The notes under the pieces are model-generated. The model had not been told where the DNA came from, did not search any database, and was given only the letters and a program-made list of their open reading frames with translations. Shown here in pieces: positions 1 through 64,000 of a DNA stretch of 64,000 bases (position 1 is the first letter of the stretch; every line of letters starts with the position of its first letter). The stretch comes from Synergistaceae bacterium (GTDB lineage Bacteria; Synergistota; Synergistia; Synergistales; Aminobacteriaceae). Where the stretch lies: contig JAFRAH010000007.1 in assembly GCA_017405525.1 (NCBI GenBank), positions 1-64,000 of the forward strand. The letters run 5' to 3'. Both the position numbers and the translations under genes were made by a program.

Positions 1-22
1 CCTCAGCTCCACCATTTCCCCC

Positions 23-547
23 CTAGTTCACACACAACCCAGAGCCGCAATCACCGCATAACCCTTCAGCCTTGAGCCACTGACCCGCCGGATGATGACC
101 CAGACCAATGAATGATGCCGCCTGAAGGTGAAGACACTTGACGCTTAACCCCCCCTCGCCGACATGAATCCCTCCCACTCCTCCGCGCATAACGTCCCGG
201 AAAATCTTGGGCCTGTACCTCCGCACAAACTCGTTCATTCTTTTGCCGCCAAGCCTGAGCCTCAAGACCTGATGCATCATGTTGTAGCGTCTCCATTCGT
301 GGACAAGCCCCCGTGAGGTGATGTAGTCCTGAAGTTCACGGACACCGCCAGAACTCTCGATCATCCCCGCACGTTTCACGAGATAGGGGCAAACAAGCCA
401 GAAACTTGTCGGGAATACTTTACGCCGCCTTCCCCACGGCCTACACACCTGAACTTGAACCCGTCCGAACCTGCAACGCTTAACCCACGCAACAAAAACG
501 GGAGATGCCCCGTTAATGAGACATCCCCCGTATTCTAATACCTTCAT
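23..547 (-). CDS. DUF501 family protein
   Basis: A 174-codon ORF. It has an R-C-R-F-G segment near residue 24, then F-P-T-S-F-W-L-V-C-P and an M-I-E-S-S-G-G segment, and ends with V-K-C-L-H-L-Q-A-A. This order (RC-x-G, FPT-W-x2-CP, LES-G, and a C-terminal VKCLH) is that of DUF501, a family of about 150-170 residues with no established function. No signal peptide or membrane segment is seen. The ATG begins one base after the stop of the S1-domain gene upstream, so the two are very likely cotranscribed and perhaps translationally coupled. The first 20 or so residues look less conserved. The family call is good; the role is unknown. Confidence 0.8.
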   Translation of the reverse strand: MKVLEYGGCLINGASPVFVAWVKRCRFGRVQVQVCRPWGRRRKVFPTSFWLVCPYLVKRAGMIESSGGVRELQDYITSRGLVHEWRRYNMMHQVLRLRLGGKRMNEFVRRYRPKIFRDVMRGGVGGIHVGEGGLSVKCLHLQAASFIGLGHHPAGQWLKAEGLCGDCGSGLCVN

Positions 548-548
548 T

Positions 549-1118
549 CTAGTAGTCCCTGCTGTTCCTGCGTCTTGCCGGGCCGCGTCCCGAACGTGCT
601 GAGTTCCGCGTGTTGAGGTCGGTGATTTTTGCCTCGCTCGTCTTCAGGAATGAGGCCATCTTCTTCTCGAAACTGTCAGCCTCCTCCGGGTTTGCCTCCC
701 TGTATGCCTCCTGCATCTGGTGAAAGTCCCTTGCACCGTGAAATTCGCGCGGATTGCTCCGGGGCTCTCTGGGCTCTCTCATTGGCGGCCTTCCGTTGGT
801 GTCATGGCCGGGCATCATCCTTCTGGGCGGTCTCGACTGCTGGGCGGGCGGCTCCTGCGTCTGCTTCAGCGATAAGTCTATACGTCCTCTCTCGTCGATC
901 CTGATTACTTTGGCCTGTATCTTGTCCCCGATATTCAGGACGGCGTTTATGTCCTTCACGAACGAATACGACAGCTCGGAAATATGTATCATACCCTTGC
1001 GGCTGTTCTTCGTGATCCTGACAAATGCCCCGTAAGGCTGTATCTGCTCAACGGTGCACTCTACAATTTCCCCTGTCTCTACTCCGGCTGTAATGTCAAT
1101 GCTCTTAGCCTCGGACAT
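549..1118 (-). CDS. S1 RNA-binding domain protein (YabR-like)
   Basis: 189 codons. Residues about 13-85 form a single S1 OB-fold: the G-E-I-V-E-C-T-V start, Y-G-A-F-V-R-I, the G-M-I-H-I-S-E-L core and a closing G-R-I-D-L-S-L-K. S1 domains bind single-stranded RNA. The rest is a low-complexity, Arg/Pro/Gly-rich tail ending in R-G-P-A-R-R-R-N, probably disordered and able to add nonspecific RNA affinity. Small single-S1 proteins of this kind (YabR/general stress protein 13 type) associate with ribosomes in Firmicutes; that role is inferred here. It lies directly upstream of the DUF501 gene. Confidence 0.85.
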   Translation of the reverse strand: MSEAKSIDITAGVETGEIVECTVEQIQPYGAFVRITKNSRKGMIHISELSYSFVKDINAVLNIGDKIQAKVIRIDERGRIDLSLKQTQEPPAQQSRPPRRMMPGHDTNGRPPMREPREPRSNPREFHGARDFHQMQEAYREANPEEADSFEKKMASFLKTSEAKITDLNTRNSARSGRGPARRRNSRDY

Positions 1119-1153
1119 TCTGAAACTTTACTCCCCTGAAAAAAATTTTTGTG

Positions 1154-1741
1154 TTACTCCCAACGCCATTCGGGTTTTTCGCCAAGCCCTAAACGCCGGA
1201 CAAGGTAAACATTCCTGGCCTTGAGCTGGCGGCTTCCCGGTTTGTACCAGACCAATAAAGTCCCGCGCTGTTTGTTCAACGCTAATTTTAACACGGCACC
1301 TTCAACTACAGGCCCATAGCACGCCAAGATTACCCCGCCCCCGGAAAGTTCAGGCTTCTTCTTCATGTAGCGTAGAATGTTCGCCCGTTCCTGCGGGAGT
1401 GCCTGTACCTGCTTGAGCATCGTCCATGTCTTGGGCTTCCTCATGAGCTGGTATTTGTGCGTCTTGATGTCTTCCTTCACGTAGCGTTTCACCCTGATGT
1501 TCTTTGCCTTTATGCCCTTGCCCGAAAATTTCACGTTCACGGCAGGACGCTTCACCTTCTCCGTGAACTCCCCAAAGTCGAACGGCCTCGATACTTCGGC
1601 AGGAATTGACGGCCTCATGCTGAAGGTCTCAACCCTCTTCATGTTCTTGTGGACTTCGGGCGGCTCAATGCTGAAGTCATCAACCCTGTAGACGTTCACC
1701 CTGCGTGTTATGTGCCGCGCAAGGAAATCACGTACTCCCAT
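1154..1741 (-). CDS. Hypothetical basic protein
   Basis: 195 codons, not recognised. The protein is strongly basic, with a Lys/Arg-rich central part (residues about 75-135), and has no signal peptide or obvious membrane segment. A motif S-G-G-G-V-I-L-A-C-Y-G-P near residue 133 is followed by a predicted beta-rich C-terminus ending in W-R-W-E. The ATG abuts the stop codon of the upstream hypothetical gene (TAG directly followed by ATG), so the two form a coupled pair. Nucleic-acid binding could be guessed from charge alone, but nothing in the sequence proves it. Confidence 0.55.
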   Translation of the reverse strand: MGVRDFLARHITRRVNVYRVDDFSIEPPEVHKNMKRVETFSMRPSIPAEVSRPFDFGEFTEKVKRPAVNVKFSGKGIKAKNIRVKRYVKEDIKTHKYQLMRKPKTWTMLKQVQALPQERANILRYMKKKPELSGGGVILACYGPVVEGAVLKLALNKQRGTLLVWYKPGSRQLKARNVYLVRRLGLGEKPEWRWE

Positions 1742-2296
1742 CTACCTCGCTCCTGACGCAAGAAAGCTCAGTGCCTTGTCGAGCCTCACGAACGGTTCAA
1801 GAACGTCCATAGTTCCGGCCGCCTCAGTCAGGATTGCCGCCGTCTGCTGAATCTCGTCAGGACGTATTCCCCCCGGAAATTCTGCCCTCATTGGTGCGCC
1901 GTTCTCGTTGGCCTGGATCAGGAACACTCCGGGGTCTGCCGTCGTCTCAATGTGTCCCTTCGCGTCAAGCGGGACATGCGGGGACTCCTCAAGCATTACG
2001 GTTTTGACCCGGCTCTTCTCCCTGAGCGGCGAAAGTATGTCGGGGTCGTTGCAGATCCATAGTTGCGGGTCAGTCTCCACAGCGTCAAGGAGGCTCTCAA
2101 GTATGAGCTTCTCCTTCGCGTATTTCCCGAATGCCTCGCCGTAAAGTATCCTCGAAAGCTGGTCTGGCCTCAAAGGGTCAGTGCGTGTGAAGTCGAGCGG
2201 AAAACCCTTTGCGTCAGTGATGAGTGCCGCACCACGTATCTGTGTCTCTGTGCCGTCAATGACTATGTAGCCGAGCGTGTTATTTGGTGATGCCAT
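1742..2296 (-). CDS. Hypothetical protein
   Basis: 184 codons, not recognised. The start G-Y-I-V-I-D-G-T-E-T-Q-I-R-G-A-A-L-I is beta-rich. Mixed alpha/beta sequence follows, with two acidic L-E-S-L-L-D-A and L-D-K-A-L-S helices. No transmembrane segment, signal peptide or catalytic signature was seen. It is tightly coupled to the basic hypothetical protein downstream (stop and start adjacent). It lies between a degraded aspartokinase and an S1 protein, which gives no functional hint. The 79-bp gap upstream holds an AT-rich stretch that could carry a promoter. Confidence 0.55.
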   Translation of the reverse strand: MASPNNTLGYIVIDGTETQIRGAALITDAKGFPLDFTRTDPLRPDQLSRILYGEAFGKYAKEKLILESLLDAVETDPQLWICNDPDILSPLREKSRVKTVMLEESPHVPLDAKGHIETTADPGVFLIQANENGAPMRAEFPGGIRPDEIQQTAAILTEAAGTMDVLEPFVRLDKALSFLASGAR

Positions 2297-2375
2297 GAAT
2301 ATATTTACTCTCCTTAAGGTGTGATTGTCTTGATTATATTATCGGAACTTCAGCATGATATGAATATTTTATGCA

Positions 2376-3710
2376 TCAGCTCAAAATCATGGCACTGTAC
2401 AACGCCCTCACCGTGTTTTCATAATCGTCATCATAAACGCCTATAATGATGTTCAGGTCATCCGAACCCTGCTCAATCATCCTTACTTTTATTCCGGCCT
2501 CAGCTATGGCATCGAATATCTTGGCAAATATCCCCTTCACCGTCCCCATCCCCTGACCCACTACGGTGATGAGCGACAAATTTTTCTCTACGGTTATTTT
2601 CTCAGGGTGTATCGCGTCATTAAGTGCCTGAATTATCTCAGGTCTCTTCAGGTCAAACAGGGGGTTCTTCACGACGATCGAGAACCTGTAGATGCCTGAC
2701 ATGTAATGTTCGCACGAGATATTTCGTTCGGTGAATATCCCGAAGACTTTCTGACCTATGCCCGTAAGCCTGTTCAGCCCGAACTTCTCGATGTGCATGA
2801 TCCTGTAGTTCCTCCGGCCTGCGATACATGCGGCAACGTTACGCCTCGACTCAGGCGGGAGCTCGTCAGTTACGCCAGTTCCCTCGTCGTCAATGTCGAA
2901 TATGTTGCGTATGCCGAGGGGTATTCCCATGTTCTGCATGAGAAGTATCACGTCCTCATGAAGTACGTTGATTCCCATGTAGGTCAGCTGCTTGAGTTCC
3001 TCGTAGGTTATGTGCCTTATGACTTCGGGATTGCCGACTATGGACGGGTCAGCACTATATATCTTTGTGGTCTCGGTCCATTTTTCGCAGAGCCCGGCAT
3101 TTATTGCCCGTGATATTACTGCGGCTGTAGTGTCTCCTCCACCACGTGGGAAGAGCTTTATCCCGGTCCCGCCTATTGAGCCGTAGAAACCGGGGATCAC
3201 TGCATGTTCCGTTTTTTCGAGTATTCTTGAAGTTGCCGTGAATGTCTTTTCCTGGTCTATCCTGCCCTCCTTGCCGAAGAATATCAATGAGGCCGCGTCA
3301 ATGAACTGCCAGCCCAGATATTCAGCGAGTATCTTGGCCATGATGTATTCCCCGCGGCTTACGATGAAGTCATTTCCCTTCCCGAAGAACAAATTTTTCT
3401 TCACTACGGCAATTTCAGCGTCAATGTCGAAATTTATTCCCAAGCCCTGGATTATCTCAGCGAAACGGTCTCGTACCCTCTTGAGCATCTCGTTGAAGTT
3501 CTCTCTGTTCTCGTAGCGTGAATTGAGGATGAAGAGCATATCGGTAATCTTCACGTCCTCGGCATGGCGGGCTCCTGGTGCTGAGGCCACGACGTAGCGG
3601 CGTGAGGGATCGGACATGATGATTTCGGCTGTCTTCCTTACCATCTCGGCAGTGGACAGAGCGATGCTTCCGAATTTCGACACAATAACGTTGTTGCTCA
3701 CGGTAAACAT
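2376..3710 (-). CDS. Aspartokinase paralogue with degraded active site
   Basis: 444 codons, aligned end to end with the neighbouring lysC product: an amino-acid kinase domain (residues about 8-290) followed by two ACT domains. Several positions conserved in working aspartate kinases are altered. The N-terminal K-F-G-G-T-S reads K-F-G-S-I-A, the G-G-S-D nucleotide/aspartate loop reads G-G-G-D, W-T-D-V reads W-T-E-T, A-D-P-R-I-V reads A-D-P-S-I-V, and M-G-A-S-V-L-H reads M-G-I-N-V-L-H. The S-R-G-E segment and the ACT region are kept. The frame is intact, so the gene is probably under selection, perhaps as a ligand-sensing partner of the active enzyme. It lies beyond the lysC terminator, so it may have its own promoter. 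Confidence 0.75.
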   Translation of the reverse strand: MFTVSNNVIVSKFGSIALSTAEMVRKTAEIIMSDPSRRYVVASAPGARHAEDVKITDMLFILNSRYENRENFNEMLKRVRDRFAEIIQGLGINFDIDAEIAVVKKNLFFGKGNDFIVSRGEYIMAKILAEYLGWQFIDAASLIFFGKEGRIDQEKTFTATSRILEKTEHAVIPGFYGSIGGTGIKLFPRGGGDTTAAVISRAINAGLCEKWTETTKIYSADPSIVGNPEVIRHITYEELKQLTYMGINVLHEDVILLMQNMGIPLGIRNIFDIDDEGTGVTDELPPESRRNVAACIAGRRNYRIMHIEKFGLNRLTGIGQKVFGIFTERNISCEHYMSGIYRFSIVVKNPLFDLKRPEIIQALNDAIHPEKITVEKNLSLITVVGQGMGTVKGIFAKIFDAIAEAGIKVRMIEQGSDDLNIIIGVYDDDYENTVRALYSAMILS

Positions 3711-3794
3711 TCCCCCTTTTGCGTGTGAACTTTGCTTTGAGGCAATAACAAAATAGAATTGTTGTGATGACTGTAAATTATAATATTTCCGGGC

Positions 3795-3824
3795 AAAAAA
3801 ATATCCCCCATATTTCAGGGGGAA
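3795..3824 (-). terminator. Intrinsic terminator after lysC
   Basis: On the minus strand, directly after the lysC stop, a T-C-C-C-C-C arm (3818-3823) pairs with a G-G-G-G-G-A arm (3804-3809) across an 8-base loop. A run of seven T follows (3795-3801). It should end the dapA-to-lysC transcript and separate the second aspartokinase-like gene from it. Confidence 0.75.
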
Positions 3825-3830
3825 TTAGCG

Positions 3831-5153
3831 TTAATGCTCTATCATTGCTCCGTATAAGGCATTTATTGACTTCTCATAGTCTGCCTCATCAACTCCGATT
3901 ATTATGTTCATCTCGTCCGAGCCTTGGTCTATCATCCTGATGTTCACCCCGGCACCGGCAAGTGCAGTAAATATCTTTGCGGCCACTCCCTTGACGCTCA
4001 CCATACCTTCACCTACAACGGCAATCATGGCAAGCCCCTTCTCTATCGTGATGAAGTCAGGGGCAAGTTCGTTCTTTATCCCCCTGAGTATCTCGTCGCG
4101 TTTTGCCTCGAACATAAGGCTGTTGACGACAACCGATATAGTGTCAATTCCTGTCGGGCAGTGCTCGAAGGGTATTCCGTTGCGTGAGAAGATATAGAGC
4201 AGCCTCGCCCCGAAGCCTGTCTCGCCGTTCATCTGGGACTTCTCGACACGTATGCTGCTGAAGCCCTTGCGCCCCGCAATCCCCGTAACTGCCCCGCGCT
4301 TAACGTCAGGCGGCAATGTCGCGGCAATAAGCGTCCCGTTGTCGCCGGGGGAATTGGTGTTGCGTATGTTGATGGGTATTCCGGCGGCTCTCACTGGGAA
4401 CACTGCATCCTCATGAAGAACGCTCGCGCCCATGTAGGAGAGCTCCCGCAGCTCGGTGTAGGTGATGTACTCGATCACTCTGGGACTGTCGACTATCCTG
4501 GGGTCAGCACTGAGCATCCCTGATACGTCCGTCCAGTTCTCGTAGATGTCAGCCTTGACCGAACGCGCAACGATTGAGCCGGTAATGTCTGAGCCACCGC
4601 GTGAGAACGTCTTGATGCTCCCGTCAGGCATTGACCCGTAGAACCCCGGGATTACTGCACAAGGAAGCTCCCTCAGTCTCTCGTTCATGGTGAGGAATGT
4701 TTTTGCCTCGTCAAGAAATCCGTTGTCGTTGAAGAAAATCACTTCAGCCGCGTCAACGAACGGCCACCCCAGGAACTCAGCAATAATCTTCGAGTTCAGG
4801 TATTCGCCACGGCTCGCAAGGAAGTCTGCCGGGGGGTACTTCCGCATTTCCTGGTCTATCGCGTCAATCTCTGCGGAAATGTCGAAGGTTATTCCCAGTT
4901 CCCGGATGATTGAGGCGTAACGTTCCCTGATTTTCGCAAGAGTGCCGGAATACTCATCGCCCTTTGCGAACTCAGAGTAGCAGCTGTAGAGCAAATCCGT
5001 AACCTTGATGTCGTCCTTTGAGCGTTTTCCCGGAGCTGAGGCAACAAGACACTTTCTCTCAGGGTTGGACTTTACTATCCCCGCAACCTTCTTTATCTGT
5101 GAGGCATCCGCTAATGATGTTCCGCCGAACTTAACCGTGATTATCCTGCTCAA
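3831..5153 (-). CDS. lysC: Aspartate kinase
   Basis: 440 codons. Phosphorylates L-aspartate to aspartyl-4-phosphate, the first step toward lysine/diaminopimelate, threonine and methionine. All family motifs are present: K-F-G-G-T-S-L at residue 8, S-R-G-E-Y near 120, R-G-G-S-D-I-T, W-T-D-V-S-G and A-D-P-R-I-V, followed by two ACT domains ending about residue 430. Length and motif style (A-P-G-K-R, G-G-S-D-I-T) match the clostridial-type monofunctional enzyme. It is last in the dap operon, five bases after the deacetylase stop, and is followed by a terminator. Feedback inhibition through the ACT domains is expected from family knowledge; which amino acid acts cannot be read from the sequence. 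Confidence 0.93.
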   Translation of the reverse strand: MSRIITVKFGGTSLADASQIKKVAGIVKSNPERKCLVASAPGKRSKDDIKVTDLLYSCYSEFAKGDEYSGTLAKIRERYASIIRELGITFDISAEIDAIDQEMRKYPPADFLASRGEYLNSKIIAEFLGWPFVDAAEVIFFNDNGFLDEAKTFLTMNERLRELPCAVIPGFYGSMPDGSIKTFSRGGSDITGSIVARSVKADIYENWTDVSGMLSADPRIVDSPRVIEYITYTELRELSYMGASVLHEDAVFPVRAAGIPINIRNTNSPGDNGTLIAATLPPDVKRGAVTGIAGRKGFSSIRVEKSQMNGETGFGARLLYIFSRNGIPFEHCPTGIDTISVVVNSLMFEAKRDEILRGIKNELAPDFITIEKGLAMIAVVGEGMVSVKGVAAKIFTALAGAGVNIRMIDQGSDEMNIIIGVDEADYEKSINALYGAMIEH

Positions 5154-5158
5154 TTTCC

Positions 5159-6310
5159 CTAGTTCTCTCCTGTCTTGTTGTATGCGTAAACTGATGATGA
5201 ATGCATGGCCGAAGCCGTAACTATTGCGTCAGGTACGGGCAGGAACTTGTCGCTGTGGAGGGGGTATTCACAGCCTGCCCCAATGTGGTAGAAACACCCT
5301 GTCCTAGCCATGATGAAGCACCCGAAATCCTCGCTGATGTACAGCGGCCTCTCTATCACGTGGACGTTCTCAGGGCCGAAGACATTGCGGGCTGTCGTCT
5401 CAAGGAGTGAGGTTACAGCGTCGTTGTCGTTGATGATTCCGGGACAAGAGTCCGTAACCTCACACTCACAACTTGCGCCGAAGCCTGAGCTCACTTCACG
5501 GCAGATTGTGTCGAGTTCCCTGCACAATTCCGCGCGCCTGTCGACCCCGTAAGTTCTGATTATCCCGGCCATCTCTGCCCTGCCCGCAAGAATGTTGTTC
5601 GCCGTCCCAGCATGTAGCATTCCCACACTGACGACAGAACCGGGCTTGTTCATGTCTAGGAGTCGGGGGACTATATGGGCTGATACCTCGATGCTGTCTA
5701 TGCCCTTGTCCCTCATTGCACCGTGTGATGACCTCCCGATGACTGAGACCTTCCACGTTGCTGAAGCCGCGTAGAAGTCCCCGTACTTTATCCCGACAGT
5801 CCCGGCAGGCAGTGAAGGGTCAACGTGGCAGCCAAACACCGCATCAACCCCCTCAAGGCATCCGGCATCAATCATCCGCTGTGCTCCTCCCTCGCCTTCC
5901 TCGTCAGGCTGGAAGAGGAACGTAACCGATCCGCTGAGCTCGTTCCTGTGTGAGCTGAGTATCATTGCCGCACCGAGTGCACCCGTGATGTGTACGTCAT
6001 GGCCGCAAGCGTGCATCATTCCCGGTGTCCTGCTGGCGAAATCACAACCTGTAGCCTCAGTTACCGGGAGTGCGTCAATGTCTGAACGTACCGCCGAATT
6101 TTTCCCCGGCAATCCTCCGTCAAGCCTCGCGATTATTGCCGTTCCGAGTATTCGCCTGTGGGGTATTCCTGCCCCGTCAAGGCAGCGTTCTATGAGTTCC
6201 GCCGTCCTGTATTCATGGTTGCCTAGTTCGGGGATACGGTGAAACTCCTTGCGAATCTCCGTCAGCTTGGGCTTGAGGCTTTGGGCTTCCTGAAGAAAGT
6301 TTATTGACAT
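5159..6310 (-). CDS. N-acetyldiaminopimelate deacetylase (M20 amidohydrolase)
   Basis: 383 codons from the chosen ATG at 6310; an in-frame start at 6394 would overlap dapH by more than 80 bases and adds no family sequence. This is an M20 peptidase: H-A-C-G-H-D-V-H (metal ligands), the P-D-E-E-G-E-G-G acidic motif, G-C-H-V-D-P and a C-terminal lid, ending near a H-I-G-A-G-C-E-Y-P-L-H-S motif. M20 genes next to dapH, as in Bacillus ykuR, remove the acetyl group from N-acetyl-LL-diaminopimelate in the acetylase pathway. That assignment here rests on the dapA-dapB-dapH-lysC context; by sequence alone it could be another aminoacyl amidohydrolase. Confidence 0.87.
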   Translation of the reverse strand: MSINFLQEAQSLKPKLTEIRKEFHRIPELGNHEYRTAELIERCLDGAGIPHRRILGTAIIARLDGGLPGKNSAVRSDIDALPVTEATGCDFASRTPGMMHACGHDVHITGALGAAMILSSHRNELSGSVTFLFQPDEEGEGGAQRMIDAGCLEGVDAVFGCHVDPSLPAGTVGIKYGDFYAASATWKVSVIGRSSHGAMRDKGIDSIEVSAHIVPRLLDMNKPGSVVSVGMLHAGTANNILAGRAEMAGIIRTYGVDRRAELCRELDTICREVSSGFGASCECEVTDSCPGIINDNDAVTSLLETTARNVFGPENVHVIERPLYISEDFGCFIMARTGCFYHIGAGCEYPLHSDKFLPVPDAIVTASAMHSSSVYAYNKTGEN

Positions 6311-6312
6311 GT

Positions 6313-7020
6313 CTATATCTTCCTGAGTGATTGCTGTAACGCCGTCTTGAGGGTAGTAGTGTCGTCCTTGTCCTTGATGACTCTTGCAGGACACCCGGCA
6401 ACGACCTTCCCCGGTTCAACGTCCTCAATCACCACAGCACCGGCAGCAACCACAGCACCCGCACCGATGTGGACACCCTCAATCACTACAGCGTTAGCCC
6501 CGACAAGAACACCGTCATCAACCACTACAGGCTTTGCTGATGCTGGCTCGATTACCCCGGCAAGTACTGCTCCTGCTCCTATGTGGCAGTTCTTCCCGAC
6601 TGTTGCGCGGCCACCGAGCACTGCCCCCATGTCGATCATTGTTCCCTCGCCGACTATTGCCCCGATGTTGAGGATTGCCCCCATCATGATTACTGCGTTA
6701 CGGCCTATCGTTACGTTATCCCGGATTATTGCGCCCGGTTCAATCCTTGCGGGAATGTCCTTCATGTCCAGCAGGGGAATTGCGCTGTTACGTGCGGAGT
6801 TCTCTATGACGATGTCAGCTATTGCCTCACGGTTAGCCTCAATGACGGGCTGGAGTTCCGACCAGTCGCCGAATATCACCCTGTCGCCAGCACCGAATAC
6901 TTTTGCGTTCGTCCCTGTGAAGTCTACCGGGGATTTCTCGCGCAGGTATATCTTCACGGGGGTAACTTTCTTTGCGTCTGCTATGAACTTGATGATTTCC
7001 TGAGCGTCCATGTCATTCAC
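6313..7020 (-). CDS. dapH: Tetrahydrodipicolinate N-acetyltransferase
   Basis: 235 codons, the usual DapH length (236 in Bacillus). An N-terminal alpha/beta domain opens with A-Q-E-I-I-K-F-I-A and contains [15 protein letters not shown] left-handed beta-helix of hexapeptide repeats follows (residues about 90-205: [22 protein letters not shown]). It transfers acetyl from acetyl-CoA to tetrahydrodipicolinate. Its first eight bases overlap dapB and its stop precedes the deacetylase ATG by two bases, a tight operon. With the next gene it shows that this organism uses acetylated rather than succinylated intermediates. Confidence 0.94.
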
Positions 7021-7744
7021 CCGCGATAAAGTCTCTCATTCCGTAGAGCCCCGGCTTCTGGGAGATGAGCCACCTGACTGCCGACAATGCACCTTTGGCG
7101 AATAGTGCCCTGTTCTTCGCGTCATGACGTATTGTGATGGTTTCGAGGCCGTTCGAGAATATGACCTCATGGGTGCCGACTTCTGAGCCGTAACGCAATG
7201 AGTGAATGCCTATCTCGTTTTCGGGACGCTTGCCGTTCTCGTGCCTCCCAATGTTGAACGTTGAGCCTTCGCGGGCTTCCTGTATCCTTTTCGCGAGCAT
7301 TAATGCCGTGCCGCTGGGAACGTCTAATTTCTGGTTGTGGTGAGCCTCTATCATCTCAATGTCGCAATCACCGAATAAGCGCGCTACCCTCTCGGCAATA
7401 TCCGCGACAAGTGCCACACCTACCGACATATTGGGCGATATGAACACGGGGATTTTCCCGGAGGCCTCACGTATCAGGGATAACTCTTCGGGTGTCTGGC
7501 CTGTCGAGGCAATGAGGACGGGGATATTCCGCCCCACACAGTAGGACGTTACTGCCTGGGTTGCGGCATGGTTCGAGAAGTCCACCACAGCATCAGCCTC
7601 ACCGTTGAAGTCATCGAGGGCGTGATACTTCCCCCCTTCAGTCCCGAACGCAACATCAACTAGTGCCGCGATATTCTCACTTCCGGCCATGTCCGAGAGT
7701 ATATGCCCCATTTTGCCGCCAGCTCCGTTAATGATGAGCTTCAT
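7013..7744 (-). CDS. dapB: 4-hydroxy-tetrahydrodipicolinate reductase
   Basis: 243 codons. Reduces the DapA product to tetrahydrodipicolinate with NAD(P)H. The Rossmann start [10 protein letters not shown] binds the cofactor. The catalytic and substrate motif reads [15 protein letters not shown] near residue 135, where the family normally has D-A-P-S-G-T; Val for Ala is a mild change. The length is typical of the shorter DapB group. It follows dapA by 14 bases and overlaps dapH. Confidence 0.95.
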
Positions 7745-7758
7745 TCCAAGTTACCCCC

Positions 7759-8646
7759 CTAAATCAGCCCAAGCTCTCTCATTAGGGAGAACATATATTC
7801 CCTGTGGGCATCCTCCATAGGTACGAGCGGAAGCCTCACGTAGTTTTCGCAGAATCCCATTGCTGACATTGCGGCCTTGACGGGTATAGGGTTGGTCTCA
7901 CAGAAGAGGGCATTGATGAGCGGGAGCATCCTGCACTGAAGATCAGCGGCACCCTTAACGTCCCCGGCAAAGAACTTCTCGCATATCTCCATCGTGAGCT
8001 TTGGAGCAGGGTTCGAGAGGACGGAGATAACTCCTTGGCCTCCCATTGAGAGAATGGGCACTATCTGGTCGTCATTCCCTGAGTAAATATCCATCTTGTC
8101 GCCGATTAGCTGGGCTGTATGAACTATCTTGCTGATATTCGAGTTTGCTTCCTTGATGCCCTGGATCATGGGGTGGTCGGCAAGTTTCGCGTAGGTTTCG
8201 GGCTCTATGTTTATGCCGGTTCGTGAGGGGACGTTGTAGAGGATTATGGGTTTTGTCGAGGCATCGGCTATTGTCGTGTACATCTTCACGAGGCCGTTCT
8301 GTGTGGTCTTGTTGTAGTAGGGGGTAACGCAGAGCATCGCATCAGCCCCAACATCGCAGCAATACTTCGTGAGCTGTAGGGCATAGTTCGTGTCGTTCGA
8401 GCCTGTCGCGGCAATCACCACGCAACGCCCCGCAATACGTTCAACCGCGAACTTCACCACTGCCTTGTGCTCCGTGTCGTCGAGGGTTGAGCCTTCCCCT
8501 GTTGTCCCGGCAATAACGAGGGCGTTGATCCCCTGCTCACACTGCCAGTCAATAACGCGTCCGAACGAATCATAGTCGACACCGCTGGAGTTCATGGGTG
8601 TGATTAGTGCCGTAGCTACTCCCCTGAAAATGGGCTTCTCTGTCAT
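7759..8646 (-). CDS. dapA: 4-hydroxy-tetrahydrodipicolinate synthase
   Basis: 295 codons. Condenses pyruvate with aspartate semialdehyde, the committed step to diaminopimelate and lysine. A TIM barrel with all key motifs: G-T-T-G-E-G-S-T-L (residues about 46-54), Y-Y-N-K-T-T-Q-N-G-L with the catalytic Tyr, Y-N-V-P-S-R-T-G-I-N, and G-I-K-E-A-N-S-N with the Schiff-base Lys near 163. It is the first structural gene of the operon, preceded by an ORF-plus-terminator leader. A second DapA-family gene (46192-47097) in a catabolic cluster is clearly a different subgroup (G-T-N-G-E motif). Confidence 0.95.
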   Translation of the reverse strand: MTEKPIFRGVATALITPMNSSGVDYDSFGRVIDWQCEQGINALVIAGTTGEGSTLDDTEHKAVVKFAVERIAGRCVVIAATGSNDTNYALQLTKYCCDVGADAMLCVTPYYNKTTQNGLVKMYTTIADASTKPIILYNVPSRTGINIEPETYAKLADHPMIQGIKEANSNISKIVHTAQLIGDKMDIYSGNDDQIVPILSMGGQGVISVLSNPAPKLTMEICEKFFAGDVKGAADLQCRMLPLINALFCETNPIPVKAAMSAMGFCENYVRLPLVPMEDAHREYMFSLMRELGLI

Positions 8647-8684
8647 GTGAATACATCTCTCCTTGAACTGTGATTAACCCGCAC

Positions 8685-8719
8685 AAAAAAGACCGCCCAC
8701 CTTTGTGGAATGAGCGGCC
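8685..8719 (-). terminator. Intrinsic terminator in dap operon leader
   Basis: On the minus strand, arm G-G-C-C-G-C-T-C-A (8719-8711) pairs with T-G-G-G-C-G-G-T-C (8699-8691), nine pairs with G:U wobbles, and is followed by six T (8690-8685). It lies about 40 bases upstream of dapA and downstream of a short ORF, so transcription from the dap promoter must pass it. The placement is that of an attenuator. Confidence 0.7.
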
Positions 8720-8744
8720 TGCTAATATGCGAGTGCGTTAATAT

Positions 8745-8799
8745 CCGTCATCCACTAAGGCAAGATAACGTGAACACGCTTTATCTTGAGTGCTGACGG
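8745..8799 (-). promoter_or_regulatory. Long hairpin within dap leader
   Basis: An extended inverted repeat read on either strand: CCGTCA (8745-8750) with TGACGG (8794-8799), CACT with AGTG, and a perfect 8-bp core CAAGATAA (8761-8768) with TTATCTTG (8781-8788). It covers the second half of the 29-codon leader ORF and about ten bases after its stop, so ribosome position on the ORF would decide whether it forms. It may compete with the downstream terminator; this is inference from pairing by eye. Confidence 0.55.
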
Positions 8800-8844
8800 G
8801 CAGGAAGACACAAAACCTTTCAGTGATACAAACTTTGCTGACAT
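8755..8844 (-). CDS. Putative leader peptide of the dap operon
   Basis: A 29-codon ORF starting M-S-A-K-F-V-S-L-K-G and ending V-H-V-I-L-P. A G-G-G-A-G ribosome site lies nine bases before the ATG. It lies between a strong promoter and an intrinsic terminator ahead of dapA. Four of 29 codons are Lys (AAG, AAA, AAG, AAG), two of them in the K-I-K cluster at the base of the long hairpin. This could be a lysine-sensing attenuation peptide. The Lys content is not extreme, so the ORF could also be a small protein of unknown function. No similarity to a known leader was recognised. Confidence 0.45.
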   Translation of the reverse strand: MSAKFVSLKGFVSSCPSALKIKRVHVILP

Positions 8845-8892
8845 GGTTTTATGCTCCCTTCTTGTTGTGTAATGGATTTATTTTTGCCGGAA

Positions 8893-8921
8893 ATAATAAA
8901 CGTGAAATTTTGTTTTGTCAA
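8893..8921 (-). promoter_or_regulatory. Promoter of dap operon
   Basis: On the minus strand, TTGACA (8921-8916), a 17-bp spacer, then TATTAT (8898-8893): near-consensus sigma-70. Transcription would start near 8886, about 40 bases before the leader ORF. Confidence 0.65.
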
Positions 8922-8958
8922 CTTTCAGGCTTGACTGCGGCCATGATGAGGGGGTAAT

Positions 8959-8987
8959 TTGACATTGCAAACTTTTCGTGTTTTAAT
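8959..8987 (+). promoter_or_regulatory. Promoter of surface-protein gene
   Basis: TTGACA (8959-8964), 17-bp spacer, TTTAAT (8982-8987). It faces away from the dap promoter and is followed by an A-A-G-G-A-G ribosome site (9013-9018) ten bases before a GTG start at 9029. The 382-bp gap 8647-9028 thus holds two divergent promoters and the dap leader. Confidence 0.6.
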
Positions 8988-9028
8988 CAGCAAACAAATT
9001 CTGAAGTTCTATAAGGAGATGCTTTATT

Positions 9029-9628
9029 GTGAACATTGCAAGAAAGCTAAGGTTTATGATGGTTCTTGTGCTCGCGTTAATTCCGGGCATGAGTTACGCG
9101 CAGGACTCGTTCAGGTATGCCACTACAAACATGACCTGGGCAGAGTTCTATTCCGGCGAAACAGGAGAAACATCCTCAGACCTCGAAGCTCAGGGACTCG
9201 ACGCTATCACCTCGCCGACAACTCACGCAATATCACGTTTCCCCCTCCTGGTTACGTCCTCGAACGACTCAGGAAGCACGCTCTCAGGTGTCAGGGCAGT
9301 ACAAGTCCGAATGACCGAAGAGGTGTACAACTCACTGACTGACAGGACACGCTATACCTTCACGGACGAAGCATTCACTGAGTACAAGCCCGTTAATGCT
9401 GACGGGACGTTCGGGGCAATGGTTACCGACACCGTCAATCCCGAAGGAGCAACCGTAGCATTCACGAGCGGGGCATCAAGCACATGGGGGAACTACACCC
9501 TCACGGTCTCAGGTGCAAGCATTGACATCGGACTTAGCGGGGACAAGATAGCACGGAACTATCTCGGCGGACTCATCGAGACATCCGACGGCAAAATCTA
9601 CGGCTTGAGGCACGACTGCAATCTATAG
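9029..9628 (+). CDS. N-terminal fragment of the Synergist-CTERM protein
   Basis: 199 codons from a GTG with a good ribosome site to the first TAG. Contains a Sec signal peptide (basic M-N-I-A-R-K-L-R, hydrophobic core, S-Y-A-Q) and most of the first half of repeat 1, ending G-L-R-H-D-C-N-L. If the TAG is a true stop, a truncated secreted protein of about 175 residues would be made. It carries no sorting signal and would be released into the periplasm. Confidence 0.6.
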   Translation: MNIARKLRFMMVLVLALIPGMSYAQDSFRYATTNMTWAEFYSGETGETSSDLEAQGLDAITSPTTHAISRFPLLVTSSNDSGSTLSGVRAVQVRMTEEVYNSLTDRTRYTFTDEAFTEYKPVNADGTFGAMVTDTVNPEGATVAFTSGASSTWGNYTLTVSGASIDIGLSGDKIARNYLGGLIETSDGKIYGLRHDCNL

Positions 9629-9643
9629 TCTGATGCCGGGGTT

Positions 9644-10459
9644 GTGGCTTTCTGCGTGAGCTCGGACTACGTTGAACCACATGGCCGGGGAATCGTCAGG
9701 GATTACGACTATACCGCCTCGCTTGAGGGCAAGACCATAACCTCAATCACCTTCATGCTCAAGGGACTGCCTGATGTCGTGATTGACTGCAGCGTCTTCG
9801 TGAAACACCATGCAACCGCAACAGTAAGAGCGGTGAACAGTTCCGTGAAGTCAGGGAGCAACATAGCCATAAACTTTGAGTTCAGCGGCCTGACTGATGG
9901 TGTGAGCTATGATGTCGTATCAGTGTATTCAGGCTCCGGGCGTTCAAGGAAAATGTTTAGCGACTACGAATATTCCGGCGGGGTTCTCACACTCAAGGGC
10001 AGCGTTGAGGCAGGGAACTACACAGCCATATTCAGGACAGAGAATTACGCGGACATATCGGCAACGTTCACGGTCAAGGACCATTACGCCACAACAAATA
10101 TGACGTGGGCAGAGTTCTACGCGGGCGAAACTGGAAGGACAGCATCACAGCTCCTTTCGGACGGCCTCGATGCCATAAGTACCCCGACGGTCAACGGAAT
10201 ATCTCGCTTCCCTCTTCTTGTTGCGTCCTCGAACGATGAAGGCAGCACCATTACCGGGCTCAAGTCTGTACCTGTGAGGATGACCGGGACAGTCTATGAG
10301 GCACTCACCGACAAGACACGTTACACATTCAGTGATGACGCAAGCTACACGGAGTACAAGGCTGTGAGTTCTGACGGCTCATTCGGGGCAATGCTCAGCC
10401 AGACAGTGAGGGCCTTAAGTGCTGACGTGTCATTCTCGACGGGCTCAAGCGCGACATAG
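9644..10459 (+). CDS. Middle fragment of the Synergist-CTERM protein
   Basis: 271 codons between the two TAGs, in the same frame as the flanking fragments. It covers the rest of repeat 1 (E-P-H-G-R-G, S-G-S-G-R-S-R-K) and the start of repeat 2. The first start-like codon (GTG at 9644) has no ribosome site and the fragment has no signal peptide, so independent translation into a useful product is unlikely. It is best read as part of the 9029-12976 gene. Confidence 0.4.
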   Translation: MAFCVSSDYVEPHGRGIVRDYDYTASLEGKTITSITFMLKGLPDVVIDCSVFVKHHATATVRAVNSSVKSGSNIAINFEFSGLTDGVSYDVVSVYSGSGRSRKMFSDYEYSGGVLTLKGSVEAGNYTAIFRTENYADISATFTVKDHYATTNMTWAEFYAGETGRTASQLLSDGLDAISTPTVNGISRFPLLVASSNDEGSTITGLKSVPVRMTGTVYEALTDKTRYTFSDDASYTEYKAVSSDGSFGAMLSQTVRALSADVSFSTGSSAT

Positions 10460-10534
10460 GGGCATTACGTCCTCAGCGTCTCAGGAGCAAGCATAGACAT
10501 TGGCACAAGCAACGACAAGATAGCACGGAACTAC

Positions 10535-12976
10535 TTGGGCGTTCTACTTGAGACATCTGACGGGGCAGTCTACGGGATGAGGCACGACAATAACATTTGG
10601 AGCAACACAGATATAGCCTTCACCGTCAACGAAAATTACACCGAGCCTCACGGAAGAGGAGTACAGCGTTTCTACGAGTACACTTCAGAGCTCGAAGGTA
10701 AGACCATCAGGAAAATCACATACCTCCTGAAGGACATTCCTGACGTTGTGATTGACAGCCTCGATATTTACGTGAAGAGACAGACCAGCGCAAGCGTCAG
10801 GCCCGAAAGCCTCCAGGTAATGCCGGGCTCAAACGTCCAGGTCAAGCTGGTGTTCAGCAACGTACCTTCAGGGGCTGGGTACTCCCTCGTCTCCGTAACT
10901 TCAGGTTCAGGACGCAACAGGCAGGCAGTCCCGGGGTGCACAATGTCCGGGGATGTCCTCACGATTAGCGGGGACGTTCCGCAGAACACATACACCGCCA
11001 CGTTCAGGAGCAGTGAGTACGTGGACATAGCCGCAAGCATCAAGGTCTTCACGTCAGATGCTACGAGTGCCACAGTATCGCCCGACAACAACGGGGCAAG
11101 CCTGAACTTCCTCGTAACTCCCAAAGGCTACGTTGCTTCCGTTGATGCTGAGATGACCTCCAACGATTTCGTGAACGCCACAGACTACACAGACCCTGCA
11201 GGAAACTTCACGGCCTCGTATTCTGAGGGAAGGCATCAGGTCGAGGGGTCAGGGTTCAGCTTTGACGTTGCTCTGAATAACATTCCTTCAGGTGATACGG
11301 CGGTTATAGGGTTCGGAAAACAATTCTACCTTACCCCCGACAATGTAGGCGAGGAACTTTACCCCATGCTCTACAGCGCAATAACCTCAAGGCCGGCAGG
11401 TGAGAGCGGTTTTATCGAGTTCCCCAGCTGCTCGGCACTCAGGACGGCAGGGCTCAAGGTCATGGTTCTTCTCCCGGACGGTTCGGCCCGTGATGTCAGC
11501 GACCTCGTAGGTGCGGGGGCAATGGTCTCGGATGACACACACATAATGCTGTTCTATGGTGTCATGGCCGCAGACTGTGATTCAGGCGACATAACGGAAG
11601 GTGAGTATCTCCTCTCCACTGAGGGCGAGACTCTCATAGCTGACGGCTCAAGAGATGGTCATATCAGGGTGGCAATGTACATTGAGGCACTCGACACAGA
11701 GGCTGACGTTATGACTGCCTCCTCGAACGTTGCAGGTATACAGTTCGACACGATGCCTTCAGGTTTTTTCCCGTCGGCTGACCGTAATGCTGAGGCAAAA
11801 AAAATCTACTGGCTTGACGACACAAATACCCTTTCAGGAGGAACAAGCTCATTCATCACAGGAAGAGCTAACCAGATTCCGGGCAACAGTGGCTACACTT
11901 TCACCGTTCCTTTCGACGCGGGCAAAGTACCTTCAGGATACACAGCGGCATTAGGCTTCGAACGACCGTTCACATTCACAGCCTCAAATCTCGGAGCAAC
12001 TGCCTACAATGCCCTCAAGTCCCGGATGTCATCAATGACGAAAATCCCCGGCTATGATTGGGTCATTCCTTCGGTGTCTGACTGGAACGCTCTGGGTATT
12101 CATGTCGTGGCTGAATATTCCGGCGGGGCTTCACGCGACGTTACAGGCGAGATGAGCGCGGGGCTTCTTGAGACTGAAGGCGGCGTTCTCTTGCAGTACG
12201 GGGCAATAGCTCTTGACCGTTCATTGACTTCAAGCGAGGGCGAAATTTTCGACATGGCCATAGAGCAGACCCCATTAGTGAGCGACGGCAATGCTGACGG
12301 GAAAATCACCGTAACATGGTACATAACCCTCACGGCTTCAAGCGGCAGTAACGGCGGCGGAAATTCTGGAGGGAATGGCGGCGGCACCAACCCCGGCGGC
12401 AATGGAGGCGGCGGCCCAGCTTCCACAGAGAACAGGATAACTTCCCCAGCAATCGACATAAACAGCAAGGGATCAGGAATACTTCAGGCACTCGGACAGA
12501 AGAACAGCAAGGTAACCACCTCAACAGGCATAACGGAGCTTCCTTCATCGGCCATGAAGGGGACTCAGAACGTGGCTTCACCTGACGCTGAGGCAGTGTA
12601 CCTCCCGGTTATCGAGGTTGAAGAGGCGAAAGTTTACGTTTTCGGCGTGTCAGTGGACAAGTTCGCGGAAGGCACTCCGATATTCTGGCACTTCAACGGC
12701 GTGGACATAGAGACCGGCGGGTTCGTACCCTCAACCTACGACAACGGGGCATATGCATTCTATGACGACGAGGGCAACGAGGTCAGCCAAGTACCGGCCA
12801 ACCAGCACGTGAATGTTGCGGCGTATCTTGAGCCCGGCATAACGTATTCCCCGACAATCACGAACAGTGCGACCAATACGGGGAATGCCGGAGGTTCAAG
12901 CGGAGGGTGTGAGGCTCTTGGTGGGATAATCCCGGCAATGCTTCTTGGGCTGATGCTGGCACTGCGGAAGAAGTAG
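10535..12976 (+). CDS. C-terminal fragment of the Synergist-CTERM protein
   Basis: 813 codons after the second TAG from a possible TTG/GTG-type start; the coding frame continues upstream to 10460. Contains the end of repeat 2, then several beta-rich segments, a Gly/Asn linker (S-G-S-N-G-G-G-N-S-G-G type), a domain with I-F-W-H-F-N-G, and the Synergist-CTERM signal ending L-R-K-K. The C-terminal signal implies processing at the inner membrane and delivery to the surface, but this fragment alone lacks a signal peptide. Best treated as the 3' part of the interrupted gene. Confidence 0.5.
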   Translation: MGVLLETSDGAVYGMRHDNNIWSNTDIAFTVNENYTEPHGRGVQRFYEYTSELEGKTIRKITYLLKDIPDVVIDSLDIYVKRQTSASVRPESLQVMPGSNVQVKLVFSNVPSGAGYSLVSVTSGSGRNRQAVPGCTMSGDVLTISGDVPQNTYTATFRSSEYVDIAASIKVFTSDATSATVSPDNNGASLNFLVTPKGYVASVDAEMTSNDFVNATDYTDPAGNFTASYSEGRHQVEGSGFSFDVALNNIPSGDTAVIGFGKQFYLTPDNVGEELYPMLYSAITSRPAGESGFIEFPSCSALRTAGLKVMVLLPDGSARDVSDLVGAGAMVSDDTHIMLFYGVMAADCDSGDITEGEYLLSTEGETLIADGSRDGHIRVAMYIEALDTEADVMTASSNVAGIQFDTMPSGFFPSADRNAEAKKIYWLDDTNTLSGGTSSFITGRANQIPGNSGYTFTVPFDAGKVPSGYTAALGFERPFTFTASNLGATAYNALKSRMSSMTKIPGYDWVIPSVSDWNALGIHVVAEYSGGASRDVTGEMSAGLLETEGGVLLQYGAIALDRSLTSSEGEIFDMAIEQTPLVSDGNADGKITVTWYITLTASSGSNGGGNSGGNGGGTNPGGNGGGGPASTENRITSPAIDINSKGSGILQALGQKNSKVTTSTGITELPSSAMKGTQNVASPDAEAVYLPVIEVEEAKVYVFGVSVDKFAEGTPIFWHFNGVDIETGGFVPSTYDNGAYAFYDDEGNEVSQVPANQHVNVAAYLEPGITYSPTITNSATNTGNAGGSSGGCEALGGIIPAMLLGLMLALRKK

Positions 12977-13013
12977 GGCACTCTGGATTTTACGCGCAGG
13001 ACTTGACCGAATG

Positions 13014-13046
13014 AGCTTCCCGGAATTTTTCGGGAGGCTTTTTTTT
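13014..13046 (+). terminator. Intrinsic terminator after surface-protein gene
   Basis: Arm AGCTTCCCG (13014-13022) and arm CGGGAGGCT (13031-13039) pair around an A/T loop and run into eight T. It lies 38 bases after the surface-protein stop and before the antiporter gene. Confidence 0.8.
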
Positions 13047-13109
13047 CTGCTTTTTTGCCGCGTATAATACAGTCATTCACACATCATGAAAGGATTGATA
13101 CTCTAACCT

Positions 13110-14591
13110 ATGCTACAAACAGTAAACCCCTTCCTTGTTACCGGGCTTCTTTTCTTCATGAGCCTTGTAGCCGGTTCATTGTCCGAGAAAATCAAAGTCC
13201 CTGCCTTAATCCTTTTCTTGGGTATCGGAATGCTTGCAGGCGTTGACGGTCCAGGTGGCCTGAACTTTTCCGACGCAGTGGCCGCAAACAATGTAGGAAC
13301 ATTCGCGCTTGCCTTCATACTTTTTTCGGGAGGCTTCCAGACAAAATGGAGCGACATAAAGCCCATAGTTACGCAGGGTGTGGTTCTCTCGACACTGGGA
13401 GTTTTCTTCACCGCCGTAGTGATGGCCATACCGATAGCGATGCTCCCACAGTTCAACTACAAGGATGCGTTCCTTCTCGGCGCAATAATCTCTTCGACGG
13501 ATGCCGCTGCGGTCTTCTCGATACTGAGGACGCAGAAGGTAGGTCTTCAGGGTGCGCTTAAACCACTCCTTGAGTTCGAGTCAGGCAGTAATGACCCTAT
13601 GGCGGTCTTCCTCACGATAACGGCGATAACCTGGCTCTCAACCCCTGATGTCCCGGTTACTGAGCTTGCGGTGAAGTTCGTCATCCAGATGGCGGCAGGC
13701 GGTGCGATGGGCTACCTGATGGGTCGCTTCTCGTGCTGGGCAATTCAGCGTCTACGTGTCGCCAACGAGGCACTATATCCCGTCTGGGGGATCTCAATCG
13801 TAATGGCAACGTTCGGACTCACTGAGACGGTCTACGGGAACGGCTACCTTGCTGTCTACATTTGCGGTATAGTCATGGGCGGCGGGGATTTCCTCTACAA
13901 GTACAGCCTCCAGAGATTTCACGAGGGGTTTGCGTGGCTCATGCAGATAATAATGTTCTTGGTATTAGGACTTCTCGTTACTCCCAGTGAAGTAATAGAT
14001 GTCTCGGTCATGAGCATAGGTATGCTGATTTCCTGCTGCCTCATGTTCGTAGCTCGTCCTGTTGCTGTGTTCATCTGTACGGTGTTCAGCCGCTTCAACT
14101 GGAGGGAAAAAGTGTTCGTTTCGTGGACTGGCTTAAGGGGAGCAGTTCCCATCATCCTGGCGACATACCCCCTAACTGAGGGACACCCGCAGGCAAAATA
14201 CATGTTCAACGTAATATTCTTCGTTGTCCTGACATCAGTAATGCTTCAGGGGAAGACGCTTGCCGAACTTGCGAAACTCCTCAAGATTGACGCGGCGGTA
14301 CGTGAGGCCCGGACGTGGACGCTGAATTTCGACATTACCCCGGCTTCAGGTACTGATGAGACACGCGAGGTTGACCTTATCCCTGACGCTGAGGTTATAG
14401 GCCATGAGGTGAAGGACCTGAAATTTCCTGACGGTGTTACGATACTGCTCATAAACCGGGGCGAAAAGTACATGATACCCAAAGGAAGGACAGTTCTCGA
14501 AAGTGATGATACGCTGCTTCTTTTTGGGGACAGGGCACAGCTTCCGATAGTTGAGAGGCGGCTTCTGCGTCGTGCTGAAAAAGACAGTTAA
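13110..14591 (+). CDS. Potassium/proton antiporter, CPA1 (NhaP2/CvrA-like)
   Basis: 493 codons. About 12 membrane segments fill residues 1-390, with the CPA1 signature S-S-T-D-A-A-A-V-F near 130 and E-S-G-S-N-D-P-M near 155; the Asp residues carry ions. A cytoplasmic TrkA-C-like domain follows (residues about 410-490: G-H-E-V-K-D-L-K-F-P, D-D-T-L-L-L-F-G-D). This layout is that of the CvrA/NhaP2 K+/H+ antiporters that vent potassium and adjust pH or volume; Na+/H+ exchange cannot be excluded. It is a single gene between terminators, or the first of a loose group with the L,D-transpeptidase and ychF. Confidence 0.88.
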   Translation: MLQTVNPFLVTGLLFFMSLVAGSLSEKIKVPALILFLGIGMLAGVDGPGGLNFSDAVAANNVGTFALAFILFSGGFQTKWSDIKPIVTQGVVLSTLGVFFTAVVMAIPIAMLPQFNYKDAFLLGAIISSTDAAAVFSILRTQKVGLQGALKPLLEFESGSNDPMAVFLTITAITWLSTPDVPVTELAVKFVIQMAAGGAMGYLMGRFSCWAIQRLRVANEALYPVWGISIVMATFGLTETVYGNGYLAVYICGIVMGGGDFLYKYSLQRFHEGFAWLMQIIMFLVLGLLVTPSEVIDVSVMSIGMLISCCLMFVARPVAVFICTVFSRFNWREKVFVSWTGLRGAVPIILATYPLTEGHPQAKYMFNVIFFVVLTSVMLQGKTLAELAKLLKIDAAVREARTWTLNFDITPASGTDETREVDLIPDAEVIGHEVKDLKFPDGVTILLINRGEKYMIPKGRTVLESDDTLLLFGDRAQLPIVERRLLRRAEKDS

Positions 14592-14677
14592 GGGGCGGTT
14601 GCTTTTTGGCGTTGGTGCGCTAATATTTCGTGGACAAAGAAATTCCCACACATCAAGAACAAGGAGTGCATACCCCC

Positions 14678-15553
14678 ATGAACAAAGAGGACGCTAAAGA
14701 GTTAATCCGGGATTTGTTTACCCTCCGCACAGTATGGATAGACCAGGGCGGCGGAAAATGGAAAGTGAAAAGGAGGTTTCACCCGTTCCTCCGCAGTATA
14801 TTCTGGGTTGCGGCGGTGATTATCGGTGCAGGGATATATTCCGGCCTGAACAGTCCCGGAAATTCTGAGGCAGTAGCCAGCTCAGCTCCTCAGTCCCAGC
14901 CCGTCCAGGTTGTTACGGCGAGGCTCCCGGAGGCAGAACGCCCGGCTCCCCAAGTTCAGCCCGAAAGGCAGCAGGTGGTTATACCAATCAGTACAAGACC
15001 TAAGCGGGCTGAGATAGTCCTTCCGTCGGAACAGAACCCCGGAACTGACAGGATCATCACCAGACCCCAGACACTCAAGCCTCAGGAGGCCAAGCCTCAA
15101 GAGGTCAAGCCACGTATTAGGCAGGCACGTTCAGGCAGTGATGAGGGTTACAGGATTGACGTGAACAAGTCGACATACACCCTAACGCTCTACAGGGGAA
15201 GTGAGCCCGTGAAAGAGTACCCCATAGCAGTGGGAAGAAACCCCGGCGACAAAAAGAGAGTTGGCGACAACAGGACACCAGTCGGGAACTTCAGGATAGT
15301 ATCAATCGAGAACGCCTCAAGCTGGAGTCATGATTTCCGGGACGGCAAGGGGAAAATCAAGGGAGCTTATGGCCCGTGGTTCTTCAGGCTTGACGCTAAG
15401 GGCTGGAAGGGTATCGGCATTCACGGGACACATGACCCCGATTCGCGCGGGACTATGGCCACCGAAGGATGCATTCGCCTCAGCAACGAGGACATATCCG
15501 AGCTCAGGCAGTTCGCCCGTGTGAACATGCCCGTAACTATTCGCGAGTACTAG
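14678..15553 (+). CDS. L,D-transpeptidase (YkuD family), membrane-anchored
   Basis: 291 codons from the ATG at 14678, chosen because A-A-G-G-A-G precedes it; an in-frame GTG at 14630 has no ribosome site. Order: short cytoplasmic tail, one membrane segment (F-W-V-A-A-V-I-I-G-A-G-I-Y), a long Pro/Gln-rich linker with repeated Q-E-x-K-P, then the YkuD domain (residues about 165-291). Catalytic motif H-G-T-H near residue 250 and S-x-x-x-E-G-C-I-R-L-S with the nucleophilic Cys. The family makes 3-3 peptidoglycan crosslinks or attaches proteins to peptidoglycan. Diaminopimelate made by the dap operon in this window would be its crosslinking residue. Confidence 0.88.
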   Translation: MNKEDAKELIRDLFTLRTVWIDQGGGKWKVKRRFHPFLRSIFWVAAVIIGAGIYSGLNSPGNSEAVASSAPQSQPVQVVTARLPEAERPAPQVQPERQQVVIPISTRPKRAEIVLPSEQNPGTDRIITRPQTLKPQEAKPQEVKPRIRQARSGSDEGYRIDVNKSTYTLTLYRGSEPVKEYPIAVGRNPGDKKRVGDNRTPVGNFRIVSIENASSWSHDFRDGKGKIKGAYGPWFFRLDAKGWKGIGIHGTHDPDSRGTMATEGCIRLSNEDISELRQFARVNMPVTIREY

Positions 15554-15565
15554 GGAGGAATAATC

Positions 15566-16663
15566 ATGCTGAAGTGCGGGATAATCGGCCTCCCTTTGTC
15601 GGGAAAGTCAACGGTCTTCAACGTCATCACCCGTGCAGGTGCTGAGGTCAAGCCCTACGCGTCAGGAAAGACTGAGCCCAACCGTGCATTAGTGAACGTG
15701 CCGGATGAGAGATTTGACAGGCTCGTTGAGATCTTCAAGCCAAAGAGTGAGAAGCCTGCTGATGTTGAGTTTGTTGACCTTGCCGGGCTCTCTCGTGATG
15801 CCGGAAAAGGTGCGGGACTGGGGAACTCGTTCTTGTCGTTCGTGTCAGAGAGTGATGCGCTCCTTCATGTCGTCCGTGTTTTCGGGAATGCCTCAGTTCC
15901 TCACCCTGAGAACTCTATAGACCCATTGCGTGATTTCAGGATTGTCGAGGCTGAGCTAATCTACCGGGATTTAGGGGTAATCACTAACAGGCTTTCACGT
16001 CTTGAGGAGAAGAAGGCCAAGAAGAAATTAACCCCCCAAGAGACGGCAGAGCTTGAGCTAATCCGGGAGCTTGAGGCTCACATGCTGGAGGAGAAGCCAT
16101 TACGTGAATACCCACTGAATGACGAACAGAAGCGTGCATTGTCGGGGTATGCATTCCTGACACTGAAGCCTGAACTCGTAGTGCTGAACCTAGACGACAC
16201 ACAGACGGGTGAAGTGCCGGAAATTTCCCCCCTCATGGCCGAGCTTGGGGCCAGGGGGATGAAGTCAGTGCGGGTTTACGGGGCTACTGAGATGGAGCTT
16301 GAGCAGCTTGACCCATCAGACCGTGCCGAGTTCATGAAGGATCTCGCAATCACTGAGCCAGGTCGCGACAGGCTGATACACGAAGCCTATAAGCTGCTTG
16401 GGCTGATCTCGTTCTTCACGTCGGGCAGCGATGAGGTGAGGGCGTGGACACTAAGGGACGGGAGCAGTGCAGTTGACGCGGCAGGGACGATACACTCAGA
16501 CCTTGCGCGGGGATTTATCCGGGCTCAGGTTGTGGCGTATGATGACTTCATGGCCAACGGTGCATCACTCGCCCAGTGCCGGGAAAAGGGAGTGCTCAGG
16601 CTTGAGGGCAAAGAATACACCGTGAAGGATGGCGACATGATAGAGATACGCTTTAACGTCTGA
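15566..16663 (+). CDS. ychF: Ribosome-binding ATPase/GTPase YchF
   Basis: 365 codons. An OBG-family P-loop NTPase with G-L-P-L-S-G-K-S-T (residues 8-16), the D-L-A-G-L switch II, a coiled-coil helical insertion (L-E-E-K-K-A-K-K-K, residues about 140-190) and a C-terminal TGS domain (F-F-T-S-G-S-D-E-V-R-A-W, residues about 285-365). YchF binds the large ribosomal subunit and is involved in translation control and stress. The final motif normally ends with a D-G-D-I/V-x-x-x-x-F-N-V, seen here as D-G-D-M-I-E-I-R-F-N-V. GGGAGG precedes the ATG. Followed by a strong terminator. Confidence 0.93.
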   Translation: MLKCGIIGLPLSGKSTVFNVITRAGAEVKPYASGKTEPNRALVNVPDERFDRLVEIFKPKSEKPADVEFVDLAGLSRDAGKGAGLGNSFLSFVSESDALLHVVRVFGNASVPHPENSIDPLRDFRIVEAELIYRDLGVITNRLSRLEEKKAKKKLTPQETAELELIRELEAHMLEEKPLREYPLNDEQKRALSGYAFLTLKPELVVLNLDDTQTGEVPEISPLMAELGARGMKSVRVYGATEMELEQLDPSDRAEFMKDLAITEPGRDRLIHEAYKLLGLISFFTSGSDEVRAWTLRDGSSAVDAAGTIHSDLARGFIRAQVVAYDDFMANGASLAQCREKGVLRLEGKEYTVKDGDMIEIRFNV

Positions 16664-16680
16664 GGTGAAGGGATATATTG

Positions 16681-16715
16681 CCCCCGGTCTGGGAGATGGC
16701 CGGGGGTTTTGTTTT
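16681..16715 (+). terminator. Intrinsic terminator after ychF
   Basis: Perfect 7-bp stem CCCCCGG (16681-16687) with CCGGGGG (16700-16706), then TTTTGTTTT. It ends the rightward transcript; the convergent acyltransferase gene ends within its T tract. Confidence 0.85.
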
Positions 16716-17706
16716 ACCTTCCGCCGAGAAGCAGCTTGTTTGCTGTCCTGTTCCTGCTGATTAGGACTGAGAGACCGTAGCATATTGCCGTGATGATTGA
16801 GGCCTCTATGAAGTTCATGATATAGCCTCCGTATCCTGATGGCAGGAGCTGATCCATGAAGCGGCTCATCACATAAATTCCGAGCGTCTTTGTCCCTGCA
16901 AGGACGAGGAAGTTTACCGGCCTGACAAGCCCCAGCAATGACAGTACGGCGGCACCCCCTGCAAAACCTATAAGCCACCTGAAAATGTCAAGACCAAGCT
17001 GCCCTGCATCAATCCTTCCTCCCCTGAATATGTTTATCTTTGAGCCGTATATATATACCTCGTTGGTGTAGAACTGGAAAAGGAATAGCCATGCCACAAT
17101 CAAGCAGGCAGTAACCATGAATTTATGCCTTGACCAAATGAGATATGTCTTAACGCCTAAGCCTTCACGATGCCATAAATACCCTGCCGCAAAGTACGGG
17201 TACATGAATACGCTTGTTGCCGCCACAGGGACAAAGAGAAGGGCACAAAGAAGACCAGCGTAATATATCGGGCTGTCGTTGAAGAAAACTCTTGCTGACA
17301 GTACGGCCATTGAACACAGGAACATTGCCCACAAGAACCATAGCACATGAGCTAGGTAGTCTGGAATGTTCCATCTGTACAAGCCAGTGAACGAATGAAT
17401 GAACGCATAAATCACCGTCCAAGAGGCAACAGGGAGGATAAAACTTTTTGCCTGTTTCAGTAAAGCATCTAGTGGCTTTCTGCGCGAAACTGAAGGGAAA
17501 AATAAATACCCGCTCACAAGTGCAAACAATGGCATGTGAAACGAGTATATTATTTTGTACAGCATTGACGGAAAAAATGCAGCATCATTCCCGTACTGTA
17601 TGCAGTGCCCAAAAACTACAAGGAATATCGCCACTCCCTTCACAAAATCAAGGTAGACAATACGCCTCTGCTCTCTGCTCTCTATATTGTCATTATATGC
17701 GGCCAT
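16714..17706 (-). CDS. Membrane acyltransferase (acyltransferase 3 family)
   Basis: 330 codons from ATG 17706, which has A-A-A-G-G-A-G-C upstream; a longer ORF start at 17784 lies inside tsaD and is rejected. About ten membrane segments. The family signature near the start reads V-Y-L-D-F-V-K-G-V-A-I-F-L-V-V-F-G-H, with the catalytic-type Arg/His position as G-H-C, then S-F-H-M-P-L-F-A-L-V-S-G. These enzymes O-acetylate or O-succinylate cell-surface glycans. It sits at the end of the ybaB-recR-ispDF-orf60-tsaD series and close to other glycan genes; substrate unknown. Confidence 0.85.
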   Translation of the reverse strand: MAAYNDNIESREQRRIVYLDFVKGVAIFLVVFGHCIQYGNDAAFFPSMLYKIIYSFHMPLFALVSGYLFFPSVSRRKPLDALLKQAKSFILPVASWTVIYAFIHSFTGLYRWNIPDYLAHVLWFLWAMFLCSMAVLSARVFFNDSPIYYAGLLCALLFVPVAATSVFMYPYFAAGYLWHREGLGVKTYLIWSRHKFMVTACLIVAWLFLFQFYTNEVYIYGSKINIFRGGRIDAGQLGLDIFRWLIGFAGGAAVLSLLGLVRPVNFLVLAGTKTLGIYVMSRFMDQLLPSGYGGYIMNFIEASIITAICYGLSVLISRNRTANKLLLGGR

Positions 17707-17734
17707 GAAAAAAATCAAGCTCCTTTCACATGAT

Positions 17735-18739
17735 TTATTGCTGTGTAAATTCATGAAGTGAGGGATCCGGCAGAACCTCCTCACTTCTCCTGTTGCCCCT
17801 CAGCCACGAATTAGCCCCCGCCATCGCTATCATCACTGCGTTATCCGTACAGCGTCCCAATGACGGAAGCCACACCCTGAAGCCCTCACTCCTCCTGAGT
17901 GCCTCCCTCAAGGCACTGTTGGCCGACACACCCCCTGAAGCTGTTACGCGCCTGATGCCCGTCATCTTCACTGCAAGTTTCATCTTGGCGAGCAACGCAT
18001 CAACTACTGCCCGCTGAAACGACGCACAAAGGTCATTCACGGGAATATCCCCGCCTGATGCCTCGAACTTCCTCACCTGCCAGATCAACGCTGTCTTGAG
18101 CCCGCTGAAACTGAACTCTACCTTGTCTGTGTTCCTCAATGGCACAGGAAAATCGAACGCTTGAGGGTTTCCTGTTTTCGCCAATCGGTCAATCTCAGGG
18201 CCTCCGGGGTACTTCAGCCCCAAGATCCGCGCAACCTTGTCGTATGCCTCACCTGCCGCATCGTCCCGTGTCTGCCCAAGAAGCTCATACCTGCCGAATG
18301 CATCAGCCCTGATTATCTCCGTGTGTCCTCCTGAGACTATCAGCGACAAGAACGGCGGCTCTATGTCCTCAGCGTCAACGAGTGGTGCGAAAAGATGACC
18401 CTCAAGGTGATTCACCCCGACAATCGGAACTCCCCACGACTGCGACAGCGCACGGGCTGTCATCACTCCCACTATCAGCGAACCCATCAGGCCGGGCCCT
18501 CGCGTTACGGCGATAAGGTCGAGCTCTTGGCCGGATATATGGCACTCATTCAGGACAGCATCTACGAGGGGCAGCAAGTTTTCGAGGTGCTTTCTTGCGG
18601 CAAATTCAGGGATTACCCCGCCAAATCGTGAATGATCCTTTATCTGGCTTGAGAGATATTCACAGAGCACTTCACGTTCACCGCGCAGTATTGCCACGCC
18701 GGTATCATCACAGCTTGTTTCTATTCCCAGTGTCAGCAT
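17735..18739 (-). CDS. tsaD: tRNA N6-adenosine threonylcarbamoyltransferase
   Basis: 334 codons. Transfers threonylcarbamoyl to A37 of ANN-decoding tRNAs (t6A), acting with TsaB and TsaE. Start L-G-I-E-T-S-C-D-D-T-G, the ATP/metal motif N-H-L-E-G-H near residue 108, S-G-G-H-T-E near 136 and G-G-V-S-A-N near 260 are all present. Full family length. It begins three bases after the stop of the 60-codon ORF upstream, so it is part of the ispDF-orf60-tsaD unit. Confidence 0.95.
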   Translation of the reverse strand: MLTLGIETSCDDTGVAILRGEREVLCEYLSSQIKDHSRFGGVIPEFAARKHLENLLPLVDAVLNECHISGQELDLIAVTRGPGLMGSLIVGVMTARALSQSWGVPIVGVNHLEGHLFAPLVDAEDIEPPFLSLIVSGGHTEIIRADAFGRYELLGQTRDDAAGEAYDKVARILGLKYPGGPEIDRLAKTGNPQAFDFPVPLRNTDKVEFSFSGLKTALIWQVRKFEASGGDIPVNDLCASFQRAVVDALLAKMKLAVKMTGIRRVTASGGVSANSALREALRRSEGFRVWLPSLGRCTDNAVMIAMAGANSWLRGNRRSEEVLPDPSLHEFTQQ

Positions 18740-18742
18740 GAT

Positions 18743-18925
18743 TTACATGAACGAGTTATCTTCAACGAACTCCGGCCAAGAATGGTCAACGAAATCATCA
18801 TACGCGTCAAAAAGCGGCGGCATAAGAATATCGTCATTGAACACGAACTGCTCAAAGTCATTCAGTGCAAGCTCACCGAACCATAAATTAGCGTCGCATT
18901 CCCTGTTGTGCCTGAACGCAAGCAT
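18743..18925 (-). CDS. Small acidic hypothetical protein
   Basis: 60 codons starting M-L-A-F-R-H-N-R-E and rich in Asp, Glu, Phe and Trp (L-W-F-G-E-L-A-L-N-D-F-E near residue 15, D-H-S-W-P-E-F near 47). Its ATG shares its A with the ispDF stop (TGATG), a usual sign of translational coupling, and it stops three bases before tsaD. Such close packing supports a real gene. No domain or function recognised; no signal peptide. A longer form from 18973 would overlap ispDF by 49 bases and is less likely. Confidence 0.55.
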   Translation of the reverse strand: MLAFRHNRECDANLWFGELALNDFEQFVFNDDILMPPLFDAYDDFVDHSWPEFVEDNSFM

Positions 18926-20046
18926 CACACAATCACCCTCCCCAGTGTCGCAACTGCCCGGCAAGTCATGCACAAGCCACGTCCTGAATCATCAAGCCCC
19001 TCTGCTGACTTGAACTTCAGGTTGAACGGGAAGAACCCGGCCATGTTCCGCATGATCTCCTCCCTGTACCTGTTCAGTCTCGGAACTTGGGCAGTCAGTA
19101 CAGCGTCAACAAACTCAACCTCCCAGCCCTCAGCTTTGACGCGCCGCATTACCTCACGCAGGAGCTCCATGCTGTCAGCTCCCCTGAAAGCCTCATCACT
19201 TGCCGGAAAAAGGTTGCCGATGTCAGGAAGCCCGGCACCGCCAAGAATTGCATCCATCACCGAATGAGTGAGAACGTCAGCGTCAGAATGCCCAAGAAGT
19301 CCCAGCCGTGTATCAGTGATATTCACGCCTCCAAGTATCAGCCTTCGTTCAGGAATGAGACGGTGAACGTCCCAGCCGAGTCCTGTCCTGGTTATCCGCC
19401 GTTCAGTCAGTGCCCTAGCTATCATCATGTCCTCCCTCACGGTAGCCTTGAAGTTCAGACGCTCGCCCTCAACACTGCGCAGTTCATGGCCGGAACGCTC
19501 CCATGCCTCAGCCTCATCCTTTGCGCCGGGACAAGCCTTTACAGCCTCAATGAGTGCCTTCCGCGGGAATGCTTGAGGTGTCTGCGTGATGTAGAGCCCC
19601 TCACGTTCAACGCACGAGATTTTCCCGGCCTCAATGCGTTTCAGGGCATCGCTCACAGGAAGGACAGGGACAACCCCGGCATCATCTCCCACAGAATCCA
19701 TCAGCCGGCGGAAAAGCTCAGGTGTCGCGAACGGACGGGCGGCATCATGAACCAGAACGTAATCACAGCTTGCGGCACTAAGTCCATTCAGCACCGACAA
19801 GGCACGCTCAGATCCCCCGTGAATTACGCGGAAGGGTATCGAGTTTCCGGGCCATTCGGGATTTTCCCCGGAGCCTTCAGGGACGACAAGGACAACCTCA
19901 CGAATCCCGGAATCCTGAAGACCTGCCGCATTGTCCGCACTCCAACGCCACAAGGGACGGCCTGAAAGTGTCATGAACTGTTTTCGTTCCCCGCCCATTC
20001 GTGAGCCTCTTCCGCCCGCCGCAATGATGAACGAAAATTCCCTCAC
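18925..20046 (-). CDS. ispDF: Bifunctional IspD/IspF
   Basis: 373 codons, a fusion of two methylerythritol-phosphate pathway enzymes. Residues 1-215 are IspD (MEP cytidylyltransferase) with A-A-G-G-R-G-S-R-M-G near the start, V-H-D-A-A-R-P-F and T-Q-T-P-Q-A-F. Residues 216-373 are IspF (2-C-methyl-D-erythritol 2,4-cyclodiphosphate synthase) with G-W-D-V-H-R-L, G-H-S-D-A-D-V-L-T-H and D-I-G-N-L-F-P. IspDF fusions are known in epsilon- and alphaproteobacteria and others. It overlaps recR by 4 bases (ATGA). One product makes isoprenoid precursors for undecaprenyl carrier and quinones. Confidence 0.94.
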   Translation of the reverse strand: MREFSFIIAAGGRGSRMGGERKQFMTLSGRPLWRWSADNAAGLQDSGIREVVLVVPEGSGENPEWPGNSIPFRVIHGGSERALSVLNGLSAASCDYVLVHDAARPFATPELFRRLMDSVGDDAGVVPVLPVSDALKRIEAGKISCVEREGLYITQTPQAFPRKALIEAVKACPGAKDEAEAWERSGHELRSVEGERLNFKATVREDMMIARALTERRITRTGLGWDVHRLIPERRLILGGVNITDTRLGLLGHSDADVLTHSVMDAILGGAGLPDIGNLFPASDEAFRGADSMELLREVMRRVKAEGWEVEFVDAVLTAQVPRLNRYREEIMRNMAGFFPFNLKFKSAEGLDDSGRGLCMTCRAVATLGRVIV

Positions 20047-20636
20047 ATTATCTGCCTCCTTCCCTCAAGTGCTGAATGAAGAGTTACCCTGTCGGCAAAC
20101 TCTATAGACCCTCCCAATGGCAAACCATAAGCAAGCCTCGTGATCTTCTTCACGTGTGAGCCTTGAAGAACGTCAAGCAGCGTGTAATATGCAATGTCGC
20201 CTTCAATTCTTGGTGTTGTGGCTATGATGACCTCTGAGGGTCTGAGCTTCATTATGTGCTGCCGGAGAAATTCAGCGGCCTCATCTGAAAGGTCATTGCC
20301 CGATGCCGGGGATATTCTCCCGCCAAGAACGTGATAGAGACCGTTGTAGATTCCTGCCTGCTCAAAAACTGAGAGTGCCTCGATGTCCTCAACAATGCAG
20401 AGAGTATCTTTTTTCCTCAGCGGATCAGAACATATAGTGCACGGGTCTTGTGGTGATACGTTGCCGCACTGGGAGCAGGTATAGAGATCCTTCTTGAGCC
20501 CGGCAATGAGTGAGCCAAGCCGTTCAAGCTCCGGGGTATCCTGCCTCATGAGGTAGTAGGCTATACGTCTTGCGCTCTTGAGGCCGATACCGGGAAACTT
20601 CTTCAGCGATGAGACAAGTTCATTCAGTGGATCCAT
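20043..20636 (-). CDS. recR: Recombination protein RecR
   Basis: 197 codons. Helix-hairpin-helix K-F-P-G-I-G-L-K-S-A (residues 13-22), a C4 zinc finger C-S-Q-C-G-N-V and C-T-I-C (about 54-70), then a Toprim domain with C-I-V-E-D (82-86) and a Walker-B-like A-Y-G-L-P-L-G-G near the end. RecR, with RecF and RecO, loads RecA at gapped DNA. It follows ybaB by nine bases, the order seen in many bacteria (dnaX-ybaB-recR), though dnaX is not upstream here. Confidence 0.96.
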   Translation of the reverse strand: MDPLNELVSSLKKFPGIGLKSARRIAYYLMRQDTPELERLGSLIAGLKKDLYTCSQCGNVSPQDPCTICSDPLRKKDTLCIVEDIEALSVFEQAGIYNGLYHVLGGRISPASGNDLSDEAAEFLRQHIMKLRPSEVIIATTPRIEGDIAYYTLLDVLQGSHVKKITRLAYGLPLGGSIEFADRVTLHSALEGRRQIM

Positions 20637-20645
20637 TGGACGAGG

Positions 20646-20957
20646 CTATAACCCCATACCCATAGCACTTAATGCCCCGGTAATCCCGCCCATCTTCTCA
20701 CTCATGAGCTCGCGGCTTTTCTTGAGCCCTTCATTCACTGCTGAGATGATGAGGTCTTCGAGCATTTCCTTTTCCTCCGGGTTAATCACTTCGGGATCTA
20801 TATCGATGGCCTTCATGTCCCCCTGTCCGGTGAACAACGTTGTAACCATTCCACCGCCGACACTGGCTCCTACTGTCTCACTGGCAAGGTTCTCCTGTAT
20901 CTGCATCATCTGGGACTGCATCTGACGAGCCTGCTTCATTATGTTGTTGAGCTTCAT
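20646..20957 (-). CDS. Nucleoid-associated protein, YbaB/EbfC family
   Basis: 103 codons. An N-terminal helix rich in Met/Gln (M-K-Q-A-R-Q-M-Q-S-Q-M), then a G-x-G-x-V beta hairpin (G-A-S-V-G-G-G-M-V-T-T), D-P-E-V-I-N-P-E and E-D-L-I-I-S-A-V-N-E. Family length and layout. These dimers bind DNA and affect nucleoid structure and gene expression. First gene of the ybaB-recR-ispDF-orf60-tsaD series. Confidence 0.93.
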   Translation of the reverse strand: MKLNNIMKQARQMQSQMMQIQENLASETVGASVGGGMVTTLFTGQGDMKAIDIDPEVINPEEKEMLEDLIISAVNEGLKKSRELMSEKMGGITGALSAMGMGL

Positions 20958-21061
20958 GGGATAAATCCTTCTCCTTTTTTTCGATGGGATAATTTTTCGA
21001 GGTCAATTCTATCACGCGTTATAATTGCACGAAAACATGAAGGGATGCATAGAGTTTCAAC

Positions 21062-21766
21062 ATGCTGGAAATATTCAAGTCATTACCTGCCGGGGGAAGT
21101 ATCTTCAACACAATCACTGTCCTTATAGGGAGCACGTCAGGTCTCTTAGCGGGCAAGTTCATACCTGAGAGAATGCAGGCAACAATCTTCAACTGTCTCG
21201 GACTTTTCACGCTCTATGTGGGAATAAACATGACGCTTAACACGAAACACTCAATCGCCGTATTATTGAGCCTGGTAATCGGGACAGTAACCGGGGAACT
21301 TCTAGGCATCGAGCAAAAACTCAACTCACTTGGCGACAACCTGAAGGCCCGGCTTCACACGTCAAACGCCCGGTTCACTCAGGGGTTTGTGAGTGCAACG
21401 CTGCTATTCTGTGTGGGTTCAATGGCGATAATCGGGGCAATTGAGGACGGCTTGAGGCACAACCCGGAAATCCTCATGACTAAGGGCGTAATGGACGGAA
21501 TAGCGTCGGCCATGCTTGCGGGGGCTTACGGTCTGGGTGTTCTCTTCTCGGTTGTCCCAATGTTCTTGTACCAGGGGGGAATTACGCTTGCGGCTTCGGG
21601 GCTTGAGGGGTTCATCACTGCGGACATGTACGCGAATATTTCGGGGCTTGGCGGCCTGATGATCATGGGTATCGGCCTGAACATGCTCAAGGTTACGAGC
21701 CTCAAGCTGGGGGACATGCTGCCGGGATTGGTGTATGTGGTGTTCTTCACGATGCTCTTTGCGTGA
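21062..21766 (+). CDS. DUF554 membrane protein
   Basis: 234 codons. Six or seven hydrophobic segments with Gly-rich motifs typical of DUF554 (YqgA-like): G-S-T-S-G-L-L-A-G-K near residue 28, G-T-V-T-G-E-L-L-G-I-E near 80, F-V-S-A-T-L-L-F-C-V-G-S-M-A-I-I-G near 108, G-L-M-I-M-G-I-G-L-N near 195. The family is thought to be a transporter but has no proven function. It stands alone, divergent from ybaB. Confidence 0.85.
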   Translation: MLEIFKSLPAGGSIFNTITVLIGSTSGLLAGKFIPERMQATIFNCLGLFTLYVGINMTLNTKHSIAVLLSLVIGTVTGELLGIEQKLNSLGDNLKARLHTSNARFTQGFVSATLLFCVGSMAIIGAIEDGLRHNPEILMTKGVMDGIASAMLAGAYGLGVLFSVVPMFLYQGGITLAASGLEGFITADMYANISGLGGLMIMGIGLNMLKVTSLKLGDMLPGLVYVVFFTMLFA

Positions 21767-21796
21767 TATAATGCTAGAAATCCCAAAAGAAAGGAC

Positions 21797-21847
21797 TTGA
21801 CACGCTTGAAGGCAAATCGCTATAATGGCTCACGGCTCACGGCTCAC
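21797..21847 (+). promoter_or_regulatory. Promoter with three tandem GGCTCAC heptamers
   Basis: AAAGGAC directly precedes TTGACA (21797-21802); an 18-bp spacer, TATAAT (21821-21826) and three exact copies of GGCTCAC (21827-21847) plus GG follow. Transcription should start inside the repeat. The same build occurs at 23165-23222 and, on the minus strand, at 36753-36798. Upstream of the FkbM methyltransferase gene. Confidence 0.65.
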
Positions 21848-21908
21848 GGTCATATCTGCAACCTTCTAGACTCACACAGCAATAATTCCAGCGAACACGA
21901 AAATTTTG

Positions 21909-21944
21909 CGGCTCTTCCGTATGTATTTCGGAAGGGCTGTTTTT
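21909..21944 (+). terminator. Terminator-like hairpin in leader of FkbM gene
   Basis: Arm CGGCTCTTCCG (21909-21919) pairs with CGGAAGGGCTG (21929-21939), 11 pairs with two G:U, followed by five T. It lies between the promoter and the FkbM start, so it could act as an attenuator. A near copy stands at 23304-23340. Confidence 0.6.
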
Positions 21945-21962
21945 GTGTGGGGGGTGTTCTGA

Positions 21963-23102
21963 ATGGGCGTTAAGGATTTCGTCAAGGAACACTGCCCGGA
22001 GTCCATGCTCCCGATTCTGAGAGTACCTTACAGGGTGGCGGCATGGCCTTACCGCAGGTTTATCAGGAAGGAGCTGATACGCAGGCGGGCGTTGAAGTAT
22101 CTTCCGTACTATCAGGATGAGTTATCGCGTGAAATTCTCTACGACAACAACGAGTTCTTGAGGACGGGCAACAACAACATCTTCATGAACAGGGCAATGC
22201 AGAAAGGCTGGACGTATACACAAATTAAAGGCAGCCCCGTTGTTGGTTACTGGGAGGGCAATTTCTTGAAGAGCGATTACACTGGCTGTGTTGTCCTTTA
22301 TCATGATGACCTTAAGAGCGCGGAGTATTCCTGTAACCTCCTGTACACGTATAACTCTCTCGGCAAGTGCAGGATAATGTCCCTCAAGGAATTTCTCGGC
22401 GGCGGGTTCGTAGCGGGCTCGGAACTGATTATTGCGGCGGTTAATTCCCGTTACTACGATGAAATTAAACGATATGCTGAGAAAATCGGGCTGCCTAATG
22501 ACATTGCAGGGTTCATTTGGGGAAAGCATGAGGAGATACAGTATGTTGACGTGTTCAGTCCCGTTGAAGGTGAAGTTATCGTTGACGCTGGAGCATATAC
22601 AGGAGATACGGCTCTTCGTTTCCTGAAATGGGGAGGGGACAAAGTCAGGCGTATATATTCGTTCGAGTTTGACCCGGAGACTGCAAGGAAGTACGAGGAA
22701 AATCTCAGACCTTACAGCGACAGAGTAACTCTTGTCAGAAAAGGCACGTGGGATTCTGATGCTACCGTCAAAATAAATCCTTCTGGAACAACAGGCAGTA
22801 ATGTATTCAGTGATGGCAATGTTGAAGCCCAGCTTACGGCAATAGACAATGTTGTTATGGATGAGCCTGTAACATTCATCAAGATGGACGTAGAGGGTGC
22901 AGAGCTGAGATCCCTCCAGGGTGCGAAGAATACCATCATGAAGAACCATCCCCGCCTTGCTATATGCGTTTACCACAAGCCTGACGACATCTGCGAGATA
23001 CCCGGCTATATATTGTCCCTTGTCCCTGAGTATAAATTTTTACTGAGACGCTATGATTCCCATCAAGGCGAAACAGTGCTTTACGCTTACTGCGAGGGCT
23101 GA
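21963..23102 (+). CDS. FkbM family methyltransferase
   Basis: 379 codons. Residues about 200-370 form an FkbM-type SAM-dependent methyltransferase: V-I-V-D-A-G-A-Y-T-G-D-T (motif I, near 210), Y-S-F-E-F-D-P, a late F-I-K-M-D-V-E-G-A-E signature near 305 and P-R-L-A-I-C-V-Y-H. FkbM enzymes O-methylate sugars or polyketides. The first 200 residues are basic at the start and contain an R-Y-Y-D-E-I-K-R-Y helix region of unknown role. Placed with glycosyltransferase-like genes and a heptamer promoter, it most likely methylates a surface glycan; inferred. ATG follows GGGGGTG. Confidence 0.85.
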   Translation: MGVKDFVKEHCPESMLPILRVPYRVAAWPYRRFIRKELIRRRALKYLPYYQDELSREILYDNNEFLRTGNNNIFMNRAMQKGWTYTQIKGSPVVGYWEGNFLKSDYTGCVVLYHDDLKSAEYSCNLLYTYNSLGKCRIMSLKEFLGGGFVAGSELIIAAVNSRYYDEIKRYAEKIGLPNDIAGFIWGKHEEIQYVDVFSPVEGEVIVDAGAYTGDTALRFLKWGGDKVRRIYSFEFDPETARKYEENLRPYSDRVTLVRKGTWDSDATVKINPSGTTGSNVFSDGNVEAQLTAIDNVVMDEPVTFIKMDVEGAELRSLQGAKNTIMKNHPRLAICVYHKPDDICEIPGYILSLVPEYKFLLRRYDSHQGETVLYAYCEG

Positions 23103-23164
23103 CCCGCATTATGCCATCCATCTTCTTGCATGGTATAATGCGACAAAAATTCAGGAGGAAGGAC

Positions 23165-23222
23165 TTGACACTTTTGAGCACAAATCGCTATAATGGCTTG
23201 CGGCTTGCGGCTTGCGGCTTGC
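23165..23222 (+). promoter_or_regulatory. Promoter with four tandem GGCTTGC heptamers
   Basis: AAGGAC, TTGACA (23165-23170), 18-bp spacer, TATAAT (23189-23194), then four exact GGCTTGC units (23195-23222) and GGCC. The spacer shares its last ten bases (CAAATCGC plus TA) with the 21797 promoter. It drives the glycosyltransferase-like gene at 23358. Confidence 0.65.
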
Positions 23223-23303
23223 GGCCATGTATGCACCCTTTCAGGCTCACACAGTAACAGCTCCCACGCTCTAACCCTGACAACCACGAACACGAAAACT
23301 ATG

Positions 23304-23340
23304 CGGCTCTTCCGTACGTCTTTGAGGAAGGGCTGTTTTT
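23304..23340 (+). terminator. Terminator-like hairpin in leader of glycosyltransferase-like gene
   Basis: Arm CGGCTCTTCC (23304-23313) pairs with GGAAGGGCTG (23326-23335) and runs into five T. It is near-identical in sequence and position to the hairpin at 21909-21944, less than 20 bases before the gene start. Probably a conserved attenuator. Confidence 0.6.
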
Positions 23341-23357
23341 GTGTGGGGGTGCGATGA

Positions 23358-24296
23358 ATGGGCAGGAACCTGATTATCGGAGCTGTAACCAATTACGGCT
23401 GGAATGAGGTAGCCCCGTTCTTCAACTCATATGCGCGGGCTGGCTTCGGGAACTGCGACTGCGTTATGTTCGTTGATGGAATGACCCCAAAGGCCACAGA
23501 CAAGATGAAGGCAACCGGCATTGAACTCATACCCATACCAGAAAGGTTAAAGGCAGGATGCGTCAATGATTTCCGCTGGGAGCTCTATACTGGCTACCTG
23601 AAGGGACATATCAGCGATTACGATTTTGTGTTTACGTCTGATGTCAGGGATGCCGTCTTCCAGGATGACGTGTTCAATTACTGCGGGGATAAACCATTTC
23701 TCGGCATTGCGCTTGAGGACGGATACCTTACGGAGAACTGCAACCAGAACTGGCTCATGACCCGCTACGGTGCCGAAGTTTACGGGAGCATGAAGAACGA
23801 GCGCATAATTTGCACCGGCACTGTATGGGGAACAGCAAGTGAGTTCCTGAAGTTCTCATCAGCAATGTCTGGACATATCAACTCAAACGATTATCCATAT
23901 TTCAGGGTATGCGACCAGGCTTCTGGCAACTGGCTCATTTACCACGAAAAAATATTCAGTGATGACTTTCTCGTGAAAAGCGAAAACTCAGACGGCTATG
24001 TTCTGACAGTAGGATTAACACCCGGTAGCAGCATACATCTTGACGCTGAAGGCAACGTACTGAACGGCAAGGGAGAAATAGCGGCGGTAATCCATCAGTA
24101 TGACCGCAAGCCTGAGATTATTGAGGCTGTCCTGAAGAAATACTCTCAGGAAATGACGCTTATAGGCAGGCTCAACCTCCGAAAGGACAAGACCGGGAAA
24201 ATCTCAAGGCGTATTTCAGGCTTCATGAGGCGTTCGAGGAAGAACGGATTCATTGGGACACTATTAACGGCAGTCAGGAAAATAATATCTAGGTAG
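23358..24296 (+). CDS. Putative glycosyltransferase-like protein
   Basis: 312 codons. Mixed alpha/beta protein that opens I-I-G-A-V-T-N-Y-G-W and carries D-Y-D-F-V-F-T-S-D-V-R-D-A-V-F near residue 95, like the acidic metal/nucleotide-sugar motif of GT-A glycosyltransferases. I-I-C-T-G-T-V-W-G-T near 150 and V-I-H-Q-Y-D-R near 250 resemble the substrate end of such enzymes. The last 50 residues are basic (R-R-S-R-K-N-G). No exact family recognised. It sits behind a heptamer promoter, next to the FkbM methyltransferase, so a role in surface-glycan assembly is likely but inferred. Confidence 0.6.
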   Translation: MGRNLIIGAVTNYGWNEVAPFFNSYARAGFGNCDCVMFVDGMTPKATDKMKATGIELIPIPERLKAGCVNDFRWELYTGYLKGHISDYDFVFTSDVRDAVFQDDVFNYCGDKPFLGIALEDGYLTENCNQNWLMTRYGAEVYGSMKNERIICTGTVWGTASEFLKFSSAMSGHINSNDYPYFRVCDQASGNWLIYHEKIFSDDFLVKSENSDGYVLTVGLTPGSSIHLDAEGNVLNGKGEIAAVIHQYDRKPEIIEAVLKKYSQEMTLIGRLNLRKDKTGKISRRISGFMRRSRKNGFIGTLLTAVRKIISR

Positions 24297-24297
24297 C

Positions 24298-24332
24298 AAA
24301 AAAAATACCCTCCCCTTAACCCAAGAGGAGGG
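24298..24332 (-). terminator. Intrinsic terminator after metK
   Basis: On the minus strand, CCCTCCTCTT (24332-24323) pairs with AAGGGGAGGG (24317-24308), ten pairs, followed by TATTTTTTTT. It ends metK; the rightward gene before it stops at 24296. Confidence 0.85.
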
Positions 24333-24350
24333 CATCACCCAATCCGTCAG

Positions 24351-25553
24351 CTAAATCCCTGCGGCCTTCCTGAGCTCTTCAGCCCTGTCAGTCTTCTCCC
24401 ATCCCGGAAGTTCCGGCAGGTCAATCCTTCCCATGTGCCCATAAGCAGCAAGGGGCTTGTACTGTGGCTTGCGGAGGTCTAAGTCCCTGATTATCGCCGC
24501 GGGCCTGAAGTCGAAATGCTCACGGAGCAGCTTTGCGATCTTGTCCTCGCTGATTTTCCCCGTCCCGAATGTGTTGACGTTCAGCGACACAGGCTCAGCG
24601 ACACCGATAGCATAGGCCACCTGTATCTGGCACTCGTCAGCAAGTCCCGCCGCAACGATGTTCTTTGCCGCGTAACGTGTCATGTATGCCCCGCTCCTGT
24701 CGACCTTCGTGGGGTCTTTCCCGGAGAACGCCCCGCCGCCATGTGGTACCCAGCCGCCGTATGTGTCGACGATGATCTTGCGCCCGGTAAGTCCTGAGTC
24801 AGCCATTGGCCCGCCCTTCACGAAACGCCCTGTAGGGTTTACGAATATCCTTGTGTCCTTGTCGATGAGATTTCCCGGAACTATCGGGTTGATGACGTGC
24901 TCGATGATGTCTGCCCTAATCTGATTGAGGCTTGAGTCGGGGCTGTGCTGTGATGATACTACGATGGTGTCAGCATGTACTGCCTTCCTGTTCTCGTAAC
25001 GCAATGACACCTGAGTCTTCCCGTCAGGTCTGAGATATGACAGTGTACCGTCCTTGCGTACCTTCGTGAGCTGACGGGCTAGGGCATGTGATAACGCTAT
25101 GGGCATGGGCATAAATTCCTTTGTCTCGTTTGTGGCATAACCGAACATCATTCCCTGGTCTCCTGCTCCTGTCCTGGCTATGTCCTGCTCGGTTATCGAT
25201 GAGTCATCACGCACCTCTATTGCGTTGTTCACTCCCTGCGCAATGTCCCCTGACTGCTCGTCTATCGCAAGGAACACAGCGCATGTCTCGCCGTCAAACC
25301 CGTATTTAGCCCTCGTGTAGCCGATGCCGTTGATGGTCTCGCGGGCTATCCTCTGAATGTCGATGCGTGCCTTCGTGGTGATCTCCCCAGCAACAACGAC
25401 AAAACCAGTGGACACGAGAACCTCACATGCTACCCTGCCCATTGGGTCATCTCTTAGGATTGCGTCAAGTACGCCGTCCGAAATCTGATCCGCTACCTTG
25501 TCGGGGTGTCCTTCAGTTACTGACTCCGATGAAAATATGAAGTTGTCTGCCAT
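24351..25553 (-). CDS. metK: S-adenosylmethionine synthase
   Basis: 400 codons. Makes SAM from methionine and ATP. Start [13 protein letters not shown] and then [12 protein letters not shown] near residue 127, [16 protein letters not shown] near 273 and D-L-R-K-P at the end are all family signatures. Full length. A SAM-I riboswitch and its terminator stand directly upstream, so expression falls as SAM rises. Probably monocistronic. Confidence 0.97.
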
Positions 25554-25570
25554 TTATACATACCTCCACA

Positions 25571-25607
25571 AAAAAATGTACCCTCCTGAACAATTCAAGA
25601 GAGTACA
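25571..25607 (-). terminator. Expression-platform terminator of SAM riboswitch
   Basis: On the minus strand, TGTACTCTC and TTGAA (25607-25594) pair with TTCAGGAGGGTACA (25590-25577), followed by six or seven T. It lies between the S-box aptamer and the metK start, where SAM-induced termination is expected. Confidence 0.85.
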
Positions 25608-25629
25608 CGCTAATTTTTTGTTGTTCTCT

Positions 25630-25729
25630 CTCTCATCATCCAGCTTTAACTTGCTGCCGGTATTGGCACCTGATTCAAACAGGTTGCCGGGCTTCAAAGG
25701 GCCGGTCCCTCCACCTCTCTCGATAAGAG
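25630..25729 (-). promoter_or_regulatory. SAM-I riboswitch (S box)
   Basis: The minus strand begins CTCTTATC and ends GATGAGAG, which pair as P1. Between them are AGAGGTGGAGGGACCGG, the P2 kink-turn/pseudoknot region with G-A-A-G-C-C-C-G-G-C-A-A-C-C, then G-G-T-G-C-C-A-A-T and G-C-A-G, all conserved S-box blocks in order. It binds SAM and controls the terminator at 25571-25607 and so metK. Confidence 0.95.
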
Positions 25730-25763
25730 CTATATTGTGTTACGGTGTTATTCTACATTATTG

Positions 25764-26372
25764 CTACTTTGAATACAACTCGACCGCAAGGATTTCTGTT
25801 ACGTCAATCGGCAGTTCCTCACGCATGGGCTCACGTACGAGTTTCGCGCTGAACTGTGCCTTGTCCTTCTCGATATACGGGCAGTTGAACGACACGAGGC
25901 CGTTGAAGTTTGCCTCAACAAGGGGGTTAGTCCTCGTCTTCTCCTTGAGGCTGATTACGTCGTTGACCTTCACGCCGAATGAAGGGATGTCCACCTTTGA
26001 GCCATTCACGAGAACATGGCCGTGCGTAACGAGCTGGCGGGCCTGACGGATTGAGCGGGCAAAACCGATCCTGTAGACGAGGTTATCGAGCCTGCACTCA
26101 AGAGCCTTAAGGAGAGCTACGCCGGTCATCTCGTCGCTTTTGTCTGCCATCTCGAAGTAACGCGCAAACTGCCTCTCAAGTATCCCGTAATAGGCCTTGA
26201 TCTTCTGTTTCTCCAAGAGCTGGAGGCCGTACTGTGAGACCTTCTGACCTGTACGTGCTGCTGTGGCTGATGACTTCTTTGTGTCCGTGCGCTTGAGAGC
26301 CTTGGGATGACCGCAGACGTTCACGCCCAAATGACGGCACAATTTGAATCTAGGTTCTCTGCGTGTTGCCAT
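25764..26372 (-). CDS. rpsD: 30S ribosomal protein S4
   Basis: 202 codons from the ATG that gives [13 protein letters not shown]; a GTG five codons upstream lacks room for a ribosome site. An S4 domain sits at about residues 90-155 ([29 protein letters not shown]). S4 starts 30S assembly. The N-terminus keeps two Cys but not the usual four of zinc-binding S4. It stands apart from the S13-S11-alpha operon, as in Bacillus. Confidence 0.95.
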
Positions 26373-26569
26373 GAAAAGTTTAAACACTCCCTGAATATTA
26401 GTATTTGTTAGTAACTGTAGGAGTTTAGCACCCGCACATGAAAAAGTAAAGTTTCTCAGTCATGATGAAGGTTTAAGCTCATAAATGATTTAGTGATGTG
26501 TCTGTTTTTCGGGAGGCTTAATTGCTATTATCACCGAATAAATTTCAGGACAGGCAGGAATATTCACAC

Positions 26570-27589
26570 ATGATAAAGGACGCAATAATAAAGCTCGTGA
26601 ACAAGGGAGACCTGACATACAGCGAAGCCTATGAAGTAATGAACGAGATAATGAGCGGCTCAACGACACCTACACAGAACGCGGCGTTCCTCTCGGCTTT
26701 GTCTACGAAGAGCGCGAGGGCTGAGACAACGGACGAGATTGCAGGCTGTGCGGCGGCAATGAGAGACCACGCCCTTAAGGTTGATACGGGAATGGACGTG
26801 TTCGAGATCGTAGGGACTGGCGGGGACAATGCCCACAGCTTCAACATCTCGACAACCTCAGCACTTGTAGCGGCATCAGGAGGGGTGAAGGTCGCAAAAC
26901 ATGGCAACAGGGCAGCCTCCTCACAGTGCGGGACAGCAGACTGCCTTGAGGCTCTCGGAGTGAACATCGAGCAATCCCCCGAAAAGTGCATAGAGCTCCT
27001 CAAGACTGTGGGAATTTGCTTCTTCTTCGCGCAGAAATACCACACCTCAATGAAGTATGTCGGGGCAATCCGTAAAGAGCTCGGTTTCAGGACGGTCTTC
27101 AACATTCTCGGCCCTCTCACTAATCCCGGAAGTCCAACGATGCAACTGCTAGGTGTCTATGATGAGTACCTCGTCAACCCGCTGGCTAATGTCCTCGTGT
27201 CTTTGGGGGTCAAGCGCGGAATGGTGGTTTACGGGCAGGACAAGCTCGATGAAATTTCCCTGAGCTCACCAACAACAATATGTGAGATACGGGACGGCTG
27301 GTTCAGGTCATGCGTCATCAAGCCGGAAGATTTTGGCCTTGAGAGGTGCTCAAAGGATGACCTCAAGGGCGGAACTCCCTCAGAGAATGCGGAGATAGTC
27401 CGGGAAATTCTCAGGGGCAAACATGGCCACAAGCGCAATGCCGTGCTCATGAACGCAGGGGCATCACTCTACATTGCAGGGAAAGCTCAAGACATGAAGG
27501 AGGGCATCAGTCTTGCGGGTGAACTCATAGACAGCGGGAAGGCACTGGAGACACTGAACAGGTTTATTGAGGTCAGCAACAAGGCATGA
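26570..27589 (+). CDS. trpD: Anthranilate phosphoribosyltransferase
   Basis: 339 codons from ATG 26570, matching normal TrpD length; the earlier TTG at 26522 adds 16 nonconserved residues. Motifs G-T-G-G-D near residue 81, N-I-S-T-T-S-A near 91, K-H-G-N-R-A-A-S-S near 108 and G-P-L-T-N-P in the middle. Second committed step of tryptophan synthesis. It opens a trpD-C-F-B-A operon with 4- to 8-base overlaps; trpE and trpG are not in the window. No T-box or leader peptide was seen in the 200 bases upstream. Confidence 0.95.
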
Positions 27590-28368
27590 ATATTCTCGAT
27601 GAGCTTGCAGGTTTTGCCCGCGAAAGAGTGAGTTTGTCCCGGCAGAAATTACCCCTTGAGGCATTACGTCAGGAGGCATTGGCTCGTCCTGGTGGGGATT
27701 TTTCGTTTGAGGCGGCACTGAGGCGTGAAGGTCTCTCGTTCATCTGCGAGTGCAAGAAGGCTTCACCGTCAAAGGGACTTATTGCCCCGGAGTTCCCCTA
27801 CTTGGAGATTGCGAGGGATTACGAGGCGGCAGGTGCTGATGCTATATCCGTCCTAACTGAGCCAAAATATTTTCTTGGGAGTAATGACTACCTGAAAGAA
27901 ATTGCCGGGGCAGTGAAAATCCCGGTGCTGAGGAAAGATTTTGTTGTCGACGAGTACATGGTATACGAGGCAAAATTACTCGGTGCTTCGGCAGTCTTAC
28001 TCATCTGCGCGATACTTGACGGCCAAAATCTCAGGGACTATATACGGCTCTGCGACACTCTGGGAATTTCGGCACTAGTTGAGGCACATGATGAGGCGGA
28101 AATACACTCGGCACTCAATGCAGGCGCGCGGGTTATTGGCGTGAACAACCGAAACCTGAAAGATTTTACCGTAGACATGGCCAATGCAGGGAGGCTCAGG
28201 GCGTTAATCCCCCATGATGTCCTGTTCGTGTCTGAAAGCGGCGTGAAGGATGCCCGGGACGTTAAGGCGGCGCAGGACTTCGGGGCTGACGCTGTGCTCA
28301 TAGGTGAGGCACTCATGCGTTCACCCGACAAGGCGGCCATGCTCTCGGAACTGAAGGCGTTGCTGTGA
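27586..28368 (+). CDS. trpC: Indole-3-glycerol-phosphate synthase
   Basis: 260 codons, a TIM barrel. [13 protein letters not shown] near residue 50, V-L-R-K-D-F-V-V-D near 110 (catalytic Lys), [10 protein letters not shown] near 180 and S-E-S-G-V near 212. Monofunctional; in some bacteria it is fused with trpF. Overlaps trpD and trpF by ATGA. Confidence 0.95.
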
Positions 28369-28979
28369 TGGTGCGTGTGAAATTCTGCGGGCTCTCTAGG
28401 ATTTCTGACATCGAGGCAGTGAATGACCTTATGCCTGACTATATAGGCTTCGTTTTCTGGCCCCAAAGCAAACGCTTCATATCCCCCGTAAAAGCTCAGG
28501 CACTCCGCGAAAAACTCAAGCCCGGAATTTTTGTTGCCGGTGTGTTCGTTGATGAGCGTCCTGAAGTCATCGCTGGCATTGTGAGCAGAGGCATCATTGA
28601 CGTGGTACAGCTACACGGCCATGAAGACAGGGAATATATATCGCGACTCAAGGGACTCACTGACAGGCCAACAATCAAGGCGTTCAAGGTCAGTGGTAAG
28701 GACGACATCATGAAGGCTGAAAGTTGCACGGCTGACTACGTGATGCTCGACTCAGGAATGGGAACGGGTAAAGCCTTCAACTGGGACATCATACGGGGAA
28801 TAACCCGGCCCTACTTCCTTGCAGGAGGACTTGACCCCTTCAACGTTTCGGAGGCAGTCGGGAGGTTGTCGCCCTATGCTGTGGACGTGAGCTCAGGGAT
28901 TGAGACTGACGGGGTGAAGGACAGGGCTAAAATGTCGGCATTCATTGAGGCAGTCAGAGGGAAGGAGAGTAATTCATGA
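28365..28979 (+). CDS. trpF: Phosphoribosylanthranilate isomerase
   Basis: 204 codons. V-K-F-C-G-L-S-R at the start carries the catalytic Cys, with [10 protein letters not shown] near 29, V-V-Q-L-H-G-H-E near 83 and D-V-S-S-G-I-E near 178. Note S-R where most have T-R after K-x-C-G; a mild variation. Start and stop overlap its neighbours by four bases. Confidence 0.94.
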
Positions 28980-30166
28980 CGAACAAGGCAGGACGCTTCG
29001 GGGTTCACGGCGGGCAGTATATCCCCGAAACACTAATGAACGCGGTAAATGAGCTTGAACGCGCCTATAACCACTGGAAGGATGACGCTGGCTTCAACGC
29101 TGAGCTGACGGCATTGCTGAACGACTACGCAGGCAGACCCTCAAGGCTCTATTACGCCCGGAGAATGACGGAGGACTTAGGCGGGGCAAAAATCTACCTC
29201 AAGCGTGAAGACCTCAACCATACGGGAGCGCACAAGATCAACAACGTATTAGGGCAGGCACTCTTAGCCCGGCGAATGGGCAAAACCCGGCTCATCGCTG
29301 AAACAGGAGCAGGACAGCACGGGGTAGCCACGGCCACGGCGGCGGCGTTAATGGGAATGTCCTGTGTCGTCTTCATGGGAGTGGAGGACACAATCAGGCA
29401 GGCTCTCAACGTCTACAGGATGAGGCTTCTGGGTGCTGAGGTTGTCCCTGTCAAGACAGGAACAGGGACGCTCAAGGATGCAGTCTCGGAGGCATTCAGG
29501 GAATGGACATCGAGGATTGACGACACTCATTACTGCCTGGGCTCGGTTATGGGGCCTCACCCTTTCCCGGTGATTGTGAGGGACTTCCAGGCGGTGATCT
29601 CACGGGAGATTAGGGCTCAGGTCATGGAGCGCGAGGGTAGGCTGCCGGACTGTGTCATTGCGTGCGTAGGAGGGGGCTCTAACGCTATAGGGAGCTTCTA
29701 CCACTTCCTCAATGATGAGACTGTGAGGTTAATCGGTTGTGAGGCGGCAGGTCGTGGCATTGATACGTTCGAGACGGCTGCCACAATCTCAACCGGGAGG
29801 CTGGGGATATTTCACGGCATGAAGTCGTATTTCTGTCAGGACGAGTTCGGGCAGATTGCTCCCGTCTACTCGATCTCTGCAGGGCTGGATTACCCCGGAA
29901 TTGGCCCGGAACATGCCCACCTTCACGACACAGGCCGCGCTGAATACGTCCCTGTTACTGACGAGGAGGCAGTGAGAGCGTTCGAGTACCTTTCACGGAC
30001 TGAGGGGATAATTCCCGCGATTGAGTCGGCTCATGCACTTTCACACGCAATGAAGATAGCTCCCGGAATGGGCAGGGACAAGGTGATTGTGGTTACGGTT
30101 TCGGGGCGTGGCGACAAGGACTGTGCGGCAATCGCGAGATACAGGGGGGAGAATATACATGACTAG
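28976..30166 (+). CDS. trpB: Tryptophan synthase beta chain
   Basis: 396 codons. A PLP enzyme joining indole and serine. [15 protein letters not shown] carries the Schiff-base Lys (near 87), with [12 protein letters not shown] near 109, [12 protein letters not shown] near 230 and a C-terminal S-G-R-G-D-K-D. TrpB1 type, adjacent to trpA as expected for an alpha2beta2 complex. Confidence 0.97.
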
Positions 30167-30974
30167 GATACGTGAGGCATTCAGTGGAGGACGTAAGGCG
30201 TTCATCCCGTTCATTACGTGCGGGGACCCTGACACCGGGACAACTAAGGCAGTAGTTCATGAGGCTGTCAAGAATGGAGCTGACATTGTGGAGCTGGGTA
30301 TACCGTTCTCTGACCCAACGGCTGAAGGTGCGGTGATACAGTCGGCAAATTACCGGGCGTTGAAGGGCGGCATAACTACCGACAAAGTTTTTGCTATGGT
30401 TCGTGAACTCAGGGAGGATATTAGCATTCCCCTCGTCTTCATGACGTATGCAAATGTCGTGTTCTCTTACGGTTCGGACAAGTTCATATCATCGTGTCAT
30501 GACATAGGGATTGATGGCCTCATTATCCCTGACCTGCCTTACGAGGAGAAGGACGAGTTCCTGCCCTATTGCCGCAAGAATGACGTTGCCCTGATCTCAA
30601 TGGTAGCCCCAACGTCTGAGGCAAGGATAGAGATGATAGCCCGCGAGGCTGAAGGCTTCCTCTATGTGGTCTCAAGCCTGGGAGTTACAGGGACAAGGAG
30701 CGAGATTACTACCGACCTCGGCGCAATCATCAGGGCAGTACGCAGGAGTTCAGACATCCCATGTGCAATAGGCTTCGGAATCTCGACACCAGAGCAGGCC
30801 CGGAACATGGCCGGGATTGCTGACGGCGTTATAGTTGGCTCGGCAATCGTGAAGATTATCGCCCAATATGGACGTGAGGCACCCAAACATGTCGGGGAGT
30901 TCTTGAGGTCAATGAAGGGTGCTATATGTTCCTCCACAGCATCAGGAGGAAGTCGGCAAAGCTCCCCAGCGTGA
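30159..30974 (+). CDS. trpA: Tryptophan synthase alpha chain
   Basis: 271 codons from ATG 30159, eight bases inside trpB. Motifs [11 protein letters not shown], catalytic Glu in [11 protein letters not shown] near 46, and the second catalytic Asp in I-I-P-D-L-P-Y-E-E near 127. The last residues ([10 protein letters not shown]) run 53 bases into the 3' end of the convergent hydrolase gene, probably an unconserved extension. Last gene of the trp operon. Confidence 0.94.
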
Positions 30975-31461
30975 ACGCCCTGAACATGAACGCGAGCAGG
31001 GATATTCCCACACAGCAGAGCACAAAATTCTTCTCCCCCCTGCTCATTTCCCCGGCCTTCTTCGCCATGTGGAAGACGTGCATCCCTACGCTCCTCTTCC
31101 AGGGAATGAGGAACGGAACAGTACCACACCAGGCATCCTCCAGAATGTGGAGGACACAGCCCATCAGCCAGAACCCCGCGCAAGCCCAAACGTCAAGGTG
31201 AGCGTTCTTCCCGTCAACCAGGACTGACAGCCGGGGGACAATCCATCTTGCCCGCGAGAAGCACACATAAGCCATAGCCAGCCACGGAATGAACCAGTGA
31301 GTATAACGCCGGTGATACCTGTTGCGTCTCTTCCCAAAGAAGACATATTCAGACGAGTCAGGGAACGTACTGCCCAATAAGCTGAACGTTGCCGCCAGTG
31401 GTGAGCCCGTTGCTCCGAGAACAAACGCAAATGTAGACAGACGATGACCTTTTCCCGTCAT
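30922..31461 (-). CDS. YdjM-type inner-membrane hydrolase (PF04307)
   Basis: 179 codons. Several membrane segments with the metal-type motifs of the LexA-binding/YdjM family: an early His/Gly start (G-K-G-H-R-L-S-T), P-D-S-S-E-Y near 32, H-R-R-Y-T-H-W near 49 and H-I-L-E-D-A near 104. Members are integral-membrane proteins with a predicted phospholipase-like metal site. It ends inside trpA on the opposite strand and its start overlaps the ABC permease by four bases, so it belongs to the leftward znu operon. Role in metal uptake unproven. Confidence 0.8.
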   Translation of the reverse strand: MTGKGHRLSTFAFVLGATGSPLAATFSLLGSTFPDSSEYVFFGKRRNRYHRRYTHWFIPWLAMAYVCFSRARWIVPRLSVLVDGKNAHLDVWACAGFWLMGCVLHILEDAWCGTVPFLIPWKRSVGMHVFHMAKKAGEMSRGEKNFVLCCVGISLLAFMFRAFTLGSFADFLLMLWRNI

Positions 31462-32261
31462 GACTTCACCAGCACCTTAACGAGTATCAATATTGCCGAG
31501 TTCATGAGGATAACCCCGGCACCTGCAGGAATGTTCACGATGAACGAGAGTATCAGCCCCCCAATGAACGCAATGAATGACACTGCCCCCGACACTACCA
31601 CGAGGGAACGGAAGCCTGACGCGAGATTTTTCGCCGTTACTGCTGGGAGTATAACCACACCTGAGATTAGGAGTGTCCCGGTCATCCTCATACCCATAAC
31701 GACGACAAGAGCCGTGAGTATCGAGATGACGAACTGCCAGAATGCCGGGTTGATTCCCAGTGAGCGAGCATAGTCTTCATTGTAGGTGATGAGGAACAGC
31801 CGGTTGTAGAAGATGATGAAGGTTGCCATTACTGCCAGCGAAAGGACAACCGAGAACCACAGATCACCTTCAGACATTGCCAGGACGCTCCCGAAAAGGT
31901 ACGAGCCCATATTTGAGGCCGAACCCGTCAGCGATGAGACAGCTATACCCAGTGCAAGGGCTGAAGATGACGCGGCGGCTATTGCGATGTCCCCGGCAGT
32001 CCTGTATTTCCGGCTCACGAACATAATCACGAACGAGGCAATGAATACCGACGGTGCGGCTACGTACATGGGAGGGAGTCCCAGTGCTGAGGACACCGAG
32101 AGCGACGCAAAGCCAATCTCAGAGAGGCCATGACCGATAAGCGAGTAGTGCTTGAGTACGAGGATTACGCCCAGGACTGAGGCACATACGGAGATTAACG
32201 AGCCCGCAATCAGTGCCCTGTAAGCGAACGGATAAGAGAGTATTTCGAGGAGCTCACTCAT
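31458..32261 (-). CDS. Zn/Mn ABC transporter permease (ZnuB-like)
   Basis: 267 codons with eight or so membrane segments. ABC-3 family: L-I-G-H-G-L-S-E-I-G-F-A near residue 42 (the coupling loop), S-L-G-I-N-P-A-F-W-Q near 164, and L-L-I-S-G-V-V-I-L-P-A near 197. Pairs with the ATPase and the binding protein upstream to import zinc or manganese; which metal cannot be told from the permease. Confidence 0.9.
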   Translation of the reverse strand: MSELLEILSYPFAYRALIAGSLISVCASVLGVILVLKHYSLIGHGLSEIGFASLSVSSALGLPPMYVAAPSVFIASFVIMFVSRKYRTAGDIAIAAASSSALALGIAVSSLTGSASNMGSYLFGSVLAMSEGDLWFSVVLSLAVMATFIIFYNRLFLITYNEDYARSLGINPAFWQFVISILTALVVVMGMRMTGTLLISGVVILPAVTAKNLASGFRSLVVVSGAVSFIAFIGGLILSFIVNIPAGAGVILMNSAILILVKVLVKS

Positions 32262-32887
32262 TGCCTGATGACCTTTCCGCCTGAGAGAGTGATTCTGTGG
32301 CCTTCAGGTATCCCGTCAATGTCCGAGATGTCGTGCGTAACCATAACTACAGCACAGCCCCCCGCAAGCATCTTCCGCAGAACGCCGAAAAGCACCTCAT
32401 GGCTCAGAGCGTCAAGACCCGCGCAAGGTTCATCGAGCAATAAGAGCTCAGGCCGTCCGCAAATTGCCCGCGCAAGAAACACACGCCTTAGCTGCCCGCC
32501 TGAGAGCGTCCTGATCTCGCGCCCCGAAAGCCCCAGTATTCCCAGCCCGTTCATGGCCTCGTCAGCTCGTTCATGGTCTTCATGGGTGTAGAAGAGTTTT
32601 CCCGGCCTCTGTGTCCCGGTAATGACGATCTCACCAGCTCTTGCGGGAAAATCACGGTCTGCCTCCTCGAACTGCGGAACGTAGGACATTCGGGAGGAAC
32701 GTTCAAGCGTCCCGGAACTCAGCGGAAGAAGCCCGGCAATCCCCTTAGTGAGCGTTGATTTCCCGGAGCCGTTTGCGCCAGTGATGAATACGATTTCCCC
32801 GGCTCTTGCTGTCAGTGATACACCGTTGACCGCGACAACATCACCGTACTTTATGACGGCATCAGTGAGCCTCAGCCTCTCAATCAT
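32258..32887 (-). CDS. Zn/Mn ABC transporter ATP-binding protein (ZnuC-like)
   Basis: 209 codons. Walker A G-A-N-G-S-G-K-S-T (37-45), Q loop at V-P-Q-F-E, signature L-S-G-G-Q-L-R-R, Walker B L-L-L-L-D-E-P, D-loop A-G-L-D and switch V-T-H-D. Slightly short for the family. Overlaps the permease by four and the binding-protein gene by eight bases. Confidence 0.92.
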   Translation of the reverse strand: MIERLRLTDAVIKYGDVVAVNGVSLTARAGEIVFITGANGSGKSTLTKGIAGLLPLSSGTLERSSRMSYVPQFEEADRDFPARAGEIVITGTQRPGKLFYTHEDHERADEAMNGLGILGLSGREIRTLSGGQLRRVFLARAICGRPELLLLDEPCAGLDALSHEVLFGVLRKMLAGGCAVVMVTHDISDIDGIPEGHRITLSGGKVIRQ

Positions 32888-33704
32888 TCATGGCCTCCGT
32901 TATGTTCCTGAAGTTCTCCCGCATGATCTGGAGGAACGTGACATCATCGCTTGGGACGTTGTGCCCTGTCCCGAAGGTTAGGATTCTTGCCCCGGTCTCG
33001 TCGCTTATTGCCCGCGTAACCTGTGAGACTGCCCCGTAGTCCGCGAAAATATAGCGTGTCCTGTGTTCATGTATGTAGCGTATCACCTCAGACATCCGCC
33101 GCACTGATGGTTCATTCTCGCCGTCATATGCGCTGACGTACTCGAAGCCGTAACGCCTCACGAAATACCCGCAAGAGAACTCCCCCGCAAACACTAAAGC
33201 CCTGTCCTTCTTCATGGCCGTGAACTCAGCGTCAAGAGCTCCAAGCTCCGAGCAATATTCTTCAGCGTTGTGCGTGTATGTCCCGGAATTATCGGGGTCA
33301 GCCTTCACGAGGCCAGCCAGAATGTTCATGACCATCCTTTGAGCCAGCGACAAGTCAAGCCATATGTGGGGGTCATTGCCGGATAGGGGGATATTCTCTG
33401 AGGCATCGACTATCACCGTATCACCGAGCAAGTCTGAGATTTTCCCGGCCCATTGCTCCATGTTACTGCCGGTGAAAACGAAAACGTCAGCATCATGAAG
33501 TGCCATTATGTCCTGCGGTGAAGGCTCGTATTCGTGGGGTTCAGTTCCGGGCTTGAGGAGGAGGCTGACATCTGCAAGCTCCCTTGTGATGGCTCTGGTG
33601 AAATCGTAGACGGGGTACATGCTGCATATTACCTTGAGGCCGGCACAAGCCCTTGAGGAAATCAGTGTGAAGAGTGCCAGAAAAATTGTTGTCCTGAATT
33701 TCAT
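32880..33704 (-). CDS. Zn/Mn ABC transporter substrate-binding protein (ZnuA-like)
   Basis: 274 codons from ATG 33704; a TTG three codons earlier at 33713 has an AGGAC at good spacing and could be the true start. Signal peptide (residues 1-22, R-A-C-A-G end). Cluster A-1/ZnuA fold: P-G-T-E-P-H-E-Y-E-P-S-P near 57 (first His ligand), D-P-H-I-W-L-D near 110, a third ligand in the F-A-G-E-F-S-C segment near 170 where ZnuA normally has His, and F-A-D-Y-G-A near 225. The histidine-rich loop of ZnuA is absent, as in manganese-binding relatives. Periplasmic. Confidence 0.88.
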   Translation of the reverse strand: MKFRTTIFLALFTLISSRACAGLKVICSMYPVYDFTRAITRELADVSLLLKPGTEPHEYEPSPQDIMALHDADVFVFTGSNMEQWAGKISDLLGDTVIVDASENIPLSGNDPHIWLDLSLAQRMVMNILAGLVKADPDNSGTYTHNAEEYCSELGALDAEFTAMKKDRALVFAGEFSCGYFVRRYGFEYVSAYDGENEPSVRRMSEVIRYIHEHRTRYIFADYGAVSQVTRAISDETGARILTFGTGHNVPSDDVTFLQIMRENFRNITEAMND

Positions 33705-33755
33705 GTGTATCAATAAAATTGTCCTGAAGAAAAATTTTAGGTTATTATAGCAGAC

Positions 33756-34280
33756 ATGTTTATATTAATTTCCGGGCAGTCAAGCAGCGGCAAAAGCAGG
33801 TACGCAGAAATGAGGCTCTCCGAACTTTCAGGCACTCCCAAAATCTACGTGGCAACCTCAAGAATATATGACGACGAAATGAGGGAACGTGTCAAAAAAC
33901 ACAAGGCCATGCGTGAGGGAAAAGGCTTCATCACCATCGAGTGCCCTGAAGGATTGGGCGGCATTGAGATTCTTGAAGGCTCAAGCGTCCTGATCGAGAG
34001 CCTCACAACTTGGGCGGCCAACGAAATGTTCACTGACGAGGGAGCAAGGCAGTCCGGCCATGTATCAGGGATAATACTTCATGACCTTGCGGGCATCCTT
34101 GAACGTGCCGGGAATGTTATTGTTGTGGCTGATGACCTGTTCTCTGACGGCGTGGACTATGACCCTTCAACTATGGACTATATCCGGCTCATGGCTGAAC
34201 TTCACGTGAGGCTTGCGGAACTTGCTGACGAGGTCATCGAGTGTGTATCAGGCTGCCCGGTTCACTATAAGCGTCCCTGA
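33756..34280 (+). CDS. CobU-like adenosylcobinamide kinase/guanylyltransferase
   Basis: 174 codons. Walker A G-Q-S-S-S-G-K-S at the start and the CobU H-x3-R motif (H-K-A-M-R) near residue 48, where GMP is attached in CobU. L-A-E-L-A-D-E-V-I-E-C-V-S-G-C-P near the end matches the CobU C-terminus. The mid motif usually S/N-E-V-G-x-G is replaced by V-A-D-D-L-F-S, and the usual acidic substrate motif reads I-E-S-L-T-T-W. No other cobalamin gene is near. Either a diverged cobinamide salvage enzyme or a relative with another substrate. Confidence 0.7.
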   Translation: MFILISGQSSSGKSRYAEMRLSELSGTPKIYVATSRIYDDEMRERVKKHKAMREGKGFITIECPEGLGGIEILEGSSVLIESLTTWAANEMFTDEGARQSGHVSGIILHDLAGILERAGNVIVVADDLFSDGVDYDPSTMDYIRLMAELHVRLAELADEVIECVSGCPVHYKRP

Positions 34281-35047
34281 ATGATTCGGAGCATGAGATT
34301 TTCCACCGTGTCGGTCTCGATTTCGGCCAGTGCCCGGATCTGAGGCTTTGCGCTCACGACAGCAACAGGATACCCCGCAAGCTCCATCATCTCGCGGTCG
34401 TTGTCGTTGTCGCCGATAGCCATGCACTCGGACGGTGAGATACCCAAGACATCGAGGACGTGCCTTAACGCTGAGCCCTTGTTGACCCCGTGAGGCATGA
34501 AGTCGATCCATTCCCTGCCGCTGGTCACGACATCACAGGAAGTGCCGAAATTCTCCTGCCAGTGCCGGAAATCAGTATTGCCGTCATGCTCATAGACCGC
34601 TATCTTGAGGTAGTCCTCTTCAACCGCCAGAATGTCAGGAACTGCCCAGACGTTGTACTTTACCGTGTCTCTTATGTGGAGGTGAAATGCCTCGTTCTTG
34701 GGCTGAATGTAGCAGACCTCCTCACAGGATGCCATGACCTCACAAGCTCCGTGTCTGAGTATCCCTCTGATGATTTCGCGGGCTGTTTGCCGGTTCATTG
34801 TTGACTTGCTGAGACGTTCACCCCTGAAGAATGACACGCAACCGTTCTCGCAAATGTAGCCGATAATGTTTTTCACTGGGGCAAAAAGATTCTGGAGGTT
34901 GTAGTACTGCCTTCCGCTTGCCGCAAAGAAGATTACCCCCATCTCTGAGAGCTGACGGATATAGCCGCAGGTATCAGGCCGCAAATCTTGGGCACCGTTA
35001 AGCAATAATGTTCCGTCCAAATCTGAAGCTATTAGTTTTATGGCCAT
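34265..35047 (-). CDS. HAD-IIB (Cof-type) phosphatase
   Basis: 260 codons from ATG 35047, where the family start begins (A-S-D-L-D-G-T-L-L); an in-frame start at 35161 adds unrelated residues that overlap the divergent gene. Motif I D-L-D-G-T (catalytic Asp near 9), motif II A-A-S-G-R, cap domain in the middle, and motif IV G-D-N-D-N-D near 210. Cof-type enzymes dephosphorylate sugar phosphates, FMN or PLP; the substrate is unknown here. Its 3' end overlaps the CobU-like gene by 16 bases. Confidence 0.88.
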   Translation of the reverse strand: MAIKLIASDLDGTLLLNGAQDLRPDTCGYIRQLSEMGVIFFAASGRQYYNLQNLFAPVKNIIGYICENGCVSFFRGERLSKSTMNRQTAREIIRGILRHGACEVMASCEEVCYIQPKNEAFHLHIRDTVKYNVWAVPDILAVEEDYLKIAVYEHDGNTDFRHWQENFGTSCDVVTSGREWIDFMPHGVNKGSALRHVLDVLGISPSECMAIGDNDNDREMMELAGYPVAVVSAKPQIRALAEIETDTVENLMLRIIQGRL

Positions 35048-35120
35048 GTCTGCAATTCCTTTAACGGGTATCGATAATTTATTATAATAGCAGAAAAAAT
35101 TTCGGCAGTGTGAACAAAGT

Positions 35121-35642
35121 ATGAATGAGCGTTCAGGATTCAATCTCAGTGAGAACAGCAACGAGACCTCTGACTATGAGAGCCTAATCAGTCAGATTCT
35201 GGCGAGGGTGAACGAATTATCCCCCGCAGGTTTCGAGCAGCTCATCACCGACCTACTCATACGGATGGGCTACGAGGTCTTCAAGAACGCCAAACGCCGC
35301 ACAAGTGCCGGAGCAATTCAGGGCATCATCATCGAGGACAGGCCGGGCTACAATCCCATCTACATACAGACAAGGAAACTGGAGAAGGGCAGTATCATAA
35401 CGAGCTGGAACATGCAGAGCTTCGGTGATGCTGTTGAACGTAAGGCAGGGCGCGGGCTTCTTGCGACGAACGCGAACTTCTCGAAACCCGCACAGGACTA
35501 CGCAAAGAAAAAGCACATCATCCTCATAGACGGTCATATACTGGCGCGCTTGATGATAGTTCACAATTTCTGCGTCAACGTCAGGGAAGTGGTCGAGATA
35601 AAATCACTTGACCCCTCAGCCTTCAAGGACTACGACATCTAG
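35121..35642 (+). CDS. Mrr-like domain protein lacking catalytic residues
   Basis: 173 codons. Residues about 35-150 align with the Mrr nuclease domain (PF04471): F-E-Q-L-I-T-D-L-L-I-R-M-G-Y, I-Y-I-Q, a G-R-G-L-L-A-T-N segment and I-I-L-I-D-G-H-I-L-A. In active Mrr the core reads G-D-G-G-I-D-G and Q-A-K-R, giving the PD-(D/E)xK site. Here these read S-A-G-A-I-Q-G and Q-T-R-K, so both the Asp and the Lys are gone. The fold is probably kept for binding DNA or a partner, without cutting. It stands alone with its own AT-rich promoter region (T-T-A-T-T-A-T-A-A-T near 35085). Not linked to a methylase. Confidence 0.7.
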   Translation: MNERSGFNLSENSNETSDYESLISQILARVNELSPAGFEQLITDLLIRMGYEVFKNAKRRTSAGAIQGIIIEDRPGYNPIYIQTRKLEKGSIITSWNMQSFGDAVERKAGRGLLATNANFSKPAQDYAKKKHIILIDGHILARLMIVHNFCVNVREVVEIKSLDPSAFKDYDI

Positions 35643-36553
35643 AACCCGTCGTCCTTCATGACCTTCACGATTCTTTCAGCGACAGCACTCCATGAATATT
35701 TGCGCAGGTACTCCTCATGCATTGCCGCAACGTATGCCTTGAGGTCCTTCCTGTCAGTGATGAGGCGTTCCATGCATCCGGCGAGCTCGTCAGGATCGTC
35801 ATCATGAATCAGCGCGCCGTTCACACCGTCCTGAATGAACTCAGGCATTGCGCAGGTGTCTTTACCGATGCAGGGCAGGCCGAATATCAGGGCCTCCGGG
35901 AAAACGATACCATAAGCCTCGAATTTTGACGGCATCACGAAGAAATCGCAGAGGTTGAAGTATTCCGTGAGCTCCCCGTAGCCCAGCAAGCCGAGAAACT
36001 TCACGCCCTCAACGCCGCTGACCTCATCAGGAACACGAGAAGGCCCGGCAATGTACAGCTCAGCGTCAGAGTACTTCCTCCGCAACTTCACGAAGGCTTC
36101 AACGACAAGAGCCCCGTTCTTGCGTTCCCAGTCCCTCCCGGCAAAAAGAAACCTCCAGCCGTTCCTTCCCTGAGTATTTATGCGTGAGGTGTCAATGTTG
36201 CAGCCGCCGCCGACGTGATGGACTTTCGCGGGGTCAATCCCTGAGTTACGGACGAGGTCATCAGCTAGGTATTCAGACATCGTGAAGAGACCGGCGCATG
36301 TCCTGTTCACCTTCATGGTATGTTCGAGCCTGGCTTGTGCTTTTTCCGGCCTTACTCTCGGCGGAAGGGGAGTGTACTTCATGAGCCGGGGGTTTACCCG
36401 CATCCTCATGAGGTAGTCAACAGTGAGATCCTGATAGAGATAGCTTTGTGGTGTGTATTCCGTGAGGTATTCGGTGAACATGAGGCAGGGAGCGTTCTTG
36501 TTGAGTGCTGCCCTGCGTATCTGGTGTTCGCACATTCTGGTGTGGAGCGTCAT
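35639..36553 (-). CDS. GT4-family glycosyltransferase (N-terminus not in frame with a start)
   Basis: 304 codons from the first in-frame ATG. GT-B fold: F-L-F-A-G-R-D-W-E-R-K-N-G near 150 (phosphate-binding loop), P-S-K-F-E-A-Y-G-I-V-F-P-E-A-L near 215 with the E-x7-E nucleotide-sugar motif, and D-P-D-E-L-A near 260. Family proteins begin about 70 residues earlier. In this frame, codons from 36769 down to 36554 do encode that part (F-A-V-N-F-L-C-A-W-D, V-S-W-S-G-T-H) but hold no ATG, GTG or TTG; upstream is a TAA within the -10 box of a heptamer promoter. So the gene as written would give a truncated enzyme or none. Probably surface-glycan synthesis, with glf next door. Confidence 0.75.
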   Translation of the reverse strand: MTLHTRMCEHQIRRAALNKNAPCLMFTEYLTEYTPQSYLYQDLTVDYLMRMRVNPRLMKYTPLPPRVRPEKAQARLEHTMKVNRTCAGLFTMSEYLADDLVRNSGIDPAKVHHVGGGCNIDTSRINTQGRNGWRFLFAGRDWERKNGALVVEAFVKLRRKYSDAELYIAGPSRVPDEVSGVEGVKFLGLLGYGELTEYFNLCDFFVMPSKFEAYGIVFPEALIFGLPCIGKDTCAMPEFIQDGVNGALIHDDDPDELAGCMERLITDRKDLKAYVAAMHEEYLRKYSWSAVAERIVKVMKDDGF

Positions 36554-36752
36554 GAAGTCGCTTGACCCCGTCAGCCTGTCGAGAATGTTGCGAGCCTTGC
36601 CTAAAGCGCGTGCTGTGAAATTGTAGAGAAGTGGAATATCAATTACATCTGCAAATTCCTGAAGTGAGCTGAACAGTCCTAAGTGTGTACCTGACCACGA
36701 AACTTCACGTCCCCGCCTGTCCCACGCACAGAGGAAATTTACAGCAAAAGAA

Positions 36753-36798
36753 CCCGAAGCCCGAAGCCATTATATGCACGTTTTTTCATGGTTGTCAA
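36753..36798 (-). promoter_or_regulatory. Promoter with two tandem GGCTTCG heptamers
   Basis: On the minus strand AAAGGACA, TTGACA (36798-36793), 18-bp spacer, TATAAT (36774-36769), then two GGCTTCG units (36768-36755) and GG. Same build as at 21797 and 23165. The repeat lies inside or directly before the coding frame of the glycosyltransferase, unlike the other two, which have long leaders. Confidence 0.65.
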
Positions 36799-36832
36799 TG
36801 TCCTTTCTCCTGAAATTTTCAGGTTATGCCTG

Positions 36833-37942
36833 TTATTTCCCGAAGACCTCATCAGTGAGCTCAAGAGCCTTCAATGCCGCAACGTCCATGTCGTAATACT
36901 TGTACCCCCCAAGTCTCCCGGCAAATACCACGTTCGGGCATCTCTCAGCCGCTAACTTCCTGTAGCCCTCGTACATTGAGTTGTTCCGCTCGTTGTTGAC
37001 GGGGTAATACGGCTCATCTCCTGCCTGCCATTCCGCGCTGTACTCACGGGTTATCACTGTCCCGGAAACCTCAAGGCCGGGGTAGAAATGCCTGTGCTCT
37101 ATGCATCTGGTGAACGGTGTATCACGGTCGGTGTAGTTCACGATGGCGTTACCCTGAAAGTTGGAGGTGTCGGGCAGGTACTCGGTCTCAAATCGCAACG
37201 TCCTGTATTCGAGAGTGCCAAGCTCATAGCCGAAGTAAGCATCAATCTGACCGGTGAAGATGATTTTTCCCGCAAGCCCGTCAAGTTCTGACCTTTGAGC
37301 CAGGTAGTCGCACCCAAGACGAACGTCAACCCCCTCAAGCATGGCCTCAATCATGGCCGTGTAGCCTTTCACCGGGACACCCTGATAGAGTGCGTTGAAG
37401 TAGTTGTTGTCGTATGTGTACCTTACGGGAAGCCTCCGAATGATGAACGCAGGAAGCTCACTGCATGGCCTGCCCCATTGTTTCTCGGTGTAGCCCTTGA
37501 TGAGGCGTTCGTAGATGTCCCGGCCGACAAGACTTATTGCCTGCTCCTCAAGGTTGCGGGGCTCGGTGATGCCTGCCTCACGTCGCTGAGCCTCGATTTT
37601 CGCGCGTGCCTCGTCGGGAGTGATTACCCCCCAAATTTTGTTGAACGTGAACATGCTGAAAGGCAGTGAGTATATTTCGCCCTTGTAGTTCGCGATGGGG
37701 GTGTTGGTGAACCTGTTGAACTCGGTGAACTGGTTGAGGTAGTCCCAGACGCGCCGGGTGTTCGTGTGGAAGATGTGAGGGCCGTACGTGTGAACCTGAA
37801 TGCCGTTGATGTCCTGAGAGTAGATATTGCCGCCGATGTGGCTGCGCTTGTCGACGACCAGAACAGATTTTCCGTGCCTCATTGCCTCACGGGCGAATAT
37901 TGCCCCTGTAAGTCCTGAGCCTACGATGAGATAATCATACAT
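36833..37942 (-). CDS. glf: UDP-galactopyranose mutase
   Basis: 369 codons. A flavoenzyme converting UDP-galactopyranose to UDP-galactofuranose. FAD-binding Y-D-Y-L-I-V-G-S-G-L-T-G-A-I-F-A at the start, H-I-G-G-N-I-Y near 36, Y-G-P-H-I-F-H-T near 53, W-G-R-P-C near 155 and R-F-E-T-E-Y near 250, then P-Y-Y-P-V-N and a late G-R-L-G-G-Y-K-Y-Y-D-M-D. Family length. Its presence means galactofuranose is part of a surface glycan, likely used by the adjacent glycosyltransferase. Confidence 0.95.
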   Translation of the reverse strand: MYDYLIVGSGLTGAIFAREAMRHGKSVLVVDKRSHIGGNIYSQDINGIQVHTYGPHIFHTNTRRVWDYLNQFTEFNRFTNTPIANYKGEIYSLPFSMFTFNKIWGVITPDEARAKIEAQRREAGITEPRNLEEQAISLVGRDIYERLIKGYTEKQWGRPCSELPAFIIRRLPVRYTYDNNYFNALYQGVPVKGYTAMIEAMLEGVDVRLGCDYLAQRSELDGLAGKIIFTGQIDAYFGYELGTLEYRTLRFETEYLPDTSNFQGNAIVNYTDRDTPFTRCIEHRHFYPGLEVSGTVITREYSAEWQAGDEPYYPVNNERNNSMYEGYRKLAAERCPNVVFAGRLGGYKYYDMDVAALKALELTDEVFGK

Positions 37943-38000
37943 GAAGTACTCTCCTTCAAGCTGGGAAATATATTGCCTGTATAATTTACCACCAGCCGGG

Positions 38001-38056
38001 AAAAAAAGAAGCCCCCCAAGAAATTACTAGGTGAGCACTGACTGTTTCACTTGGCT
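38001..38056 (-). terminator. Possible terminator after small secreted-protein gene
   Basis: On the minus strand AGCCAAG (38056-38050) can pair with CTTGG and GGCT ending at 38010, with an internal GTGA/TCAC stem, followed by seven T near 38007-38001. The loop is long, so this is tentative. Confidence 0.4.
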
Positions 38057-38065
38057 GTAAAAAAC

Positions 38066-38314
38066 TTAGTCCCTGAAAATTGAACCGGCCAAATATCCTT
38101 CAGGGTAGAGGAACTTTAGGCTATCCTGCCCTGTTTCCTGTTTGACTTCACTTTCGGGGGCAGTGTCAGATTTCTCACCTGCGGAAGCGATGCTGAGCCC
38201 CTCTTCTGGTACTGAGTAGCCTTCATTTTCGGGTCTGTTCGAGCTGATGGCGAAGGCAGTTCTTGAGAGCAGGGCAATAACCACAACGAGAACAACGCAC
38301 AATACTTTCTTCAT
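38066..38314 (-). CDS. Small secreted hypothetical protein
   Basis: 82 codons. A signal peptide (M-K-K-V-L-C-V-V-L-V-V-V, cleavage near A-F-A) and an acidic, Ser/Glu-rich mature part of about 58 residues ending L-A-G-S-I-F-R-D. No domain recognised. GGAGG-type ribosome site upstream. Its signal peptide resembles that of the PepSY protein encoded just upstream, so both may be periplasmic proteins under common control; unproven. Confidence 0.6.
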   Translation of the reverse strand: MKKVLCVVLVVVIALLSRTAFAISSNRPENEGYSVPEEGLSIASAGEKSDTAPESEVKQETGQDSLKFLYPEGYLAGSIFRD

Positions 38315-38375
38315 GTTTCAACGCCTCCTTGAAATTTATGCTGATTATAACCTGATATGCAAATTATTTCCCGCA

Positions 38376-38720
38376 CTAATCGTCCAACTTGAACTTTAGG
38401 ATTTCTCCCGTTACTGCGTCAATCTCAATCTCATACTCTTGGCCACTTGCGAGACACTCAAGAGACCATACCGGCCTGAAGTCTGAACCGTTGGGGTAAT
38501 CGTCAGCCTCATCCTCAAGTTCTGCATCCTTGAAGCGCACGTTGCGTTCATGTATTCGTTCTGCCGCGATGCCTTGAGCCTCTTGGAGTGTGAGGAGCTT
38601 GATGTTTCTCCGGGCTGCCTCCTCCCTGACGTAACGGTCTTCATGGTCATGACTTAGTGCCGGGGCTGAGAACGCCACGAGCATAACCATAGCAACAAGA
38701 GCGCACAATGTCTTCTTCAT
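38376..38720 (-). CDS. PepSY domain secreted protein
   Basis: 114 codons from ATG 38720, which has GGAGGTG at proper spacing; the ORF opens earlier (38795) without a signal peptide and is rejected. Signal peptide M-K-K-T-L-C-A-L-V-A ending P-A-L-S-H, then a PepSY domain (L-T-L-Q-E-A-Q-G-I-A-A-E, P-V-W-S-L-E-C, Y-E-I-E-I-D-A-V-T-G-E-I). PepSY domains bind or inhibit peptidases and other partners in the periplasm. Its partner is not encoded nearby. Confidence 0.82.
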   Translation of the reverse strand: MKKTLCALVAMVMLVAFSAPALSHDHEDRYVREEAARRNIKLLTLQEAQGIAAERIHERNVRFKDAELEDEADDYPNGSDFRPVWSLECLASGQEYEIEIDAVTGEILKFKLDD

Positions 38721-38776
38721 GTTCAACACCTCCACAATAATTTCATCAAGCCTGCTCATTCTTTCACTTTCCGGGC

Positions 38777-38809
38777 AAAAAATACACCCTCCCAATATTT
38801 CAGGGAGGG
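38777..38809 (-). terminator. Intrinsic terminator of the TRAP/catabolic operon
   Basis: On the minus strand CCCTCCC (38809-38803) pairs perfectly with GGGAGGG (38793-38787), followed by TGTATTTTTT. It stands 15 bases after the flavoprotein stop and before the PepSY gene. Confidence 0.85.
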
Positions 38810-38823
38810 CATAAATTCACGGC

Positions 38824-40347
38824 CTAATAGACAAATTCCTTCTCGTACTCAGGATTTTGCTCCGGGTAATCCGTGCGGTTGTGAGTTCCCCGGCTCTCCT
38901 TCCTGTTCAGCGCGGCTTTGGCGATGAGGTGAACTGCAAGTGCTGTCTGCTGGGTCATGTCGTCCTTCGCTGTTTCAGGGTCTGCAAGGATGTCATGTGT
39001 TGCCTTCAGTGCCGCCTCAAGGTCTGTCCCGTTCCTGTAGACTCCCAGGGAATGCCCGGCAATCTTCTGGAGCTCCGCAAGGTACTTCGCCCTCACTGCA
39101 TCATCACGGTGATACACTGCCGGACGTTCCTGTATCTCCCGGTCAAGTTCGCCCGTCCTCATGATGCCTTCAGCGCAGAGCAGTCCCGACATAGTGGCCT
39201 GACTTGCAGCATTACCCGCACAACGGCACGCCCCGTGAATCCCCCCGCAAGCCTCGCCGATCGCGAACAAGCCCGGAACGTCAGACTCATAGTTTCGGTC
39301 AACACGTATTCCTCCGCTGAAACTGTGGGGCATTGGTCCGACCTCTAAGAGCTCCTTCTTGGGATCACAGCCGCTGTTCATGAGACGGTCATAGAACCAC
39401 GGATAAGCCTTCAGTGTCTTCACGTCAATGTGCCGGAGGTCTACCCATATTCCGCCGTGAGGGTTGCCTTTGCCCTTTGCGACCTGCTTCCAGATTTCGT
39501 GGTTGATGAGGGATTTTGGAGCTCCTGCCTCACCTTGCGGACGAACTTCAAGGAGGAAACGTTCACCGTCAGAGTTGAGGAGGTAGCCGCCTTCACCTAG
39601 CATTGCCGTCGGACAGGGTTCACCCACAGCACCGGGAGGGGTCATCATTACCATTGGCTCGAACTCAATGAACTCAATATCGACGAGTGAGGCCCCGGCA
39701 TTCTTTGCCATTCCGAGAGTCCAGCCGTTCACGTCGTCAGGGTATGTTGACGTTCCGAGTAGGTTGCCAACGCCACCCCATGATGCTATGACGACAGGAG
39801 CATAGACGTTGTAGGGCTCTCCTCCGTTCTCGATGACGGTAAAGCCCTCGATCTTCCCTGCGTCATTCTTGAGGAGGTTGACGGCAACGCTCTTCCTGTG
39901 AAACTCAATGCCTGCCTCCTCAAGTCTCTTCAGCATTACGCGCTCAATCTCAACGCCGATAAGGTCGGTCGTCTGGCACAATGAACGCGGGTATGTGTGT
40001 CCTGAAACGTGGCGTAACTTGATGCTTCCGTCGTCGTTGTGCGCGAAGGTTACCCCCCATCTGCACAGGAGCTCATAGCCCCGTAATGTGTTGGCGGCCA
40101 TCTCGTCCACTAAGTCCTTGTTGCCGATGTTGTACCCTGCCGCTAACATGTCCTTTGCGTACTGTTCGGGGGTATCGCCGTAAGGATTTTCAGGGAGGAC
40201 GAAGTTTATTGCCGCAATGTAGGGAGTTCCGCCGAGTCCGCTGGCGTAAATGGCAATGTCCCTCACTCCCTCTTCATGGAGACGAGCCGCCGCCGCAAGT
40301 GCCGCAAGACCGCTCCCTGCAATCGCAACCTTGTGATGCCTGCTCAT
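38824..40347 (-). CDS. FAD-binding oxidoreductase (fumarate reductase/succinate dehydrogenase flavoprotein type)
   Basis: 507 codons. Rossmann start V-A-I-A-G-S-G-L-A-A-L-A-A-A, a second FAD motif G-L-F-A-I-G-E-A-C-G-G-I-H-G-A near residue 370 and the family end motif K-E-S-R-G-T-H-N-R-T-D-Y-P (470-482). H-T-Y-P-R-S and R-V-D-R-N-Y are like the active-site region of the fumarate reductase/aspartate oxidase family. No haem or iron-sulfur partner gene follows. It overlaps the TRAP permease by four bases, so it likely oxidises or reduces the imported acid. Substrate unknown. Last gene before the terminator. Confidence 0.85.
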   Translation of the reverse strand: MSRHHKVAIAGSGLAALAAAARLHEEGVRDIAIYASGLGGTPYIAAINFVLPENPYGDTPEQYAKDMLAAGYNIGNKDLVDEMAANTLRGYELLCRWGVTFAHNDDGSIKLRHVSGHTYPRSLCQTTDLIGVEIERVMLKRLEEAGIEFHRKSVAVNLLKNDAGKIEGFTVIENGGEPYNVYAPVVIASWGGVGNLLGTSTYPDDVNGWTLGMAKNAGASLVDIEFIEFEPMVMMTPPGAVGEPCPTAMLGEGGYLLNSDGERFLLEVRPQGEAGAPKSLINHEIWKQVAKGKGNPHGGIWVDLRHIDVKTLKAYPWFYDRLMNSGCDPKKELLEVGPMPHSFSGGIRVDRNYESDVPGLFAIGEACGGIHGACRCAGNAASQATMSGLLCAEGIMRTGELDREIQERPAVYHRDDAVRAKYLAELQKIAGHSLGVYRNGTDLEAALKATHDILADPETAKDDMTQQTALAVHLIAKAALNRKESRGTHNRTDYPEQNPEYEKEFVY

Positions 40348-42326
40348 GCTATGGCCGCCCCTTTCGCTCCCCGTGAGTTGAGAATGAGTATAGCCACTCC
40401 GAGAACTGCCCCGATAATCGAGCTTATCATCTCAGGAGCAATCAGGCACAAAGCCGCCCCAAAAAGTAACGTCCTCTCGAATGCGTTCATGTTCTTCTTG
40501 TAGAACCCGGCAACCATTACCGCAAGGAAGTACGTACCAAGTGCAAGCTGTACGGTGGCAATGATGATTTCCTGGACCGAGCCCTTGAGCAGCAACGGAG
40601 GGTTGTAGACGAACACAAACGGAACGAGGAAGCCAACCATCGCGAAGGTGAAGCCCTTCATTCCCGTCTTCATTGCATCGCCGCCCGCAATTCCCGCCGC
40701 AGTGTACGAGGCCACGCAAACAGGAGGGGTAATCTGAGCCATGATGCCATAGTAGAACACGAACATGTTTGCGCAGAGCTTGGCGGTTGAAGGCTCAAGC
40801 CCGGTCTGAAGGAGTATAGGCTCAATGCAGGGGACGAAGAGGATAACCCCGACGAGGTACGCCGCGACTGTAGGAAGTGCCATTCCGAGAATCATGCAGC
40901 CGACCATAGCTATGCACATTGCGAGGAAGAGGTAGCTTGTTCCCAGTGAACGGATGAGCACTGAAAGGTTTGTTGCCAGTGAAGTCTGCTGAGTTACCAC
41001 GTTGATGATTATTCCGCAGGCCGCAGTGGGGATTGCGATTGCCGCCGCCTGTTTCGCACCGTCAACGCAACAATCCCAGAGCTGCTTCAAGTTCAGGAAG
41101 TCGGGCTTGTTCACGAAGTAGTTGATGATGTCGCAGGCAATGCACGCGAATATTCCCACCATGCCTGCCCTCATGAGCGAGTAGCCCCGGATGATCCACA
41201 CGACGAGGAGGACTGCCGGGAGGAGGAGATACAGCCTGCCCATGATGGGACGGTCAACACGTATTGATGCGTCAGCTGAGGCATCGAGGTTTGCGGCACG
41301 TTTTGCGGCTATCTTGTCGACAAGTACGAACACAGCGAAGTAATACGCCACTGCCGGGATTATTGCGCTTGCGGCTATGGACATGTAGTTTACGCCCAGC
41401 ATTTCGGCCATGATGAACGCTCCCACGCCCATAATCGGGGGCATTATCTGGCCTCCCGTTGACGCGACTGCCTCGACTGCCCCGGCCTCTTCAGGTTCGT
41501 AGCCGATCTTCTTCATCATAGGGATAGTCATAACGCCGGTAGTTGCGACGTTGGCGACTGCTGAGCCCGAAATCATACCCATCAAGCCGGAAGAGAGTAC
41601 TGCTGCTTTTGCCGGACCGCCTGATGATTTGTTCGAGAGCTTCATTCCCATGTCTATGAGCAATTGGCCGCCCCCGATTGTCGAGAAGAACGCCCCGAAA
41701 ACGATAAAGTAGAACAACGTGTTAGCACTCGTGAGCAATGGTGTACCGAATACGCCCGACTCCGTCATAGTCATTCCCGAAGTGAACTCCTCGATGAACT
41801 GGTCGAAAGGCTTTGCGTTTGTGTGGAGTATTCCGGGAAGATAGGGAGATGCCCACGCGAAGATGATGAAGGCCGTAATGAACCCTGCAAGTATTCCGCC
41901 GAGCGTCCTGTAGACCGCCACAAGAAGAAGAACTATAGCGACAACCATAGTGGCGTGGTCAATGTCAAGTACCTCATCAACGCCAAGAACGTAATCATTC
42001 AGGCGAGGGAACTGTGTCAGTACGTACCAGAGGAGATAGCCTATGCCCGCAAACGCAAGGAGGTCTATCCAGTTCCACCAAGAATATTTGTTCATGGCCG
42101 CCAAATCCGGAACAGTCCCGGCATCTTCAGCAGCCTTCTTGATTTTCTTCCTGTAGCCGTAATCCGCAGGGAAGTAAATGAATACCAGAGTAAGCGCAAA
42201 GATTAAGTGAATGGGGCTCTGGAGCATCGGTGCAAACTGCTTAACCAGAGCTATATACATCTGGAACGCAAAGAACGCAACAGTAACTATAACTGCCGCA
42301 ATTGTACGTAAGTCCATAAATCTCAT
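40344..42326 (-). CDS. TRAP transporter fused permease (4TM/12TM)
   Basis: 660 codons, highly hydrophobic, with about 16-18 membrane segments. The N-terminal 160 residues are the small-subunit (DctQ-like) part, the rest the DctM-like part with G-S-A-V-A-N-V-A-T-T-G near residue 260, G-G-Q-I-M-P-P-I-M-G near 290 and M-A-L-P-T-V-A-A-Y near 490. Fused permeases of this kind work with TAXI binding proteins, as found two genes upstream. Imports an organic acid using an ion gradient. Confidence 0.94.
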   Translation of the reverse strand: MRFMDLRTIAAVIVTVAFFAFQMYIALVKQFAPMLQSPIHLIFALTLVFIYFPADYGYRKKIKKAAEDAGTVPDLAAMNKYSWWNWIDLLAFAGIGYLLWYVLTQFPRLNDYVLGVDEVLDIDHATMVVAIVLLLVAVYRTLGGILAGFITAFIIFAWASPYLPGILHTNAKPFDQFIEEFTSGMTMTESGVFGTPLLTSANTLFYFIVFGAFFSTIGGGQLLIDMGMKLSNKSSGGPAKAAVLSSGLMGMISGSAVANVATTGVMTIPMMKKIGYEPEEAGAVEAVASTGGQIMPPIMGVGAFIMAEMLGVNYMSIAASAIIPAVAYYFAVFVLVDKIAAKRAANLDASADASIRVDRPIMGRLYLLLPAVLLVVWIIRGYSLMRAGMVGIFACIACDIINYFVNKPDFLNLKQLWDCCVDGAKQAAAIAIPTAACGIIINVVTQQTSLATNLSVLIRSLGTSYLFLAMCIAMVGCMILGMALPTVAAYLVGVILFVPCIEPILLQTGLEPSTAKLCANMFVFYYGIMAQITPPVCVASYTAAGIAGGDAMKTGMKGFTFAMVGFLVPFVFVYNPPLLLKGSVQEIIIATVQLALGTYFLAVMVAGFYKKNMNAFERTLLFGAALCLIAPEMISSIIGAVLGVAILILNSRGAKGAAIA

Positions 42327-42329
42327 CTC

Positions 42330-43097
42330 CTAGTTCATGTATTTACCGCCGTTAATGTTTATGCTCTCACCTGTGATGAACCCGGCCAAGTCAGACGCAA
42401 GGAACACCACAAGGTCAGCAATGTCTTCAGGAGTTCCCAGCCTCCCCAGCGGAATACCTCCCAGAATTTTGGCGCGGTAGTCCTCCGTCCACTGAAGAGA
42501 CATGTCCGTTTCGACAGGGCCGGGACATACCGAGTTCACCCGGATTCCCGAAGGCGCAAGGTCATATGCTAGCTTCCGGGTCAATGCGTCAACTCCTCCC
42601 TTTGAGGCTCCGTAACACACTGAGGCGTTAGGGTGTGGTGTTTTTCCGGCGGATGATGATATGTTGATGATGCTTCCTGAATGACGCTCAATCATGAACG
42701 GGGCAGCTGCCTTGCACATGTAGAAAGTACCTGTGAGGTTTGTGCGTATGACCTTGTCCCATTCTTCAGGCTCAATGTCGAGGAATTTCGTGCGCGTGTT
42801 TATGCCGGCGTTGTTCACGAGAATATCCAGACGGCCGAAAGAGGACATGCATTTTTCCGCAAGCCTCCGTGAGGTCTCAATGTCTCCTATGTCCCCGGCA
42901 ACATACTCGCATCTTATGTCGAGACCTAACATGTCGCCCTCAGTGGTGAGAGATTCCTTCAGTGCCAGCAATGAGGCTTCATTAGTCCCGTGAATGACAA
43001 GACCCGCCCCGTGAGCGGCAAAGGCAGATGCGACCGCCTTACCAATCCCGCGGGACGAGCCCGTAATCACCGCTGCTTTTCCTTCAAGCAGTCCCAT
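42330..43097 (-). CDS. SDR family oxidoreductase
   Basis: 255 codons. Classical short-chain dehydrogenase: T-G-S-S-R-G-I-G near residue 13, N-N-A-G near 93, S-S-S-A-G-K and Y-G-A-S-K near 150-165, P-G-P-V-E-T-D. Resembles FabG and sugar-acid dehydrogenases. Three bases before the TRAP permease, so likely acts on the imported compound or a derivative. Substrate cannot be read from sequence. Confidence 0.9.
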   Translation of the reverse strand: MGLLEGKAAVITGSSRGIGKAVASAFAAHGAGLVIHGTNEASLLALKESLTTEGDMLGLDIRCEYVAGDIGDIETSRRLAEKCMSSFGRLDILVNNAGINTRTKFLDIEPEEWDKVIRTNLTGTFYMCKAAAPFMIERHSGSIINISSSAGKTPHPNASVCYGASKGGVDALTRKLAYDLAPSGIRVNSVCPGPVETDMSLQWTEDYRAKILGGIPLGRLGTPEDIADLVVFLASDLAGFITGESININGGKYMN

Positions 43098-43111
43098 TGA
43101 TTTTTTTGCGT

Positions 43112-44125
43112 CTATCTGAAGTCGTCGAACTCGTAGCCCATCTCGGCATAGTACTTCATTGCGCCTGGGTGAAGAGGTGCACCGTTGAGCTCATGCTTTC
43201 CTGCTGTCTTGGGGTCAAACCACTTCAGCGAGGCTACTGCGGCGGCTATGTCGTCCCTGTTCTCACAGATTGCCTTAGTCAGTGCATAGGCCACGTCGTC
43301 AGGCATCGAGGCAGGCACTATGACGTTCTGCTGTGAGCCCATCGTCTGGATGTCCTGAGTCTGACCGTTCCATGTTCCGGCGGTCATAGTGAGGGGAGCA
43401 TAGCCCATCTTGTTGAGGTTGGCGAGGGTCTCAGGTGCAAGCTGGACAAAATGCATCTCATGAGTGAGGCATATCTCAGTTGTCGTTGACTGCCCTGCGT
43501 CAATGTGGTCAATCGTCGCGTCATAGAGGTCGTCCTGAATCCCTGACTTTATCGCGTCCGTCCCTGACTTCTCCCATGTCGCAAAGGCCATGAAGTCCTT
43601 GACACTTATACCGCAAGCCTCGATTACCCGTTCAGCCGTGAGCTCACCAAGTGAACCGTTCTTCTTGGTGATGAGCCTGATGGGGTACTTCTTGGCGATG
43701 ACTTCCTCAAGTGTCGTGCACCCTGACTTCTCGACAAACGCCTTCGTGAACATGATATTGGCGAATGCATGGCCGAGTCCTCCTGCAATGCTCCGAACAT
43801 CCGGGCAGTCTCCGAACTGGTAATCAGCCTTCTTGTTCTGGTAGCTCCACAGTGAGGGGCCTGCATTTGCGACTATGAGGTCGGCGCGTTTCCTCTGGAT
43901 GAGAACGGGGGCACCTACTCCGCCGGGTGAGTTGGTCGTGAGGTCGATCGTTGAGCCTGCAGGAAGTCCCTTCAGCATTGCGCCCTGTATTGCCGCCGAA
44001 ACTGAGTAGGCTCCTGTCCCGACTTCCTGAGCCGCAAAGATGAGCTTCACGGGTTCGCTGAGTTCTGCACATGCCGCGAGGGTAAAGCACAGAACAAGTA
44101 CTAATGCTGCTGCTACTTTCTTCAT
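43112..44125 (-). CDS. TAXI-family TRAP transporter solute-binding protein
   Basis: 337 codons from ATG 44125 with GGAGG upstream; the ORF opens earlier without family sequence. Signal peptide (M-K-K-V-A-A-A-L-V-L, ending A-C-A). Family features: G-T-G-A-Y-S-V-S-A-A near residue 35, the N-S-P-G-G-V-G-A near 66, and G-G-L-G-H-A-F-A-N near 120. Binds the substrate in the periplasm for the fused permease. Confidence 0.93.
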   Translation of the reverse strand: MKKVAAALVLVLCFTLAACAELSEPVKLIFAAQEVGTGAYSVSAAIQGAMLKGLPAGSTIDLTTNSPGGVGAPVLIQRKRADLIVANAGPSLWSYQNKKADYQFGDCPDVRSIAGGLGHAFANIMFTKAFVEKSGCTTLEEVIAKKYPIRLITKKNGSLGELTAERVIEACGISVKDFMAFATWEKSGTDAIKSGIQDDLYDATIDHIDAGQSTTTEICLTHEMHFVQLAPETLANLNKMGYAPLTMTAGTWNGQTQDIQTMGSQQNVIVPASMPDDVAYALTKAICENRDDIAAAVASLKWFDPKTAGKHELNGAPLHPGAMKYYAEMGYEFDDFR

Positions 44126-44163
44126 GTTAATACCTCCAATGAATATATTTCTGCCGGCATAAA

Positions 44164-45102
44164 TCACCGGTCATTACCGCAAAATAACTTGATGACGAAC
44201 GGCCAGACTGCCACAGTCCAGAACATGAGGGTGAAACCCATAACGAACCTTCCGCCCCTGACCGTGAAGATTGGCTCAAGAACCTCATACAGCCACTTGT
44301 AGCTGCCCGCGAATGTCCCGGCGATGTAGTACACAGGAACAAGGCCGATTGCCGCGAGAATTATTCCCCTGACGTTCAGCCCGGTAACCTGAAACTTGAT
44401 GTACCTCCGCTCAATCCAGCGTCCAGTGATGAAGCCCGTCATCATTCCCACAGCATAGAACGTGTCGAGCATCATTCTGTCCGGGTCAACGAGCAGCTTG
44501 CCGTCAACGTAATCCATAGGGTAGGGCTTGTAGACAGTGTAAATGACTCCCAGAACGCAGAGGATTAGCCCGGCCATGAGGAAGGAATTTTCCCGTTCAG
44601 GACGCGACATAATCAGCGAGGCAATCCACACAGACAATAGCCCTGCCAATGTCCCAACGATTACGTCCTGCGGAGTGTGAACGCCGAGATAATTCCGCGA
44701 GAACGCAACAAGGACTATCATCACAGCGCAGAAAGACACGAAGAGTTTTGACCGCCTGCCGATTACCGCAAGCCCTCCGAGAATTGGCGATGCCCACATT
44801 GTATGACCGCTTGGGAATGAGTAGCCTGTTGGCTTATGCCCCGCCGGAATGATTCGGGGGTCTCTGATGAACGGACGGTAGACGCACGCCGTAACCTTGA
44901 TTATCCCGTTGAGGAACCTGCTTATGCATAACGAGATTATCATGAAGAGGCCGTCTTTCTTGTTCACGCACCAGTAGACCACGAACGGCACAAAAAGCAG
45001 CCACGTAATCGCAGAGTAAGAGAGCCAGTCAACAAACGGAGTCAGAATATTCCCGGTTGCCTCCCTGAAATTCTGAAGACATAGCAAAATCTCAATGTCC
45101 AT
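44164..45102 (-). CDS. PAP2 family phosphatase
   Basis: 312 codons, about nine membrane segments. The three PAP2 signatures are present: K-V-T-A-C-V-Y-R-P (residues about 69-77), P-S-G-H-T (97-101) and S-R-N-Y-L-G-V-H-T-P-Q-D (about 133-144), giving the Lys/Arg, His and His/Asp catalytic residues. The family dephosphorylates lipid phosphates such as undecaprenyl pyrophosphate or phosphatidate. Its position inside a sugar-acid operon, four bases from the next gene, is unusual. Confidence 0.9.
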   Translation of the reverse strand: MDIEILLCLQNFREATGNILTPFVDWLSYSAITWLLFVPFVVYWCVNKKDGLFMIISLCISRFLNGIIKVTACVYRPFIRDPRIIPAGHKPTGYSFPSGHTMWASPILGGLAVIGRRSKLFVSFCAVMIVLVAFSRNYLGVHTPQDVIVGTLAGLLSVWIASLIMSRPERENSFLMAGLILCVLGVIYTVYKPYPMDYVDGKLLVDPDRMMLDTFYAVGMMTGFITGRWIERRYIKFQVTGLNVRGIILAAIGLVPVYYIAGTFAGSYKWLYEVLEPIFTVRGGRFVMGFTLMFWTVAVWPFVIKLFCGNDR

Positions 45103-45106
45103 AAAG

Positions 45107-46180
45107 CTACTTGCTACCTCCCGCTAATCTTATCCCGTAGTCCATTGCGTTAATCAGGCTGAGGTTGTTAGCCTCCCCACTCCCTGCAATGTCATACGCC
45201 GTCCCATGATCCACACTCACCCGGATAATCGGGAGCCCCAACGTTACGTTGATGCCCGCAACTGCCTCCCAGTGATGCTCTTCCTTGTTGTACACGAAAC
45301 CCTTGACCTTGAGGGGTATATGTCCCTGGTCGTGGTACATTACGACGACGATGTCATACCAGCCACCTAGTGCCTTGCTGAACACCGTATCAGGAGGGGT
45401 AGGCTTCTTGTCGGGAATGTTGATGCCTTCCTTCATGGCCTCGTCAATCGCGGGCTGTATCTCGTCGATCTCCTCACGCCCGAACATTCCGTTTTCCCCG
45501 CAATGAGGATTTAGCCCGGCAACTCCTATCTTCGGGTTGTCGATACCGAGAGCCTTGCACGCCGCATTGCCCAGACGTATGCAGTCAAGCACTCGTTCCT
45601 TCTTGACGCGGTCGCAGGCGTCCCTCAGTGATACGTGTGTCGAGACGTGGATAACCCTCAAATTCTCGTGGGCTAACATCATTGCGTACTTCTTGGTCTT
45701 GGTCTCGTCAGCGTAAATCTCTGTGTGTCCCGAATAGTGATGCCCGGCCATGTTGATGGCTTCCTTGCTGATTGCGTTGGTGATTGTCGCGTCAACCTCA
45801 TGATTCAGTGCCATGCGTATAACCTTCACGACGTACTGATAGGCTGCCTCACCTCCGAGCTTAGTCGGCCCAACGTTGAAGGGTTTGGGGTTCTCAGGGT
45901 CTCCGGGAATGTCTGAGGGCTTGATTAGTCCCAAGTCGAAAACGTCAATCGTACCGAACTCAAATTTTGCGTCCTTAACGTCCTTCACTGGGTTAATCTT
46001 AACGTCAATACCTGAGACCTTGTGCGCGACTTTTGCGGCGTATTCCATGCACGAGGCATCACCGACAACGAGAGGTCTGCACCTGTCGTACACTGTCTTA
46101 TCCGCGAGAGCCTTCACCGTAATTTCCGGGCCGCTCCCGAAAGGATCTCCCATGCTTATGCCTAATATAGGTTTGCTCAT
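45107..46180 (-). CDS. PdxA-family dehydrogenase (PdxA2-like)
   Basis: 357 codons. Metal- and NAD-dependent dehydrogenase of the PdxA fold: G-I-S-M-G-D-P-F-G-S-G-P-E at the start, G-H-H-Y-S-G-H-T-E-I near 150 and Y-H-D-Q-G-H-I-P near 275 bind metal and substrate phosphate. In four-carbon acid sugar catabolism PdxA2 acts on 4-phospho-D-threonate or -erythronate, giving dihydroxyacetone phosphate after decarboxylation. That is more likely here than pyridoxal phosphate synthesis, because a four-carbon acid sugar kinase and TRAP transporter are in the same operon. Confidence 0.88.
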   Translation of the reverse strand: MSKPILGISMGDPFGSGPEITVKALADKTVYDRCRPLVVGDASCMEYAAKVAHKVSGIDVKINPVKDVKDAKFEFGTIDVFDLGLIKPSDIPGDPENPKPFNVGPTKLGGEAAYQYVVKVIRMALNHEVDATITNAISKEAINMAGHHYSGHTEIYADETKTKKYAMMLAHENLRVIHVSTHVSLRDACDRVKKERVLDCIRLGNAACKALGIDNPKIGVAGLNPHCGENGMFGREEIDEIQPAIDEAMKEGINIPDKKPTPPDTVFSKALGGWYDIVVVMYHDQGHIPLKVKGFVYNKEEHHWEAVAGINVTLGLPIIRVSVDHGTAYDIAGSGEANNLSLINAMDYGIRLAGGSK

Positions 46181-46191
46181 CTTCCTGCCTC

Positions 46192-47097
46192 CTAGTGAAG
46201 TCCGTTAGCCTTGCACTGCTCTAACGTCTTCTTGAGTGCCTCGAGACCTTCGGGGGTTATGCTGCTGAACGGCCTCCTGCATGGCCCGACGGGGTCGCCG
46301 AGAAGTCCTGCTGCCATCTTCACGATCGTGTTGGGATTCCCGTACTTGAAACAGTTGCGGAATATCCTGATACTGTCCTGTACCTTCTTTGCACGCTCAA
46401 TGTCGCCTGCCGTGAATGCCTCGTAGATCTCGACCATAGTACGCGGGAAAACGTTAGCGCACCCTGCGATGCCTCCCTTGCCCCCGAACATCAACGCCGG
46501 GAGTATGAGGCTGTCATTCCCGGATAAGACGGCGAAATCTTTACCCGGTATGTCGCTGGTGAGCTCGATATACTGCTTCATGTTGTCGAAATTTCCACTG
46601 GAGTCCTTTGCGCCCATGACGTTGGGAATGTCCTTCGCGAGGCGTGAAACTGTTGCGGGGGCTAAGGCGTTCCCTGTCCTTGCGGGAATGTTGTAGAGGA
46701 CTACGGGGATTTTCACCGCGCCAGCAACGGCCTTGTAGTGTGCATAGAGTTCATCCTGTGATGCCGCCGCAAAATACGGAACTATAACCGAGAGAATGTC
46801 AGCACCTATCTCTTCGGCTTCCTTGCTGAGCGTGATTGTCTCCTTAGTGGTTGGGCAGCCCGTACCAGCATAGACCGGCACGCGTCCCTTCGTCTCGTCA
46901 ACCACTGCCTTGAGGATTGCTACTTTCTCCTTGTGGCTGAGTGCGTAGGCTTCACCATTTGTTCCGAGAGCGAATACCCCCGAAACTCCCGCGTCAATCA
47001 TCCTGTTCACCTGATGGCGGAGTTCGGCCTCATTGATGGTTTCGTCCTCGTTCATGGGCGTGAGGATTGGCGGTATTATTCCCTTGATTTCAGGCAT
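46192..47097 (-). CDS. DapA-family (DHDPS/NAL) aldolase or dehydratase
   Basis: 301 codons. TIM barrel with G-T-N-G-E near residue 45 (DapA has G-T-T-G-E), Y-N-I-P-A-R-T-G with the catalytic Tyr near 137 and the Schiff-base Lys in M-G-A-K-D-S-S-G near 165. Members include N-acetylneuraminate lyase, KDG aldolase and related sugar-acid enzymes. The real dapA is at 7759-8646. Its place between pdxA2 and an alcohol dehydrogenase points to a retro-aldol or dehydration step on a keto sugar acid. Confidence 0.9.
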   Translation of the reverse strand: MPEIKGIIPPILTPMNEDETINEAELRHQVNRMIDAGVSGVFALGTNGEAYALSHKEKVAILKAVVDETKGRVPVYAGTGCPTTKETITLSKEAEEIGADILSVIVPYFAAASQDELYAHYKAVAGAVKIPVVLYNIPARTGNALAPATVSRLAKDIPNVMGAKDSSGNFDNMKQYIELTSDIPGKDFAVLSGNDSLILPALMFGGKGGIAGCANVFPRTMVEIYEAFTAGDIERAKKVQDSIRIFRNCFKYGNPNTIVKMAAGLLGDPVGPCRRPFSSITPEGLEALKKTLEQCKANGLH

Positions 47098-47112
47098 TGC
47101 GTTATCTCCCTT

Positions 47113-48267
47113 CTACATTATCTGGCTGTAAATCATCCTTGCGTCTTCGGGCGTAACCTTCCTGCGGTTGTTCACGAGGAGGCGGGTTACCTGCATTCCC
47201 GATTCAACGAGTGAGTCCAAATCTGACTCCGGCACGTTCCATTCCTTGAGGCTCTTGGGTATGTCGAGGTGCTCCACCATCTCACCCAGACGCTCAATTA
47301 CTGCATTGCTCTTGGACTCCTCAGTTGACGCGCTGCCCTTCATGCACCTGTCGTATACCTGCGCAAGTAACGGCCTGATTTCCGGCTCGTTGAACTTCAT
47401 GACCGGCACAAGAAGTATTGCGTTCGAGACACCGTGCGCAATGTGGTACTTCCCTCCAAGCGGATAGCTCAGTGCGTGGACTGCCGTAGTACCTGACGCA
47501 GTTATCGCCACGCCGCCGTAAAAGCTCCCTATCTGCATGTTGAGCTTGTCCCCCATGGCCTCCGGGTCATCACACGCGGGAATGAGGCTCTTCATGATGA
47601 GCTCAAGCCCTGACATCGCGAATGTATCACTGAAGGGGTTAGCCTTGTTGCTGGTGAAACACTCTATGCAGTGAGCGAGCGCGTCAATTCCTGTTGCGGC
47701 GGCAATCTTTCGGGGGAGTTTCTTTATCATCACCGCGTCAAGAATGACATAGTCCGAAATCATTGCGTTGTTCACGATCCCAACCTTGAGCTGTTTTTCC
47801 GGGACTGCAACTATTGCGTTGGGTGTTGCCTCTGAGCCTGTCCCTGCTGTCGTGGGTATCATGAGGGTCTTGACGTACTTTCGGGCTTTCTTGGGGTCGT
47901 CAAGCAAGTCCTTGATGCCGTAGTCGTCCGTCATGAGTACGCTGGCGAGCTTGGCCGTGTCCATGACGCTCCCGCCTCCGACTGCGAGAATGAACCCTGC
48001 CCCGTATTCCCGGCACTGGTCGACGAGTTTCTGTGCTTGCTCGTAGCTTGGCTCAGGAGGAAGGTCGTTCAGGATGGTGTAGTCTACCCCGGACTTCTTC
48101 ACGTACTCCATCGGGAAATCAAGAAGTCCCGCGCCCTGAATGCCTTTGTCCGTGAAAACTGCGAGCTTCTTCACGCCCTCAGATGCGAGAACGTCAACAA
48201 TATTGCTTAACGAGTTTTCACCGCCGAAAACTACATTAGGCATTCCCAAAGTATATTTTGTGAGCAT
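47113..48267 (-). CDS. Iron-containing alcohol dehydrogenase
   Basis: 384 codons from ATG 48267, ten residues after the ORF opens, where the family begins (T-L-G-M-P-N-V-V-F-G). NAD motif G-G-G-S-V-M-D-T-A near residue 93, metal ligands in D-A-L-A-H-C-I-E and H-A-L-S-Y-P-L-G-G-K-Y-H-I-A-H-G. Group III Fe-ADH. Likely reduces or oxidises an aldehyde or hydroxy acid in the pathway. Confidence 0.92.
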   Translation of the reverse strand: MLTKYTLGMPNVVFGGENSLSNIVDVLASEGVKKLAVFTDKGIQGAGLLDFPMEYVKKSGVDYTILNDLPPEPSYEQAQKLVDQCREYGAGFILAVGGGSVMDTAKLASVLMTDDYGIKDLLDDPKKARKYVKTLMIPTTAGTGSEATPNAIVAVPEKQLKVGIVNNAMISDYVILDAVMIKKLPRKIAAATGIDALAHCIECFTSNKANPFSDTFAMSGLELIMKSLIPACDDPEAMGDKLNMQIGSFYGGVAITASGTTAVHALSYPLGGKYHIAHGVSNAILLVPVMKFNEPEIRPLLAQVYDRCMKGSASTEESKSNAVIERLGEMVEHLDIPKSLKEWNVPESDLDSLVESGMQVTRLLVNNRRKVTPEDARMIYSQIM

Positions 48268-48283
48268 ACTATTACCTGCCTTT

Positions 48284-49115
48284 CTATTTTGCCGCATCGA
48301 GTATTATGCGTTTTATTCCTTCATCATCCGCGTCATCCGCGTAATCAAGAGTGGTTTTCCCTTCATTGTCTTTGGCAAAAATATCAGCCCCCGCCTTGAT
48401 GAGAGCTTTCACCACTTCAGGATTACTATTCCACTGTGTCGCCAACATTAAGGCCGTAACACCTCCATTAGTTTTAAGGTTTACGTCAGCTCCTGCCTTG
48501 ATGAGAGCTTTCACTACTTCAGGATTGCTGTTAGCCATAGCCGAAATTATCCCCAGTGTTTACATCAGCCCCAGCCTTGACGAGGGCATTTACTATTTCA
48601 TGACTTCCGTTGAACTGAGCTGCTTTTATTAAGGCTGTACCACCTTGATTGTCCTGAGCATTTACATTAGCCCCACTTTTGACGAGAACATTCACTACTT
48701 CAGGGTTATTATTTCTTTTAGCTGTCATCATTAAGGCTGTTTCTCCGTCTTCGTTCTTAGCGTTTACGTCAGCTCCTGCCTTAATGAGAGCATTCACCAC
48801 CTTAGGATTGTTCATAAAAGCCGCCTACATTAGTGCCGTAATGCCTTGATTATTCTTAGCGTTAATATTTGCCCCCGCCTTGATGAGAGCATTCACTACT
48901 TCAGGATTGGCGTTAATGTAAGATGTCAACATTAAAGCCGTATTACCGTACGCATCCCTAGCGTTTACATCAGCCCCAAACTTAATGAGATTCTCAATCA
49001 TTCTTGGGGTCGTGTTCTTGTCTCTTGCTACCTTGAGCAATTCCTCCGTCGCCTCACCAAACGCTGACGATACACATGCCATCACCAATACAACGCACAA
49101 AAACGCTTTCCTCAT
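48284..49115 (-). pseudogene. Broken secreted ankyrin-repeat protein
   Basis: Three ORF pieces of one gene. The first (48825-49115) has a signal peptide and two ankyrin repeats, ending at TAG (48825-48827) directly after T-A-L-M. The second (to 48531) continues in the same frame with A-A-F-M-N-N-P and four half-repeats, then ends at TAA after G-D-N-F-G-Y-G. The third starts in another frame at M-A-N-S-N-P-E-V-V and runs to 48284. The repeat pattern (G-A-D-V-N-A-K, G-x-T-A-L-M, N-P-E-V-V) shows that about seven residues are missing at the second break. So one nonsense change plus one small deletion. The intact protein would be a periplasmic ankyrin protein. It lies between the kinase and alcohol dehydrogenase genes of the catabolic operon. 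Confidence 0.8.
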
Positions 49116-49131
49116 AATGCTTCCTCCTGTC

Positions 49132-50316
49132 TTATTTTCCGGCCAGCTTCACGATAAGGTCTTTCTCCCCAAAGCCGCCCGATTTCGCCATGATGTAGTA
49201 CTTCCTCCCGTTGTATATGAATGACGTAAGGACTACTCCCCGTTCAACCTCACACACAGGCACAAGCTCATGAACTCCCACAGCTCCCATCAGTGCCAGA
49301 AGGGTATCACCCCCGACGCACAAGAGCCGCGCATCAAGCCCCAAGTCCATCACCGATTTTGCCGCACCAGTAACAGCCCGTGAGATGTTCAGCCTCACGT
49401 CGTCAGGTGTCAGGTTGTGGCTGTGTATGTAGTCCTCCGTCTGTGATGACTCATCGGGGTTATTCGCGTCAAGTATCGCGTGTGAGCTCCCTGCCTCGTC
49501 CATGAACTTTCGGGCGAACTCCAGACATTCAGGACTGCCCGGCCATGAAGGGCTGAGCTTCTCCGTTACTCCCAGTGATGAATACACGAAACCGTGAGAG
49601 CGTGCATAGTCCACCTGCGAGCGAGTTACGGGGTTGACAGAGCCGCAGACCATGAAGAGCCTCCGGGGCATCACCGGGACTTCCGCGCTCCTTCCGTGAA
49701 ACCCTAAGACATGCGCCAGTACCCCGGCAAAACCTGCGCACCCTGCCGTCAGTCTCAAGCCTGAATGTCCCAGTTGCCCGGCAATGTGTATCATGTCCCC
49801 GTCAGTCTCGGCATCGTATACGTGTATTCCCGTCCTGTCAGTCTGCTCGGCGATGATCTCCCGAACGTCCGAGTGTCTCACAGGCTCAAACGGATCTTTC
49901 CCGAACATGCTCTGAGCCACAGGCAGGCCGTCAACGTAGTGAACCCCTCCGCGAGTTACGCGCTTCATGGCCGGGAATGCAGGGACAAAAGCCATCTCCT
50001 CAAGTCCTAATGCGTCCATTGCCCCGGAAAGTTCACTGCCGATATTGCCGCGGAGTCCTGAGTCCGTCTTCTTGTAGATGTAGGGGATGTTGTTTTCTTT
50101 TGCGCGCGAGACTATTGCGTGAATGGTGCTGTATGCTTCCTCTGGTTTTACGTGCCGCGTCTCTGAGTCGAAGATGAGAACGTCAAGACCCTCTGCGTTC
50201 CTCAAGTCATAATTGCGTTCAGTAACTACTAGGGACTTAGCTCCCAGTGAAGAGAACTGCACCCCGGTATCTAGTGCCCCTGTGAAATCATCGGCTATGA
50301 TTAAGAGCTGAAGCAT
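49132..50316 (-). CDS. Four-carbon acid sugar kinase family protein
   Basis: 394 codons. DUF1537 family: A-D-D-F-T-G-A-L-D-T near residue 8, F-D-S-E-T-R-H near 49, K-K-T-D-S-G-L-R-G-N near 81, and a C-terminal nucleotide-binding domain with L-C-V-G-G-D-T and K-S-G-G-F-G. DtnK/OtnK-type enzymes phosphorylate D-threonate or related acids at the C4 hydroxyl for PdxA2-type dehydrogenases. First gene of the catabolic operon. Substrate stereochemistry cannot be told here. Confidence 0.9.
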   Translation of the reverse strand: MLQLLIIADDFTGALDTGVQFSSLGAKSLVVTERNYDLRNAEGLDVLIFDSETRHVKPEEAYSTIHAIVSRAKENNIPYIYKKTDSGLRGNIGSELSGAMDALGLEEMAFVPAFPAMKRVTRGGVHYVDGLPVAQSMFGKDPFEPVRHSDVREIIAEQTDRTGIHVYDAETDGDMIHIAGQLGHSGLRLTAGCAGFAGVLAHVLGFHGRSAEVPVMPRRLFMVCGSVNPVTRSQVDYARSHGFVYSSLGVTEKLSPSWPGSPECLEFARKFMDEAGSSHAILDANNPDESSQTEDYIHSHNLTPDDVRLNISRAVTGAAKSVMDLGLDARLLCVGGDTLLALMGAVGVHELVPVCEVERGVVLTSFIYNGRKYYIMAKSGGFGEKDLIVKLAGK

Positions 50317-50391
50317 AGTGCGACACCTTTTCTTTGTGTGTATTAGTTTTTGTTCGTGGAAATTGGCTGATAGGTTACCAGAAAACTTTTT

Positions 50392-50418
50392 GCCCGTAAA
50401 TCAGTCAAGCCCGTAAAT
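50392..50418 (+). repeat. Direct repeat upstream of two-component genes
   Basis: GCCCGTAAAT occurs at 50392-50401 and 50409-50418, period 17. It lies about 120 bases before the response regulator in a 220-bp gap that otherwise shows no gene. A regulatory binding site is possible. Confidence 0.35.
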
Positions 50419-50536
50419 TTTCGCGGACGCTCCCGATTTTTCGTGAACGTGATTTTATGACCGTTGCCATTCATTGGGTGTCATGAAATAATTCGAGGGC
50501 AGGAAATTTTCAGGAGAAGAGGCAGGCTCTCAAGGC

Positions 50537-51286
50537 ATGAACTACAACATTGCAGTAGTTGACGACAAGAGGCAGGACAGCGAAAAGCTCCAGCGCAACA
50601 TACACATGTGGTTCAACGAGCACAATTCCCCCGCAAGGAACGTAACCTGCTTCAATGACGGCCAAGAACTCCTGAATGACTTTGAGCCCGAAAAGTACAA
50701 CATCATCTTCATGGACATCATCATGAGCTCCCTCAATGGAATAGAGACAGTCCAGAGGCTCAGGGACATTGATGACCGCGTTCTGGTCATCTTCACGACA
50801 TCATCAGGTGATTACGCGCTTGATGCCTGTACACTTCACCCGTTCGACTACATCGTCAAGCCCTATAACTCCGAAAGGCTCGGAAGGGTTCTTGCTGAGG
50901 CTGTGAAGTTCCTTGATCCTCCTGATGAGAGATTGACGGTTCAGGTCTCACGTAGCAGGTACGCTATACCCCTGCGGAAGATCTCGGCTGTGTCGTCAAA
51001 AGATCACTTCGTCGAGCTCGTCATGACTGAGGGGAACTGCCTTCTCTGCAGCATGAAGTTCCGGGACGTTGAGGCCGGGCTTTCGGGAGATAAACGCTTC
51101 CTTGAGTGCAACAGGGGCATCATCATCAACATGGACTGTGTCTCGTCATTGAGCCGGGAAAAGGACTCCTTCATCATGATGGACGGCACTCACTACCCCA
51201 TAAGGACACGCGACAGGAAGAGCATCATAGACACGTTCACGCAGTACCAGATTTCGCGCATGAGGAGGAGGGGGGGTAAACCTTGA
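50537..51286 (+). CDS. LytTR response regulator
   Basis: 249 codons. Receiver domain residues 1-120 (A-V-V-D-D-K near 5, phospho-acceptor Asp in I-I-F-M-D-I-I-M near 55, S-S and K-P-Y near 85-105), then LytTR DNA-binding domain at about 135-240 (S-R-S-R-Y-A-I-P-L, S-K-D-H-F-V-E-L, F-L-E-C-N-R-G-I-I-I-N, Y-P-I-R-T-R). AgrA/ComE-type regulators bind paired direct repeats. Cotranscribed with the sensor kinase (TTGA overlap). Confidence 0.9.
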   Translation: MNYNIAVVDDKRQDSEKLQRNIHMWFNEHNSPARNVTCFNDGQELLNDFEPEKYNIIFMDIIMSSLNGIETVQRLRDIDDRVLVIFTTSSGDYALDACTLHPFDYIVKPYNSERLGRVLAEAVKFLDPPDERLTVQVSRSRYAIPLRKISAVSSKDHFVELVMTEGNCLLCSMKFRDVEAGLSGDKRFLECNRGIIINMDCVSSLSREKDSFIMMDGTHYPIRTRDRKSIIDTFTQYQISRMRRRGGKP

Positions 51287-52602
51287 GCCCTGAGCTTGTG
51301 CTTAGGTATTCGCTTGAACTCTCGCTGATATTCCCCGCAGTGATATTCGCCGTAATGCCCGTAACGAGGTACTTGCGCTTCAAGTCATTCATGGCCTTCT
51401 GCACCGCCGGGGTAATGCTTGCCTTTTGCGTATTTGCCGGGGCATATGCCGGGGTCTACCACAAAATCAGGGTCAGGTTTATGTTCGTACCTTTTGCGGT
51501 AATGATATTCATGCTCTACTTCATGGCTGTAGATGCTGAGGCCGGGAAAAAGCTGTTCTGTTTCTTCAACGCGGCCATGCTCTGCGAGTTGTGCCCAATG
51601 TATGCCATGTTCATTGCCGGGCCTGTGGAGCTCCTCAACTTTTCGAGGGTGTTCATGGTTCAGACGGGGCTTATATGCTTGGGTGTGTCTATAGTTGCCG
51701 GGCTGATATTCTACCGTACCTTGACCGTCAAGATCCCCACGCTGCTCAATGAGGAGAACATCAAAGACGTATGGAGCTACATGTTCCTCATCCCGCTGGT
51801 TATGGCGGGGCTCATCTACTGGATGACACCAAACAGCCCGCGTGTTGTCATGACCGGCAGGGTTAGGCCAATATCGCTGGTACTTGTTACGATAATCACG
51901 GCCTCAATATTCGTCATCTACCATATATTTTGGTGGGCTGTCTCAAGGATGACTGAGAGCGCGGACCTGAGACGAGAGAATGACCTCCTCCAGATGGAGT
52001 CCAAACGCTACAACGAGCTCAAGGGCTACATGAACGCAACCCGTGAGATGCGCCACAACTTCAGGCAGCACATCTTCGTGATCTCTGAGCTTGCGGATTC
52101 AGGACGTTACGGGGAGCTTGAGGAGTACCTTGCGCAGTTCAGGGAGAAGACAGAAGGCAGTTACCGTTCTTACTGCCTGAACAGTGCGGTTGATGCTGTG
52201 GCCTCACACTACGACAGGACGGCATCAAGGCAGGGTGCAAGCATTTCGTGGAGGCTTGAGCTTCCCCCTGTCCTTCCCGTGAAGGAGCTTGATTACTGCG
52301 CAATGCTGGGCAATCTCCTGGAGAACGCACTAAATGCCGTGAGCTCCCTTCCGCCGGAAAAACGAAAGGTTGAAGTCATCTCGTCAATGCTCTCTGATGC
52401 GATGCTCGGCCTCTCAGTCGACAACCCATACAGCGGGGCAGTAATCCCCTTCAAGGACGGACTGCCCGACATCAGTCGCGAGGGTCATGGTACGGGGTTG
52501 GTCTCGGTCATGAACACGGTCAACCATTACGGCGGCTCAATGAATATCACTACGGGGGGTAATATTTTCTCCGTTGATATTATTCTTTACTCCAATCCTT
52601 AA
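51283..52602 (+). CDS. GHKL sensor histidine kinase
   Basis: 439 codons from a TTG that shares bases with the regulator stop. About six membrane segments (residues 1-200), a coiled segment (L-R-R-E-N-D-L-L-Q-M-E), then M-R-H-N-F-R-Q-H (phospho-His near 262), N-L-L-E-N-A-L-N-A-V (N box near 347) and G-H-G-T-G-L-V-S-V-M-N (G2 near 405). Like AgrC/BlpH kinases that sense peptides or signals at the membrane. Signal unknown. 16 bases upstream of the first secreted paralogue. Confidence 0.9.
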   Translation: MSPELVLRYSLELSLIFPAVIFAVMPVTRYLRFKSFMAFCTAGVMLAFCVFAGAYAGVYHKIRVRFMFVPFAVMIFMLYFMAVDAEAGKKLFCFFNAAMLCELCPMYAMFIAGPVELLNFSRVFMVQTGLICLGVSIVAGLIFYRTLTVKIPTLLNEENIKDVWSYMFLIPLVMAGLIYWMTPNSPRVVMTGRVRPISLVLVTIITASIFVIYHIFWWAVSRMTESADLRRENDLLQMESKRYNELKGYMNATREMRHNFRQHIFVISELADSGRYGELEEYLAQFREKTEGSYRSYCLNSAVDAVASHYDRTASRQGASISWRLELPPVLPVKELDYCAMLGNLLENALNAVSSLPPEKRKVEVISSMLSDAMLGLSVDNPYSGAVIPFKDGLPDISREGHGTGLVSVMNTVNHYGGSMNITTGGNIFSVDIILYSNP

Positions 52603-52617
52603 AGGAGGAACAAAGCA

Positions 52618-53058
52618 ATGAAGCGTATAGTTTCAGGTTTTGCGTTAATGGCACTGCTCGTTTCTGTGGCATTTGCAGGAACACAGGACTTCGGCATCTT
52701 CAGCATTGACGTTGCGGACGGCTGGACGGCAACCCCGGACGGTAACACCGTAGGAATCGTCAGGGCAGACAGTACGGCATCAATGAGCATCACCGTAGAG
52801 GAGAATGACGGCTCAAGCGTCCAGGAACTTGCTGAGGCATTCATGAGGGAGCTCAACGGTAAAAACCTCACGACTGACGAACACGGTAATGCAGTCTTTG
52901 AGTTCGACAACAGCAACGGTGTAACCAGCCGTGTAGTCCTCAACGCAGACGCAGATCACTTCGGGCTAATCGTCATCACTATAGGGGACGGTACTCCCTC
53001 AGAGGCGAGGACAGAGATCGGCGTAATGCTTGACACCCTGAAGTTCAGGGACATCTAG
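52618..53058 (+). CDS. Secreted small protein, tandem paralogue 1
   Basis: 146 codons. Signal peptide M-K-R-I-V-S-G-F-A-L ending A-F-A-G, then T-Q-D-F-G-I-F-S-I-D-V-A-D-G-W-T-A-T and S-M-S-I-T-V-E. Same fold as the two paralogues downstream, with a D-F-G-x-F...V-x-x-G-W-T-A-T start. Loosely like DUF1795/PsbP-type small periplasmic domains; not sure. Follows the kinase gene by 15 bases, GGAGG upstream. Confidence 0.7.
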   Translation: MKRIVSGFALMALLVSVAFAGTQDFGIFSIDVADGWTATPDGNTVGIVRADSTASMSITVEENDGSSVQELAEAFMRELNGKNLTTDEHGNAVFEFDNSNGVTSRVVLNADADHFGLIVITIGDGTPSEARTEIGVMLDTLKFRDI

Positions 53059-53062
53059 CACA

Positions 53063-53098
53063 CTTAGGGAATATCATTGCGGGGGCTTAGGGAATATC
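53063..53098 (+). repeat. 13-bp direct repeat between paralogues 1 and 2
   Basis: CTTAGGGAATATC occurs at 53063-53075 and 53086-53098, period 23 bases, close to two helix turns. Paired direct repeats of this spacing are how LytTR regulators bind. It lies 57 bases before the second paralogue's start. Confidence 0.5.
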
Positions 53099-53154
53099 TG
53101 GGGCTTCCGCTGGTATTGATACACGCAGAAAAATTTACAGGAGGCGTTCTATTC

Positions 53155-53595
53155 ATGAAACGTTCAGCAGTATTAGCGGTAGTAGTGGCATTATTTGCGG
53201 CAACAATGGCATTCGGTGCAGTCCAAGACTTCGGGAAGTTCACCGTTGACGTTGCGGCAGGATGGACAGCAACACAGCAGGGCCCCACAGCGAGCTTCAC
53301 TAAGGACGACAACACCGCTGCAATGTCAATCACGGCTGACTCGGCTCAGGGAAATTCGGCGAAGGCTCTTGCTGATGCATTCGTGGAGAACTTCAAGGGC
53401 AGCTTTGCGTCAGTGAGTGCACCTGAAGTTGACGAGGACGGCGACTATTCGTGGGACATGGTCAACGCTCAGGGAGTGAACACGCACGCAATGCTCCACG
53501 TTGAGGACGGCGACTATATCCTCATCACGATGACGGGGCTTGAGGCTGCGGCAGATGACATTCAGGCGATGCTTGGCTCACTGAAGGACAAATAG
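53155..53595 (+). CDS. Secreted small protein, tandem paralogue 2
   Basis: 146 codons from ATG 53155 with CAGGAGG upstream; the ORF opens 26 codons earlier with no signal peptide. Signal peptide M-K-R-S-A-V-L-A-V-V ending A-F-G-A, then V-Q-D-F-G-K-F-T-V-D-V-A-A-G-W-T-A-T, F-T-K-D-D-N-T, E-V-D-E-D-G-D-Y and A-Q-G-V. Clearly related to paralogues 1 and 3; closer to 3. Function not recognised. Confidence 0.72.
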   Translation: MKRSAVLAVVVALFAATMAFGAVQDFGKFTVDVAAGWTATQQGPTASFTKDDNTAAMSITADSAQGNSAKALADAFVENFKGSFASVSAPEVDEDGDYSWDMVNAQGVNTHAMLHVEDGDYILITMTGLEAAADDIQAMLGSLKDK

Positions 53596-53649
53596 CAAGG
53601 TTGTATAATTCCCCAAGCCGTACAAAAATTTACAGGAGGCGTTTTACTC

Positions 53650-54105
53650 ATGAAGCGTTTAATGGCATTAGCGGCCGTAATGGTACTTGTTCTTTCGTTC
53701 GCGGCATTTGCAGGCGAGGAAAAGGATTTCGGTGCATTCAAGGCCTATGTTCCCGACGGCTGGACAGCAACACAGGACGGCAGCACGGTAGCGTTCACGA
53801 AGGACGACAACACGTCATCAGTGAGCATCACGGTCGAGAAGACTGAAGGAGTCTCAGCCAAAGACCTTGCGGCGGCATTTGCTGAGGAGTTCAAGAAGAC
53901 ATTTACCGGCGTAACTGAGCCTCAGGTTGACGAGGACGGCGACTACATGTTCAAGATGACGAATGCTCAGGGTGTAGAGAGCATTGTTCTTCTCACAGCA
54001 ACTGACACGGAATATGCACTGCTTGTGATTACGGGTGCTGATGCAGGCGGTGAGGGTCTCGGTCAGATTCTTGGGACGATGGAGAACTCGTTCAAGAACA
54101 AGTAA
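53650..54105 (+). CDS. Secreted small protein, tandem paralogue 3
   Basis: 151 codons. Signal peptide M-K-R-L-M-A-L-A-A-V ending A-F-A-G, then K-D-F-G-A-F-K-A-Y-V-P-D-G-W-T-A-T, F-T-K-D-D-N-T-S, Q-V-D-E-D-G-D-Y, N-A-Q-G-V and L-V-I-T-G-A-D. GGAGGCG before the ATG and a TTGTATAAT-like sequence in the gap suggest a separate start of transcription. Last in the group, followed by a terminator. Confidence 0.72.
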   Translation: MKRLMALAAVMVLVLSFAAFAGEEKDFGAFKAYVPDGWTATQDGSTVAFTKDDNTSSVSITVEKTEGVSAKDLAAAFAEEFKKTFTGVTEPQVDEDGDYMFKMTNAQGVESIVLLTATDTEYALLVITGADAGGEGLGQILGTMENSFKNK

Positions 54106-54129
54106 CAGGACACTTAACCGGGAAATTTA

Positions 54130-54165
54130 GGGGAGCTTGCGGAAAACTGCGGGCTCTCCTTTTTT
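54130..54165 (+). terminator. Intrinsic terminator after paralogue 3
   Basis: GGGGAGCTTGCGG (54130-54142) pairs with CTGCGGGCTCTCC (54147-54159), 13 pairs including G:U, AAAA loop, then six T. Separates the two-component locus from the defence-type module. Confidence 0.85.
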
Positions 54166-54286
54166 GTATGAAGGATTAAATCATACGGCGATAAACTACC
54201 CCAGCAAGGACACCTAACTTCAAGAGTATAATCTCCACATTAATAATCCCGTAACTAATACCATCATAAACTTAACGGAGGCCATC

Positions 54287-57200
54287 ATGTCCCGTCTTGA
54301 AGATATAACTGTCGGAAGTTCCGTAAAGGGACTCGTCAGTAATGATACTGTGGAGATCATAGCCTTGAAGTGGTACGGAACTGCTGTATTGTCTGTTACG
54401 TTCAGAGGGAGCGGAGGGACTCTCGGCAGTCAGCTCATCTACAGGGACTACGAGAACGACATAGATATTGCCACAAAAACCCTGCCCTACAGCTTCAACG
54501 GGGACGGATATTTATTCAGGCTTGTATCTGAGGCCCACAGGATACACCTTGCACACATCTTTGACCCCTACCTTGCTGTTCACTCATCGGAAGTTGAGCC
54601 ATTGCCGCACCAAATATCCGCCGTCTATCACGAGATGCTCTCCCGTATGCCCCTGCGCTATCTACTCGCTGATGACCCGGGAGCCGGGAAAACCATCATG
54701 GCCGGGCTCTTCATCAAGGAGCTCATATTGCGCGGAGACCTCAAACGCTGCCTCATAGTTGCACCTGGAAGCCTCGTTGAACAATGGCAGGAAGAACTAT
54801 GCAGGAAGTTCGGCCTAAAGTTCGAGCTCCTCACGAATGACCGCGAAGACTCAGCAATCACCGGGAATGTCTTTGCTGAGGTCAACTTATGCATAGCACG
54901 TCTCGACAAGCTCGCAAGGAACGACAGATTACAGCAGGCACTTAACGCCACAGAATGGGATCTTATCGTTGTTGATGAGGCTCACAAGATGTCAGCTACA
55001 GTGTCAGGAAATGAAGTAAGATACACTAAGCGTTTCAACTTGGGCCGGATGCTCTCGAAGATAACTCAGCACTTCCTGCTGCTCACTGCCACACCTCACA
55101 ACGGAAAAGATAAAGACTTCCAGCTATTCATGTCCCTAATTGACGCTGACAGGTTCGAGGGGGTAAAGCACAACAGCAATAACCCCGTCGATGTCTCGGA
55201 CGTTATGAGGCGTTTGCTCAAGGAAGAGCTCCTGAAGTTCGACGGCACTCCTCTTTTCCCGGAAAGAAGAGCCTTCACCGTGAACTATGACCTATCACCT
55301 ATGGAGGCAGCACTGTATGACGAGGTAACTGGCTACGTTCGCGGGGAGTTCAACCGTGCCGATAAGCTCGAAGGCAGAAGAAGGAACAGTGTCGGCTTTG
55401 CCCTGACCATCTTACAGCGGAGGCTTGCATCATCACCTGAAGCAATCTACCAGTCATTGAGGCGGCGGCGTGAGAGACTGGAGAGTCAGCTCAAAGAGGA
55501 ACAATCCGAAGCATACAGCTATGATTACCCCGTTGATGAGGACGAGCTAACTTCCTCAGAGCTTGAGGAGATGGAGGACAACCTTGCAGGCAGTGCATCA
55601 GCCTCCCGGACAATACAGGAGCTTGAACGCGAGATCATAACCCTGAAGCACCTTGAGGACATGGCCGCAAAAGTACGGAGCTCCGGCGAAGACAGGAAGT
55701 GGCAGGAACTCTCACAGCTCATCCAGGACAGAAGCCCGGAAGGTCAGCGCGAAAAGCTCATCATCTTCACCGAACACAGGGACACCCTCCACTACCTGGC
55801 GAAAAGGATACGTTCACTCGTCGGCAATGGGAAGGCTGTTGTTACGTTGCACGGCGGAATGCCCAGGGATGAACGCAGGAAGGTCGAGGAACTCTTCAGG
55901 AATGACCCGGAGGCAAGAATACTCGTTGCTACTGACGCGGCAGGCGAGGGCATTAACCTTCAGCGTGCCCACCTCATGGTGAACTATGACCTTCCATGGA
56001 ATCCCAACAGGATTGAGCAGAGATTTGGCCGCATCCACAGAATAGGACAGACCGAAGTGTGCAACCTCTGGAACCTCGTCTCAAAGGACACAAGGGAGGG
56101 CATGGTCTTCCAGCGTCTATTCACTAAACTTGAGGAAGAACGCGAGGCATTAGGCGGAAAAGTTTTCGACATTCTCGGCAAACTCTCATTCGACAACGCA
56201 CCATTACGTGAGCTCCTCATCAGGGCCATACGTTACGGCAATGACCCCGGCATCCGAAACAGGCTCAATGAAGCAGTCGACAACTCCCTGACCCGCCAGC
56301 AGGTGCAGAAACTCCTTGAGGAACACGCACTGACTCAGGACACTATGGACATGAGCAAGGTCATGGCGATTCACGAGGACATGGAGCGAATGGAGGCACA
56401 CAAGCTGCAGCCCCACTTCATAGAGGCGTTCTTTGTCGAGGCATTCCGTCATCTCGGAGGGATAATCCAGCAACGCGAAAAGGGACGCTATGAGGTTGTC
56501 TTTGTCCCTCCCTCGTTACGTCAGCGCGGGAACCTCCCAAAGAAATATGAGCGTCTATGTTTCGACAAGTCATACAGTCATTCCCCCGGCAAAACATCAG
56601 CTGCATTCATCACCCCCGGACATCCGTTGCTTGAGGCAGTGATTGATCTCATACGTGAGCAGAACCCCGACACACTCAAGCGCGGGGCAGTGCTCATTGA
56701 CGAGGAAGACAGCTCACAGGACGCAAGGCTTCTCTTCACCATCGAGGACGCTATACAGGACGGCAGGCAACGAATAATCTCGAAGGACATACATTTTGTG
56801 GAGCTCATGAAGGACGGCTCAGCATCAAACGCAGGATCTGCCCCCTACCTCGACTACAGGCCAGCAACCCAACAGGAACAGGAGCTTGCAATCGATTACG
56901 CGAAACGTCAGGAATGGCTCTCAGGAAACATTGAGGACTTGGCGGTGAACTATGCGGTCTCGGAGATTATCCCCCCTCACTTCTCGCAGGTCAGGGAACG
57001 GAAAACCGCAACCCTCGCCAAAATCTCACGGGCAGTAAAGCAGCGTCTAACCTCAGAGATACAGTATTGGGACTTCCGCGCAGGTGAACTGAAACATTCC
57101 GAAGCCGCCGGGAAAATCAACGCCCGCATAAACTCCCAGAATGCCGCAAGAAAAGCCGAGGAGCTGGCCTCAAGACTTCACGACAGGCTCGAAGAAATTG

Positions 57201-57706
57201 AGCGCGAAAAGAACATCTCCCCACTCCCTCCCGTCATCATTGGCTGTGCACTCGTCATCCCCCAAGCTCTCATCACCTCACTGTCAGGAGCAACCTTCCA
57301 CATGGGAGACAGGAAGGCCATCGAGCTCGCGGCAATGAACGCCGTAATGTCCGCAGAACGTGAACAGGGTCATGAACCCCACGACGTGAGCTCCCGGAAA
57401 TGCGGCTACGACATCGAGTCATTCATCCCCGAAAACTTGAGGCACGACACAACAAGCCTCCGATTCATCGAGGTCAAGGGCAGGGCTAAAGGTGCATCAA
57501 CCGTTACTGTCTCAACGAACGAGATACGCACAGCCCTCAACAAACCTGACGAGTTCATCCTAGCCATCGTTGAAGTATGCGGCAATAACCCTCATGTACT
57601 ATACTTGAAGCACCCCTTCAGGAACGCGCCAGACTTCACAGCAACCAGCGTAAACTTTGACATCGCCGGTCTGGTCAGGCACTCCGAAGTCATCTACGAA
57701 ATCTGA
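54287..57706 (+). CDS. SNF2-like helicase with C-terminal DUF3883 domain
   Basis: 1139 codons. Helicase motifs: Walker A D-D-P-G-A-G-K-T near residue 129, I-V-A-P-G-S-L-V-E-Q-W, D-E-A-H near 232, T-A-T-P-H-N near 262, then the second lobe with V-T-L-H-G-G-M, A-T-D-A-A-G-E-G-I-N-L-Q and F-G-R-I-H-R-I-G-Q (about 525-590). RapA/SNF2-like. Residues about 1040-1130 form DUF3883 with G-Y-D-I-E-S and F-I-E-V-K-G-R, a PD-(D/E)xK-like pattern. First of three genes; 17 bases before the methyltransferase. Probably a DNA translocase with a nuclease-like tail. Confidence 0.88.
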   Translation: MSRLEDITVGSSVKGLVSNDTVEIIALKWYGTAVLSVTFRGSGGTLGSQLIYRDYENDIDIATKTLPYSFNGDGYLFRLVSEAHRIHLAHIFDPYLAVHSSEVEPLPHQISAVYHEMLSRMPLRYLLADDPGAGKTIMAGLFIKELILRGDLKRCLIVAPGSLVEQWQEELCRKFGLKFELLTNDREDSAITGNVFAEVNLCIARLDKLARNDRLQQALNATEWDLIVVDEAHKMSATVSGNEVRYTKRFNLGRMLSKITQHFLLLTATPHNGKDKDFQLFMSLIDADRFEGVKHNSNNPVDVSDVMRRLLKEELLKFDGTPLFPERRAFTVNYDLSPMEAALYDEVTGYVRGEFNRADKLEGRRRNSVGFALTILQRRLASSPEAIYQSLRRRRERLESQLKEEQSEAYSYDYPVDEDELTSSELEEMEDNLAGSASASRTIQELEREIITLKHLEDMAAKVRSSGEDRKWQELSQLIQDRSPEGQREKLIIFTEHRDTLHYLAKRIRSLVGNGKAVVTLHGGMPRDERRKVEELFRNDPEARILVATDAAGEGINLQRAHLMVNYDLPWNPNRIEQRFGRIHRIGQTEVCNLWNLVSKDTREGMVFQRLFTKLEEEREALGGKVFDILGKLSFDNAPLRELLIRAIRYGNDPGIRNRLNEAVDNSLTRQQVQKLLEEHALTQDTMDMSKVMAIHEDMERMEAHKLQPHFIEAFFVEAFRHLGGIIQQREKGRYEVVFVPPSLRQRGNLPKKYERLCFDKSYSHSPGKTSAAFITPGHPLLEAVIDLIREQNPDTLKRGAVLIDEEDSSQDARLLFTIEDAIQDGRQRIISKDIHFVELMKDGSASNAGSAPYLDYRPATQQEQELAIDYAKRQEWLSGNIEDLAVNYAVSEIIPPHFSQVRERKTATLAKISRAVKQRLTSEIQYWDFRAGELKHSEAAGKINARINSQNAARKAEELASRLHDRLEEIEREKNISPLPPVIIGCALVIPQALITSLSGATFHMGDRKAIELAAMNAVMSAEREQGHEPHDVSSRKCGYDIESFIPENLRHDTTSLRFIEVKGRAKGASTVTVSTNEIRTALNKPDEFILAIVEVCGNNPHVLYLKHPFRNAPDFTATSVNFDIAGLVRHSEVIYEI

Positions 57707-57723
57707 AAGGAGCAATCACCACC

Positions 57724-60483
57724 TTGAACGCCAGGAAACTCATTGAAGTAGCCCTCCCACTGGAGACCATCAACACGGAATCATCACGCGAAAAATCCAT
57801 ACGCCATGGCCACCCCTCTACCCTCCATCTCTGGTGGTCCCGCAAACCCCTAACCACAACACGCGCAGTAATATGGGCCTCGCTCGTTGATGACCCATCA
57901 TCTCACCCCGAAAAGTTCCCCGACGAAGCCTCACAGAATGCAGAGCGCGAAAGACTCTTCGGGATACTCCGCAAGCTCGTCGTCTGGGAGAACTCGAACA
58001 ACCCCCAACTTCTCGCCCAAGCAAAAGCCGAGATACTCTCCTCAACCCACAACAACCCCCCGGAACTCCTTGACCCTTTCGCGGGCGGAGGCTCTATCCC
58101 TCTTGAGGGCCAGCGTCTTGGCCTCCACGTTCACGCACGGGACCTCAACCCCATAGCCGTAACACTCAACAAGGCCATGACCGAGATACCCCCACGCTTC
58201 TCAGGCATCGCCCCGGTTAACCCGGAAGTCAGGCGCAATATTGGCGGTGATACAGGCTGGGAGGGAGCGTCGGCACTTGCTGAGGACGTGAGATATTACG
58301 GCGGCCGCATGAAGTCTGAGGCATTCGGGAGGATTGGCAGGCTTTACCCCAAAGTTCACACGGAGGAAGGCAGCGCGTCAGTCATTGCGTGGATCTGGGC
58401 GAGGACTGTCAGATGTCCCAACCCTGCTTGCGGCTGTGATATGCCACTGGTGAACAGCTTTGTGCTCTCGAAGAAGAAGGGACGCGAGGCATTCGTTGAG
58501 CCTGTCATTGAGGACGGAACTATACGCTACGAGGTCAGGCAGGGAAGAACTACCCGTGAAGGTACGGTTACGCGTTCGGGCGCAACTTGTCCCGTTTGCG
58601 GCGGCCATGTCGAACTTGACCACATACGAGGCGAGGGCAGGGCTCACAGGTTGGGCGCGAGGATGATTGCTGTTGTCGCTGAAGGGGAGAAGGGCAGGCT
58701 CTACCTCACTCCAACGCGTGAACATGAGGAGGCTGCTGACGTTCCTTTGCCGGATGATTACCCGGACACGAATTTACCCGAACAAGCACTAGGCTTCAGG
58801 GTACAGCTCTACGGCATGGTCAAGCACAAAGACCTGTTCACCCCCCGGCAGCTCACGATGCTCACGACATTCAGCGGCATCATCAGGGAGCTCCGGGACG
58901 AGGTCATGAACGACGCACTCAGGGCAGGAATGGCCGGGGACTCTCAGGGCTTGGCCGAAGGGGGAAGGGGTGCGCGGGCTTATGCTGAGGCTGTGAGTGT
59001 GTACCTTGCGTTTGTCCTGGACAAGATGGCGAGCTATCACTCCTCATTCTGCACTTGGCTTCCTCCACGCGAGACGATGGGGCAGACTTTCGGCAGGCAG
59101 GCTATTCCTATGGTGTGGGATTATGCAGAGGGCAATCCGTTTTCTGACTCTTCAGGTTGCTTTGACAACACGCTTGCTTGGGTTGTGGAGGCTCTCAACG
59201 AACTACCAGCCGGGCCATCAGGTGAGGCTTCACAGTCAGACGCTCAGGCAATGAGGGGGCTTCAGAACGTCATGATCTCGACAGACCCGCCATATTACGA
59301 CAACATAGGATATGCTGACCTCTCGGATTACTTCTACATCTGGATGCGGAGGAGCCTCAAGGACATTTACCCCGCGCTCTTCAGGACAATGTTAGTGCCG
59401 AAAGCTGAGGAGCTCATAGCCACACCGTACAGGCATGAGGGCAGCCCGTCAAAGGCCAAGAAGTTCTTTGAGGAGGGAATGCTCAATGTCTGCCGCAACC
59501 TCTGGCAATGTTCGCGTGATGATGTCCCTGTTACGGTGTACTATGCCTACAAGCAGAGCGATAACGACACTGACGCTGAAGGACAGGCTGCCTCGTCAGG
59601 ATGGGAGACGATGCTCAACGCGATAATACGTTCGGGCTTTGCGATCACCGGGACATGGCCAATGAGGACTGAGAGACCTACAGCCCTGAAGAGTGCCGTT
59701 AATGCTCTTGCCTCGTCGATAGTTCTTGTTTGCCGTAAACGCCCGGAGGATGCCCCCTCAACAACCAAGCGTTCATTCTTAGCGGAACTGAAACGTGAGC
59801 TACACCCTGCGCTGGAGAAATTGCAGTCGAGCAACATTGCCCCGGTGGATATGCCGCAGTCAGCTATAGGGCCGGGGATGGCAGTGTTCTCGAAGTACTC
59901 GGCTGTTCTTGAGCCTGACGGGAGGGCTTTGACGATACGTGATGCCCTGAAGATCATAAACCAGGAGCTTGATGCATATTTCAACGAGCAGGATGGTGAG
60001 CTTGACAGTGAGAGCAGATTTTGTGTTGAGGTGTACATGCAGAGGGCATTCGACACGATGAAGTTCGGTGATGCTGACAACATGGCGAGGGCAAAGAATA
60101 TCTCAGTGGCGAATCTGGCGGCTAAGGGGATAGTTTTTGCGCAGAAGGGTAGCGTTCACCTTACTGACCGCGAGGAACTGGCGAAGACAACGGGCAATGA
60201 CGGGATAACGTGGGTAGTTGCGCAGAAGCTGACTCATGCGATGGAGACGGGGGGCTTTGAGGCTTGCGCTAATATTGTGGTCTCTCTTGGCGGCTCAGGG
60301 AGTGCTGAACGTGCGAAGGCTCTTGCGTATCGTCTCTACACTGTGGCTGAGCGCAGGAAGTGGACTCGTGAGGCTTTTGCGTATAACTCACTGGTTATTT
60401 CGTGGCCTGCAATAATGGAGAGGGCGAGGACGATGAAACATTCGCCTGAACAACTAGGTATTACGTTTTCGGAGGGGGAATAA
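57724..60483 (+). CDS. DUF1156 adenine-specific DNA methyltransferase
   Basis: 919 codons from a TTG preceded by AAAGGAG. DUF1156 at the start (K-L-I-E-V-A-L-P-L, S-I-R-H-G-H-P-S-T-L-H-L-W-W-S-R-K-P). Motif I as L-D-P-F-A-G-G-G-S-I-P near residue 116, a zinc-ribbon-like C-P-N-P-A-C and C-P-V-C segment (about 240-300), motif IV as D-P-P-Y-Y-D-N near 520, with E-R-P-T-A after. N6-adenine type by D-P-P-Y. Overlaps the region of a three-gene module. Would mark self DNA if the module is a restriction system. Confidence 0.9.
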   Translation: MNARKLIEVALPLETINTESSREKSIRHGHPSTLHLWWSRKPLTTTRAVIWASLVDDPSSHPEKFPDEASQNAERERLFGILRKLVVWENSNNPQLLAQAKAEILSSTHNNPPELLDPFAGGGSIPLEGQRLGLHVHARDLNPIAVTLNKAMTEIPPRFSGIAPVNPEVRRNIGGDTGWEGASALAEDVRYYGGRMKSEAFGRIGRLYPKVHTEEGSASVIAWIWARTVRCPNPACGCDMPLVNSFVLSKKKGREAFVEPVIEDGTIRYEVRQGRTTREGTVTRSGATCPVCGGHVELDHIRGEGRAHRLGARMIAVVAEGEKGRLYLTPTREHEEAADVPLPDDYPDTNLPEQALGFRVQLYGMVKHKDLFTPRQLTMLTTFSGIIRELRDEVMNDALRAGMAGDSQGLAEGGRGARAYAEAVSVYLAFVLDKMASYHSSFCTWLPPRETMGQTFGRQAIPMVWDYAEGNPFSDSSGCFDNTLAWVVEALNELPAGPSGEASQSDAQAMRGLQNVMISTDPPYYDNIGYADLSDYFYIWMRRSLKDIYPALFRTMLVPKAEELIATPYRHEGSPSKAKKFFEEGMLNVCRNLWQCSRDDVPVTVYYAYKQSDNDTDAEGQAASSGWETMLNAIIRSGFAITGTWPMRTERPTALKSAVNALASSIVLVCRKRPEDAPSTTKRSFLAELKRELHPALEKLQSSNIAPVDMPQSAIGPGMAVFSKYSAVLEPDGRALTIRDALKIINQELDAYFNEQDGELDSESRFCVEVYMQRAFDTMKFGDADNMARAKNISVANLAAKGIVFAQKGSVHLTDREELAKTTGNDGITWVVAQKLTHAMETGGFEACANIVVSLGGSGSAERAKALAYRLYTVAERRKWTREAFAYNSLVISWPAIMERARTMKHSPEQLGITFSEGE

Positions 60484-60486
60484 TTG

Positions 60487-63279
60487 ATGATGATGATGAG
60501 TGAGAATTACCGGGTGTTGCCTGCCTGGAGGAATGTTATTGTTCCGCAGTCTGATGTTTCTCAGGGGAATTACAGGAAGGCTGAATTTGCGGCGGATTTG
60601 TCGCAGGTCTCACGCGGTGAAGGGAGCATAGAGTATCTTGACCCTGTGGAGTTCTTCGGGAGGACGTACGTTACTGAGGGTATGAGGGGGCTTCTTGTGC
60701 AGGCAATGAGGCGAGTAACCGGGGGTGATGGTGAGCCAGTGATACAGCTCAAGACTGCATTCGGCGGGGGGAAGACTCACAGTATGCTTGCGTTGTACCA
60801 CCTTATGCGGAGCTCTGAGGCAGTCAGCAGGATACCGGGGGTAAGGCGTGCGCTTGATGATGCGGGCGTGTCGTTCCTCCCGAAGGTTAATGTAGCTGTT
60901 CTTGTGGGAACGTCCCTTGACCCTACGAGGCCGAGAGTGTCGCGGAGATTTCCCGGCCTCAGTGTGAATACTTTGTGGGGTGAAATGGCGTTGCAGTTTG
61001 CGGAGAATGCCGGGGATGTGAGGCTCTACGACTACGTGAGGGAGTCAGACGCTAGGGGTGTATCTCCCGGCTCTGAGGTGTTCCGTGAGTTGCTTGATGC
61101 CTGCGGGCCGTGCCTTGTGCTTATGGATGAGATTGTGGCATATGCCCGGAAGCTGAGGGAGGACAAGTACCTTCCTGCTGGGACGTTCGACAATTTCCTG
61201 TCGTTCATGCAGGAGATAACGGAGGCTGCTCGTTCAAGCCGTAACAGCATAGTGGTCGCGTCAATCCCTGAGTCAGATATTGAGGTTGGTGGTGAGAATG
61301 GGAAGAAGGTGCTTGAGTCTGTCGAGCATATTTTTGGGCGTATGGAGTCGATCTGGAAGCCTGTTGCTGCGAGTGAGGGTTTCGAGATTGTCCGCCGGAG
61401 GTTGTTCAACGAGTGCCAGGACGATGAAGCCCGTAGGATTGTGGCAAACTCATTCAGCAGGATGTACAACGATAACGCCGGGGATTTTCCCGCAGAGACT
61501 AGGGAGGCAGAATACAGAGACCGCATAATTTCCTGCTACCCTATACACCCTGAGTTCTTTGACCGTCTTTATGGGGACTGGGCGACGCTTGAACGTTTCC
61601 AGAGGACTAGGGGGGTATTGAGGCTCATGGCCGCTGTGATTCATGAACTGTGGATGACGAACGACAACAGCGCGCTGATTATGCCGGGGTCAATTCCTCT
61701 TGATGTCCCGAACGTCAGGGATGAGCTGATACGACATTTGCCGGAAGGATGGAACGCGATAATCGACAAGGAAGTCGACGGGAAAAACTCAGTGCCCTAC
61801 CAGAAGGACAAGGCTATACCGCATTTCGGGAGCAATTCAGCCGCCCGGAGAGTAGCGAGGACAATCATGCTTGGGAGCGCGCCGACAAGCAGGGCTCAGG
61901 CAGTACGTGGTATCGGGAAGGAACGTATACGTCTCGGAGTAATTCAGCCCGGCGAGAATGTCTCAGTCTTCAACGATGCGCTAACTACACTGCAGAGTGC
62001 TCTTGCGTATCTCTACACTGACACGGCAGGCAGCAGGTTCTGGTACGACACGCGGCCTACTCTTCGCAAGACTGTTGAGGAGAGAGCGAGGCAGTTCGTC
62101 GCTGACCCGGACGTTAAGGAGGAGATAGAGCGCAGGCTTTCGTCATTCAGGAGGGAGAAGCCATTTGCGGGAGTTCATGTTTGCCCCGGCTCATCGCTTG
62201 ATGTCCCTGATGAGCAGGCTGTGAGGCTTGTTGTTCTTGGGGCTGGGGACGAGTACAGCACCCGGCAGAAGAATGAGAGTGCCGCCGTGAAGTCATGTGC
62301 TGAGATTCTGAACAGCCGGGGGAATCTTCCGAGGGTTTACCGCAACATGCTGGCATTTCTTGCGCCGGATCAGGAACAGATGGAGAACCTACGGAAGGAG
62401 GCGAGGCTCTATCTTGCGTGGAAGTCCATAGAGAACGACAGCGAGGCATTGAACCTTGACGCTGCCCAGAACCGCGAGACTAAGGCAAGCATTAAGCGTT
62501 ATGATGAGGCTGTGGGCTTGCATGTCAGGGAGGCTTGGTGCTGTCTGCTTGTGCCGTACATAGACAGGGAGAACGACATCAAGACGGTGAACTGGGAGGC
62601 CTTGAAGCTCAACGGGGGGAATGAGCCTGTTGTGCCCAGAGCCGCGCGGAGAATGGAGCAAGAAGGTGTACTGATCACGAGGTGGGCTGCCTCAATGCTC
62701 AAGATGGAGCTTGATGGTCTGCTCTGGAGGGACAAGGACGACATAGCCATAAAGACCTTGTGGGATTACCTGTGTACGTACTGCTATCTTCCGAGGCTGT
62801 CGGGCTATGAAGTTCTTGAGGAGGCTGTAATGTCAGGCCTGAGCTCCGGGGAATTTGCCCTTGCTGAAGACAAGACCAATAGCGGCGGATATACCGGCAT
62901 AAAGCGCGATTGTCCCGTGAGCTCCGTCAACAAGTCTTCGTTGCTGGTCAGGATTGAGGCTCTTCCTGCACCAGTCAGTGAGGAGGAACCCAAGCCCGGC
63001 CCGGTACTTCCCCCCGTAAATCCCCCTGCCCCTCCTGAAGTTGCGCGGGGAACCAGGCACTTCACCCTTCATGCAGCTCTTGACATCACGCGGATAAACA
63101 GGGACGTTAAGGATTTGGCGGAGGAAGTAATCTCGCACATGTTGACGGTTGACGGTGGGAAGCTGGAAATTTCGCTGACGGTTGAGATGAGTTCAACGAA
63201 AGACATTCCGCATGATATTGTCCGGACGGTCTCGGAGAATTGCAACACGCTTAAGTTCACAAATTTTTCGTGGGATTGA
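60487..63279 (+). CDS. DUF499 ATPase
   Basis: 930 codons; the start lies in a run of four ATG codons (60487-60498), and a GGAGGGGG site favours the first. Walker A L-K-T-A-F-G-G-G-K-T-H near residue 85, Walker B C-L-V-L-M-D-E near 210, R-x-R-G-V-L-R-L near 375. C-terminal end with a Pro-rich linker (P-G-P-V-L-P-P-V-N-P-P-A-P-P) and a small domain. DUF499 proteins are found beside DUF1156 methylases and helicases in defence islands. Ends the module. Confidence 0.88.
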   Translation: MMMMSENYRVLPAWRNVIVPQSDVSQGNYRKAEFAADLSQVSRGEGSIEYLDPVEFFGRTYVTEGMRGLLVQAMRRVTGGDGEPVIQLKTAFGGGKTHSMLALYHLMRSSEAVSRIPGVRRALDDAGVSFLPKVNVAVLVGTSLDPTRPRVSRRFPGLSVNTLWGEMALQFAENAGDVRLYDYVRESDARGVSPGSEVFRELLDACGPCLVLMDEIVAYARKLREDKYLPAGTFDNFLSFMQEITEAARSSRNSIVVASIPESDIEVGGENGKKVLESVEHIFGRMESIWKPVAASEGFEIVRRRLFNECQDDEARRIVANSFSRMYNDNAGDFPAETREAEYRDRIISCYPIHPEFFDRLYGDWATLERFQRTRGVLRLMAAVIHELWMTNDNSALIMPGSIPLDVPNVRDELIRHLPEGWNAIIDKEVDGKNSVPYQKDKAIPHFGSNSAARRVARTIMLGSAPTSRAQAVRGIGKERIRLGVIQPGENVSVFNDALTTLQSALAYLYTDTAGSRFWYDTRPTLRKTVEERARQFVADPDVKEEIERRLSSFRREKPFAGVHVCPGSSLDVPDEQAVRLVVLGAGDEYSTRQKNESAAVKSCAEILNSRGNLPRVYRNMLAFLAPDQEQMENLRKEARLYLAWKSIENDSEALNLDAAQNRETKASIKRYDEAVGLHVREAWCCLLVPYIDRENDIKTVNWEALKLNGGNEPVVPRAARRMEQEGVLITRWAASMLKMELDGLLWRDKDDIAIKTLWDYLCTYCYLPRLSGYEVLEEAVMSGLSSGEFALAEDKTNSGGYTGIKRDCPVSSVNKSSLLVRIEALPAPVSEEEPKPGPVLPPVNPPAPPEVARGTRHFTLHAALDITRINRDVKDLAEEVISHMLTVDGGKLEISLTVEMSSTKDIPHDIVRTVSENCNTLKFTNFSWD

Positions 63280-63442
63280 GCTCCCTAAAATTATTCCCTA
63301 ATGACAAGCCCCTTTACTGCAAAAAATTTCGTTTTATGAGATAATGACCCTCAATAAATCCATTTCAATTAAATTTCTTGCAGGTGGCCAAACTCATAAT
63401 TTCGCCCGTCTGCTTATAACCAGAAAGGAGTCATAACGATAC

Positions 63443-64000
63443 ATGATCCAAAGACTGCACAGAAGCGATCTCGGTAATTCACTGCGGACGCTTATGGAGA
63501 ATGATCCTGCCTTCCGACCTGTAGCCTACTTCTCCATGGAAGTCGGGCTCAAGGAGTCAATCCCTACATATTCCGGGGGTCTTGGAGTGCTTGCGGGCGA
63601 CATCCTCAAGAGTGCCGCTGATTTGGGCGTTCCTATGGCAGGAGTTACCCTGCTCTACCGCAAGGGCTATTTCGTCCAGGAGTTCAACGACAACGACTGG
63701 CAGATCGAGAAACCCACAGTATGGGATCCCTCCAAGGAACTGACCCTCCTCCCGAACAAGGTATCAATCACGATAGAAGGCCGCGAGATTCAGGTAGGTG
63801 TGTGGGTCTATGAGTGCATCGGGATAACGGGCTATCCTCTGCCGATATACTTCCTCGACACTGACTTTGACGGCAACCACCCCGACGACCGCAAATTATG
63901 CTGGTACCTCTACGGCGGCGATAATCACTACAGGCTCTGCCAGGAGTTCATTCTTGGCGTTGGCGGCTTGAGAATGCTCCGTGCTCTGGGCTACATGAAC
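63443..64000 (+). CDS. Alpha-glucan phosphorylase, partial
   Basis: 186 codons to the window edge. From ATG 63443, with AAAGGAG upstream: M-I-Q-R-L-H-R-S-D-L, then V-A-Y-F-S-M-E-V-G-L, Y-S-G-G-L-G-V-L-A-G-D, L-G-V-P and L-L-Y-R-K-G-Y-F-x-Q. This is the short bacterial/archaeal glycogen phosphorylase (GlgP, GT35) group, which degrades glycogen or maltodextrin to glucose 1-phosphate using PLP. The PLP Lys lies beyond the edge. The 163-bp gap before it shows no gene; a promoter may be there. Confidence 0.85.
   Translation, partial: MIQRLHRSDLGNSLRTLMENDPAFRPVAYFSMEVGLKESIPTYSGGLGVLAGDILKSAADLGVPMAGVTLLYRKGYFVQEFNDNDWQIEKPTVWDPSKELTLLPNKVSITIEGREIQVGVWVYECIGITGYPLPIYFLDTDFDGNHPDDRKLCWYLYGGDNHYRLCQEFILGVGGLRMLRALGYMN

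Follow-up and report, generated by a model that had tools for sequence, protein, structure and literature searches.

A putative surface-protein gene interrupted by two TAG codons

The window analysed here is a stretch of 64,000 nucleotides (GCA_017405525.1, JAFRAH010000007.1:1-64000) that forms part of contig C16 of a rumen Synergistaceae bacterium, whose 2.17-Mb genome consists of 43 contigs and is 99.4% complete; named homologues come from Synergistaceae and Synergistales genomes of goat and sheep samples. A gene for a putative surface protein (Table 1), flanked on one side by dapB-dapA and on the other by a cation antiporter-like gene, keeps, as an earlier note on this DNA had claimed, a single frame for 3.9 kb with only two stops, both TAG, their A bases at 9627 and 10458. 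The order dapB-dapA, surface-protein gene and antiporter gene, or whatever portion of it a contig holds, recurs in many relatives, and in most of them the homologue is uninterrupted and stands beside dapB-dapA and/or the antiporter gene; measured against these intact orthologues at the same locus, the frame is disrupted, as in a pseudogene. Broken homologues occur in three relatives, as a frameshift in the G024 ortholog and as TGA codons in G014 and G020, the latter two lying in homologues that need not occupy the same locus; the G014 TGA falls at a site where its sister G020 has Trp. The best reading of these comparisons is a locus conserved across the genus from which the gene appears to have been lost recurrently.

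The encoded protein would begin with a signal-peptide-like start (N-terminus VNIARKLRFMMVLVLALIPGMSYA, a putative signal peptide), continue with two Tp47-like repeats, further domains and a Gly-rich linker, and end in a tail of Gly/Cys, hydrophobic and basic parts. The tail, GGSSGGCEALGGIIPAMLLGLMLALRKK, aligns with model positions 1-26 of the 27 in Synerg-CTERM TIGR04564 at 12.5 bits, below the cut-off of 22.5. Repeats A and B are in tandem with a period of 323 residues and share 61.7% identity across the first 240 residues. When Trp was substituted at the TAGs, purely for folding, AlphaFold gave a confident model of the repeat unit (mean pLDDT 90), whose top PDB match was Tp47, the 47-kDa lipoprotein of Treponema pallidum (1o75; E 1e-9, TM 0.57-0.64 on the query), with Ig-like proteins as the next structural matches; no Tp47 Pfam match was obtained at E 0.1 with the three pieces of the interrupted protein. 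The predicted repeat-unit fold thus resembles Tp47, but the focal protein differs from it in its low identity (about 14%), its tandem copies and its tail, and we caution that penicillin binding is not implied. A role at the cell surface is likely, judging from the predicted fold and the C-terminal tail.

Table 1 Features of the window, and in-frame TAG codons of the genome with an assigned lost residue
Feature	Position or locus	Strand	Evidence or remark
Surface-protein gene	9029..12976	+	About 1,315 codons, interrupted by two TAGs
GTG start after AAGGAG, and N-terminus VNIARKLRFMMVLVLALIPGMSYA	9029..9100	+	Sequence read
Repeat copy A, Tp47-like unit	9116..10084	+	Repeat alignment
First in-frame TAG	9626..9628	+	Trp (TGG) in copy B; context CTA-TAG-TCT
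Repeat copy B, Tp47-like unit	10085..11053	+	AlphaFold pLDDT 90; best PDB match 1o75
Second in-frame TAG	10457..10459	+	Trp (TGG) in copy A; context ACA-TAG-GGG
Sorting-signal-like C-terminal tail GGSSGGCEALGGIIPAMLLGLMLALRKK	12880..12973	+	Sub-cutoff Synerg-CTERM TIGR04564 match
Ankyrin-repeat pseudogene	48297..49132	-	TAG at 48827, frameshift near 48540
Trp-site TAGs in the window	9626, 10457, 48827		Homologue alignment
Trp-site TAG	L093		Glycosyltransferase-like gene
Trp-site TAG	L099		Put_Ig-like part of subtilase
Trp-site TAG	L227		YeiH-like transporter
Gln-site TAG	L098		GltS-type symporter; CAG in 97% identical relative
Gln-site TAG	L100		Relatives vary: Gln, Glu, Tyr
Gln-site TAG	L126		Homologue comparison
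Glu-site TAG	L231		MATE-like gene

The repeat alignment bore out the claim that the other repeat copy has TGG at both sites: copy A reads HDCNL-stop-SD at the first stop against HDNNIWSN in copy B, and copy B reads SSAT-stop-GHY at the second against SSTWGNY in copy A. In homologous repeats of related genomes, the first column is Trp in nearly all and the second in most, with a few His or Phe. Under rough mutation weights, 51% of the nonsense routes open to the gene lead to TAG, and TGG-to-TAG changes make up 9% of all routes and 18% of those to TAG, so that two such changes out of two would be expected in about 1% of cases, a figure that concerns two events and a post hoc choice. The gene carries no frameshift, and the conserved columns of its repeats are violated no more often than in intact relatives; such undiminished conservation would fit either a recent loss or continued use of the gene.

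Strain-level on/off variation, in which open and closed alleles coexist and are kept by changing selection, would accommodate both these recent-looking lesions and a family broken by different lesions in three other species but intact in most relatives. We consider it unlikely because no phase-variation apparatus was seen and point nonsense mutations revert rarely. Homopolymer phase variation in particular was rejected, as tracts of at least six bases occur in the gene only at 11764 and 11797, with none at either TAG.

TAG interruptions across the genome

Interrupted genes were counted in a sample of 1.165 Mb (54% of the genome) with a trained codon model, which listed stops having same-frame coding potential on both sides; gene junctions were separated from interruptions by eye, and the lost residue was found from homologues. 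This census yielded 13 TAG, one TGA and no TAA interruptions, one possible extra TGA interruption (L231 + 18710) having been left out of the count, and the same scan of 827 kb from two relatives yielded no TAG, one TGA in the surface-protein gene and one selenocysteine-like TGA. The TAG surplus in this genome is real. By lost residue, the 13 TAGs comprise six Trp, three Gln and one Glu site and three with no assignment. The over-representation of TAG that the earlier note had hinted at thus holds genome-wide, but its restriction to Trp does not, and a Trp-only recoding was dropped once the Gln and Glu sites turned up.

The same sites bear on A-to-I editing of the mRNA, by which UAG would become UIG, be read as Trp and so restore the Trp sites in the message. 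Both focal stops and four others lie at Trp sites, and the G014 TGA stands where its sister has Trp, as editing would have it; we nevertheless find this hardly credible and dropped it when the Gln and Glu sites appeared, because seven of the 13 TAGs lie at Gln, Glu or non-assigned sites and simple transitions account for the TGG-to-TAG changes.

A subtilase gene, about 1,600 codons long, is interrupted by two TAGs but is free of frameshifts; its relative-rate comparison, a weak test, gave 27 versus 14 unique changes. The ankyrin-repeat gene in the window has its TAG, which lies outside CCWGG, where most aligned homologous repeats have Trp; since it is frameshifted as well, TAG accompanies true inactivation in at least one gene. 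In these respects the interrupted genes resemble ordinary nonsense pseudogenes of host-associated bacteria, with single-base stops in accessory surface or secreted genes and frameshifts in the same genome, but they differ from them in a stop spectrum that is TAG-skewed and tied to a methylation motif.

Decoding of UAG

The earlier note had raised a suppressor tRNA-Trp as one option and proposed a search of the genome for a CUA anticodon. None of the 44 tRNAs detected with RF00005 and ARAGORN has this anticodon, a search relaxed to E 10 added no tRNA beyond one 16-bit fragment, and a CUA-tRNA pattern search returned only tRNA-Arg(UCU), pieces of a tRNA-Leu region and other unrelated stretches. 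The expected tRNA-Cys, tRNA-Ile(GAU) and tRNA-Ala(UGC) were also missing; the assembly can therefore miss tRNAs, and the absence of a CUA tRNA is not absolute. PylS gave sub-cutoff matches only, like those in control genomes that lack pyrrolysine coding, and release factor RF1 is present and intact (539 bits, above the cut-off). Variants of tRNA-Trp that read stops have a 4-bp anticodon stem and A24, in a study that concerns UGA (PMC13092985); the sole tRNA-Trp here has a 5-bp anticodon stem and G24, and such a variant was rejected. The suppressor hint thus found nothing to sustain it, and suppression by a CUA tRNA, pyrrolysine coding and loss of RF1 were each rejected.

Terminator usage points the same way. 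The stops at 549, 5159 and 38824, which had been cited against a full recoding, are all TAG, and the argument extends to the genome, in which TAG ends 181 of 568 genes (32%) compared with about 19% in two relatives. A backup stop within five codons follows at similar frequencies after TAG (0.25), TGA (0.28) and TAA (0.22); across the 568 gene ends, TAG is neither avoided as a terminator nor given extra tandem stops. Judging from RF1 and TAG usage, UAG appears to be an ordinary stop in this genome, and a suppressor would be costly given such frequent terminal TAG.

A suppressor tRNA, inserting Trp or Gln and located off the assembly or on a mobile element, would still allow the surface protein to be made, and it would agree with the genomic TAG surplus, with two long genes that have two TAGs each and no other lesion, with the undecayed conserved residues of the focal gene and with an assembly that lacks three of the expected tRNAs. 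We regard it as decidedly unlikely because, beyond the lack of a detected CUA tRNA or PylS over the cut-off, the presence of RF1 and the use of TAG without backup stops, the interruptions extend to Gln, Glu and other sites, the surplus tracks CCWGG (see below) and one TAG-bearing gene is also frameshifted. Natural amber suppression and pyrrolysine coding likewise leave in-frame TAGs in several genes, but differ from the present case in the features just listed. Slightly more improbable still is the broader proposition that UAG is leaky or suppressed throughout, serving as a stop and a tolerated sense codon; full-length products would then come from the surface-protein gene, the two-TAG subtilase gene and the other TAG-interrupted genes.

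A CCWGG methylation hot spot as a likely source of TAG

Inspection of their flanks showed that many census TAGs sit in CTAGG or CCTAG. Where the inner C of CCWGG is 5-methylcytosine, its deamination turns CCAGG into CTAGG (CAG to TAG) and CCTGG into CCTAG (TGG to TAG). Codons within CCWGG make up 2.3% of TGG and 4.5% of CAG, and CCWGG-derived contexts surround three of the six Trp-derived and two of the three Gln-derived TAGs (5/9 versus 450/12,064 codons; odds ratio 32, p = 8e-6). CTAGG also surrounds two of the three TAGs without an assigned residue, and in the YeiH-like gene a relative retains CCTGG at the TAG site. Genome-wide, CCWGG has an observed/expected ratio of 0.34, and CTAGG and CCTAG have ratios of 1.27 and 1.32, compared with 0.7-1.0 in two relatives; CCWGG is depleted in those two relatives too, so that depletion alone is not the signal. 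Nonsense codons outside CCWGG are TAG in six of seven cases, which is not clearly above expectation (p = 0.10), although a contrast with the two relatives, which have none in 827 kb, persists (p = 0.04).

The gene content of the genome is consistent with such a hot spot. A C5 methylase (PF00145) adjoins an EcoRII-type restriction enzyme (EcoRII-C at 206 bits, with EcoRII-N; EcoRII structure 1na6 at E 2e-62). EcoRII acts on CCWGG, and by homology this restriction-modification system would have the same specificity. Of the 15 same-genus genomes tested, 14 lack EcoRII-C and one gives a marginal match; no Vsr (PF03852) was found in this genome or in seven relatives. CCWGG is the Dcm motif (PMC4924334), and 5-methylcytosine deamination that escapes repair, such as VSP repair, results in C-to-T transitions (PMC6116569). 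The genome-wide TAG surplus is likely due to a CCWGG methylation hot spot and is best explained in this way, and not by a special code.

The motif also bears on assembly or consensus error as the origin of both focal TAGs. The 43 contigs were probably assembled from metagenomic reads, which could favour such errors; we consider this very improbable because two separate substitutions would be needed in a nearly complete genome and many of the other TAGs track a biological motif, unlike random errors. The focal stops themselves are in neither CTAGG nor CCTAG (Table 1), so the hot spot was rejected as their source, and they are therefore ordinary G-to-A changes.

Discussion

We consider it probable that nonsense mutations inactivated the focal gene recently, that this gene is recurrently lost in the genus, and that the UAG surplus of the genome stems mainly from the CCWGG hot spot. 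Among the options that the earlier note had raised, chance loss is favoured, a suppressor tRNA is not supported, and low-level read-through or open alleles in the population are less likely. Two independent G-to-A transitions would have turned Trp codons into UAG, read as stop; translation would end after 199 residues, and the unanchored fragment, lacking the C-terminal anchor, would presumably be secreted or degraded. That the loss is tolerated suggests a function dispensable in this strain or habitat. In other genes, a CCWGG-specific C5 methyltransferase, with no Vsr found, would create hot spots of deamination at CCAGG and CCTGG, with CTAGG and CCTAG as products, and the resulting CAG-to-TAG and TGG-to-TAG changes would make UAG interruptions common.

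Classical lacI work in Escherichia coli reportedly placed 5-methylcytosine amber hot spots at CCWGG. The likeness extends to a CCWGG-type C5 methyltransferase, to transitions giving CTAGG and CCTAG and to CAG and TGG as the codons turned to TAG; the present case differs from E. coli in its EcoRII-like restriction-modification system and in that no Vsr was found, and methylation is here deduced from genes and sequence.

The focal gene itself appears ordinary and recently broken, and the imprint of methylation is the more useful result. When a restriction-modification system operates without Vsr repair, nonsense mutations at Trp and Gln codons can be biased toward TAG, and the interrupted genes then mimic amber recoding. 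We therefore advise caution in screens that take in-frame TAGs as a sign of recoding; the case illustrates how an apparent hint of a change in the genetic code may originate.

TAG-interrupted and broken genes

The interrupted genes of the source genome (G000), the surface-gene homologues broken in other species and the restriction-modification genes are located in the table. The two-TAG subtilase has no frameshift and retains its catalytic motifs, with an uninterrupted, 76% identical paralog lying ~5 kb away, and the GltS-type symporter is 97% identical to that of a relative around the TAG site. Phage-type integrases of G000 and the relative G004 have an in-frame TAG in common (L226 5154; L255), located within a short insert of ~7 codons. 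In G020, another relative, a glycine-reductase-like gene (L149, minus strand, 1736) contains an in-frame TGA in the context SAG*GTCHRSAV, which probably encodes selenocysteine.

Locations of interrupted genes, broken homologues and restriction-modification genes
Feature	Genome	Location	Strand	Detail
Ankyrin-repeat gene	G000	window 48297-49132	-	TAG at 48827; frameshift near 48540
Secreted subtilase, ~1,600 codons	G000	L099 3593 and 2720; L211	-	two TAGs
GltS-type glutamate symporter	G000	L098 12164	-	TAG; CAG in relatives
Surface-gene homologue	G014	L078 1595	-	TGA; Trp at same site in G020
Surface-gene homologue	G020	L082 7037	-	TGA
Surface-gene homologue	G024	L070 ~5280	-	frameshift
EcoRII-like restriction enzyme, adjoining C5 methylase	G000	C1:19275-21339 (L233)		
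Second C5 methylase	G000	C32:13612-14517 (L241)		next gene, NgoMIV-type restriction enzyme

tRNA complement and restriction-modification genes

Across the whole G000 genome, tRNA-Cys, tRNA-Ile(GAU) and tRNA-Ala(UGC) were not found; their absence probably reflects an assembly gap, since tRNA genes lie at or close to the ends of several contigs.

The NgoMIV-type enzyme matches PF09015 (406 bits). One in-frame TAG was also observed in a C5 methylase gene of the relative G003 (G003:C15:5088-6038, L232). GATC is likewise rarer than expected in G000, G010 and G020 (observed/expected 0.39-0.69).

Vsr, which repairs deaminated 5-methylcytosine, was not found in the G000 genome, and we link the EcoRII-like enzyme and C5 methylase, unaccompanied by Vsr, to the enrichment of CTAGG/CCTAG and to the genes interrupted by TAG.

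Follow-up and report, generated by a model that had tools for sequence, protein, structure and literature searches.

Tandem heptamers inside 5' reading frames, a probable frame switch at surface-glycan genes of a rumen Synergistaceae genus

In the 64,000-nucleotide stretch of Synergistaceae DNA analyzed here, hereafter the window, three sites (E1, E2 and E3) share one layout: a Shine-Dalgarno sequence (SD), then TTGACA, 18 bases and TATAAT, with a tandem heptamer array directly abutting TATAAT. What do repeats do in such a position? The original prediction proposed an undescribed phase-variation device at surface-glycan genes, in which slipped-strand changes in copy number would alter the transcript start, the leader structure or, at 36753 (E3), the reading frame. 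Slippage-type phase variation of such genes remains our reading, but transcript start and leader structure do not stand as its main route. Because the AAGGAC thought to precede the promoters belongs to the SD and the repeats lie inside an open reading frame (ORF), the reading frame probably acts as the switch at E1 and E2 as well as at 36753. Frame-switching repeats are a classic, general device, and the elements very probably form a genus-wide set of frame-switching contingency (phase-variation) loci, partly like the pil1 switch of Streptococcus gallolyticus.

Layout of the elements

All three predicted coordinates of TTGACA, the 18-base spacer, TATAAT and the heptamers were reproduced; AAGGAC is contiguous with TTGACA in E1 and E2 and one base off in E3. 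The features are:

E1, 21764..21772 (+): putative promoter P1, an upstream extended -10, TGATATAAT, assigned from sequence
E1, 21789-21795 (+): SD, GAAAGGA, and 21806-21808 (+): TTG start codon, both from sequence and frame analysis
E1, 21797-21802 and 21821-21826 (+): TTGACA and TATAAT, with an 18-base spacer
E1, 21827-21849 (+): array, GGCTCAC x3.3, abutting TATAAT
E1, 21806..21973 (+): leader ORF of 55 codons and a stop codon, as read with the present 3 copies
E1, 21908..21944 (+): intrinsic-terminator-like hairpin and T tract, -18.8 kcal/mol, just 5' of the FkbM gene
21963..23102 (+): FkbM-family methyltransferase gene downstream of E1 (PF05050, TIGR01444)
E2, 23131..23139 (+): putative P1, an upstream extended -10, TGGTATAAT
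E2, 23153-23163 (+): SD, AGGAGGAAGGA, and 23174-23176 (+): TTG start
E2, 23165-23170 and 23189-23194 (+): TTGACA and TATAAT
E2, 23195-23225 (+): array, GGCTTGC x4.4, abutting TATAAT
E2, 23303..23340 (+): terminator-like hairpin and T tract, -17.2 kcal/mol
23358..24296 (+): gene downstream of E2, 312 aa
E3, 36739..36811 (-): element with SD 36811-36801, TTGACA 36798-36793, ATG start 36789-36787 and TATAAT 36774-36769
E3, 36768-36753 (-): array, GGCTTCG x2.3, abutting TATAAT
35639..36751 (-): GT4 glycosyltransferase frame downstream of E3, 370 aa, open from the array
E4, 17666..17726 (-): candidate fourth element with AAAGGAG 17726-17720, ATG 17706, TATAAT and array AGAGAGC x2.6 at 17683-17666

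Within 21000-38000, E1-E3 alone match the promoter at 12/12 positions, and the runner-up reaches 10/12. TATAATGGCT by itself, at a tolerance of one mismatch, shows no enrichment in the window (4 vs 2.4 expected). No Rfam family was found at the elements, the only match within 21000-37500 being a SAM riboswitch elsewhere. When the three 5' leaders were folded, their overall structure was not unusual (z -0.59, 0.33 and 1.16), and only the terminator-like hairpins in E1 and E2 stood out. The 312-aa product downstream of E2 has no Pfam or NCBIfam match and no credible sequence match in the PDB. In E4, the frame is open into an Acyl_transf_3 gene (ON); this element is degenerate, without TTGACA, with its array apart from TATAAT and with a long SD-ATG gap, and it was rejected by our SD rule.

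Reading frames across the arrays

With a start codon already present between TTGACA and TATAAT, the array falls inside the ORF. We propose that ribosomes, guided by an AAAGGA/AGGAGG-type SD, would start at the XTG just after TTGACA and translate the array within the first codons; at E1, a transcript from the putative P1 would contain both SD and start codon. Since 7 = 1 mod 3, gain or loss of a single unit, presumably by slipped-strand mispairing, would then move the downstream frame.

Where the array runs directly into the gene (class A, e.g. E3), it would form the amino terminus of the gene product itself, and one frame in three would make the enzyme. E3 is OFF at its 2 copies, its present ORF being 16 aa long; one further heptamer joins the start to the GT4 frame, giving 385 aa. 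The GT4 ATG at 36553 is internal, and relatives align from residue 3. Where a leader ORF precedes the gene (class B, e.g. E1 and E2), one frame in three would bring ribosomes to the gene's own start, with a stop/start overlap that suggests translational coupling. If a hairpin stands in between, ON-frame ribosomes would pass through it and transcription would continue, a form of antitermination; in the remaining two frames, an early stop would turn the gene down. At its 3 copies, E1 is in the ON frame: its leader crosses the hairpin and has its stop over the FkbM start codon. E2 is OFF at 4 copies, with the leader stop now at 23257; at 3 or 6 copies, the leader is predicted to end with a TGA directly before the ATG at 23358.

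Across the genus, the rule by which start codons were picked, several of them TTG, found an SD-start upstream of the array in 78 of 90 parsed elements and none in 12/90. In all 33 class A elements, one frame of three gives the protein: 11 are ON now, 13 at +1 unit and 9 at +2. Among the 25 of class B, the stop of one frame overlaps the gene start codon in 22, that is, it lies between -5 and +14 nt relative to that start, as do the stops of only 3/50 other class B frames. Shuffled leaders gave an overlap in 5.7/24 and never in more than 14 leaders over 20,000 draws. L013, L103 and L250 lack the overlap; L097 has a stop near the gene start in two of its frames. With 33 class A and 22 class B elements taken together (n=55), 17 are ON, 20 at +1 and 18 at +2, a spread across loci and species with one genome per species. 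None of the 35 tabulated units, of periods 4, 5, 7 and 8 (3, 6 and 9 lay outside the search), contains a stop triplet in any register, whereas 16/35 do on the opposite strand. As in frame-switching contingency loci, then, the units are no multiple of three and lie inside a 5' ORF. A terminator-like hairpin is clear in 8/25 class B leaders; E1 and E2 have the full pil1-type order, in which a leader ORF that contains the repeats and has a ribosome-binding site (RBS) is followed by hairpin and T tract, and E3 has no leader.

Distribution and unit turnover in the genus

Among 100 relatives scanned, the element recurs at 60 places in 26 genomes, centered on a rumen Synergistaceae genus. Within the genus, the promoter-plus-heptamer scan suggested by the original prediction placed TATAATGGNNNNNGGNNNNNGG at 58 sites in 24/43 genomes; the reversed pattern gave 3. 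On visual inspection, 56/58 are tandem heptamers (at most one mismatch between copies), the exceptions being G004:C3 and G015:C15. Outside the genus, 2/57 genomes match this GG-type pattern; since two of the unit's bases are prescribed by the pattern, we do not claim that the element is absent there. A collection-wide scan for the pattern gave 109 stretches (pattern matches only; by record title, many of the 80 listed come from other phyla), which are left out of all element counts. The genome studied here has ten array-bearing consensus promoters. At 11/58 places, the contig breaks off no more than 60 nt past the -10, possibly where arrays exceed the assembly k-mer. Of the 50 target proteins scanned, 27 are glycan-building enzymes; methyltransferases account for 8 and repeat-type surface proteins for 7, while 2 are of other kinds and 6 have no Pfam match.

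Arrays also stand at the equivalent place in relatives of the FkbM and GT4 genes, with other units and counts, for instance AGACAGC x11.9 in G033, and the stop/start overlap is kept in 6/8 FkbM leaders examined. Such variation led us to abandon a fixed role of the unit sequence as a site for a protein or recombinase. No array was found at the FkbM gene in 7/15 FkbM-relative loci, several of which are fragments or distant. Copy numbers were compared between species and paralogues; the homologous loci L008 and L021, from two species, have 2 and 3 copies. Many arrays are short (2-4 copies), and slippage is expected to be slower in such arrays.

Tandem duplications are common, and many genomes of the set are fragmented metagenome assemblies, as would suit functionless minisatellites or assembly artefacts that happen to lie near promoters. 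We give this explanation hardly any credence: arrays of 16-31 nt fit well inside a read, the targets are mostly surface-glycan or surface-protein genes, and neutral repeats would not be expected to avoid stops on one strand, to create a stop/start overlap or to be kept in place with other units.

The embedded promoter motif and known switches

The frame-switch model assigns no role to the conserved TTGACA-N18-TATAAT, which is real as a motif. When GGCTCAC arrays were collected without a promoter criterion, 25/36 abutted an exact TATAAT and 32/36 a TATAAT within one mismatch; TTGACA (at most one mismatch) stood at 16-18 nt in 32/36. With related sequences weighted equally, the hexamer columns hold 1.0-1.8 bits, and 13/18 spacer columns less than 0.5. 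These figures favor a working promoter whose transcript start, 5' leader structure or strength would vary with copy number, and the abutting hexamers recall the heptamers of Haemophilus influenzae hmw1A/hmw2A, which lie about 100 bp upstream, within promoters of surface genes, and are thought to modulate transcription (PMC2651432). Here, however, the repeats lie inside an ORF and are frame-linked to the gene. Transcripts from this promoter would start inside the array, without SD and start codon, so that class A genes could not be made. Such a device also fails to predict the stop/start overlap, the stop-free units and the spread of frame states, some long-array elements have spacings of 13 or 15 nt, and several relatives have a degenerate -10 (CACAAT, CATAAT, TAAGAT). 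A purely transcriptional switch therefore appears very unlikely.

Both could act together, a tentative reading compatible with the frame switch: an upstream promoter or operon read-through would supply the frame-switched message, and the inner promoter would add a frame-independent basal transcript or act on the array, e.g. by holding it open. In 42/80 elements, compared with 6.9% of base shuffles, a site that agrees with TGNTATAAT at 7 or 8 of its 8 positions is present 15-65 nt 5' of TTGACA; the array stands 28-32 nt from the TTGACA start in 14/15 FkbM/GT4-locus arrays, and an inner motif at a fixed distance needs a cause beyond translation alone. Yet arrays of 7-12 copies sit in elements with the unfavorable 13- or 15-nt spacing, an ill fit for a promoter that drives instability, and inner transcripts of class B would include the start codon of the gene itself and might weaken switching. 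A stronger version, in which a sigma70 promoter is a built-in mutator, with RNA polymerase melting the first repeat against the -10 and so raising slippage, seems rather improbable to us; it is kept only as a minor possibility because some of the longest arrays belong to the elements with 13- or 15-nt spacing. If true, the SD/-35/start/-10/array cassette would be a transferable, genus-wide module joining hypermutability to frame control, with its units free to change.

For the frame switch itself, the claim of an undescribed device has to be withdrawn. In S. gallolyticus, genetics showed that pil1/pil3 are switched through a terminator and a leader peptide that contains GCAGA repeats, and pil1 shares with class B the leader-ORF repeats, an RBS of their own and a frame that decides whether ribosomes arrive at a hairpin before the gene (PMC3894217). 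Even the hairpin energies are close (-18.7 kcal/mol in pil1, -18.8 in E1 and -17.2 in E2). The differences are clear: there, a single species has pentamers at its pilus operons, 22 for pil1 or 13 for pil3 (PMC3894217); here, mostly heptamers, often 2-4 copies, are known from sequence at dozens of loci across a genus, and class B has an ON frame ending over the gene start codon, an inner consensus promoter abutting the array and a clear hairpin in a minority of leaders. For Synergistota, a limited literature search found no report of such a device.

Two further systems invite comparison. Coding-region contingency loci of H. influenzae and others likewise shift the frame of surface-structure genes, and their known periods include heptamers, such as AACAACC of a TonB-receptor homologue (PMC2651432), whereas here one cassette of SD, TTGACA, start, TATAAT and array is common to unrelated genes, with a unit free to change. 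The TAACTGA repeats of Beggiatoaceae are also tandem heptamers near start codons at many loci per genome, but form one fixed unit with stop triplets, upstream of the start, overlapping the expected RBS and without a gene-function pattern (PMC4679880); the Synergistaceae units are many, lie downstream of the start codon and are strongly biased to surface genes. TAACTGA is absent among the 35 tabulated units, whose arrays lie downstream of SD and start.

These comparisons suggest that the leader-peptide switch of one Streptococcus species has a relative in a distant phylum, by descent or convergence. A genus of mostly uncultured gut Synergistaceae thereby gains a testable phasome with ON/OFF states readable from assemblies, and the embedded consensus promoter raises the question of why transcription initiation and repeat instability are co-located. 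ORF calling truncates such genes: since the assembly happened to capture the OFF state, the GT4 product as called would be missing 81 aa.

Layout and present frames of the three sites

The original prediction of a shared layout held at all three sites: each has an exact TTGACA, a spacer of 18 bases and an exact TATAAT, and the tandem heptamers (GGCTCAC x3.3, GGCTTGC x4.4 and GGCTTCG x2.3) start directly at the next base. No other 12-of-12 promoter matches occur in 21000-38000. AAGGAC, listed in the original prediction as part of the layout, is the end of a Shine-Dalgarno (SD) site (AAAGGA or AGGAGG); an ATG, GTG or TTG lies a few bases 3' of TTGACA, with no stop between this start codon and the array. 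We distinguish class A elements, in which the array lies in the gene's own first codons, from class B elements, in which it lies in a leader ORF before the gene. An element is ON when the gene frame is joined at the present copy number, and +1 or +2 when one or two more units would join it. The three elements read as follows:

E1 (FkbM gene): leader ORF 21806-21973, + strand; ON at 3 copies, the frame passing through a hairpin and ending over ATG 21963
E2 (gene of a 312-aa product): leader stop at 23257, + strand; OFF at 4 copies
E3 (GT4 gene): - strand; OFF at 2 copies with an ORF of 16 aa, 385 aa with one more unit

The frame analysis of E3 supports the reading-frame change foreseen for its site at 36753. 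At 3 or 6 copies, the E2 leader would end with TGA immediately before ATG 23358. With a copy number of 3, E1, E2 and E3 alike would be ON. The GT4 frame is open for 370 aa from the array, and relatives in two other genomes (G033, 61%; G025, 50%) align from residue 3, which makes the 66 residues ahead of the internal ATG 36553 coding. For the E2 product (23358-24296, +), neither Pfam nor NCBIfam gave a match and no PDB sequence match was credible; a role at the surface is suggested by its neighbour and its control.

At 17666-17726 (-) there may be a fourth element, degenerate in form: AGAGAGC x2.6 falls within the opening codons of an Acyl_transf_3 gene whose frame is now open. Separately, the E2 gene adjoins an S-adenosylmethionine synthetase gene (24351-25553), upstream of which lies a SAM riboswitch (RF00162, 83 bits; 25630-25729, -).

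Spread and target genes

The layout with tandem heptamers recurs in related genomes, as the original prediction proposed to check. A scan of 100 genomes finds the pattern TTGACN{16,20}TATAATGGNNNNNGG at 60 places in 26 of them, namely 24 of the 43 of this rumen Synergistaceae genus (the window's genome counted) and 2 of 57 others, and its reverse at none. Without the -35, there are 58 places in 24 of the 43 genomes (3 reversed), 56 of them with tandem heptamers (by eye, at most one mismatch). In a separate, collection-wide scan, the contigs among the matches listed (80 of 109 stretches) include Synergistaceae, Synergistales, Fretibacterium and several from ruminant gut, and also many from other phyla. 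In another genus of the family, L029 (G056:C6) carries GGCGCTC x4.9 after TTGACT...TATAAT, with no SD-start by rule, a hint that the device also exists outside the genus.

The window's own genome holds 22 perfect TTGACA-N16..19-TATAAT sites, which we read individually by eye, finding periods of 5, 7 and 13. At ten of them the site runs into an array of 5- or 7-base units (E1-E3, GTTCGCA, AGTCAGC-type, CGGCTGT, CCACG, AGCCACG, CGCACAT and, at a contig end, GTGCCCT) and at one into an array of 13-base units. The remaining 11 have no array, and three of these precede apparent tRNA genes. At L274 (G000:C12:161000-161600), CGGCTGT x2.4 abuts a perfect TTGACA-N18-TATAAT without an SD, a promoter plus array without a translated start. 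At L272 (G000:C9:150400-150900), a consensus promoter right behind an apparent tRNA end precedes a 13-base unit x4.9 (CACATCCATAAAT), itself followed by an SD-like site; here the repeat lies in a 5' leader, not in an ORF.

Of 58 downstream proteins, 50 were scanned with Pfam (E1-E3 were scanned separately; L103, L237, L252, L273 and L286 were left out). Glycan-building enzymes account for 27: GT2, GT8, GT61, GT-D-like (slightly below its cut-off), sugar transferase, acyltransferases, LicD, TupA, cytidylyltransferase, glycerophosphotransferase and epimerase. The others are 8 methyltransferases, 7 surface proteins (beta-helix or repeat proteins, 3 below the curated cut-off), 2 further proteins (FrhB/FdhB C-terminal, radical SAM) and 6 unmatched, two of which match WaaS/CpsH glycosyltransferases in NCBIfam.

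Reading frames in two wirings

We parsed 90 elements at loci of the G-numbered genomes: 87 rows, minus six (three chance matches, two opposite-strand readings of one array, one second reading of the 13-mer), plus nine members that have only one complete copy. The rule assigns 33 to class A, whose ORF must reach 150 aa or run open to the stretch end (L273 and L286, open to the end of short stretches, have only 113 and 116 aa), and 28 to class B; in another 17 fewer than 150 bases follow the array, and 12 lack an SD-start. In class A, where one copy-number state in three connects the start codon with the gene, this is the present state in 11, the state at one more unit in 13 and that at two more in 9. 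In 12 class A proteins (acyltransferases, GT2 enzymes), a Pfam domain starts 1-10 residues past the array, which leaves no room for a later start in place of the one upstream of the array.

For class B, a downstream gene could be assigned to 25 of 28 elements. In 22 of these 25, the stop of the longest leader frame falls -5 to +14 nt from the gene's start codon, compared with 3 of 50 other frames. Home-made shuffling by segment swaps of the 24 sufficiently long leaders gave an expectation of 5.7 of 24, with a maximum of 14 in 20,000 draws. L013, L103 and L250 miss the overlap, and L097 has two frames ending near the start. The 22 divide into 6 ON, 7 +1 and 9 +2; both classes together (n=55) give near equal thirds (17, 20 and 18).

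Hairpin-plus-T candidates occur in most class B leaders. Eight of 25 (E1, E2, L049, L084, L244, L245, L259, L260) are terminator-like, defined as lying 25-44 nt before the stretch end (5 nt past the gene start), with -12 kcal/mol or better and at least 4 consecutive T; this excludes L006 (-12.5, no T run) and L013 (-18.6, 209 nt off). These eight leaders would function like S. gallolyticus pil1 (PMC3894217).

These elements very probably constitute, across the genus, a set of repeat loci that switch surface structures by reading frame and are wired in two ways. The claim of an undescribed device stands in part: each wiring, taken singly, is of a known kind (for hmw, compare PMC2651432), but none of the titles and abstracts listed for Synergistetes and phase variation describes such loci in Synergistota, and a 2025 review (PMC11868660) matches none of six terms, among them Synergist and leader peptide. 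Within this literature, what is new is the lineage, the scale, the cassette common to the loci and a consensus promoter set directly against the array.

The inner promoter and repeat turnover

The proposed promoter is real as a motif. Among 36 GGCTCAC arrays found by unit alone, with upstream sequence, TATAAT abuts 25 exactly and 32 with at most one mismatch, and TTGACA (at most one mismatch) lies at 16-18 nt in 32; L063 and L105 also fit if the first copy may be altered or shifted. TTGACA also precedes 15 of 15 arrays at the FkbM and GT4 loci, at 28-32 nt in 14. The motif is not strict, with spacings of 13 and 15 nt and CACAAT, CATAAT or TAAGAT in relatives. Transcripts from this inner promoter, however, would lack the SD and the start codon. 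Of 80 elements, 42 also have an extended -10 farther upstream (7 or 8 of 8 matches to TGNTATAAT), against 6.9% in shuffles, and operon read-through from a closely preceding gene could serve some elements, judging spacing by eye.

The contig ends no more than 60 nt past the -10 in 11 of the 58 places and no more than 100 nt past it in 14; the arithmetic expectation for 60 nt is about 0.04 to 1.4% per place (20-530 contigs per genome). In two of them the repeat runs for exactly 55 nt up to the contig end, which suggests arrays exceeding a 55-base k-mer; the other ends are compatible with, but no proof of, mixed array lengths in the population.

None of 35 distinct units contains a stop triplet in any register, compared with 16 of 35 on the opposite strand and a mean of 6.1 for base-shuffled units (zero in 0.05%), although related units are not independent cases and the count omits the 13-mer, which contains a stop triplet, and the L029 unit from another genus. 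The absence of multiples of 3 from the array scans is by construction, since these were limited to periods 4 or 5, 7, 8, 10, 11 and 13.

Units differ between relatives. A search with FkbM gave 15 further loci (L294-L308), eight with an array before the FkbM gene:

CTTACGG: x7 (G031) and x10 (G004, second FkbM gene there)
TTCACAG: x5.9 (G034)
CGGCTGT: x7 (G028)
GCTCACA: x6.9 (G012)
octamer GGCTTCAC: x8.5 and x6.6, two genes (G037)
GTGGCTC: x3 (G024)
TTCGCGG: x8 (G022)

Of the other seven, L301 and L304-L308, several of them fragments, broken or distant, have no array by our thresholds, and the array at L302 belongs to the next gene. Six of eight FkbM-type leaders examined keep the stop/start overlap; at L299 the long frame extends far beyond the expected start, and L297 has no SD-start by rule. 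Two GT4 relatives carry AGACAGC x11.9 and GATCAGA x7.1; the G033 copy is ON (406 aa), whereas in G025 it is a different frame that reads through, and then only from an ATC codon. The same unit also occurs at different counts, in two species (L008 with 2, L021 with 3; 80% identity) in paralogues (L236 with 4, L237 with 7; 80%) and in the pair L294 with 7 and L295 with 10 (63%). FkbM relatives at G022:C17, G022:C40, G027:C8 and G039:C25 have one in-frame stop within the matched region.
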